Counted from the stretch's first letter, positions 1 through 27,037 are shown. The stretch: 27,037 nt of DNA from a virus (IMGVR_UViG_3300044786_000060:1-27037); one strand, 5' to 3'. Numbers and translations: made by a program. The notes: generated by a model from the sequence alone, not told the origin.

Positions 1-54
1 ATTCGGTTGTAAAGGTACGGAGTTTAGGGTCTTACCTTTGCGAAGATGGCTCTT

Positions 55-89
55 GATCGCCCTCCGTTAGTGCGGGGGGCGGTCTTTTT
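55..89 (+). terminator. Intrinsic terminator of an upstream plus-strand transcript
   Basis: Stem 58-65 (CGCCCTCC) pairs with 74-81 (GGGGGGCG, one G-T pair) and extends by three pairs (55-57 with 82-84). TTTTT follows at 85-89. The transcript it ends begins to the left of the window. A second small stem (AAAGGTA 11-17 with TACCTTT 33-39) lies upstream in the same presumed transcript. Confidence 0.7.
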
Positions 90-171
90 ACTTGTTGCCG
101 AATTCCAGCCTGCTTGCGTGATTGCAGGCAAGCGCAATTAACCAGACGATGACCAGCAGGAAAAGTAACAT
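88..171 (-). CDS. Possible 27-aa single-span membrane peptide
   Basis: From an ATG at 171 the frame encodes MLLFLLVIVWLIALAC followed by a short polar tail, which is one hydrophobic helix. It begins 10 bases after the stop of the HTH gene at 182-388 and could be co-transcribed. The frame stays open upstream to another ATG at 294, but that would overlap the HTH gene by more than 100 bases, so I prefer the short form. Its coding end runs through a degenerate copy of the palindromic repeat (about 108-136), and no strong ribosome site is visible. It may be a chance frame. Confidence 0.3.
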   Translation of the reverse strand: MLLFLLVIVWLIALACNHASRLEFGNK

Positions 172-181
172 TGCAGTTTCA

Positions 182-388
182 TTATTTTCCCGATCGCTGA
201 TCTCTCGGCTTCGCTCGTTCTCTAAGTATGCGCTCGATCTCTGTATGAGGGATGCGATAAACGCTCTTAGCTGACGGATCAAGTTTCTGAGCATTGATAC
301 TCCCGCGCTCGATCATGTTGAGGATGGTCCGCTTGCTGACTTTGAGTATTTCGGCTGCTTCGGTTGTGGATAGGTCTTGTTTGATCAT
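182..388 (-). CDS. Excisionase / MerR-type helix-turn-helix DNA-binding protein
   Basis: The 68-aa protein carries the classic excisionase-family helix-turn-helix: LSTTEAAEILKVSKRTILNMIERG at about residues 6-29, then a basic wing-like segment and a helical tail ending in KPRDQRSGK. Such proteins act as recombination directionality factors or small transcription regulators. No integrase is visible here, so which role applies is open. The frame could start at 466, but a TTGACA/TATAAT promoter ends 6 bases before the ATG at 388. That makes the longer form unlikely and implies a leaderless mRNA. There is no Shine-Dalgarno sequence. The gene is separated from the leftward operon by the terminator at 791-823 and 400 bases of repeats, so it is its own unit. 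Confidence 0.8.
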   Translation of the reverse strand: MIKQDLSTTEAAEILKVSKRTILNMIERGSINAQKLDPSAKSVYRIPHTEIERILRERAKPRDQRSGK

Positions 389-394
389 GTGTGA

Positions 395-424
395 ATTATA
401 AGCATGTTGGGCAATTCCTGTCAA
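395..424 (-). promoter_or_regulatory. Consensus sigma70-type promoter giving a leaderless transcript
   Basis: On the minus strand TTGACA (419-424) and TATAAT (395-400) are separated by 18 bases. The ATG of the HTH gene starts at 388, six bases after the -10 box. A start site 6-8 bases below the -10 falls on or next to the A of the ATG, so the message should have no leader. Confidence 0.8.
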
Positions 425-448
425 GGTTTGGCGGGAAATGTCGCCACG

Positions 449-724
449 CCTGCCTGTGCGTCGCACGCAGACAGGGCGCCACGGCGACGCTCATCAGGTT
501 ACGATCGGGGAGGGGCGTGTGGCACGCGTGCCACGTCTACGCCCTGGCTCTCCTGATTTAGCGGACCTGTCTGCCTCCAGGCAGGTGCCTTTTCTCTTGG
601 GGGGACCTGGACCTGTCTGCCTTCAGGCAGGCGGCTCTCCGAATTATGAGGTTTTGCGCCTGAGCTAAGGCGCTCCCAAACTCAAACGCAAAGCCAACAG
701 TGTCGCCATGGCGCCATTGGCGCA
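449..724. repeat. Cluster of dispersed palindromic repeats in a gene-free stretch
   Basis: The non-coding interval 425-790 holds copies of the window-wide palindrome family: 449-475 (CCTGCCTGTGCG ... CGCAGACAGG), 565-586 (ACCTGTCTGCC TCC AGGCAGGT), 611-633 (same type with a TTC loop) and the other type at 708-724 (ATGGCGCCATTGGCGCA). I see no believable gene. The open frames here run across the palindromes and lack ribosome sites. Confidence 0.8.
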
Positions 725-790
725 ACAAACCGGAGTCCCTCTCCGTCCCGCCACGAAGTGCCGAAACGGAGTTTCGGAAATTTTTTTTGC

Positions 791-823
791 AAAAAATATC
801 CCCTGCCTTCCTGGGGCAGGGGA
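791..823 (-). terminator. Intrinsic terminator of the leftward early operon
   Basis: On the minus strand a perfect 9-bp stem (TCCCCTGCC at 815-823 pairing with GGCAGGGGA at 799-807), loop 808-814, is followed by TATTTTTT (791-798). It lies 25 bases beyond the stop of the gene at 849-1073, the last gene of the operon. Confidence 0.9.
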
Positions 824-848
824 TTAATGTGAGCACCAATGGTTTGTA

Positions 849-1073
849 TCAGCGGTTAGCGGCGGCACAATTCTTATGTACCAAAGCATCGCCGCAATCA
901 AGACCACACAATGGACACACGTTATCGCCAGTCCGCTGCAGTTGGGCGGCTTCAATGGCTTGTAAGCGTTCCAGTTCCCGTCGAGCGGCAAACAATTTAC
1001 ATTCACACTTACCGCCCTTATTTGCAGGACATCCGCGCTGATGATGATACAAAAACAATTCTATTACGTTCAT
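849..1073 (-). CDS. Small Cys-rich, probably zinc-binding phage protein
   Basis: This 74-aa protein of unknown function has seven cysteines at residues 15, 23, 25, 53, 56, 60 and 69. They are arranged as C-x7-C-x-C near the N-terminus and CPLCGLDC with a later Cys near the C-terminus. A helical, charged linker (FAARRELERLQAIEAAQL) lies between them. The pattern suggests one or two structural zinc sites. The start at 1073 overlaps the previous stop as ATGA, so translation is probably coupled. It is the last gene before the operon terminator. An upstream extension of the frame exists but reads antisense-like sequence inside the preceding gene. Confidence 0.75.
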   Translation of the reverse strand: MNVIELFLYHHQRGCPANKGGKCECKLFAARRELERLQAIEAAQLQRTGDNVCPLCGLDCGDALVHKNCAAANR

Positions 1074-1489
1074 TTTTTTTCCGGCTCCGGCTCTGGCGGG
1101 ACCGGCGAGATCCTCAATACGGCTTGCTTCCTGTGCTCGCCTACGAAAATGATTATCTTCTTCCCGATCACTTCGCCGGATGTCCTGGCCCCGGTCGATG
1201 ATTTCAGGCTTTGTACATCGATCTGCGCGCTTAGCAGATAACCACTCGGCCATTCGTCCGGTCTGCCTTTGATCTTGAAATAGATTACAGGCTGCCATAC
1301 TATGCGCGGCTTGTTGGTCTGAGGGTCGATGTCTTTTGGATTGGGTACGGTTTCTTCCTTGTTCATGCGTGTGACTCTGACGGTCATCTGCTGTACTTGC
1401 CAGCGTTCGAGAAGGTCCGAGACTTGCAGGAAGCGTTTCGGGTGGAGATCATCTAATAGGGTGTCGGGTTGGATTGGTTGGGCGTTCAT
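1070..1489 (-). CDS. Phage protein of unknown function, 139 aa
   Basis: The protein starts MNAQPIQPDTLL, then has a helical segment (RFLQVSDLLERWQV), a strand-rich core with PVIYFKIKG and IGKKIIIFVGEH, and a proline/glutamate tail (PVPPEPEPEKK). The core looks like a compact beta domain, but I do not recognise the family. The start at 1489 is chosen because GGAG sits 8 bases upstream. The frame extends to 1720, but that part runs antisense across two palindromic repeats (1535-1582 and 1611-1636). The stop overlaps the next start as ATGA. Confidence 0.75.
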   Translation of the reverse strand: MNAQPIQPDTLLDDLHPKRFLQVSDLLERWQVQQMTVRVTRMNKEETVPNPKDIDPQTNKPRIVWQPVIYFKIKGRPDEWPSGYLLSAQIDVQSLKSSTGARTSGEVIGKKIIIFVGEHRKQAVLRISPVPPEPEPEKK

Positions 1490-1490
1490 G

Positions 1491-1775
1491 CTATTTGCTC
1501 CATCGTTTTGCATCGGCGTTTCTGCGGATGGTCTCTGCCTGTGCGTTGCATGGCGCCGTTGGCGCCACAGGCGCAGACAGGTCGGCTGTGCTTTCGCCGT
1601 TGTCATCGTTGCCTGCCTGCGGTTCGGTAGGCAGGCCGCCGTTGAGATAGTGAACGCGTGTGGCTGCTTCTTCGCTGTGCGCGTGATCGCTATCTGCGTG
1701 CCATTGGCCGGACGGGTCATAAAATCCGACTGTCCAAAGACCTGGTTCTGACTTGATATAAACGTAACTGTTCAT
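1491..1775 (-). CDS. Hypothetical protein with in-frame palindromic repeats
   Basis: In this 94-aa protein the first 45 residues (MNSYVYIKSEPGLWTVGFYD...) look like a normal small beta protein and resemble phage proteins that begin with a YVYI-type strand. From about residue 47 on, the sequence is largely produced by two inserted palindromes: the segment at 1611-1636 (GGLPTEPQAG) and the composite 48-base unit at 1535-1582 (DLSAPVAPTAPC). The C-terminus is therefore probably recent. AAAGGAGAATCCAGCTAATG gives a strong ribosome site, and the start shares one base with the previous stop (TAATG). Confidence 0.75.
   Translation of the reverse strand: MNSYVYIKSEPGLWTVGFYDPSGQWHADSDHAHSEEAATRVHYLNGGLPTEPQAGNDDNGESTADLSAPVAPTAPCNAQAETIRRNADAKRWSK
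1535..1582. repeat. Composite 48-bp palindrome (TGGCGCC box nested in CCTGTCTGC-type repeat)
   Basis: The outer arms CTGCCTGTGCG and CGCAGACAGGT enclose a complete GGCGCC-type palindrome, and the whole lies in frame in a gene. The same 48-base unit recurs at 22192-22239 (one mismatch) and 25199-25246 (one mismatch; those two are identical to each other). Confidence 0.9.
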
Positions 1776-1894
1776 TAGCTGGATTCTCCTTTCAAGAGTT
1801 CCAAAATTTGGAGGGCTTCACGTAATGATAACGTGATTTCGAGATTTACGAGATTGTCGTAAGTGAGGTGTGCGTAGATGTTCGCGGCTTTCAT
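1775..1894 (-). CDS. 39-aa helical peptide
   Basis: A tiny gene (MKAANIYAHLTYDNLVNLEI ... ILELLKGESS) predicted to be mostly helix, with a leucine-rich second half. It is placed between two secure genes: its ATG overlaps the stop of the J-domain gene (ATGA at 1891-1894) and its TAA overlaps the next ATG (TAATG at 1775). The frame continues upstream to 2053, but that would bury it antisense-like within the J-domain gene. The function is unknown. Confidence 0.6.
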   Translation of the reverse strand: MKAANIYAHLTYDNLVNLEITLSLREALQILELLKGESS

Positions 1895-2076
1895 GCTCGT
1901 TGAGTTGCAAAGTTTGTCCGTCTGATACTCGCGCAGTATTCGGCATATTGGGCGTTGATTTCCTGCATTGTGCGTAGGTCTCCGCCAGTGTCCGGGTGGT
2001 TTGCTCTGGCTAGGCTCTTGTACAGCGTCTTTGCTTCTTCGAGTGTGTTGCATGTTTCAAAATATTGTGCGTTCAT
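1891..2076 (-). CDS. J-domain (DnaJ-like) mini-protein
   Basis: The 61-aa protein is little more than a J-domain core. A helix (LEEAKTLYKSLARANH) carries the signature HPD at residues 27-29, followed by TGGD and a second helix (MQEINAQYAEYCAS). In J-domain proteins the HPD tripeptide stimulates the ATPase of Hsp70 (DnaK). Phage-encoded J-like proteins may recruit host DnaK for folding or replication, but the role here is inferred. The leader GGAGAAACCAGCAAATG is one of several nearly identical ones in this window. The stop overlaps the next start (ATGA). Confidence 0.8.
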   Translation of the reverse strand: MNAQYFETCNTLEEAKTLYKSLARANHPDTGGDLRTMQEINAQYAEYCASIRRTNFATQRA

Positions 2077-2125
2077 TTGCTGGTTTCTCCATTCAGTGAA
2101 TTTAGATCTGCCTGTGCGAAGAAGG

Positions 2126-2335
2126 TCAAAGACCTTCGCACGCAGACAGGTAATCTTGTTCGTCGCGGCGCGCTATTGCTTCGTAGTGTGCGACGCATGA
2201 TCGCGCTATGATTTCGGTTTCTTCGACGGTTGGGTAAGTCGAACTGGTGTATCGCACTTTGCCCGATAAACGCTCTGTCACTGTGAACCAAAATTCTTGT
2301 TTCAAGTAGGTTTTGTATGTGGTGAAGTAAAACAT
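2126..2335 (-). CDS. Small phage protein, 69 aa, repeat-modified C-terminus
   Basis: The sequence MFYFTTYKTYLKQEFWFTVTERLSGKVRYTSS... suggests a strand-rich fold. I do not recognise it. The last residues (DYLSACEGL) are encoded by the left arm of a palindrome at 2111-2150, so the original end has probably been replaced. The leader AGAAGAATCCAGCAAATG is the weakest member of the conserved leader family in the operon. Confidence 0.65.
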   Translation of the reverse strand: MFYFTTYKTYLKQEFWFTVTERLSGKVRYTSSTYPTVEETEIIARSCVAHYEAIARRDEQDYLSACEGL

Positions 2336-2365
2336 TTGCTGGATTCTTCTGTTTCTTGGTTTTGG

Positions 2366-2560
2366 CTATTTGGTCTTGATAATCTTTCCATCATCCAGGC
2401 AGAATTCCCAAATGCTGGTGTCGTTCTCGTCAAGTGGAATCATTGTTATCCAGTTCTTTTCCCATGTTGTTATGCTTCCCTCCAAGTAGTCAACGCGTTT
2501 TTTATTGATCGTCGTTGGCGGCTGGAATTTATAGGGTTTTCCGTCTGTATCTTTTAGCAT
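2366..2560 (-). CDS. Hypothetical protein, 64 aa
   Basis: MLKDTDGKPYKFQPP then an amphipathic segment and WEKNWITMIPLDENDTSIWEF, ending in DDGKIIKTK. The predicted fold is small and beta-rich. The start at 2560 is chosen because AAAGGAAAACACA precedes the ATG. The longer frame to 2731 would overlap the preceding gene and cross a repeat. It lies 11 bases after the stop of the gene at 2572-2919. Its function is unknown. Confidence 0.7.
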   Translation of the reverse strand: MLKDTDGKPYKFQPPTTINKKRVDYLEGSITTWEKNWITMIPLDENDTSIWEFCLDDGKIIKTK

Positions 2561-2571
2561 TGTGTTTTCCT

Positions 2572-2919
2572 TTACCAGTCTTGCGCCTGGTCTATCGTCT
2601 CGCGCTCTGGCTCTTTCGCCATGCCTGCGGCTTGGTCTGCGACTTCTGCCTGTGAGCACCTGTCTGCCGTCACACAGGCAGGCGCAGACAGGTCGAGCGC
2701 CATCCCTGCTTGCTCTGCAGGCAAGTGCCACACTAAAGGCAGGTTATAAGATTTCTCGATCACTTCGATTCCGTGTCCGAGTCTGCGTGTGTAGTGGGTT
2801 GGGTCTCCGTGTGGGGAGTAGGTCTCTCCGTGACAAATTTGCTTCTGCCTTCGGGTGACTTCGACCCAGTGAACTATGACGCATTCGTCACAATAACGCT
2901 GTTCGTAGTAGGTTTTCAT
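2572..2919 (-). CDS. Hypothetical protein with CxxC and an in-frame composite repeat
   Basis: The N-terminal 60 residues of this 115-aa protein contain a CDEC pair and several histidines (YCDECVIVHWVEVTRRQ, ICHGETY, HGDPTHYTRR), suggesting a small metal-binding unit. Residues of about 76-91 (LDLSAPACVTADRCSQAE) are encoded by the composite palindrome at 2646-2693. The same 48-base unit, identical in sequence, lies in the gene at 22482-22868, where it is also preceded by codons for Met-Ala-Leu. The start overlaps the previous stop (ATGA). Confidence 0.7.
   Translation of the reverse strand: MKTYYEQRYCDECVIVHWVEVTRRQKQICHGETYSPHGDPTHYTRRLGHGIEVIEKSYNLPLVWHLPAEQAGMALDLSAPACVTADRCSQAEVADQAAGMAKEPERETIDQAQDW
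2646..2693. repeat. Composite 48-bp nested palindrome, identical copy at 22529-22576
   Basis: The outer arms CTGCCTGTGAGC and GCGCAGACAGGT surround a complete inner palindrome (ACCTGTCTGCC ... GGCAGG). The unit at 22529-22576 is the same over all 48 bases, 20 kb away. Confidence 0.9.
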
Positions 2920-3230
2920 TGTTCCGCCTCTACCTGTGTGTCGGTAGACAGGTGGCTGAATTGAATAAACGCGAGTGAGTTCGTGTTTGTTGCACGCGGT
3001 GCGCCAAATGATTGAAGGATTGTTCCGTCATCATAGACAAGCGAAATGTTGGCTATGTTCTGGAATGTGATTTCGGTAATAAACAAGCTGCCGCGCACCT
3101 GGACTTTTGCGGATTTTGTAAGGCTGCTGGCTTCTAACACCAGACAATCACGGTATGCGCCTTGCACAAAACATCTACCGCGTAAGTTGATCGCGCCTTT
3201 GCCTTCGGGGGGGATATTGATCGGGGTCAT
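2916..3230 (-). CDS. Hypothetical beta-rich protein, 104 aa
   Basis: MTPINIPPEGKGAINLRGRCFVQG then alternating hydrophobic strands (DCLVLEASS, AKVQVRGSLFITEITF, ISLVYDDGTILQSF) look like a small beta-barrel or sandwich. I do not recognise the family. The leader is GGAGAAACCAGCAAATG, identical to that of the J-domain gene. The stop overlaps the next start (ATGA). The last codons, QVEAEQ, contain a partial palindrome arm. Confidence 0.7.
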   Translation of the reverse strand: MTPINIPPEGKGAINLRGRCFVQGAYRDCLVLEASSLTKSAKVQVRGSLFITEITFQNIANISLVYDDGTILQSFGAPRATNTNSLAFIQFSHLSTDTQVEAEQ

Positions 3231-3281
3231 TTGCTGGTTTCTCCTATTGATTGAACCGCGAGAACACCTCGCGGAAGATGA

Positions 3282-3848
3282 CTAAAAAAGTGATTGCTGT
3301 GCGCTGGCCCAGTGCCAGCAGGGGAAGCCCATGAACTGAGCCGAGGCCCAGGAACCGGCACAACCGCGCGGGCTGCCTGGTATGGGATTTGAAAAAGCAA
3401 AAACCGGAATGCCGCGCTCGACTGCCACACCTGCGACTTTGAGCGAGCCAACGCCGGGGGAGAAGAACACGGCTGCTGATGCGCCTGCGAGACCTGCAAC
3501 AGAGCGGGACATGAGACGGGCGACCATGGGAACCTGCAAACCACCACCGGCCAGCCATGACACGGAACCGCCCATGCTTGCGAACTGCTGAACCTGGCGG
3601 ACGGCTGACCCTGACCATGAACCATTGCCGGACTGAGCGAAGGCTGCATAGACTTGAAGCTGCGAAAACGACCAGGAATGAAGCATGGGACAAACGGAAG
3701 AAATGAAATGCTGGATTACCTGCTGATCTGCGCCAGTGGCACAACCAACAGTGATGGACTGGCCGGAAGCCAGCACAGCAGAAACGACCTGGCCCACGAT
3801 GGGGGAGGGGGGGAGCGATCGTGACCCGCCGAAGTAAACGCTAGACAT
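3282..3848 (-). CDS. SLOG / DprA-like Rossmann nucleotide-binding protein
   Basis: The N-terminus shows two hallmark motifs of the SLOG superfamily: YFGGSRS at residues 5-11 after the first strand and VGCATGADQ at residues 34-42. These form the nucleotide-binding loops in DprA/Smf and LOG-like proteins. A later GLAGASAAVFFSPG segment fits the third loop. SLOG proteins bind or process nucleotide derivatives or DNA, and in phages the role is usually unknown. The protein is 188 aa and rich in Ser, Gly and Ala, with many tryptophans late in the chain. No palindromes interrupt it. It has no clear ribosome site of its own and starts inside the end of the 28-aa gene at 3841-3927, so it is probably translated by coupling. 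Confidence 0.7.
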   Translation of the reverse strand: MSSVYFGGSRSLPPSPIVGQVVSAVLASGQSITVGCATGADQQVIQHFISSVCPMLHSWSFSQLQVYAAFAQSGNGSWSGSAVRQVQQFASMGGSVSWLAGGGLQVPMVARLMSRSVAGLAGASAAVFFSPGVGSLKVAGVAVERGIPVFAFSNPIPGSPRGCAGSWASAQFMGFPCWHWASAQQSLF

Positions 3849-3927
3849 GGGGCACCACTGGCATGGGCAATAAAGCCAAAAACTGAACTACGATTACTAG
3901 AAGGAAATGCTCGAAACGACCTTGCAT
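3841..3927 (-). CDS. 28-aa single-span membrane peptide coupled to the SLOG gene
   Basis: A short gene between the 60-aa gene and the SLOG gene encodes MQGRFEHFLLVIVVQFLALL followed by PMPVVPHV, a single hydrophobic helix after a short polar start. The ATG is one base after the TAA of the preceding gene and is served by AAAGAAAGG inside it. The TAG overlaps the SLOG start codon by eight bases in another frame, which would explain the missing ribosome site of SLOG. No homology is claimed. Confidence 0.5.
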   Translation of the reverse strand: MQGRFEHFLLVIVVQFLALLPMPVVPHV

Positions 3928-3928
3928 G

Positions 3929-4111
3929 TTATTTGCCTTTCTTTTGTTGGCTGAATTTTGCGAGCCAGATTGCCTGGACCTTGGTGGGATCAACTGACGG
4001 GTTTAGGGTAGCGGCTGCCTGGGCCAGGATTTGCGCCTGGCCAGATGTGGGTGCCGTGATTGCCTGGTGTATTAGGGACCTGGATGCTGCTTGCTGGATT
4101 GATGTTTTCAT
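3929..4111 (-). CDS. First gene of the leftward operon, 60-aa helical protein
   Basis: MKTSIQQAASRSLIHQAITA then an Ala/Gln-rich helix (SGQAQILAQAAATL) and a basic end (LAKFSQQKKGK). The function is unknown. The start at 4111 is chosen because the frame beyond it (to 4210) runs through the promoter. No Shine-Dalgarno sequence precedes the ATG. A promoter-like TTGTAT-N17-TACACT ends six bases before it, so the message may be leaderless like that of the HTH gene. Confidence 0.65.
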   Translation of the reverse strand: MKTSIQQAASRSLIHQAITAPTSGQAQILAQAAATLNPSVDPTKVQAIWLAKFSQQKKGK

Positions 4112-4117
4112 AGCATT

Positions 4118-4146
4118 AGTGTAGCACACAATGCAAGCGAATACAA
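4118..4146 (-). promoter_or_regulatory. Putative promoter of the leftward operon
   Basis: TTGTAT (4141-4146) and TACACT (4118-4123) on the minus strand are 17 bases apart. Each matches the consensus only partly, but the distance to the ATG (six bases) is the same as at 388. Directly upstream lie an AT-rich stretch and two copies of CAAGCGAA on the plus strand. Confidence 0.45.
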
Positions 4147-4244
4147 GCGAAATATAATGATTGTAATGTATTTGCAATGTTGTTTGCCTTGTACTTTGCT
4201 CAAAAAACATGACCGCCTAATGGTACGCTTTGCGATGCGACGCC

Positions 4245-4321
4245 AAAAAAATGCGGCAAGTGTGTGCCAAAAGTACTGCGATGCACTTCGTAGTATCTTT
4301 TGGCCCGCTTGCGCATTTTTT
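4245..4321. terminator. Long palindrome, possible bidirectional terminator
   Basis: The outer arms AAAAAATGCG-G-CAAG (to 4260) and CTTGCGCATTTTTT (4308-4321) pair over 14 bp with one bulged G. Inside, GCCAAAAG (4266-4273) pairs with CTTTTGGC (4297-4304), plus TACT/AGTA. A T-run follows the stem on both strands, as in a bidirectional terminator. It could also be a structured RNA or a replication hairpin. Confidence 0.6.
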
Positions 4322-4522
4322 GCGGAGCCATATAATTTTTCTTGCGGTCATTGGTTTTTGTCCCCCCGTCCGGGTAACTAGTTCGAGTGGGGTCTACCCC
4401 ATGTCGCACTGTGGCTTTGGGCTGGTTTTATCTTGGAATGCTCTTGCTTTGGAGCGGTATTTTTTGGGTCGGTGTTCTTCCGACCACAAAAAAACAGGCG
4501 AGATACTAGGTCATGTTTGGCT

Positions 4523-4571
4523 GTTGTGCTCTTTCTAAAAACTGTATTGGGTTGTGTTCTTTCTAAAAACC
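4523..4571 (+). repeat. Two 21-bp direct repeats, candidate operators
   Basis: 4523-4543 and 4551-4571 share 19 of 21 bases, spaced 28 bp apart, with the core TTCTAAAAAC. A weaker third copy (ATGCTCTTTTTGAGAACTGG) begins at 4632. They lie 140-190 bases before the rightward promoter, and the ribbon-helix-helix-like protein encoded just downstream would be a natural ligand, though this is inference. Confidence 0.55.
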
Positions 4572-4707
4572 GGGTGCGGGTGTCCCGCCCACCTGTCTGC
4601 GTCGCGAACGCGACAGGCAGGTCTGCTTTTTATGCTCTTTTTGAGAACTGGCGAGCTGTATGTGAGCCTTGCGGATGCACGTCCGCAACCATCTGCTTTT
4701 TTGCTTC

Positions 4708-4737
4708 TTGACACAATGCAGGATAATCGCTTATGAT
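4708..4737 (+). promoter_or_regulatory. Strong promoter of the rightward operon
   Basis: TTGACA (4708-4713) and TATGAT (4732-4737) are separated by 18 bases. The start codon follows at 4759 after AAAGGAG, so this message has a normal leader. Confidence 0.8.
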
Positions 4738-4758
4738 GTACGCAAAGGAGATACTCAC

Positions 4759-4998
4759 ATGAAAAAAACTGATGAAGTAAAAGGTAAATACTCTGTTGCT
4801 CCCCGTCCGGTCCGGCTCTCTGTCTGGTTGACGGCTGAGGACAAGTCCCGACTTGAGGAATTGTGTTCGCTGCTGTCCCCGTATTCGCCTTTGAGTTTGG
4901 GCAAGGCTTTGAGTGTGGCGATTCAGATGGCTTGGAGCGAGAAGGTGTCGCATGGCGCCATTGGCGCAACTATCCAGAAGAAGGCTGGCGGGAAGTGA
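4759..4998 (+). CDS. Ribbon-helix-helix-like small DNA-binding protein
   Basis: In this 79-aa protein, after a short basic start, RPVRLSVWLTAEDKSRLEEL (residues 16-35) has the strand-then-helix pattern of Arc/CopG-type ribbon-helix-helix domains. A second helix follows (SLGKALSVAIQMAWSEKV, residues 46-63). Such proteins are dimeric repressors or regulators. The C-terminus SHGAIGATIQKK is encoded across a GGCGCC-type palindrome (about 4952-4968), so it has been altered by insertion. The start at 4759 has AAAGGAG nine bases upstream and a good promoter. The stop overlaps the next start as TGATG. The family assignment rests on pattern only. Confidence 0.6.
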   Translation: MKKTDEVKGKYSVAPRPVRLSVWLTAEDKSRLEELCSLLSPYSPLSLGKALSVAIQMAWSEKVSHGAIGATIQKKAGGK

Positions 4999-5276
4999 TG
5001 GATATAAAGGATTTGGATTTGAAACCGCGCCTTCGGAACGCTTTGGCACGTCACGGTATAGATTCTGTGGAGGAATTGCTTTTGCACATGAAATTCGATA
5101 CTTCTTTTTATCATGCAATTCGTGGTGTTGGAAATAGTAGTTGGATGGAGATATTGGACATTTTGAAACAGAAGGATTTGCTTTCCATGCTTTGGGTGGT
5201 TTCTGCTGGTGACCATTCCAATTGCTCTACTTGTTATAAGTTTCATAAGAATGATCACGGTGGATTGAGGGCGTGA
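4998..5276 (+). CDS. RNA polymerase alpha C-terminal-domain-like protein
   Basis: Residues 7-57 of this 92-aa protein (DLKPRLRNALARHGIDSVEELL ... IRGVGNSSWMEILDIL) follow the fold pattern of the RNA polymerase alpha subunit C-terminal domain. The pattern is helix, turn with a GI(D/N)SV(E/G)ELL-like segment, and a helix-hairpin-helix (RGVGNSSW) before the last helix. Bacterial RpoA carries this domain to contact UP elements and activators. A free copy in a phage could bind DNA or interfere with activation. A Cys/His-rich tail (CSTCYKFHKNDH, residues 76-87) may bind zinc. It is translationally coupled to the RHH-like gene. Confidence 0.65.
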   Translation: MDIKDLDLKPRLRNALARHGIDSVEELLLHMKFDTSFYHAIRGVGNSSWMEILDILKQKDLLSMLWVVSAGDHSNCSTCYKFHKNDHGGLRA

Positions 5277-5429
5277 GGGTTTTTGCTCTGGAACTGAGCG
5301 GAGGCACTACCGAAGCGAAGTATCTGCTCTTGCTCCCCCGGTCTGTGCGGGACTCGTTGCCGACTGTAACCTTTTTGGGTATGGCCAAATTCAAAGTTGT
5401 GTGATATTCTGCGCGCAAGGAGATTTCAC

Positions 5430-5825
5430 ATGGATAAAAAATATTGGCTTACGCCTTCCCCGATGTATCAAGCATTGAACGATGAGTTTCATTTCGATTT
5501 TGATCCGTGTCCCTATCCACGGCCGGAAGATTTCAATGGTGTGGCCATACCTTGGGGAAAGTCTAATTATGTCAATCCGCCTTTTCGTCGTAGCGACGGC
5601 GCGTTCGGTGCGGGTCCGACTGCATTTGTCCGCAAGGCTATTTGCGAGAAGGAAAAAGGTAACTCATCTGTGATCGTTATTCCGACGATGTCTTTTATCA
5701 ACATGCTTTTGGAGGCAGGCGCGGAGTGTCGGTCAATGGGTAGGGTACGTTGGCAAGATACAGAGACGAGTGAAGTATGGAAGAGTCCGTCGTCAATCAC
5801 TTGCTTTATCTTGCGCGCTCGTTAG
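5430..5825 (+). CDS. Phage-type DNA N6-adenine methyltransferase (Dam family)
   Basis: The 131-aa protein begins with YWLTPSPMYQALNDEF and FDFDPCPYP (DPCP at 25-28), the usual opening of the phage Dam family, then KSNYVNPPF with the catalytic NPPF at 49-52. It transfers a methyl group from S-adenosylmethionine to adenine in DNA. The sequence AFVRKAICEKEKGNSSVIVIPT matches the next strand and helix of the family. It is shorter than the typical 160-180 aa, mainly at the C-terminus. The start at 5430 follows AAGGAG by seven bases. It may protect phage DNA from restriction or change regulation. Its own promoter is not clear, and a 150-base gap separates it from the gene before. Confidence 0.8.
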   Translation: MDKKYWLTPSPMYQALNDEFHFDFDPCPYPRPEDFNGVAIPWGKSNYVNPPFRRSDGAFGAGPTAFVRKAICEKEKGNSSVIVIPTMSFINMLLEAGAECRSMGRVRWQDTETSEVWKSPSSITCFILRAR

Positions 5826-6107
5826 GGTTTGGGAGGGGCGGGGGGCCTGCCTGTGCGTGGCACGCAGACAGGCGGCTTGCGCGCTCTGGGTTTGGAACTG
5901 CTTGAAGCACAGGGTTATCGTGCTCCCACCGCAGAGCGAGTCCGCTCTGGAACTGCTTGACCCCAAATAGATAATCGTCCTTGCCTGCGTACTCGCAAGC
6001 AGGTATACTTCCATTTGACCTGTCTGCGTGCTTCACGCACAGGCAGATACGCGGAAGGATGAGGATGAGCCGAAACGAGAGGAGTACGCGAGTTCTGATC
6101 CGGTTAG
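5826..6107. other. Gene-free stretch with palindromes and a repeated 12-mer
   Basis: It contains palindromes at about 5848-5873, 5979-6005 and 6019-6046, and two copies of the theme GCTCT..GGAACTG (5883-5900 interrupted and 5944-5955), also seen at 5285-5296 before the Dam gene. I see no supported gene. The minus-strand frames here have no ribosome site. Confidence 0.6.
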
Positions 6108-6146
6108 CTCCCATGATCGTCACAGTTCATGGGAGTTTTTTATTTC
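6108..6146 (+). terminator. Intrinsic terminator at the end of the rightward operon
   Basis: CTCCCATGA (6108-6116) pairs with TCATGGGAG (6127-6135), a perfect 9-bp stem, followed by TTTTTTATTTC. It lies at the convergence with the leftward late operon, whose last stop codon is at 6145. Confidence 0.85.
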
Positions 6147-8025
6147 ATAGCACTTCTTTGATACTGTACCAGCTTCCGCCTGTAGATTGATCTCCGGCGT
6201 CATTTCGCAACATTCCAATATTCGCCTCTTCTGTGGCAAATTGAGCGACGATCTGATCTGCAACCGCGCACGTTATCGGGCGGCTGGAAATAACACATAA
6301 GGTTGCTGCCGATCCTGAGACAGATACTCGATTGACGGCATAACCAAATTCAGTGGCTCCGCTTGCGCCTCCAAATAGGATTATGGATATATATTTCTGA
6401 TCTGTCACACCGTTGGCGGGTCGGTATTGGAAGGAAACTTCATATTGTCCCGCGCGTCGGATATTGAATCTGTTGTTAGTCAAGTCCGCAATATTTCCTC
6501 GGTCTCTTGGGGTGTTATTCCAGTCAACGGTTGTTTTTGTTCCGGCTGTATTGGTGGTAATGCTTGTGGTTATCCTGTCCATCTCCGCGAAGCAGGGGAT
6601 GCGCTTATCTATCATCACTATCCAATTCGAAGTCGTGTCTGCAATGAGTTGAATGGTTTCGCCTGTGATAAAAAGCCTGCTCCACTCCGTTGCAGACGAT
6701 CCCCCATTGATTGTGATGCCAGTATCCCCAATGACGATCAGAGCATAGGTATCGTCGCCTGTCTTTATGTTCAGCTCAATGATGTCTCCAACTGCTCCAG
6801 CGGGGACAATGAAATTCCTGCTTGCCGTCAATCCTGATATGTCGGCAAAATAACGGGTGTTGACCGCTGCCGAGACATTGGCAGTGGTGGGCGAGATGTT
6901 TGAATTTGCGCTGTTTGCGCCGTGTTCGTGGTCGTCGATGGTCTCCATCGCGGCTTGAAGGTTGTTGTCATTGGAGGAGAGTACCCCGTCGAAGTTTCCG
7001 GTAGCGAGTGGGGTATAGGGTGCGGCGGCTTCGATGGTGGAGGGGAGTGCTCCGCCCTCGGTTCCTCCGTACCAGACAAGCGATTCGATGATCTGATACC
7101 ATGCCGGTGTGCTCTCAAGGTCCAAGACTTCGATGACGTTGATCCGGTTGTCGAGTTCGTTGAGTCCTGATCCGTCGCCTGCACACGTGGCATGGTCGCC
7201 TGTGCGGTATTTCAAATGCACAGGCAGTTTTGATGATCTTGCTCCTACGTATGGATTGGCTGTGTTGGTGGGCTGGCTGGCGGTTGAAGCCAGGAAGCCA
7301 AGGTTATGGATCGGGTTTGTGATTACGCCGTTTGCGGTGATCACGCTGGCTTCATCGCGCGAGAGTAAGCGTCTGCTTTCGGTGTGTTCGTTGCCGTTGA
7401 ATAGCAGGTCTGTGAATGTGTAATCCGTTGCCCTGGTGTCTGTAGCCACAAAGAAAAACATATTGTTGTCTGTTCCGTCGAATCCATTCTCGGTTGCAAA
7501 AATCAAATATTTTTGTTGAAGGATCGTAAAGAGCTTTTTGCCTGGGCTGAATACCGGTGTTCTTCCTGGTGGGTAGAACTTGTATGCTTTCCATCCGGCC
7601 GTGCCTTCGTACGTGAATGTGTTGACCGGGCTTATGTCGCTTATTGTGAACTCTATTGCCTGCTGGTAGGTTGGCTCTGTTGGGTCTACTAAAACGTATT
7701 GTTTCGGCATGATTTCCCCTTTGATATTCACGAATTTCCCGTTGAAGGTGATCTCTACTGCCGAGAACCATATACTTGATATTGTGGAGGGTGTGCCGTT
7801 GATCAGTGCTCCGCGCACGATGCGGAAAAATCTATACTGTGTAAGATCATCTGAGAATTTTGCGATTCTGATTGTGGCTGTTAGTGCTTCAAGCCTGTAT
7901 GCAAGTGGTTGGACTGTATCCGCTCCTGCGTCCACTGCGCTATTGTTGACGACGACGCGGATATATGGCTCATAGGCTCCTGCATCCATCACGGTTGTCA
8001 ACGCGGCCGGAAGTGTTCTCGGCAT
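6145..8025 (-). CDS. Putative tail fibre / receptor-binding structural protein
   Basis: This 626-aa protein is the largest product of the distal late block. The start MPRTLPAALTTVMDAGAYEPYIRVVV is typical of phage fibre-like proteins. The middle contains a short segment DDHEHGANSANSNISP and a likely beta-rich region (SGLTASRNFIVPAGAVGDIIELNI). The last 130 residues (RAGQYEVSFQYRPANG ... TCAVADQIVAQFATEEA) have the spacing of a C1q/TNF-like jelly roll, a fold often found as a trimeric tip. The C-terminal residues follow QSTGGSWYSIKEVL. It probably binds the host. A palindrome at about 7199-7228 is carried in frame (KLPVHLKYRTGDHAT). It follows the previous gene by three bases. Confidence 0.65.
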   Translation of the reverse strand: MPRTLPAALTTVMDAGAYEPYIRVVVNNSAVDAGADTVQPLAYRLEALTATIRIAKFSDDLTQYRFFRIVRGALINGTPSTISSIWFSAVEITFNGKFVNIKGEIMPKQYVLVDPTEPTYQQAIEFTISDISPVNTFTYEGTAGWKAYKFYPPGRTPVFSPGKKLFTILQQKYLIFATENGFDGTDNNMFFFVATDTRATDYTFTDLLFNGNEHTESRRLLSRDEASVITANGVITNPIHNLGFLASTASQPTNTANPYVGARSSKLPVHLKYRTGDHATCAGDGSGLNELDNRINVIEVLDLESTPAWYQIIESLVWYGGTEGGALPSTIEAAAPYTPLATGNFDGVLSSNDNNLQAAMETIDDHEHGANSANSNISPTTANVSAAVNTRYFADISGLTASRNFIVPAGAVGDIIELNIKTGDDTYALIVIGDTGITINGGSSATEWSRLFITGETIQLIADTTSNWIVMIDKRIPCFAEMDRITTSITTNTAGTKTTVDWNNTPRDRGNIADLTNNRFNIRRAGQYEVSFQYRPANGVTDQKYISIILFGGASGATEFGYAVNRVSVSGSAATLCVISSRPITCAVADQIVAQFATEEANIGMLRNDAGDQSTGGSWYSIKEVL

Positions 8026-8028
8026 TTC

Positions 8029-8682
8029 CTACTGTCCCCAATTGTGATACTGGTCATTCCATGCGCGCGTGTCTGGTTCTCCGACCGGCGCTTTCCTGTA
8101 TCTGGCTGCTTGTGCGAGTCGTAGGCTGAATGCCTGGGCGAACATTCCGGCTATCTCCCGATAGTTGTCCGACTGGTCTTGTGAGAGGTTGATCGTCTCT
8201 ACCCGCGCGGTCGCGCGTGTGACGATGGAGAAGAATGCTCCGCCGTCTACCATTGCTTGATCATCCTTGGCGAGCAATGTGCTCTCGACTGCCGAATCCA
8301 GCCCGTTGATGGTGTGATAGACGGTGTACCTGACGATGAGCGTGTCACTGGTGGTGACGGGGGAGCGGAGTCGGAAGAATACACGCTCATCTTCTATGTA
8401 CTGGTCAAACGAGAGCGAGGTGTCGAGTTCGTTGTTGTTGTCTCCCTGTTGGAGCACGTCCAATATCTCGCATGAGTTTGCGTCCTCGTCTGTGAGTTCG
8501 TATTCGTATTGATCGTTGATACCTGTGATGGTCACGGCGGCATGCACCGGCGCGCGCAAGTTCCATTCGCTTAGTGCCTGGCGGATTCCGGCTGTGGTGA
8601 TGGCGCTTGTGAAGTAGGTCCCGTTGGCGTCTCCGAGAATGTTCTGGACTTTGGTTATGAGGGTGGTCAGTGAGTCGGACAT
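8029..8682 (-). CDS. Putative head-tail connector / adaptor-like structural protein
   Basis: The 217-aa protein begins with a helix (SLTTLITKVQNILGDANGTYFT) and a segment ITTAGIRQALSEWNLRAP. This is the usual opening of phage adaptor proteins in the gp6/neck class, which start with a short helical bundle. A beta domain (DQYEYELTDE, FFRLRSP, DTLIVRYTVYHTI) and C-terminal helices with many Arg/Gln follow. The ribosome site is CGGAG. The position between the two structural genes agrees with a neck or tail role. The exact function is inferred. Confidence 0.5.
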   Translation of the reverse strand: MSDSLTTLITKVQNILGDANGTYFTSAITTAGIRQALSEWNLRAPVHAAVTITGINDQYEYELTDEDANSCEILDVLQQGDNNNELDTSLSFDQYIEDERVFFRLRSPVTTSDTLIVRYTVYHTINGLDSAVESTLLAKDDQAMVDGGAFFSIVTRATARVETINLSQDQSDNYREIAGMFAQAFSLRLAQAARYRKAPVGEPDTRAWNDQYHNWGQ

Positions 8683-8694
8683 GGTGTGTCTCCG

Positions 8695-9372
8695 TTATTT
8701 CTTGCGCCGGAATGGTGACTTGAAAATCCCAAGGCTGTCTCTGCTGGTGTTTAGAAACCATGGGCGCTTGCCTGCGTTTGCTGGCCGTCCGCCGAAGTGG
8801 TATTCGCCTTTGTATCTGGTTTCTGCTTGATGGCTTCGGCCTGTTGCCATTTCTTCATAATCCAGGTTGTAGCCGAACGGTTTGAATATTAGGGTTCCTG
8901 GTGCGTTGAGTCCTGGTTGATAGTCACCTGTGTATGGGTCTACGCCGGTAGCGATGTCATAGATCATTCCCCATAATGTCTCAGACGGTACGAATGCTTC
9001 GAATGTGGGCGCCTGATACGGTCCTACTCCATAGCCTGGGAGAGTTCCGAAGTCGAGCCCTGCGTATGGGTTGGATGATCCTTCTTCCTGTGCCTGTAAT
9101 GGATCGCCGAAGTTTGCCCAACCTCCGTAGTTCTCACCTGTTGGCAAATTCCATCCGGTTCCTGGTTGTGATGGCGCGGGTAGATTTGTCCATTCGGTCC
9201 CGTTCCATTCGGGAATGCCTGCCTGCGAGCTGGTAGGCAGGTTGCCGCCTGATGGCTGGCTTGGGCTGCTTGGTGTGCTTCCACCACCTCCGCCACCTCC
9301 GCTGCTTCCGCCTATGTTTCGGAAGTGCGAGCCTTGGGATGGGTTCTTGATATAGATGATCCTGCGCGGCAT
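8695..9372 (-). CDS. Gly/Pro-rich virion-associated protein
   Basis: This 225-aa protein begins MPRRIIYIKNPSQGSHFRNIGG, then a run of Gly and Ser (GGSSGGGGGGGSTPSSPSQ) as a flexible linker, then a Pro/Gly/Trp-rich low-complexity region. The basic C-terminus is RRKK. No enzyme motif is visible. The position between the neck and other structural genes suggests a minor virion protein. The start at 9372 is preferred to the one at 9390 because it gives TAATG coupling with the previous stop. A palindrome at about 9217-9241 is read in frame as NLPTSSQAG. Confidence 0.55.
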   Translation of the reverse strand: MPRRIIYIKNPSQGSHFRNIGGSSGGGGGGGSTPSSPSQPSGGNLPTSSQAGIPEWNGTEWTNLPAPSQPGTGWNLPTGENYGGWANFGDPLQAQEEGSSNPYAGLDFGTLPGYGVGPYQAPTFEAFVPSETLWGMIYDIATGVDPYTGDYQPGLNAPGTLIFKPFGYNLDYEEMATGRSHQAETRYKGEYHFGGRPANAGKRPWFLNTSRDSLGIFKSPFRRKK

Positions 9373-10517
9373 TAGATAAACTCTTTCCAACTGAGCGAAG
9401 CGGTAACGTCGCTATTGGTGACTGATTCCACGGTGACGGCTATTGCTTCTCCCGGTGGTATTGCTGCGTCGGGGAGTGTAATGAAATCGTGGTCGGCTTT
9501 GGCTGCTTCGATGGCGTACCAGAATTTCGGATTGGATAGTGTTGGTGTGCCGGTGTATTGTTTGGCTATGGATGTATTAGCATCGATGGCGGCGTTTGCT
9601 CCGCCGCTGATCGTGCATCGGTAGACTCGGAATGTGACCGGCTTTGCTCCTTCTGTGGAATATCCGAATTTGTCGGCTTGGAGAGTTGAGCGGTTATTTC
9701 CGGCTCCGCCGAAAACGTCGGTCATGTTTTCGATTGCGAGTATGAGACGTTCTGCTCCGAGTGTATAGGCTAATGCGGCTCTTGCTGCGTGTCTTGGGCC
9801 TACGACTTCACGCGCGCCGAATGCGTAGGCCGCGGCGTTTCCGATCTTGAGCGTGGTGTCGATGATGTTTCCGTTGTTGAGGGTGCGCGCCCAAAGTGGA
9901 AGGGATGGATTCAGGATGCTTGCGATCTGCGCGCTGTTTGCGTATTTGATTTCATGGACCGGCACGAGCACGCCCGAATGCGGGCTTTCGACGTGGAATA
10001 CGATCTCACCGGCTCCGAGCCATTGAAAGGTGATGGCGTAGATGTTGAACAGGAGCGGATTGAATTCGAAATTTCTGTTTTGTGACCATTGTGCGAGCGG
10101 CTTTCTGTGGTTTACGATTTCGCCTGTCTGCCCAGGCAGGCCGCTGGCCGATGATCTGCGATTGATCCCGAAGGTCTCTCCGTTGTATTCGAAGAAGAAA
10201 CCATCTTCTGTGTTTCCGTAGCCGGCTTCTTGAATGTTGCCTGGCTGCGGTTCTCCGAACTGTGCGGAGAAGATGGCTTGTAATCCCTGGCCGCTGATGT
10301 AGCGTGCCGGGAGTCTGGATCGTATGAGCGCGCTTCCGTTCGGGTTTGTCCCTGTCTTGAGGAGTGCGGCGCTGGCGGCCTGTTCAACGGTCCCGCCGTT
10401 GGCTCCGGCTGCGGTGACGATCTCTGGGTTGATGTTGTAGTGGAATGAGATATGGGTCAGCAGGGATTTCCCTGTGATCTGCATTTCACCGAAGGGGGCG
10501 GTCAGTGGGTTGGGCAT
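9372..10517 (-). CDS. Virion structural protein, 381 aa
   Basis: The protein contains GFFFEYNGETFGINRR (about residues 110-125) and, later, NPLLFNIYAITFQWLGAGEIVFHVESP and a segment VHEIKYAN. Beta-rich segments of this kind occur in large virion proteins of tailed phages, so a capsid-associated, tail or fibre-like role is likely. I cannot be more specific. The start at 10517 follows AGGATAAATCC. The longer frame (to 10712) would cross two hairpins. A palindrome at about 10122-10142 is read in frame as SGLPGQTG. Confidence 0.6.
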   Translation of the reverse strand: MPNPLTAPFGEMQITGKSLLTHISFHYNINPEIVTAAGANGGTVEQAASAALLKTGTNPNGSALIRSRLPARYISGQGLQAIFSAQFGEPQPGNIQEAGYGNTEDGFFFEYNGETFGINRRSSASGLPGQTGEIVNHRKPLAQWSQNRNFEFNPLLFNIYAITFQWLGAGEIVFHVESPHSGVLVPVHEIKYANSAQIASILNPSLPLWARTLNNGNIIDTTLKIGNAAAYAFGAREVVGPRHAARAALAYTLGAERLILAIENMTDVFGGAGNNRSTLQADKFGYSTEGAKPVTFRVYRCTISGGANAAIDANTSIAKQYTGTPTLSNPKFWYAIEAAKADHDFITLPDAAIPPGEAIAVTVESVTNSDVTASLSWKEFI

Positions 10518-10674
10518 GGATTTATCCTGATTGCCGTATTTGGCTCTAGGAAGGGCCAGGACAGCGGAGGGGTATCTTATGTCTACTCCCTCCGCTGCGT
10601 TGAAATTTGGGCCCGTTAATTTAGATAACGGGGCTGCTAGTTCTGGCTTGTCACGCTGATGGCGCGATGCGACA
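10518..10674 (-). other. Intergenic stretch with two hairpins
   Basis: This 157-base gap in the late operon holds inverted repeats GCGGAGGG / CCCTCCGC (about 10563-10595) and CCCGTTA / TAACGGG (about 10612-10632). Neither has a clear T-run for the minus strand. They could be processing or attenuation sites that set the expression ratio between head and tail genes. Confidence 0.4.
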
Positions 10675-10857
10675 CTATCGTATCCGGCCTTTTGCTCTGA
10701 GTTCGGGCACAATGCCGAACAGTTTCAGGAATGCGAGCACGAGCACGAGTAACACGCCTGCTTCGAGTTTATAGTCCGTGAAGTAGGCGACGAGTGCGGC
10801 TGCGACGTATGCGAGTGCTTGCCAGAATGCGAGTGAGTAAACGAATGGGGGGATCAT
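10675..10857 (-). CDS. Small two-span membrane protein
   Basis: The 60-aa protein has a hydrophobic segment at about 6-25 (VYSLAFWQALAYVAAALVAY) and a second at about 32-48 (AGVLLVLVLAFLKLFGIV), then a basic tail (ELRAKGRIR). Two spans and a basic C-terminus are compatible with a holin-like or spanin-associated role, but the protein sits among head genes. The ribosome site AAAGGAGAAA is strong, and the start overlaps the previous stop (ATGA). The function is uncertain. Confidence 0.6.
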   Translation of the reverse strand: MIPPFVYSLAFWQALAYVAAALVAYFTDYKLEAGVLLVLVLAFLKLFGIVPELRAKGRIR

Positions 10858-11186
10858 GATCTTGTCTTTCTCCTTTTTGGTTGTGGTGTTATTCCTGCCC
10901 CTGCTTGCAGTGCAGGCAAGTGCGGTTCGGTAGGCAGGTCTTCGACGGCCTTTTCGATGTACTCGAATGGGCTTTCGCCTGCCTGCGCCTGCCTGTGTGA
11001 CGGCAGACAGGTGCTGGTAGGCAGGTCAGGCGTCAGGTCTCTGATGGCTTTTTCGAGTTCTTCTTTGGTCATCTTGTACTTTCCGCCTGCTTCTACGACA
11101 AAGACGATGGTTCCATCTTCTTTCAGGTCATAGGCAATGATGGTCGTCTTTTTGAGTTTGGCGTATGTGTTCGCGAGTGAAAACAT
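10854..11186 (-). CDS. Hypothetical protein, two in-frame repeat insertions
   Basis: Residues 1-51 of this 110-aa protein (MFSLANTYAKLKKTTIIAYDLKEDGTIVFVVEAGGKYKMTKEELEKAIRDL) form a natural-looking small alpha/beta domain. After that, a segment from the nested palindrome at 10978-11026 (LPTSTCLPSHRQAQAG) and another from the palindrome near 10897-10940 (LPALQAGAG) make up much of the rest. The functional part is therefore probably the first half plus the short stretch PFEYIEKAVEDL. The start follows AGGTGCAGAG. Confidence 0.65.
   Translation of the reverse strand: MFSLANTYAKLKKTTIIAYDLKEDGTIVFVVEAGGKYKMTKEELEKAIRDLTPDLPTSTCLPSHRQAQAGESPFEYIEKAVEDLPTEPHLPALQAGAGITPQPKRRKTRS
10978..11026. repeat. 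Nested palindrome inside a gene
   Basis: The outer arms CCTGCCTGCG and GGTAGGCAGGT enclose a complete inner palindrome (GCCTGTGTGACGGCAGACAGGT). The outer element without insert occurs at 1611-1636 and 23299-23323. Confidence 0.85.
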
Positions 11187-11194
11187 CTCTGCAC

Positions 11195-11707
11195 CTACAC
11201 TTTCAAATCGAAATTGGCGACTGCGCCCAACAGGTCAATGGTTGTGGTAAGTGCTTGATCGAGCGTGAGCTCGACGAGAACGTATACGTCGTTGTCGATC
11301 CAGATTGGCGTATCGAGTGTGAGCGTCATCAGGTGTTGGTCGAGGTCGTCGCGTTCGGCTGCGGTGTCGTGGCCGGCGTCGTAGGTGAATGTTTGTGCTG
11401 CCACAGCTGCAACGGCTGTATCTGCGCCGCGTGTGACTTTGTTGATCACTGCATCCACGGCGTCACATGCTGCGATGAGTATCTCGAAGTCAACTTCGAT
11501 GGACTTGAGATATGCGCCTTTGAGCGCGTTTGAGTTGGACGGTAGCAGGATCGGGATGTTGACCACGGCTGTTTGATCGGCTGCGGCGACGTGTTTCGCG
11601 ATTGTTCCTGTGACGGCTCCCGCCGCGTTCGTCCATGTTCCGGTTACGCAGTGGAACAAGGTCGGCGGGATGTACTGGCTCATGTGGGTGTCTTGAACGT
11701 ATCCCAT
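11195..11707 (-). CDS. Capsid decoration-type protein, copy B
   Basis: The 170-aa protein is a paralogue of the next gene upstream (11715-12221). Both start MGYV.DT.MSQ(Y/F)IPPT and share LPSNS..LKGAYLKSIEVD, NKVTRGADTAVA and WIDNDVY. The position just after the capsid gene and the beta-rich sequence suggest a decoration or capsid-stabilising protein, or possibly a head-completion protein. The inference is by position. Its leader (GTAGGTG) corresponds to the end of the upstream copy, as expected of a tandem duplication. Confidence 0.65.
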   Translation of the reverse strand: MGYVQDTHMSQYIPPTLFHCVTGTWTNAAGAVTGTIAKHVAAADQTAVVNIPILLPSNSNALKGAYLKSIEVDFEILIAACDAVDAVINKVTRGADTAVAAVAAQTFTYDAGHDTAAERDDLDQHLMTLTLDTPIWIDNDVYVLVELTLDQALTTTIDLLGAVANFDLKV

Positions 11708-11714
11708 GTCACAC

Positions 11715-12221
11715 CTACAATCTCAAAGTGTAGTTTGCGACTGCGGCGAGCACGTCATTGGTGACCGTTGCGCCTGCCACGATGGTCATGGTCAACAGAT
11801 AGTAGACATCGTTGTCGATCCATTCCGGGGTTGTGAGCGTGACCGTGCATTTGTGCTGGTCCTGTGTTTCTGCGCCTGATGCTGCGGTCAGACTCTGTGT
11901 GACCGTGACGGAAGAAACAACTGCGACGGCTGTGTCCGCTCCGCGCGTGACCTTGTTGAGCGCGAATGTTACCGAAGTGGCTGCGGCAAGTAGATTCTCA
12001 TAGTCTACTTCGATGCTTTTCAGGTAGGCTCCTTTCAGTCCTACGCTATTTGATGGCAGGGTGATTGGAATGGTTATCACGCTGGTTTGTGCGGTTGCTG
12101 CCCTGTGAAAGGCGATTGTGCCGGTGACTGCTCCGGCTGCTTGTGTGAAGGTGCCGGTCACGCCCATCATTGCGGTGGGCGGGATGAACTGGCTCATTGC
12201 GGTATCGTGAACGTATCCCAT
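11715..12221 (-). CDS. Capsid decoration-type protein, copy A
   Basis: The 168-aa protein is the first gene after the capsid protein in transcription order, with a strong ribosome site AAGGAGTAAACATC. The sequence is rich in Thr, Val and Ala and looks all-beta (GVTGTFTQAAGAVTGTI, VTVTQSLTAAS, VYYLLTMTIVAGATVT). The paralogue at 11195-11707 lies head to tail with it, 7 bases apart, with insertions and substitutions along the whole length. The divergence is too large for a recent event. Two copies may form hetero-oligomers on the shell. Confidence 0.65.
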   Translation of the reverse strand: MGYVHDTAMSQFIPPTAMMGVTGTFTQAAGAVTGTIAFHRAATAQTSVITIPITLPSNSVGLKGAYLKSIEVDYENLLAAATSVTFALNKVTRGADTAVAVVSSVTVTQSLTAASGAETQDQHKCTVTLTTPEWIDNDVYYLLTMTIVAGATVTNDVLAAVANYTLRL

Positions 12222-12251
12222 GATGTTTACTCCTTATGGGTTGGACTTGAT

Positions 12252-12336
12252 CCCCGGACGGGCTGCGACTTGCCTGCGATCACCTGTCTGCCGTCACACA
12301 GGCAGGCGCAAGCAGGAAGCATGAGTCCGTCCGGGG
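12252..12336. repeat. Hairpin with a nested palindrome in its loop
   Basis: CCCCGGACGG (12252-12261) and CCGTCCGGGG (12327-12336) form a perfect 10-bp stem. The loop carries a 48-base composite element (12269-12316) whose arms CTTGCCTGCG / CGCAAGCAGG surround the inner ACCTGTCTGCC palindrome. It lies between the capsid gene and the first decoration gene. Confidence 0.8.
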
Positions 12337-12370
12337 TGAATACGATTTGGACAGGAGACGGAAGACAGGA

Positions 12371-12425
12371 GATGATTTGCTTAGCAAATCATCACCTGTC
12401 TGCGTGCGGACACGCACAGGCAGGT
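12371..12425. repeat. Perfect 23-bp palindrome beside a dispersed repeat
   Basis: GATGATTTGCT (12371-12381) and AGCAAATCATC (12383-12393) pair around one T. Next to it is a palindrome of the common type at 12394-12425 (ACCTGTCTGCGTGCG ... CACGCACAGGCAGGT). The flanks (AAGACAGGAGA near 12363 and TCTTCTGTCTT near 12434) form a further outer stem. The position just after the capsid stop suggests a role in mRNA stability or in setting capsid expression, but no terminator T-run is seen. Confidence 0.65.
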
Positions 12426-12446
12426 CGGTCATCGGTCTTCTGTCTT

Positions 12447-13991
12447 TTACGACACGTTGCTCTTGTGCAAGGGCAGGTCGTCGGCTACGCCAACGGTCAG
12501 GAATTGTCTGACCTTGATCCGGCTCTCGTCATTGGCGAACATGGCGGGGTCGATCTCGCTCGATGCGCTGAATATCTGCGGCACTACGCCGAAGATTTCT
12601 CCGATCATTACGCCTGGGCGCAGTTTGGGGTCGATCGCTGCCGCCCAATCGGTTGCGTCCGTCCATTCAGGGACTGCAACAGGGTCCACGCGTCCGCCCC
12701 AACGCACGCTTGCGGTAGCCGGCACGTTCTGTGCGGGCGCCTCCCAACGGGGCACGAACAGGGCTTCGGCTGCTGCGATCAGATCAGCAGGGACAAGGCA
12801 GATGGAGGGCTTGAGTCCTTGTGGTTTGCCTGTGCCGTAGTACCCGGCTGCGTTCTTGACCATCAGCTTTTTCTTATAGATGGCTGTGGCGACCGCGTTC
12901 CATGCGGTGTAGTCCGTGCCGAGGGCGGTCGTCAAAAGATTGACGTGTCCGCCTGCAGTGGTCTGTGCGGTTGAGTTGAACAAGGCGCCGCCGTCGTTCA
13001 TGGTTGGACCTGCTCCGGCTGCCTGTGTGAAGATGGCTGCAACCTGCTCCGAGATATTGCGGATACCTGCTAAGGCTGCTTCGCGCGGCATGCGGGTAAA
13101 GGCTCGCAAGTCATCACGAAGGACTGCCTCGATGGTCAACGGGACATATCCGCCGTACTTCGCCCAATCCGATGTTTCTTTGTTGTCTCCGATGGGGAGT
13201 TCGGTGTATTCTCCACGTTCCGCGACGGTTGGTAGGCTTGCGATCGTGCCGGTGCGGACCCACGTCACCTGGTTTAGGTTCGTGAAGTGTTCGACGGTGA
13301 CGATCTTCTTCCACCATCCATACACGTCCTCGAAGTCCTTCCATGCGTTGATCAGCATCTTGTTCATGACGTTCGCCACGATGGATGGGAAGTTGGCGGT
13401 CACGAGTGCGAATTCAGGGAAGTAGCCTCCCATGAAATCCATGTCGCCGGTCGCTTTCAAGTATGCGTCCTGGATGCCTTGCAGTTTGTGGACTTTGATA
13501 TTGGCTTCTGAGGGGATGCGTTCCATTCCGAACATATCTTCGACGGCCAGCCGGAATTGATCCTTGCTATCCACAATCCCGTACATCTGCCGGCCTGGTC
13601 CCTGGATGTTGTCGCCGTTCGAGAGCGCGGCAAGTTCTGTGCGCGCTTCGCTGATGGCTTCGGTCAGTTCGGTTGCTTTGAACGCGTGGCCTTCGAAGCC
13701 CTTGCGGATGCGCTTCTGCACGATTTCGGGCAGTCTGGATGATGCGAGTCCGCTTGTAAGCAGGAATTCGCATTGCGCTACGAGGACGGCGTTGCTCTCG
13801 GCCAGTTGGGCTTCGAACTCGTTCATTCGTTCGGTCTCTCCGAGCAGTTGCGCGGCTGCCTGGCGGTTGGCTTCGATCTGCTGTTCTTGCAGAGTCGATC
13901 CTGTGGCGCTAACAGCGCCATCGACGATCTCGCCCTCGACCTCGGATACTTCCTGAGTTTCGGGATTGATCACTTTCACTTTCCTTTTCAT
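12447..13991 (-). CDS. Major capsid protein from the internal start
   Basis: Translation from ATG 13991, 7 bases after a full-strength AAAGGAGG, gives a 514-aa capsid protein in the same frame as the fusion. Its first 130 residues are charged and helical (TLQEQQIEANRQAAAQLLGETERMNEFEAQL), as in the delta domain that is removed during HK97-like maturation. The rest is the shell domain. The strong internal ribosome site is the main reason to expect this as the abundant product. The cleavage site cannot be set from sequence alone. Confidence 0.75.
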   Translation of the reverse strand: MKRKVKVINPETQEVSEVEGEIVDGAVSATGSTLQEQQIEANRQAAAQLLGETERMNEFEAQLAESNAVLVAQCEFLLTSGLASSRLPEIVQKRIRKGFEGHAFKATELTEAISEARTELAALSNGDNIQGPGRQMYGIVDSKDQFRLAVEDMFGMERIPSEANIKVHKLQGIQDAYLKATGDMDFMGGYFPEFALVTANFPSIVANVMNKMLINAWKDFEDVYGWWKKIVTVEHFTNLNQVTWVRTGTIASLPTVAERGEYTELPIGDNKETSDWAKYGGYVPLTIEAVLRDDLRAFTRMPREAALAGIRNISEQVAAIFTQAAGAGPTMNDGGALFNSTAQTTAGGHVNLLTTALGTDYTAWNAVATAIYKKKLMVKNAAGYYGTGKPQGLKPSICLVPADLIAAAEALFVPRWEAPAQNVPATASVRWGGRVDPVAVPEWTDATDWAAAIDPKLRPGVMIGEIFGVVPQIFSASSEIDPAMFANDESRIKVRQFLTVGVADDLPLHKSNVS

Positions 13992-14759
13992 GGTTTGACC
14001 TCCTTTGGTCAAGGGTCTCGACGGGCCTGTCTGCGTGCGTCCTGTCTGCCGTGCCAACGGCACAGGTAGATCACGCACAGGCAGGCTCGACCCGGCGGGT
14101 TTTATGGCGCCTTTGGCGCCATGGGTAACGGCTGGTTGATCGCCGATTACTTCAAGTTTGAATTCCTGTAATTCCCTCTGACTGAGTTCGTCTATCCCCG
14201 TCCCTTCGACTGCTGGCGTGTTGACCGCGCTGGTCTCTTTGCCTTTTGGATTGATGAAAATCAGCATGGCCATTGTGTCTTTGCCTTCGACCTTGTAGGT
14301 TTGTCCTGGGTTGTGTCTGCATTCGGATGAAAACCATGATTGCTTACATATCGAGCACATCACGCCGTCATAGAACCAGCCTATTGAGAAGCGGTCGATC
14401 TTGCCTTCGATGAAGTCGGTCATTCCGCGGCGAGTGGTAAGCCGGATGGTCTGCTTGAATGCCTGGCCTTCCAGACTCGAGTCGATGATCGTTCCGTCGC
14501 GCGCGTCTATGTCCCAAGTGTTGTGATTGCGGAGGAAGGGCTGGCCTTCGAAGCTGTCCGCGAAGCTGTGTAAGTCTTCGTCCTTGAACACGTAGGGATT
14601 GCGGTTCTTGCCGGTGCCATATACCCGCGCAGGGAAATCGAGATGGTCGATCTCTCCGCTCTCGATCTTCGGGAGCATCTCGGCGCGCGATGGCAAGTCC
14701 AGCTTTTCATGGACTGGTAGGGAGCGAAGAATGGGCATGGGTTTGGTTTTGGTTGGCAT
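12447..14759 (-). CDS. Prohead protease fused to HK97-type major capsid protein
   Basis: A single frame encodes 770 aa from ATG 14759 (AAGGAGAAACC upstream). Residues 1-210 are a prohead serine protease: PARVYGTGKNRNPYVF, the probable catalytic His in LRNHN (79) and Ser in RFSIGW (125), and a zinc-like insert CSIC..C.H (135-149). Residues about 225-256 are encoded by palindromes. From residue 257 (MKRKVKVINPETQE) follow a coiled delta/scaffold-like region and the capsid body (FGMERIPSEA, MGGYFPEFALVTANFP, QVTWVRTGTIASLPTVAERGEYTEL, AALAGIRNISEQVAAIFTQAAG). An internal AAAGGAGG and ATG at 13991 lie exactly at the join. The fusion may therefore be translated as a minor product next to free capsid protein. 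Confidence 0.75.
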   Translation of the reverse strand: MPTKTKPMPILRSLPVHEKLDLPSRAEMLPKIESGEIDHLDFPARVYGTGKNRNPYVFKDEDLHSFADSFEGQPFLRNHNTWDIDARDGTIIDSSLEGQAFKQTIRLTTRRGMTDFIEGKIDRFSIGWFYDGVMCSICKQSWFSSECRHNPGQTYKVEGKDTMAMLIFINPKGKETSAVNTPAVEGTGIDELSQRELQEFKLEVIGDQPAVTHGAKGAIKPAGSSLPVRDLPVPLARQTGRTQTGPSRPLTKGGQTMKRKVKVINPETQEVSEVEGEIVDGAVSATGSTLQEQQIEANRQAAAQLLGETERMNEFEAQLAESNAVLVAQCEFLLTSGLASSRLPEIVQKRIRKGFEGHAFKATELTEAISEARTELAALSNGDNIQGPGRQMYGIVDSKDQFRLAVEDMFGMERIPSEANIKVHKLQGIQDAYLKATGDMDFMGGYFPEFALVTANFPSIVANVMNKMLINAWKDFEDVYGWWKKIVTVEHFTNLNQVTWVRTGTIASLPTVAERGEYTELPIGDNKETSDWAKYGGYVPLTIEAVLRDDLRAFTRMPREAALAGIRNISEQVAAIFTQAAGAGPTMNDGGALFNSTAQTTAGGHVNLLTTALGTDYTAWNAVATAIYKKKLMVKNAAGYYGTGKPQGLKPSICLVPADLIAAAEALFVPRWEAPAQNVPATASVRWGGRVDPVAVPEWTDATDWAAAIDPKLRPGVMIGEIFGVVPQIFSASSEIDPAMFANDESRIKVRQFLTVGVADDLPLHKSNVS
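14025..14122. repeat. Nested palindrome plus GGCGCC palindrome at the protease-capsid join
   Basis: The outer arms GCCTGTCTGCGTGCG and CACGCACAGGCAGGC (14025-14086) hold an inner element CCTGTCTGCC ... GGCACAGGTAG. At 14104-14122 a second type, ATGGCGCCTTTGGCGCCAT, follows. CTCGAC occurs on both sides of the first element (14018-14023 and 14085-14090), possibly a target duplication. Confidence 0.8.
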
Positions 14760-14800
14760 GGTTTCTCCTTCTGCCTGTGCGTGCAACGCACGCAGACAGG

Positions 14801-15055
14801 TTAGTCACACGGATCGTTGAAATTTACAAATTGCACTTCGACTATATCCGCAAGAGTGTGCGGAATATATTCTTCTGCGAACACCGGCTCTGTTGGTTCT
14901 TTCGGTTCCTGCATTTTGAAGACACAGGATGCCCATTGGATAGATGGGCGACCGATGACAGGAGGCCGGGGCGCGCTTCCGACTCTGCGTCCGCCGATGG
15001 TGATATAGCGGATGCCGATGCCGCGTAATGGTGTTAGCCTGCGTGTGCCTGGCAT
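14801..15055 (-). CDS. Hypothetical protein between portal and protease, 84 aa
   Basis: The protein is basic at its start (MPGTRRLTPLRGIGIRYITIGGRRVG), then turns acidic and hydrophobic (EPKEPTEPVFAEEYIPHTLADIVEVQFVNF). The family is not recognised, and the position suggests a minor head or head-tail joining component. The ribosome site GAGGAGTAAATC lies within the portal stop. The leader is nearly the same as that of the portal gene. The stop codon borders a palindrome (14771-14801) that separates it from the protease. Confidence 0.6.
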   Translation of the reverse strand: MPGTRRLTPLRGIGIRYITIGGRRVGSAPRPPVIGRPSIQWASCVFKMQEPKEPTEPVFAEEYIPHTLADIVEVQFVNFNDPCD

Positions 15056-15058
15056 GAT

Positions 15059-16471
15059 TTACTCCTCGGTTCCTTCTTCTTTGGGGTCGGTCTCGTCTGC
15101 GCCGGGGTTTGGTGCGGCTGCTTGGCCGGCTCCTGGCGCCGTCAATGGTTTGCGTTTGATCTTCGGCATAGTCTTGCCCCCGCCCCGCGACTCGCGGGGT
15201 TCCCACACTTCGGCGAACATCTTGTAGATGAGCCGTAGGAACTCAGCATCGTTTATGCCTTCCCTGTCGAACAGGTCGGCAAGCTGCGGGTATGCCCGTC
15301 CGAGTGCGAGTGCGAGCGTGGCATTGTCCCGCTCCGTGATGTCGGGTCCGGTGACTTTGATCTCTGCTTCAGCATCGACGCTCTTGTCGATGTGAGATCT
15401 GACTTCGAGCGCGACGCGCGCCATGTCGATGATCATCTCGAAGAAGTCGTTCTGCGTTTCTTCGAGTGTTCGGAATGTTGGCGTGCCGGCTGCTTCGGCG
15501 GTCGTGCGTGTTGAGCCTTCCGGTTCTGCGAGCCAGTGCATGGGGAATCCGATCCCGCTTACGATCATTCTTTTGATGGCCGTCCCGTCCATCGAAGCAT
15601 CAAACGCGTCCAGTTGTGCGGCCATGACGCCCCATTTTTCGCCGTTGTTTGTGTTCATTACAAGTAGGCTGCCGGATTGTGGTGGATTGGCTCTGAGTTC
15701 TTTTTCGCGTGCGCTTCTTTCGGCTTCGCTGGCGTATGTTCCGGTGATGACGTACATAAACACTGTACGGAAGCGATTGAGTCTGACTCGATCTTCGAGC
15801 CACGATGAGAAACGTCCTATCCATACGAGAAGCGGAGATAAATCGGCTTCGCCCCATGGTGAACCTACTGGCTGGTTGGATGCGAAGTGAAGCATGAACA
15901 ATTGCTGGTCTTTATCTGGTTGGTAGGCTTCCCATTTGTCCTGGCCTACGGCGTCGCGCGTGAAGCCGGTCTCCTGCTCGATGTCGTTCTGTTTGGTCTG
16001 GATTTCTTCGATCTGTTCTGCTGGCACCATGCGAATGATGGACATGCCGGTCTGGTCAACGTTGAAAAGTGGGAATAGATTACCTGTCCTGGTATCTTCA
16101 TCCTTCCAGCGTTTCAGGTTTCGTTTGAGTTTGTTTGCCTTTATCCATTCCTGAATGAATTTGTTTGTGCCTTCGTGGGGACTGGTGATGGTAATGCCTT
16201 TGCCGATGATGAAGGATGTCATTAGTCTGACGATCCTGCGTGCGATGGGATTGACTCTCCACGCGCGCAAGGACTCTCCGAAAATCTTTTTGCGGTCCCA
16301 TGATGTCCGGCCTTCGTACAGGTTGGACATTCCGCCTGTGAAGAAGTTGTTATCACGTTCGGGGCTGAGTGAGAGTGACGCCTCGAGCGCGTCGTTGAGC
16401 ATCACGATCCTGGCTTCGAGTTGTTTCTTTGACGGGGGACGGTTGGCTGTAGACTTTTGATTAGTAGGCAT
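15059..16471 (-). CDS. Portal protein
   Basis: At 470 aa the length and sequence pattern fit a phage portal: AWRVNPIARRIVRLMTSFIIGKGITI (residues 69-94), then FIQEWIKANKLKRNLKRWKDEDTRTGNLFPLFNVD, and later FMYVITGTYASEAERSAREKELRANPP and GFPMHWLAEPEGSTRTTAEA in the C-terminal half. The portal dodecamer forms the unique vertex through which DNA enters. Placement between terminase and the protease/capsid genes is standard. The C-terminus is rich in Pro, Ala and acidic residues. The ribosome site is GGAG six bases before the ATG. Confidence 0.85.
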   Translation of the reverse strand: MPTNQKSTANRPPSKKQLEARIVMLNDALEASLSLSPERDNNFFTGGMSNLYEGRTSWDRKKIFGESLRAWRVNPIARRIVRLMTSFIIGKGITITSPHEGTNKFIQEWIKANKLKRNLKRWKDEDTRTGNLFPLFNVDQTGMSIIRMVPAEQIEEIQTKQNDIEQETGFTRDAVGQDKWEAYQPDKDQQLFMLHFASNQPVGSPWGEADLSPLLVWIGRFSSWLEDRVRLNRFRTVFMYVITGTYASEAERSAREKELRANPPQSGSLLVMNTNNGEKWGVMAAQLDAFDASMDGTAIKRMIVSGIGFPMHWLAEPEGSTRTTAEAAGTPTFRTLEETQNDFFEMIIDMARVALEVRSHIDKSVDAEAEIKVTGPDITERDNATLALALGRAYPQLADLFDREGINDAEFLRLIYKMFAEVWEPRESRGGGKTMPKIKRKPLTAPGAGQAAAPNPGADETDPKEEGTEE

Positions 16472-16524
16472 GATTTACTCTCCATGCTTTCGACAAGAAT
16501 TGTAGTCGTGACCATCAATAGGCA

Positions 16525-16719
16525 TTATGTTTTCCCTGCTAATAGTTTTTCTAATCGTTCACGTGCGGCGATGGTTTCAGATGTCAAAGGGGAATACCGC
16601 ACTTCTTTTGCAAGATGTAGGGCGCCGTTCATACGGTCGCGGTTGGTGTGAAATTCTTCATTCCCTTTCAATGTGTCCAATATCTTCAACAAGTCTGATT
16701 TGTCGATTTCAATAGGCAT
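16525..16719 (-). CDS. Small protein between terminase and portal, 64 aa
   Basis: MPIEIDKSDLLKILDTLKGNEEFHTNRDRMNGALHLAKEVRYSPLTSETIAARERLEKLLAGKT is charged and almost wholly helical. The family is unknown. Its start overlaps the terminase stop by 11 bases and is served by CAGGAGATGAGCA, which lies within the terminase gene. Given its position it may be a head-assembly factor or a regulator of terminase, but nothing in the sequence shows this. Confidence 0.65.
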   Translation of the reverse strand: MPIEIDKSDLLKILDTLKGNEEFHTNRDRMNGALHLAKEVRYSPLTSETIAARERLEKLLAGKT

Positions 16720-18199
16720 TGCTCATCTCCTGCAAAACGTCCTGCTCCGGCTCGATGATGGTTGTTTCTGACGGCACGTACCATTCGAGTTTGTCGAGTT
16801 CGGCTGTCATGGCGTCGGCTGTGATGTGGTCGTCGTGGATAAGTTGTCCGCTTGAGTTACGCGTGCCGTCCTTCACGCCCCAACGCATGGTCTTGGCTGG
16901 CCCGATCAGGATTTCGCTTTCGCAGTTGGCGTATTGTTCATCAACGATCACGCTTGGCGCGCAATCTCTAAACCGGCCGGTTTCGATTATGCCGATGAAT
17001 GTATATCCGATCTCGCTCTTGGTCTGCTGTGTGAATTTGACGGGGATGGTTTTGGTTGGATACTTCTTGAAAAGCATCCCCCACAACCCCTCCCCTACTC
17101 CGGTTGCATCTTCGATGATGTATTGAACGTGCCATGAGTCAACCAATGCGGATATTTTTCCAAATATGGTGACGTGGTTCTCTCCCTGCCATGCGAAACG
17201 TTTTACCGTGCGGTAGGTTGGTGCTTGCAGTATTTCGAGTGAAGATAAATCAATGTCGATGATGTCTACTGTTACGTAGTCCCTGCCTGGATTGCCCATG
17301 CCGTCGAGATTCAGGAGTGCTTCGTCCTGTCCGCCAACGTCTATTGTGATGGCGTAGATGTTTCCTGGTATCGGCGTTTCTTGCGATGGCCGATCACCAA
17401 TCATCAACGCCCGGCGCGCGGCGTTGAACATGCCGGTCAGTTCGTCGATCTCTTCGCAAAAGTATTGCGTCTTTACGAGTGGATGCTGCCGGCCTAGTTT
17501 TTTGACTTCGTTGTCGATGAATGTTCCGTATGCGGGTACGATCTTGCGGACCTGGTCGGCATTGTAGATAAACACGCGCTTGATCCCGTCCTGCTTTTCG
17601 AGTTCGAGGGCTGCTCTCATCTCCCTTGCTAGCAGTGTCTTGCTTGTCCATGTGACTCCGGTGATGACTCTGGTGGCGTTCGTGCTGGCGGCCATTGGCA
17701 CGAAACGCTTGTCGTATATGCCCGGCTCGATGTCCTGGGCTTCGTTGATGAAGAGTGCGAGTGAGGCTGTTGCTCCTACAACGTTGGCGCTGCCGTCTCC
17801 TGATAGGAAACTGACGATGGCGTTTCCGATCATGCGCATGAAGTCGGAGCGTTTGGACCAGAACATTTTAGTAAGCAGGTTTGTTGAGAGTCGTTTCTCG
17901 AAGCGCATGATTGCATTGACCGTCTGTGGCTTGTAGGTTGGGTTGGCGACGACGATCCCTACTTCTCGATGTGCGTACAGATTGCACAGGTAAGCCAGAA
18001 GGTTTGCGAGTAGTTCGTCCTTTCCTGCCTGGCGTGACATGATGACGACGAACGTGAGTCCCTTTTTGTGGATGACCGAATCAATGATTGCTTTGGCCGG
18101 CGCGAGTTGATAGCTCCGCATGGTGATGCCTCCGCCGCGTTCGGTGAAGGAAGCGAAGTTCTTTGCGATGTGCTTGATCGTCTGTTTGATCGTGCTCAT
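16709..18199 (-). CDS. Terminase large subunit
   Basis: This 496-aa DNA-packaging motor has an ATPase with Walker A SRQAGKDE (about 55-62) and Walker B LALFINEAQD (147-156). It is followed by the coupling motif region and a nuclease domain with acidic residues in TIDVGGQDE, IIEDATGVGEG and DDHITADAM. The large subunit pumps DNA into the prohead and cuts it. The start at 18199 is chosen because its ATGA overlaps the previous stop. The longer frame to 18298 is made of the palindrome at 18208-18268. The Shine-Dalgarno sequence is weak, so coupling is likely. Confidence 0.9.
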   Translation of the reverse strand: MSTIKQTIKHIAKNFASFTERGGGITMRSYQLAPAKAIIDSVIHKKGLTFVVIMSRQAGKDELLANLLAYLCNLYAHREVGIVVANPTYKPQTVNAIMRFEKRLSTNLLTKMFWSKRSDFMRMIGNAIVSFLSGDGSANVVGATASLALFINEAQDIEPGIYDKRFVPMAASTNATRVITGVTWTSKTLLAREMRAALELEKQDGIKRVFIYNADQVRKIVPAYGTFIDNEVKKLGRQHPLVKTQYFCEEIDELTGMFNAARRALMIGDRPSQETPIPGNIYAITIDVGGQDEALLNLDGMGNPGRDYVTVDIIDIDLSSLEILQAPTYRTVKRFAWQGENHVTIFGKISALVDSWHVQYIIEDATGVGEGLWGMLFKKYPTKTIPVKFTQQTKSEIGYTFIGIIETGRFRDCAPSVIVDEQYANCESEILIGPAKTMRWGVKDGTRNSSGQLIHDDHITADAMTAELDKLEWYVPSETTIIEPEQDVLQEMSNAY

Positions 18200-18429
18200 G
18201 ATTTGGGCCTGCCTGTCGCGTTCCTGCCTGCCGCGCTGCGGCGCAGGCACGGCGCGACGCAGACAGGTGGAAAATCTGTACCGCGCTTGATCGACCACTT
18301 TATGACTTTGCCTGTGTCGTTTGTGTGGCGAACTAGTACGCGGTTGAAAATGAATGCTAAGATCGTATTGAACAATCCTAGTCGGGTCGTACCGCGAAGA
18401 TAGAATCGGTTTCGTAGATAGTTTTTCAT
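18196..18429 (-). CDS. Small protein between terminase subunits, repeat-derived tail
   Basis: Residues 1-50 of this 77-aa protein (MKNYLRNRFYLRGTTRLGLFNTILAFIFNRVLVRHTNDTGKVIKWSIK) are a basic, partly hydrophobic domain. The rest (CVAPCLRRSAAGRNATGRPK) is encoded by the nested palindrome at 18208-18268. The gene is overlapped at both ends as ATGA (with terminase small and large). The function is unknown. The original C-terminus has probably been replaced, so the present length is not informative. Confidence 0.6.
   Translation of the reverse strand: MKNYLRNRFYLRGTTRLGLFNTILAFIFNRVLVRHTNDTGKVIKWSIKRGTDFPPVCVAPCLRRSAAGRNATGRPKS
18208..18268. repeat. Nested palindrome, third loop type
   Basis: The outer arms CCTGCCTGTCGCG and GCGCGACGCAGACAGGT enclose CCTGCCTGCCGCGCTGCGGCGCAGGC. 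The inner element differs from the common inner ones, and resembles the CCCGCCTGCCGTTCCGGCGCGGGCAGG type at 25502-25528 and 27015-27037. Confidence 0.8.
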
Positions 18430-18821
18430 AATCCTAATTCCAAACGTAGTTCTTCCAATGCTTCCATGATGCCCTGTTCTAGCGTGCCGCCTTTGCCGCG
18501 TGTGAGGTAGTGTGTTCGGATCATGGTCGAGATTGATTGTGTCATGAGTGAAAGTGTGTTCAATTGCTGCAAATAATGGTTGTCGCGTGTTTCATTTCCT
18601 TGCATGTCGGTTATGTGGACTGCATTGAAGGACAATTCTTCTGTAAGTCTATCCATGCAGACACGGAGTAAATCAAGTTCGCTTTCAATCGTGAAGCGGT
18701 CTTGTGTCTCGAGTCTCTTGCTCTCGTCCGTTGTGAACCGGCGTGAATAGAAGCCGTGTTTTTCGGCATTTTTGTTTCCTGGCTGCGCGCCGGCCTTGCG
18801 TCCTTTCGTGGTTTTGGGCAT
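18426..18821 (-). CDS. Terminase small subunit-like protein
   Basis: The 131-aa protein begins MPKTTKGRKAGAQPGNKNAEKHGFYSRRFT, the basic GNKNA(x)KHGFY motif typical of phage small packaging and DNA-binding proteins, followed by helices with DRLTEELSFN and LNTLSLMTQSISTMIRTHYL. It would recognise the packaging site and load the large subunit. The ribosome site AGGTGA is part of a palindrome, as is the end of the gene before it. The assignment rests on motif and position. The large-subunit gene follows after the 77-aa gene. Confidence 0.7.
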   Translation of the reverse strand: MPKTTKGRKAGAQPGNKNAEKHGFYSRRFTTDESKRLETQDRFTIESELDLLRVCMDRLTEELSFNAVHITDMQGNETRDNHYLQQLNTLSLMTQSISTMIRTHYLTRGKGGTLEQGIMEALEELRLELGL

Positions 18822-18822
18822 G

Positions 18823-19164
18823 TCACCTGCCTGCGGCTGAGGCAGGTCCTGACAACCATCTGATTAGCTCTATAAGGATTATGCCAATGCCTGGTGAAAT
18901 GATCGCCCAACGCCATTTGCCGCGTTCGGCTTCTGCCTTTTCTTCCTTGCTGGTCTGCGCTATCAGAAAATCATTGATTGCCTTTTCCATGTTCGCGATC
19001 CGTGTGTTGGTTGTGCCTTTGGTCTCTGCGACGTCGCCAATTACCTCCATTGCTTCCTTCATCACGGTTGCCATGAATCGTAAGCCCTGGCGCGTTTCGA
19101 ATTTGTCGTCTTTGAGTGCTTCGTCGATCTTCTCGATTACTGCTGCTGCTGTGCCGTTGGTCAT
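18823..19164 (-). CDS. Holin-like protein, coiled coil plus one membrane span
   Basis: Most of this 113-aa protein is a charged helical region (residues 1-82) with a KAINDFLIAQTSKEEKAEAERGK segment. It is followed by a single span WRWAIISPGIGIILIELIRWL (about 84-104). This is the architecture of XhlA-type holins or related membrane-associated lysis factors. It sits one gene below the endolysin (236-aa gene between), which fits a lysis cassette. The last residues (GPASAAGR) are encoded by the palindrome at 18825-18847, so the end is recent. The ribosome site is weak. Confidence 0.65.
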   Translation of the reverse strand: MTNGTAAAVIEKIDEALKDDKFETRQGLRFMATVMKEAMEVIGDVAETKGTTNTRIANMEKAINDFLIAQTSKEEKAEAERGKWRWAIISPGIGIILIELIRWLSGPASAAGR

Positions 19165-19186
19165 TTCGATAAACTCAATGCAAGCA

Positions 19187-19897
19187 TTATGGATACCTAT
19201 AAGGATCTGGTAGTGGCTTTGTCATGCCTGCCTCGTCAGCAGACAGGTCCAGCTTTTCCACGTTCGCAAGTGGGACCGTGATTTTTGGGTAGCGGTTTCG
19301 GTTGGCAAGAAGCAGGATGAAGACTCGCGCCCCTCCGCCTTGCGGGAAGCGCCTAATGATGCCATTGTGGTTCGTATCTTCGTCGATGGAGACTGCATCG
19401 AAGTATTGCCATGGTTTCAGGTTTTCGTATGTGGGGATGGGTCCTTCGGAGTTCAAGGTCTCGATCACCAACAGCGCGCCTTCTGGATAGCCTGGGAAGA
19501 TGGCTCCCCCACACAGGAGCGCTTCCTGTTTTGGCTTTGCTGCTGTGACGTCCATCCTGTTTATAAAATCGGCTCTTGGATCTCCTGGTTTGTCGAAGCC
19601 GTTGTAATTGTTGAAGGCGCGCTGGTAGGTGTGGAGTGCGCGCCACTTGCGATTGTCTAATTGTCCGTTGAGAGCGCGTTCAAGTCTTTGCCATGCTTCT
19701 CCGAATTCAACGAAGTGGTTCGGGAACATTGGATTGACTTCGGGCACGTTCAAGCGCGTGAATGGCTGTGGGTCGTGTTTGTATCTCCATAGTTGCGGGA
19801 GTGGTGGCGGGATTGTGGGCGGGTCTGTTACTACTTCCGGAATATAGGTTCTATTCTCGGTTTGGTATTGGAGGATGACGCGCGGTGGGTAAATCAT
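19187..19897 (-). CDS. Protein of the lysis cassette with a duplicated N-terminal motif
   Basis: The 236-aa protein starts MIYPPRVILQYQTENRTYIPE, almost the same as the C-terminal end of the endolysin gene before it (YPPRVILQYENEIKGYVPE). A Pro-rich stretch follows (PPTIPPPLPQLW), then a domain I do not recognise (LNGQLDNRKWRALHTYQRAFNN, GGAIFPGYPEGALLVIETLN, WQYFDAVSIDEDTNHNG). The shared short motif could be a cell-wall or partner binding tag, or a left-over of a duplication. The ATG overlaps the endolysin stop (ATGA). A palindrome at about 19227-19249 is in frame near its end. Confidence 0.6.
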   Translation of the reverse strand: MIYPPRVILQYQTENRTYIPEVVTDPPTIPPPLPQLWRYKHDPQPFTRLNVPEVNPMFPNHFVEFGEAWQRLERALNGQLDNRKWRALHTYQRAFNNYNGFDKPGDPRADFINRMDVTAAKPKQEALLCGGAIFPGYPEGALLVIETLNSEGPIPTYENLKPWQYFDAVSIDEDTNHNGIIRRFPQGGGARVFILLLANRNRYPKITVPLANVEKLDLSADEAGMTKPLPDPYRYP

Positions 19898-20625
19898 TCG
19901 GGTACGTAGCCTTTGATCTCGTTCTCGTATTGGAGAATGACGCGCGGCGGGTATGCGTTTCCGGTTCCTGTCTGCCCAGGCAGGGGCGGTGTGGGCGGGA
20001 AAAGTATCTGATAGAACGCGGGAGAAATCCAGTTACAGTCTGTGCTCCCGCTGATGCCTGTGACAATGCCATTGCTGGTGTACTGCCATAGATATACTGG
20101 TCCCCATTTGGTTTGATCGGGGATGTAGCTCGCTGGTGGTGCCGGATACAAGTCGGGGAACCAAGGGTAGCCGGCCGGCCATGTGGGAACTTGTTTTAGT
20201 CGTGCCTGCTGGCTGGCCGTCATTGTGATTGGATCGAGAATGTTTTTTCTCGAATAGATGAGCATTAGATTTGTAAATTGTGCCTGCACGTAATCGAGCC
20301 ATGCAATGATCTGGTTGGCGGTCTCTCCGCCTTCTTCGATGTCGAGTGCGAGAATGTCTTTGGGTTCGAGCACTGGCGATATTGTTTTTACGAAATGTTC
20401 TGCTTGTGTGATCGGGTTTGTGAATTTGCGATGGAAATGATATGCCCCTCTTAGTATGCCGTCCTGTTTCAGGTCGGCAAAGTATTTTAGGAATGTGCTA
20501 TCTGTGAAGTCATCGGCTTCGGTTGCTTTGGTGATGACTAGCACTGGTTTCGGAGAAACCAGTGCGAAGTCTGGAACTTCTTTCCAATGGCTTGTGTCAT
20601 AAACTGGCGGGAGTTTGACGATCAT
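19894..20625 (-). CDS. Endolysin, glycoside hydrolase family 25 (lysozyme)
   Basis: The 243-aa protein begins with YDTSHW (catalytic-region Asp10), then GAYHFHRK (60-67) and ALDIEEGG with the acidic pair D95 and E97, as in the DxE motif of GH25 muramidases. It cleaves the N-acetylmuramic acid to N-acetylglucosamine bond of peptidoglycan. WQYTSNGIVTGISGSTDCNW is the usual C-terminal edge of the barrel. After a Pro/Gly linker (with an in-frame palindrome, LPGQTG) a short tail YPPRVILQYENE follows. There is no signal peptide, so a holin or host export is needed; the holin-like gene is nearby. Confidence 0.85.
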   Translation of the reverse strand: MIVKLPPVYDTSHWKEVPDFALVSPKPVLVITKATEADDFTDSTFLKYFADLKQDGILRGAYHFHRKFTNPITQAEHFVKTISPVLEPKDILALDIEEGGETANQIIAWLDYVQAQFTNLMLIYSRKNILDPITMTASQQARLKQVPTWPAGYPWFPDLYPAPPASYIPDQTKWGPVYLWQYTSNGIVTGISGSTDCNWISPAFYQILFPPTPPLPGQTGTGNAYPPRVILQYENEIKGYVPE

Positions 20626-20846
20626 ACGTACAACCTTCCGTTGAACAGGATTTGAAAAGCTTGGTTGTTGGGTTCGTTCTGGATGCGTTTGTTGAGGTTT
20701 TCGATTAGTTCTATGGCTTCGGCTCTTTTCAATTCGAGTTTGATTGCTGATTTCCTGCGTTCTATTCTTAGATCGGGCTGTGGTAAAAAGTTGATATTGT
20801 CAACGTATAGGATTATTGGGATCGGGATTGGGATGTGGATGCTCAA
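20622..20846 (-). CDS. First gene of the late block, TTG start
   Basis: This 74-aa protein starts with Ile/Pro alternation (SIHIPIPIPIILYVD), then a charged helical part (RRKSAIKLELKRAEAIELIENLNKRIQ) and a short end. The family is not recognised. The start is TTG at 20846 and is chosen because GGAGAAACCA lies directly upstream and no ATG is close. The stop overlaps the endolysin start (ATGA), so both are probably translated together. The terminator just upstream makes this gene the first one that needs read-through or antitermination. Confidence 0.6.
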   Translation of the reverse strand: MSIHIPIPIPIILYVDNINFLPQPDLRIERRKSAIKLELKRAEAIELIENLNKRIQNEPNNQAFQILFNGRLYV

Positions 20847-20858
20847 TGGTTTCTCCGT

Positions 20859-20901
20859 AAAAAAAACCAGCCGCGCGATGATCGGTCATCACGCGGCTGG
20901 T
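20859..20901 (-). terminator. Intrinsic terminator abutting the late-operon ribosome site
   Basis: On the minus strand ACCAGCCGCG (20892-20901) pairs with CGCGGCTGGT (20866-20875), with five more pairs above one mismatch and a 4-base loop. Eight T (20859-20866) follow. The ribosome site GGAG begins two bases further on (20853-20856). Confidence 0.85.
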
Positions 20902-21040
20902 TGCCTGCCTGTGCCGTTTGCACGCAGACAGGTGAAGGCAGTCGCCTTGTCTGCTTCTGGGCCTGCCTACCTATGGTAGGCTAGTGGCGCAGAAGCAGCT
21001 TAGATTATTGGACGCAAGTGTATCACAGATGTCTAACGGA
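20902..21040 (-). other. Short intergenic leader before the terminator
   Basis: It contains a palindrome of the common type at 20903-20932 and an inverted repeat CTGCTTCTG / CAGAAGCAG (about 20960-20998) around a small hairpin. I found no convincing promoter, though TACACT at about 21013-21018 on the minus strand has a faint -10 look. No gene is visible. Confidence 0.4.
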
Positions 21041-21310
21041 TCAGATTACCCGCTTGGGGCGGGACGCCGTACAAAGCTGACAAACGGTATCAACTTCCAG
21101 ATTAGTAAACTCGCATTCGCCGCACACCCAGCCTAAGTCGGGTGCACGCAAGGGTTGGGCGGCATTCTCGGCTACGAACGCGAGACAATCAGCGGCACAC
21201 GCTGTAAAGGTTTCGCGTTCGCCAGATTGCACACGATCACCAAATTCTTTATCTTCGATTTCAAAACGCCATTTGCCATTCCACGTTTCAATGGTGATTT
21301 TTATTTCCAC
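21041..21310 (-). CDS. Protein with a RanBP2-type zinc finger
   Basis: In this 89-aa protein the C-terminus has W61-x-C63-x2-C66-x3-N70-x6-C77-x2-C80, the full pattern of a RanBP2-type zinc finger. In eukaryotes this finger binds RNA or ubiquitin; in bacteria it is less common. The N-terminal part (MEIKITIETWNGKWRFEIED) looks like a small beta domain. The start codon is GTG, preceded by CAGGAGC. The gene overlaps the methyltransferase end by 23 bases. It is the last gene before the terminator and the late block, which would be a natural place for a regulator, but this is inference. Confidence 0.75.
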   Translation of the reverse strand: MEIKITIETWNGKWRFEIEDKEFGDRVQSGERETFTACAADCLAFVAENAAQPLRAPDLGWVCGECEFTNLEVDTVCQLCTASRPKRVI

Positions 21311-21995
21311 GTTTTGCTCCTGGGCGCTTCGACTTTAGAGACAATTTGATTACGCTTTCATACTCAATACGCTTTTCGCTATTCTGACCAAAACGCATTG
21401 ATGGAGTATTTATTTTCAAATGCTCAACCACTTCATAGCCAAGAGATAAAATTGTTTCAATGTGCCATTCGGCGACAAACTGCTCTTGCCCGTTGCGGAT
21501 ATGGTTTTTGATATTCAAGACAAACACGCCGCCAATTCGTAAAACTCTTGTGGCTTCCTGCCACGCCTTGGTGTGGAAATCTCTATACTCTTTGCCCCAT
21601 TGCATACTGCCCGAGTTATCAGCATTCAATTTTCTACCAAGTTTTGCGGTGTAAGTAATTCGGTCATATCCATCAAGCAATTCATCCGCCATGCGGTTTC
21701 CGTAAGTGGGCGAAGTGCAAACGGCGTCAAAGTAATTATCTTGCCAGGGCAAAGCCAGAGCATTGGCGCGTGTGGTTCGTGGATTGATTGCCGCCCATTC
21801 AGGTTCGATCTCTGTCGCCTGAATTTCAGCGTGTGGATACCAGCGATTGAGTAAAAACACTTTGCCAGTTCCGCCGAATGGATCAAGAATGCAAGTTGAA
21901 TCAGCCAACATTCTTACAAATGCGCCCAACAGCACATCCGTATATTTTGCGGGATGTTTGGGGTTGGCAGTTGGTAACTCGAAAAGTGTGTTCAT
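21288..21995 (-). CDS. DNA methyltransferase, SAM-dependent
   Basis: The 235-aa protein has motif I DPFGGTGK (38-45) for S-adenosylmethionine binding and motif IV TSPTYGNR (94-101) in place of the usual (N/D/S)PPY. Conserved regions WGKEYRDFHTKAWQEATRVLRIGGVFVLNIKNHIR follow, all as in class I N4-cytosine/N6-adenine DNA methylases of phages. The start ATG 21995 is preferred because it overlaps the previous stop (ATGA). A TTG at 22013 is possible. The T in place of the second P of motif IV is a variation seen in some related enzymes, and activity is likely but not certain. No restriction enzyme partner is visible. Confidence 0.8.
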   Translation of the reverse strand: MNTLFELPTANPKHPAKYTDVLLGAFVRMLADSTCILDPFGGTGKVFLLNRWYPHAEIQATEIEPEWAAINPRTTRANALALPWQDNYFDAVCTSPTYGNRMADELLDGYDRITYTAKLGRKLNADNSGSMQWGKEYRDFHTKAWQEATRVLRIGGVFVLNIKNHIRNGQEQFVAEWHIETILSLGYEVVEHLKINTPSMRFGQNSEKRIEYESVIKLSLKSKRPGAKRGNKNHH

Positions 21996-22261
21996 TGGTG
22001 GTTCTTTTTCCAATTAGGATCAACGTGAGACAGGAATTGATTTAGTGCGCGGATGCCGGCAGTTTTCCACGTGTTGCCAGTTTCCAAATGCTTCCGGATT
22101 TCTCTGACGGCTTCGCTCACATCCTGCAATTGGGCAAGTTTGCTATCGATGGATTGTAGGATGGCGCGCGTCCGATCAGTGATTGGTTGTTCTGCCTGTG
22201 CGCTGCATGGCGCCGTTGGCGCCACAGGCGCAGACAGGTCGGGTTCTTCGATGACTGCCAT
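21992..22261 (-). CDS. Hypothetical protein with composite repeat near its start
   Basis: MAVIEEP is followed directly by the composite palindrome (22192-22239) read as DLSAPVAPTAPCSAQAEQ, then a helical, charged domain (RTRAILQSIDSKLAQLQDVSEAVREIRKHLE) and WKTAGIRALNQFLSHVDPNWKKNH. The functional part is likely the helical segment, possibly a coiled coil. The ribosome site AGGAGTAATATC is strong. The stop overlaps the methyltransferase start. It encodes 89 aa and the family is not recognised. Confidence 0.65.
   Translation of the reverse strand: MAVIEEPDLSAPVAPTAPCSAQAEQPITDRTRAILQSIDSKLAQLQDVSEAVREIRKHLETGNTWKTAGIRALNQFLSHVDPNWKKNHQ
22192..22239. repeat. Composite 48-bp palindrome, second copy
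   Basis: It has the same structure as 1535-1582 (one mismatch) and is identical to 25199-25246. Here it lies in frame seven codons after a start codon. Confidence 0.9.
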
Positions 22262-22277
22262 GATATTACTCCTAAAA

Positions 22278-22469
22278 TTATTTGAGCGCGTCGCGCGCGG
22301 CTTGTAAATCAAAGGTATCACAAGTGACAATATGTCTGTAGCAAATGATTGTCTTCATGTACTGCTTTGATAATCTCAGCGCACTTTGTTCTGCTACTTC
22401 ATCGTCGTGAAGTCCCGCTTTTAGAACCACATTGAAATCTTCATCAACAAAAATATAATCTTCCAACAT
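22278..22469 (-). CDS. Hypothetical protein, 63 aa
   Basis: MLEDYIFVDEDFNVVLKAGLHDDEVAEQSALRLSKQYMKTIICYRH and so on: a small acidic alpha/beta protein with a central helix. The ribosome site AAGGAGCAGACA is strong. No repeat lies in it, which makes it a good marker of the original gene layout. I do not recognise it. Confidence 0.7.
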   Translation of the reverse strand: MLEDYIFVDEDFNVVLKAGLHDDEVAEQSALRLSKQYMKTIICYRHIVTCDTFDLQAARDALK

Positions 22470-22481
22470 TGTCTGCTCCTT

Positions 22482-22868
22482 CTAGAACATCTGCCCTTGG
22501 ATTGTGCGCGCCGTTGGAATGTCGGCTTCTGCCTGTGAGCACCTGTCTGCCGTCACACAGGCAGGCGCAGACAGGTTGAGTGCCATGCGCCGATCGCTAT
22601 CCACGATTTTACTCGGTTGGATGATTTCCACATGGTAAGGCCAGTGTTTGAGTACGGTTTCCCATTCTTGTTCTGATGGATAGACGGTGTCGCGCGAAAT
22701 GATGAGTGTGTATGCGTTGGGCCTGCCTCTGCCTGTGCGTGGCACGCAGACAGGTGCGCAGGCAGGTCTCTGCAGAATGGAAACGTGCAAGCCTTGTTTC
22801 AGTCTGCGCCTGGCCGGTTTGCCCTGCTTGGTGTCGTCAATCATTTGGTTGATGAGTTGGGTTAGCAT
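22482..22868 (-). CDS. Hypothetical protein with two in-frame composite repeats
   Basis: The chain MLTQLINQMIDDTKQGKPARRRLKQGLHVSIL is interrupted by RPACAPVCVPRTGRGRP (palindrome 22721-22767). It continues as NAYTLIISRDTVYPSEQEWETVLKHWPYHVEIIQPSKIVDSDRRM, and then has ALNLSAPACVTADRCSQAE (composite repeat 22529-22576). Without the inserts an alpha/beta domain of some 85 residues remains. This is the clearest gene in which palindromes were added in frame twice. The ribosome site AAGGAGC and the 32-base overlap with the gene before fit an operon. Confidence 0.7.
   Translation of the reverse strand: MLTQLINQMIDDTKQGKPARRRLKQGLHVSILQRPACAPVCVPRTGRGRPNAYTLIISRDTVYPSEQEWETVLKHWPYHVEIIQPSKIVDSDRRMALNLSAPACVTADRCSQAEADIPTARTIQGQMF
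22529..22576. repeat. Composite 48-bp nested palindrome, identical to 2646-2693
   Basis: The match is exact over 48 bases. The following bases (GAGTGCCAT here, GAGCGCCAT there) are also similar, so slightly more than the element may be shared. Confidence 0.9.
22721..22767. repeat. Nested palindrome inside a gene
   Basis: The arms GCCTGCCTC and GCGCAGGCAGGT surround the palindrome TGCCTGTGCGTGGCACGCAGACAGGT, whose free form is seen at about 5848-5873. Confidence 0.75.
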
Positions 22869-23193
22869 GGCTATGCTCCTTTTCTATGATTTCTTTTGAT
22901 TGTGCGATTGTATGATCCAGCTTTTCGCGCTGCTCCCTGAATTTCTCTATCCATGCCCGCGCCTTCGGCGTGATGAACATCGCTGCGTCCCGCTCCACAA
23001 TGTCTATGGCCTGGCTTGCGAAGTCGAGAGTCAATCTCATCCGGCGATTCAGGATTGCCAATGCTTGATTAGTATCGAACAGTTCGCCAACGGCTTCCTT
23101 CACGTTCTCGAATTCGTCGAGTGCTTCGTTGATGTCGGACGTGTGGCCGGTGATTTCAAGGATGCGTTCACTGAGCGTTGATATGTTTTGCAT
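22837..23193 (-). CDS. Coiled-coil protein, 118 aa
   Basis: It is almost entirely helical: MQNISTLSERILEITGHTSDINEALDEFENVKEAVGELFD, then RRMRLTLDFASQAIDIVERDAAMF and WIEKFREQREKLDHTIAQSKEIIEKE. The pattern is that of a coiled coil with heptad-like Leu and Ile. There are no palindromes in it. The function is unknown. Similar small coiled-coil proteins in phages act as scaffold or regulatory factors. The ribosome site is GGAAAGG. The end overlaps the next gene by 32 bases. Confidence 0.7.
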   Translation of the reverse strand: MQNISTLSERILEITGHTSDINEALDEFENVKEAVGELFDTNQALAILNRRMRLTLDFASQAIDIVERDAAMFITPKARAWIEKFREQREKLDHTIAQSKEIIEKEHSHANPTHQPND

Positions 23194-23518
23194 GATGGTA
23201 TAGCCTTTCCACGATCCTGTTTCGGTTTTTCTTATCGAGCGTGTATCTCCACCACTTGACGTGAGGGGGCAATGGTTCCCTTTTGGGCTGATTTGCGCCG
23301 CCTGCCTGCGTGCTGGTAGGCAGGCGTGTGTGCTTTGGCAAGTAAAGCATCCTGCGGATGTTGGGATTGGCTGGCTCCTCGCCGTAGCGAATGAGCCGGT
23401 GGACGTAGTACACGTTCACGCCGAGTGCCTTTGCAAGTGCCTGGAAGTTCCAGCGCGCCCGTTTGAATTCGGTTTTGAGCCTGCGTGGGGTGGCGGGATG
23501 GATAGTGGGTTTGATCAT
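23168..23518 (-). CDS. Helix-turn-helix regulator-like protein
   Basis: Residues 24-58 of this 116-aa protein (NFQALAKALGVNVYYVHRLIRYGEEPANPNIRRML) fit an XRE/Cro-type helix-turn-helix with the usual LAK.LGV...V...I. pattern. A palindrome (23299-23323) is in frame right after it (TRLPTSTQAG), followed by a basic domain (KWWRYTLDKKNRNRIVERLYHHA). It may be a repressor or an activator. The start ATG 23518 overlaps the previous stop (ATGA), and the end overlaps the coiled-coil gene. Confidence 0.65.
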   Translation of the reverse strand: MIKPTIHPATPRRLKTEFKRARWNFQALAKALGVNVYYVHRLIRYGEEPANPNIRRMLYLPKHTRLPTSTQAGGANQPKREPLPPHVKWWRYTLDKKNRNRIVERLYHHAKHINAQ

Positions 23519-23907
23519 GGCTCGTCCTGTTCTTCTTCGCTTGCAAAATCATCTATGTCGATCACGGAGAAAAGCAAGCCTTGATCTGACGATGTCACGC
23601 TCACATCTTCGGCTAGGATTGGCACGCCTTGATCGTCTATTGCTCTTTCGACTTCGTCAACTGGAATTACAAAACGCTTAGCAATAGACCTGATGAGTTT
23701 CTCCCGCTGTTCTGTCGTGATGGCGTTCAGGTCCAGAAAGTAAGCATCGGCCTGGCGTGTGCCTCCGTTGTCGTCTGGAACATGCACGCTGATTGTGAGT
23801 ATTGATTTGATCGGTGCTCGATCTCCGCCTAGGACGGCCTGCCAAAATTTCAGCCGTTCCGGGTTATGGATGACTGCGACGGTTTTCCAGTCTGTTTGCG
23901 TGTTCAT
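23515..23907 (-). CDS. Hypothetical protein, 130 aa
   Basis: MNTQTDWKTVAVIHNPERLKFWQAVLGGDRAPIKSILTISVHVPDD, then YFLDLNAITTEQREKLIRSIAKRFVIPVDEVERAI and an acidic end (DIDDFASEEEQDEP). It is an alpha/beta fold with an acidic tail, and I do not recognise it. The start at 23907 overlaps the stop of the SH3-like gene (ATGA). The longer frame to 24096 is antisense-like to that gene and is not supported. No palindromes are present. Confidence 0.7.
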   Translation of the reverse strand: MNTQTDWKTVAVIHNPERLKFWQAVLGGDRAPIKSILTISVHVPDDNGGTRQADAYFLDLNAITTEQREKLIRSIAKRFVIPVDEVERAIDDQGVPILAEDVSVTSSDQGLLFSVIDIDDFASEEEQDEP

Positions 23908-24341
23908 TTGCACTCCGTGATCTGCAAGTATTTGGCGTTGGCGTAGCCGGTGCCTGCTCTGGTGCTGATCTTCCACCACTGCCCGAATGTGATTACTCTG
24001 ACCTGCTCCCCATTGCGAAGGTATCCGATGACTTCGGCGCGTTCGTTCGGCTGCGCCCGTAAGTGCAGGGATTGGATGGCGGTGACGGTGGCGCAAAGCC
24101 TGGATGGTGTTGGTATTTCATAGACCGCGCCGCTTGCGGGTTCGGCTTTTGGATCTGGTATCGCCGTTTTAGTCGGTGCGAGCTGGCAAATCGGCTCGGC
24201 ACAGTGAACCTGGTCACCTTCGTCAATGGTGAACGTTCCGCCTGGCTCTACCTGTGTGACGGTAGACAGGTGCGTAGCGGTTGTCATGCAAGCGATGGTT
24301 CCGAGTGTGAGCGTAAGAATCATCAACATCATTTTATTCAT
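23904..24341 (-). CDS. Secreted SH3-domain protein, possible lipoprotein
   Basis: The 145-aa protein has an N-terminal signal (MNKMMLMILTLTLGTIAC, Cys18), which could be a lipobox with an unusual Thr at -3. Residues about 82-142 (LCATVTAIQSLHLRAQPNERAEVIGYLRNGEQVRVI ... WWKISTRAGTGYANAKYLQ) are a bacterial SH3b fold. Such domains bind cell-wall peptides. As the product of a phage gene it may modify the host surface, for example for superinfection exclusion, but this is inference. A palindrome at 24248-24272 is read in frame just after the signal (HLSTVTQ). The ribosome site is AAAGGTGATC. Confidence 0.7.
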   Translation of the reverse strand: MNKMMLMILTLTLGTIACMTTATHLSTVTQVEPGGTFTIDEGDQVHCAEPICQLAPTKTAIPDPKAEPASGAVYEIPTPSRLCATVTAIQSLHLRAQPNERAEVIGYLRNGEQVRVITFGQWWKISTRAGTGYANAKYLQITECK

Positions 24342-24375
24342 AAGATCACCTTTATTAGTAGTAAGCAGTAGCGCA

Positions 24376-24549
24376 TGTGGAAAGAATGAAAAGAATTATT
24401 TTACGGTACGTGTTACTCTGCCATTCTTCCCACAAGGCACATGTGAACATTTAGGAACAAGTCGGCTTTCGGTGTGGAATGAATCATTCGATCTGCTCCT
24501 AACTGTTGTTGCCTGTGGATAACTCTAGGGTTGCTCTATTCTTTCCACA
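24376..24549. other. Cluster of five DnaA-box-like 12-mers, candidate replication origin
   Basis: Copies of ATTCTTTCCACA or close variants occur at 24376-24387 (minus), 24423-24434 (plus, ATTCTTCCCACA), 24473-24484 (minus, ATTCATTCCACA) and 24538-24549 (plus). A consensus DnaA box TTATCCACA is at 24514-24522 (minus). Spacing is 47, 50, 41 and 24 bases. An AT-rich tract (24385-24407) is next to the first. All but the last copy lie in the intergenic region between the SH3 gene and the gene at 24525-24896; the last is inside that gene. Confidence 0.55.
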
Positions 24550-24896
24550 GCCTTCTTGTGGACTGAATATTTTACGGGGATGTCCAGGGGTGTTTTTTGT
24601 AGCATTGCCTGAAATATGATGACTTCACAGGCTGTGCTTGAGTACATTACACCGCGTCCTGGGCTGACGAGTAGAGGGTGTTCCACGTCTATCAGGCAGG
24701 CGATGATCAGGGCGATTGGTAGTAGTCCCTTTTCGGTCGCTATCTGGATTGGGTATCCATAGTTGCCCATGCACCATTGGCTTGCTGTTTCGAAGCGTTC
24801 TTGTGATGTTGTCGCTTCGCGCCCGAAATTGTCAATAAAGCATCTGACGATCTCTGCGTCCATCTGTTCATTACCGTTTTTCGCTTTGCGGCTCAT
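24525..24896 (-). CDS. Hypothetical protein, 123 aa
   Basis: MSRKAKNGNEQMDAEIVRCFIDNFGREATTSQERFETASQWCMGNYGYPIQ, then a hydrophobic segment (LLPIALIIACLIDVEHPLLV) and a C-terminal alpha/beta part. The start ATG 24896 is chosen for AGGAGATTTTACC just upstream. Another ATG at 24917 is seven codons further out. The hydrophobic segment could be a buried helix, and a membrane span is possible. The family is not recognised. Its last codons include one of the DnaA-like 12-mers. Confidence 0.65.
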   Translation of the reverse strand: MSRKAKNGNEQMDAEIVRCFIDNFGREATTSQERFETASQWCMGNYGYPIQIATEKGLLPIALIIACLIDVEHPLLVSPGRGVMYSSTACEVIIFQAMLQKTPLDIPVKYSVHKKAVERIEQP

Positions 24897-24920
24897 GGTA
24901 AAATCTCCTGTGCTCATGGT

Positions 24921-24960
24921 GCTCTCGCGCGGCTTCGACCGCGCGAGAGCGTTTTTATTT
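24921..24960 (+). terminator. Strong hairpin with a plus-strand T-run
   Basis: GCTCTCGCGCGG (24921-24932) pairs with CCGCGCGAGAGC (24939-24950), a perfect 12-bp stem, followed on the plus strand by GTTTTTATTT. On the minus strand it lies in the 5-prime leader of the gene at 24525-24896, four bases before an ATG, with no T-run. It may terminate antisense transcription or shield the minus-strand leader. Confidence 0.7.
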
Positions 24961-25185
24961 GAATATCCGGCGAAGCCAGCGGACGAACTTATTCCTGCCT
25001 GTGCGAAGTACACGCACGCACCTGTCTGCGTGCCCCGCACAGGCAGAGACAGGTGGCCGGACGACTTGCAGCAACCTGCGGAGTCTGGTCTGTGTAATGA
25101 GATCATCGTCCAGCCTGGGCGCTCGTGATGTCCGGCGCCGGAATTCGAATAGGCGTTTGGCTTCGGCTTTGGATAGTCGTTTCAT
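24955..25185 (-). CDS. Basic hypothetical protein with in-frame repeats
   Basis: The 76-aa protein begins MKRLSKAEAKRLFEFRRRTSRAPRLDDDLITQTRLRRLLQ, which is very basic. Then comes a segment from the nested palindrome at 24994-25054 (RPPVSACAGHADRCVRVLRTGR), and it ends in NKFVRWLRRIFK. The basic helices may bind nucleic acid. The ribosome site is GGAAATAAG. It overlaps the gene at 25103-25327 by 83 bases, because that gene runs on after a repeat insertion. Confidence 0.6.
   Translation of the reverse strand: MKRLSKAEAKRLFEFRRRTSRAPRLDDDLITQTRLRRLLQVVRPPVSACAGHADRCVRVLRTGRNKFVRWLRRIFK
24994..25054. repeat. Nested palindrome in a gene
   Basis: The outer arms CCTGCCTGTGCG and GCAGAGACAGGT are filled by an inner element ACCTGTCTGCGTGCCCCGCACAGGCAG and a short ACACGCACGC spacer. 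The in-frame reading is kept. Confidence 0.8.
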
Positions 25186-25327
25186 GGCTTATTTCCTTCT
25201 GCCTGTGCGCTGCATGGCGCCGTTGGCGCCACAGGCGCAGACAGGTCGGCGGGTCTCCATGCCTGGGGCATGGGCCGTTGTCGCCTATGTAGTGCAGGCA
25301 GATGCAGGTTTCGATTTGTTCGTTCAT
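25103..25327 (-). CDS. Small zinc-like protein extended by a repeat
   Basis: The first 26 residues (MNEQIETCICLHYIGDNGPCPRHGDP) carry a CxC...CxxH pattern common in small phage zinc peptides. The leader GGAGCAAACCAGCAATG is of the conserved type. From residue 27 on, the frame reads the composite palindrome (25199-25246) as PTCLRLWRQRRHAAHRQ in a different phase from its other copies. It then runs into the start of the next gene, up to a stop at 25103. The original gene probably ended shortly after HGD, so the present C-terminal two thirds are likely non-functional. Confidence 0.55.
   Translation of the reverse strand: MNEQIETCICLHYIGDNGPCPRHGDPPTCLRLWRQRRHAAHRQKEISHETTIQSRSQTPIRIPAPDITSAQAGR
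25199..25246. repeat. Composite 48-bp palindrome, third copy
   Basis: It is identical to 22192-22239 over 48 bases and lies directly upstream of the basic gene's start region. Confidence 0.9.
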
Positions 25328-25345
25328 TGCTGGTTTGCTCCTTTG

Positions 25346-25465
25346 TTACCGCGCGTGTCGTAACGTTCGGTATGCTTTTTGTTTGTGTGCGCCGTCAATA
25401 TATAGCTTGTCGGGGAATGTGGTCTTGAATTTCTCGCTACATCCACAGGCGCAAACTTTGGTCAA
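25346..25465 (-). CDS. 39-aa Cys/His peptide with TTG start
   Basis: MTKVCACGCSEKFKTTFPDKLYIDGAHKQKAYRTLRHAR. CACGCSEKF followed by a later H and the pattern YIDGAH..K is that of a minimal zinc-binding peptide often found in phages. The TTG at 25465 overlaps the stop of the preceding gene (TTGA), the same coupling as the ATGA junctions. The longer frame to 25921 is antisense-like across other genes and is not supported. Confidence 0.6.
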   Translation of the reverse strand: MTKVCACGCSEKFKTTFPDKLYIDGAHKQKAYRTLRHAR

Positions 25466-25692
25466 GATGGGTCGTCGTTTGTGCGGGTAGGTCTGCCCGC
25501 CCCCGCCTGCCGTTCCGGCGCGGGCAGGTGCTGCTGCGTGGGCAGGTCTAAAGTTGACTGCGGCGCTACCGGCTCTTGTGCTGCCAGCATGTGGCTGCAC
25601 AACTCTCCACCGATCCAATCCTTTCCTTCCTTCAAGCAAGACAGGCAGAAGGCTCTGCGTTTGCTCCCGTCCCTGCTGGTGATGGTCTGCAT
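25462..25692 (-). CDS. Cys-rich protein with repeat-derived C-terminus
   Basis: MQTITSRDGSKRRAFCLSCLKEGKDWIGGELCSHMLAAQEPV has CLSC and C.H, a likely zinc site. The remaining part (DLPTQQHLPAPERQAGAGRPTR) is encoded by the palindromes at about 25494-25549. The start ATG 25692 follows AAGGACTATGG; a TTG at 25710 is possible. It encodes 76 aa and the function is unknown. The stop overlaps the next start (TTGA). Confidence 0.6.
   Translation of the reverse strand: MQTITSRDGSKRRAFCLSCLKEGKDWIGGELCSHMLAAQEPVAPQSTLDLPTQQHLPAPERQAGAGRPTRTNDDPS
25494..25549. repeat. Palindromes with arms CCCGCCTGCC / GGGCAGG
   Basis: CCCGCCTGCCGTTCCGGCGCGGGCAGG at 25502-25528 lies inside larger arms (CTGCCC near 25492 and GGGCAGGTC ending at 25549). 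The same loop type starts again at 27015 and is cut by the window end. Confidence 0.75.
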
Positions 25693-25715
25693 CCATAGTC
25701 CTTGAGTCAATGCGG

Positions 25716-26438
25716 TTACTCTGGCTGAAAAGGGTTGGGCTGATTGCCCGCCTCCTGTGGGGTGGGGGAGGGGACTGCTGGCACTTCCGTCTGATAGGTT
25801 CGTGGTTCGGTGCGGCGGTCGAATACGGTGTTGGCGATGGGCGCATGTCCGTATTGGCCGGCTGCCGTCCTGATCTCCTGTGATACCTGCTCGAACATGG
25901 CGGCTTCAAGGATGGGTGCAAGTTCGTTTGCCATGCGCTGCTTCTCGGCGGGGGTGTTCATTTTCTTCACTGCCGCATCCCTGACTTCATCGGCCATGTC
26001 TCTGGCGTGGGCTTCGGCTTCGGCGTTGGGGTCGAACAATTTGAAAGCGTATCCGGCTAGGATGTTCACGCCGATGATCGCTACGCTGGCGCTGATGAAG
26101 GTGCTTTGTTCCTGGGCTGTCATTTGCATTTGTCCGTTTGCGGATGCGACTCGGACGGTATCCGCATAGACTAAGACCATTTCTCCGATCAGGTCTGCAA
26201 TGCCCATGATGAAAGCAATGCCGCGCTGTTTTGATCCTTCGGCGTAGGCGAGATAGACATATAGCCAGATGACGGCGCCAATTCCTGTTGCCAGTAGGTA
26301 GAGATATCCGAGAATTTGCTTGTCGGCTGCAAGTGTGCTTTGTACAAAGTCCAGAGTCCGGCTGGCTGCGTATCCTAGCAGTCCGCCGATCAATCCGTAA
26401 AATCCCCATTCTGCGATATTGCGATTTTTTCTGTTCAT
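25716..26438 (-). CDS. Four-span membrane protein, 240 aa
   Basis: The protein has hydrophobic segments at about 12-30 (GFYGLIGGLLGYAASRTLD), 42-65 (ILGYLYLLATGIGAVIWLYV), 73-92 (GIAFIMGIADLIGEMVLVYA) and 114-134 (ISASVAIIGVNILAGYAFKL). A long soluble C-terminal part follows with charged helices (EAEAHARDMADEVRDAAVKK, EKQRMANELAPILEAAMFEQVSQEI) and a Pro-rich end. No enzyme motif is present. It could be a superinfection-exclusion or host-membrane factor. The leader is GGAGAAACCAGCAATG. The stop of the LexA-like gene overlaps its start. Confidence 0.75.
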   Translation of the reverse strand: MNRKNRNIAEWGFYGLIGGLLGYAASRTLDFVQSTLAADKQILGYLYLLATGIGAVIWLYVYLAYAEGSKQRGIAFIMGIADLIGEMVLVYADTVRVASANGQMQMTAQEQSTFISASVAIIGVNILAGYAFKLFDPNAEAEAHARDMADEVRDAAVKKMNTPAEKQRMANELAPILEAAMFEQVSQEIRTAAGQYGHAPIANTVFDRRTEPRTYQTEVPAVPSPTPQEAGNQPNPFQPE

Positions 26439-26656
26439 TGCTGGTTTCTCCTTATGAGTTGGTAGATTGAGAGTGGTACAGGCTTGCCCTTTATTCTTTT
26501 GATTGCCCCGTAGTTTTCGAGTTTCAGGTAGTAGTATCTAACTGTTGATGTAGAGCGTAAGCCTGTTGCCGTCTGTATGTTGCGGATGGTTGGCGGGATG
26601 GCATTCTCCCGCCAATATTCCGTGATGGCCGCGAGTACAAGGTCTTTAGTGGTCAT
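26435..26656 (-). CDS. LexA-type winged-helix DNA-binding protein without protease domain
   Basis: The sequence of this 73-aa protein follows the LexA N-terminal domain: an opening helix (LVLAAITEYWRENAIPPTIRNIQTATGL) and the recognition part RSTSTVRYYYLKLENYGAIKRIKGKPVP, close to the LexA theme PPTxREI...GLxSTSTVxYHLxxLExxGxI. The autocleavage domain is absent, so it cannot respond to RecA in the same way. It may compete with or mimic LexA at its operators. The last codons (NQQ, stop) are part of the conserved leader AACCAGCAATGA of the next gene. Confidence 0.75.
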   Translation of the reverse strand: MTTKDLVLAAITEYWRENAIPPTIRNIQTATGLRSTSTVRYYYLKLENYGAIKRIKGKPVPLSIYQLIRRNQQ

Positions 26657-26846
26657 TGTCTGATTGATTGCTCTCTCGGATCACGCGAGCCCAATCAGTT
26701 TTTCCGTCTGGACCGACTGGATGCCCCGTAGCATTGTCTCGGACGGGGAACTTGCCGTCTCTCTGTGCGTCTAAGTTGTCATAGCGAGTGGTTTGGCGCT
26801 GCACGCCGTTCTCGCCATTGCGATAAATATTGTCCTTGTCTGTCAT
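26646..26846 (-). CDS. Hypothetical protein, 66 aa
   Basis: MTDKDNIYRNGENGVQRQTTRYDNLDAQRDGKFPVRDNATGHPVGPDGKTDWARVIRESNQSDND is hydrophilic with many Asn, Asp and Arg, and probably disordered or small. The leader GGAGAATCCAGCAAATG is of the conserved type. It overlaps the LexA-like gene by 11 bases. The function is unknown. Confidence 0.65.
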   Translation of the reverse strand: MTDKDNIYRNGENGVQRQTTRYDNLDAQRDGKFPVRDNATGHPVGPDGKTDWARVIRESNQSDNDH

Positions 26847-26874
26847 TTGCTGGATTCTCCTGATAGAATTGGAT

Positions 26875-26929
26875 TGACACCGGCCGCGTGCAGGTTTCCT
26901 GCTGGATTCTCCTCACGTGACCGGTGTCA
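26875..26929 (-). promoter_or_regulatory. Leader hairpin holding a second copy of the ribosome leader
   Basis: TGACACCGG (26875-26883) pairs with CCGGTGTCA (26921-26929). Inside, CGCGTG/CACGTG and GCAGG/CCTGC form further stems. Between them lies GGAGAATCCAGCAGG (about 26899-26913 on the minus strand), a copy of the SD leader without a start codon. It may control the gene at 26646-26846. Confidence 0.5.
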
Positions 26930-26943
26930 TTGTTATTCCCGCG

Positions 26944-27037
26944 CCTGCCTGTGGCAGACAGGTGTCCCGACGCGGGCTTTGCTCTCATGTCGTTGTTGCG
27001 CCAATGGCGCCCTGTCCCCGCCTGCCGTTCCGGCGCG
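26944..27037. repeat. Terminal cluster of palindromes
   Basis: GCCTGCCTGTGGCAGACAGGT near 26944-26964, with outer CCCGCG/CGCGGG arms, then TTGCGCCAATGGCGCC near 26996-27011 and CCCCGCCTGCCGTTCCGGCGCG at 27016-27037, cut by the window end. No gene is seen in this stretch. Confidence 0.7.

Follow-up and report, generated by a model that had tools for sequence, protein, structure and literature searches.

Nested palindromes in a phage genome look like minimal mobile hairpins with a bias for hairpin loops

The window, i.e. the whole stretch of DNA analysed here (IMG/VR phage record, G000, 27,037 nt), contains small palindromic units that were inserted as exact blocks without target duplication, are biased towards hairpin loops, move also as composites and are structurally constrained (Table 1). 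They are best explained as minimal non-autonomous mobile hairpins, each a single unit of defined architecture, loop-biased and moved in trans, and we consider this reading probable.

A first-pass annotation had listed eleven nested palindromes with the inner one in the loop of the outer. All eleven were present, with coordinates off by 1–2 nt at most, and the 10-bp stem reported around the composite at 12252–12336 was exact. At 22722 and 24994, the inner palindrome lies not in the loop but at the C^T of an unpaired CT. Over 53 nt, no difference exists between the copies at 22191 and 25198, with the copy at 1534 being 96% identical, and those at 2645 and 22528 share 95% identity over 64 nt. The listed sites therefore do not all represent independent nesting events; some of them are copies of one composite. 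Two composites, at 10894–10941 and 25496–25546, had been overlooked.

Table 1. Units, composites and genes of the window.
Position	Strand	Feature	Relatives
1534..1581	+	composite 48 nt: outer TCTGC-CT-..-GCAGA-CAGG (27) with 21-nt TGGCGCCGTTGGCGCCACAGG in loop	empty in L012, L013, L205, L208
1612..1635	-	simple unit CCTGC-CT-ACCGAACC-GCAGG-CAGG	empty in L013
2107..2150	+	44-nt unit, perfect inner palindrome in loop	
2645..2692	+	composite: 24-nt unit alpha in loop of outer 24-nt unit	
2659..2682	+	inner unit alpha CCTGTCTGCCGTCACACAGGCAGG	
4592..4621	+	simple 30-nt unit, identical to outer hairpin of 18208	
5980..6003	+	simple unit CTTGC-CT-GCGTACTC-GCAAG-CAGG	empty in L008, flank bases 20/20 identical
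10894..10941	not assigned	composite: 21-nt CTTGC unit (10900-10920) at C^T bulge of CCTGC unit	
10978..11025	-	composite: outer CCTGCCTACCAGCACGCAGGCAGG with alpha in loop; outer identical to 23301-23324	
12252..12336	not assigned	unrelated hairpin, exact 10-bp stem (12252-12261/12327-12336), loop holds composite 12269-12316	
12269..12316	+	composite: alpha in loop of outer CTTGC unit	exactly absent in L255, flank bases 20/20 identical
12447..14786	-	protease-capsid fusion gene	
13900..13920	-	simple unit TGGCG-CT-GTTAG-CGCCA-CAGG, stem fully compensated	empty in L257
14026..14085	+	composite 60 nt: 30-nt unit (14041-14070) in loop of 30-nt unit	region missing in L008 and L013
14770..14800	+	simple 31-nt unit, intergenic, upstream of capsid gene, length not a multiple of 3	absent in L014, L013, L066
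15059..16471	-	portal gene	
16709..18298	-	large terminase (terL) gene	
18208..18267	+	composite, 5' part of terL gene: outer 30-nt unit with 30-nt insert	L007: outer hairpin alone
18223..18252	+	30-nt insert CCTGCCTGCCGCGCTGCGGCGCAGGCACGG in loop of 18208 hairpin	
18426..18821	-	small terminase gene	
19894..20625	-	GH25 endolysin gene	
20904..20932	-	simple unit, CCTGT stem	empty in L012 and L015
21288..22013	-	DNA methyltransferase gene	
22191..22238	+	composite like 1534, outer GCTGC variant	empty in L013; outer 27-mer a simple insertion in L012
22528..22575	+	composite like 2645	empty in L008 and L064
22722..22766	+	composite: 27-nt unit (22728-22754) at C^T bulge of 18-nt CCTGC unit	
23301..23324	-	simple unit, identical to outer unit of 10978-11025	
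24994..25053	not assigned	composite: 27-nt unit (25021-25047) at C^T of larger unit	outer alone in L008
25198..25245	+	composite identical to 22191-22238	
25496..25546	+	composite: CCCGC unit (25502-25528) at C^T bulge of second CCCGC unit	

The palindromes follow a common rule, 5'-[N5 stem]-CT-[inner loop or hairpin]-[N5' complementary to N5]-CAG(G/A)-3', with a usual unit size of 18–33 nt (42–63 nt for composites). This shared architecture had not been recognised in the first pass. The window contains 49 matches to it versus 0–3 per shuffle in 20 first-order Markov shuffles, which excludes chance as the origin of the nested palindromes. Among all dinucleotide/trinucleotide choices, CT plus CAG ranked first in the window (runner-up: 14 matches) and also in close relatives; it was not among the top choices in distant relatives. 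The motif CAG(G/A), 5'-YCTG on the other strand, was fixed in all architecture-defined units, and the stems found were CCTGC, CCTGT, CTTGC, TCTGC, CCCGC, TCTAC, TGGCG, CATGC, and CCTGA. Covariation was determined with eight distinct units, seven from insertion polymorphisms and one (window 2929) from the architecture scan without an empty site. All five stem pairs varied on both sides with 100% of cells paired, while CT and CAG were invariant; the score of 1.04 compares with ≤0.31 in slid controls and was reached by none of 500 shuffles. According to folds and covariation the CT is unpaired within the stem, a feature in common with REP hairpins. The variant tail CACGG of the unit inserted at 18223 and the existence of some inserted hairpins without any CT/CAGG in these phages count against the reading as mobile hairpins of this one architecture. 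Pure sequence families (CCTGTCTGC and others), our first attempt at classification, were dropped for the structural rule, which also takes in the CCCGC, CTTGC, TGGCG, and TCTAC stems.

Relatives of the phage, with identities from 98% downward, were gathered via TerL and via the capsid; each unit was then excised exactly from the window and the joined flanks were matched to them. Ungapped exact empty sites were obtained for 12 of the 37 window units, several with 20/20 identical flank bases. The pairwise catalogue also contains extra units of relatives that are absent from the window, e.g. 27 nt at window position 2599 (L012) and 48 nt at 19906 (L007). The joined flanks equalled the empty sites exactly, so the target-site duplication that serves as criterion for MITE/DDE elements was not observed. 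Some sites show a T repeat of 1 nt that is indistinguishable from unit sequence, and a 1-nt T target duplication was rejected because exact-unit boundaries account for the data without it. A preferred short target beside the insertion would be expected for IS200/IS605-like single-strand transposition; CGC comes after unit alpha at 6/6 places, and the other units show no fixed target. In relatives with TerL identity below ~77%, the core motifs are nearly missing, indicating that the unit load is recent.

The first-pass annotation had predicted that the outer palindrome alone should exist at orthologous sites, and would have been refuted if composites always moved whole and no simple outer element existed there. 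Such outer elements were found. At 18208, only the outer hairpin, GGGCCTGCCTGTCGCGTTCGCGACGCAGACAGGTGG, is present in L007 (97% identical), and the window carries 30 nt extra between TT and CG. At 12252–12336, L255 has the hairpin CCCGGACGGGCTGCGAAAGCATGAGTCCGTCCGGG with a GAAA tetraloop, and the 48-nt composite of the window sits between GA and AA. Another hairpin with a 14-bp stem is empty in L008 and contains a 27-nt unit in its loop in L066. Insert-free outer units occur letter for letter elsewhere (23301 for 10978, 4592 for 18208, L012 for 22191, L008 for 24994), and the outer 27-mer of 1534 stands alone, without an insert, in several phyla, the assemblies bearing the labels actinobacterium, Desulfaltia, Planctomycetota, Alkaliphilus, and Deltaproteobacteria, as well as in other viral contigs. 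Composites do also move whole: those at 1534, 12269, 22191, and 22528 are absent as wholes in relatives, and the one at 22191 recurs at 25198.

With the insertion point constrained to lie in an apical loop, -7 kcal/mol was reached by 6 of the 21 empty sites versus 6.7% of random points (P = 0.002), and -10 kcal/mol by 3 of the 21 versus 2.1% (P = 0.009). Counting the base pairs that enclose a point in MFE folds failed to distinguish insertion points from background, and a simple stem-length score did not distinguish them clearly. As the P value of 0.002 was obtained after these two less specific metrics, which were not or only weakly significant, an independent repeat is needed. The earlier claim that insertions target hairpin loops is supported insofar as loops are enriched over random positions; with 15 of 21 insertions outside stable loops, however, loop insertion is a bias and not a rule. 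The C^T of an unpaired CT is a second insertion hot spot in the phages. At bacterial loci, 10 of 150 merged units were nested versus a base coverage by units of 0.53% (P = 1e-8), essentially all of them within the inner or loop part of the outer unit.

The criterion of in-frame insertion in protein genes, known from Rickettsia palindromic elements (RPE), was met. Units were located in frame, at times in essential genes, with examples in ribonucleotide reductase (in the barrel domain), UvrD (in the helicase domain), RecG, MetRS, and tRNA nucleotidyltransferase, and in the window the frame is kept by the 30-nt terL insert and by the 48-nt inserts. Among 123 units of one subfamily, the length is a multiple of three in 100, and 105 are open in all six frames versus 10% of random segments, with the reservation that the copies are non-independent and share their ends. 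With most families being of 3n length and free of stop codons, the units are tolerated inside proteins. Per-site frame selection was rejected as the cause of the 3n lengths because these are equally common without a long open frame over the unit (53/66); thus, the 3n length is inherent to the family.

A pattern scan with one subfamily gave sparse hits in more than 12 phyla among the matches listed, including one assembly labelled Methanosarcinales, and in 25 viral contigs. Whole genomes contained 1–111 copies, a reversed control gave almost no matches, and the unit interiors are genome-specific, which argues against contamination. Sampled prevalence was 23/199 in Planctomycetota, 11/192 in Patescibacteria, and 5/200 in Pseudomonadota, each sample including the seed genome. 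The matches are mostly metagenome assemblies of uncultured lineages; no match was found in cultured phages and a single one in plasmids (Sulfuricystis). The 27-nt element occurs with identical letters in phages, in many bacterial phyla, and in one archaeal assembly, which points to a broad horizontal spread, for which phages are a plausible vehicle. A literature search by sequence in open-licence papers found no description of these elements.

The nesting could also result from random insertion if purifying selection keeps units in harmless places; as existing elements and terminator hairpins are harmless, nesting would be expected without any loop preference. This suits a phage that is mostly filled by genes, the many in-frame insertions, and the majority of insertions lying outside stable loops. 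However, the arms of older elements should then be struck as often as the loops, whereas nested units occupy the loop or inner part in genome loci and the loop or C^T bulge in phages, with one insert placed exactly within a GAAA tetraloop. Selection against gene disruption and coding constraint may inflate the nesting signal, but they do not account for the preference of loop over arm, and we regard random insertion as quite improbable. Palindromes are prone to template-switching and slippage errors, by which nested palindromes might have grown in place; that each inner and each outer unit has an identical counterpart elsewhere, and that empty sites have exact unit boundaries, as in L255 and L007, contradicts this and leaves it hardly any weight. 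Equally little can be said for regulatory signals (terminators, uptake or binding sites) maintained by selection: the hairpin form and the intergenic position of some units would fit, but presence varies between close relatives, positions are not conserved, many units lie within coding sequence, and Rfam gave no match for them.

An unrecognised REP superfamily moved by RAYT (TnpAREP) Y1 transposases would share the logic of a hairpin with unpaired stem bases and a fixed tetranucleotide beside its foot, and Y1_Tnp was present in 27 of 29 element genomes and in all 13 Planctomycetota genomes with at least three copies. The tag, however, is CAGG/CCTG and not GTAG or CGTC, and the control family PF00665, an unrelated transposase, occurs in 11 of the same 13 genomes, so that the association with Y1 is not specific. 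The first-pass annotation had suggested searching for transposases flanked by the units, which gave a negative result for Y1: of 40 Y1 loci from positive genomes, two had unit matches within 700 nt, three in total, none of them flanking both sides. On these grounds a Y1 transposase was not accepted as the mobiliser, and we consider a REP/RAYT origin rather unlikely. Movement in trans by a host transposase, as originally proposed, remains inferred. In agreement with the earlier statement that no transposase is visible in the window, no recombinase domain was found among the part of its ORFs that was scanned. Nor did the loci examined (whole genomes excluded) lend support to an autonomous element with split ends, such as a MITE parent with the same ends and a transposase gene: they revealed no lone half-site pair around a gene, bar one unconvincing case in L013.

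The comparisons show that a unit is present or missing as an exact block without target duplication and enters genes in frame. It lands above expectation in loops of older hairpins, of its own kind or unrelated, and the composites afterwards spread as single units. We infer that units may move as folded single-stranded DNA recognised via stem, unpaired CT, and CAGG tail, by a structure-recognising single-strand recombinase acting in trans; a Y1/HUH enzyme would be the leading, unproven candidate. The same single-strand preference would draw units to loops and bulges. A wider generalisation, on which we are nearly undecided and lean slightly against, would make them a class of minimal mobile DNA with the fold (5-bp stem, CT bulge, CAGG tail) and not the sequence as its definition. 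One common recombinase would mobilise its members in the form of single-stranded hairpins, their preference for loops of other hairpins would lead to nesting, and the class would cross phyla and domains via phages and repeatedly add 6–16 residues to proteins.

The empty sites provide direct evolutionary evidence for very small palindromes entering hairpin loops, a behaviour that is difficult to observe since a datable empty site is lacking for most palindromes. With the defining fold, units can be found by structure rather than by sequence, and those in ribonucleotide reductase, UvrD, and MetRS represent a steady source of in-frame peptide insertions. The mobilising enzyme, once found, would explain the movement of elements too small for any coding.

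REP/REPIN elements are non-autonomous hairpins of 20–40 nt with unpaired stem bases, a fixed foot tag, and a family-variable stem (PMC3733652, PMC8266576, PMC3116915); TnpAREP requires the bulge and the foot tetranucleotide and cleaves at CT (PMC8266576). The logic of the phage units resembles this, and they share the hairpin traits of REP/REPIN elements, but CAGG/CCTG replaces GTAG/GTGG or CGTC as the tag at the foot; they differ further in being often in frame in genes, in phages, and nested in loops, with no adjoining RAYT found. Because of the different tag, the lack of a flanking RAYT, and the unspecific association, they work like a REP system but are not classed as REP. RPE are palindromes in frame in protein genes (PMC10969869), but these are ~100–150 bp in size and were described from Rickettsia, whereas the phage units have 18–33 nt and are spread over many phyla and phages. 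IS1397, ISPpu9, and others insert into palindromic repeats, namely REP (PMC1525189); they are full insertion sequences with a transposase gene, whereas the phage insert is a small palindrome of the same family. Mitochondrial GC clusters, double-hairpin elements, and repetitive hairpin-forming elements are short mobile hairpins, some in genes without frameshift (PMC2800124). They belong to eukaryotic organelles. To our knowledge, they have no sequence in common with the phage units. Very small mobile folded repeats (SDRs) without known enzyme were reportedly described by Elhai et al. in 2008 within cyanobacterial genomes; as far as we know, their sequence differs, and we are aware of no common architecture. 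The hairpins studied here seem to form a class of minimal mobile DNA that has not been described before: as tagged mobile palindromes they are of an already known kind, and their broad spread, in-frame residence, and loop nesting are new traits.

The 24-nt mobile hairpin designated unit alpha was directly followed by CGC in six of six places, representing five different contexts, and this may possibly reflect a target preference. In G001, a genome containing 111 unit copies in 1.9 Mb (locus L067 and others), many copies were embedded in identical longer flanks (ccttacaaac..tctgaatata), indicating that the unit is carried there by a larger repeat.

The hairpin located downstream of a gene at window 12235-12340 was compared with those from the related-phage loci L008, L255, and L066. 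The stem sequence varied among the phages with pairing retained, and the loop had received independent insertions in L066 and in the window. Palindromic insertions without the CT/CAGG architecture of the unit were found in the related-phage loci L012 and L208 and at window 15183 (examples, TGTCGCCATGGCGCCATGCGACA and CCCGCCCCGCGACTCGCGGGG). These phages therefore carry one or more additional classes of inserted hairpin.

Feature coordinates in the window and in related-phage loci
Feature	Position	Strand	Remark
Unit alpha	window 2659, 10988, 12283, 22542; L007 399; L066 4680		each followed by CGC
Tandem paralogous genes	window 11195-11707 and 11715-12221		direct repeats D14, D16, D18
ORF	window 4863-5276	+	RNA polymerase alpha C-terminal domain, Pfam PF03118, E 6e-7

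Several gene starts (window 2333, 3228, 26844, and others) had a common leader, CATTTGCTGGATTCTCC, with the coding-strand form GGAGAA..CCAGCAAATG; GGAGAAACCA, noted together with this leader, occurred six times in the window. The RNA polymerase domain match is uncommon for a phage, and the corresponding ORF is among the few plus-strand genes. The tandem paralogs were spaced by 514-520 nt. L012 lacked two gene-sized segments (window 1801-2147 and 2336-2560) with clean ends, showing that small genes, too, turn over at a high rate here.
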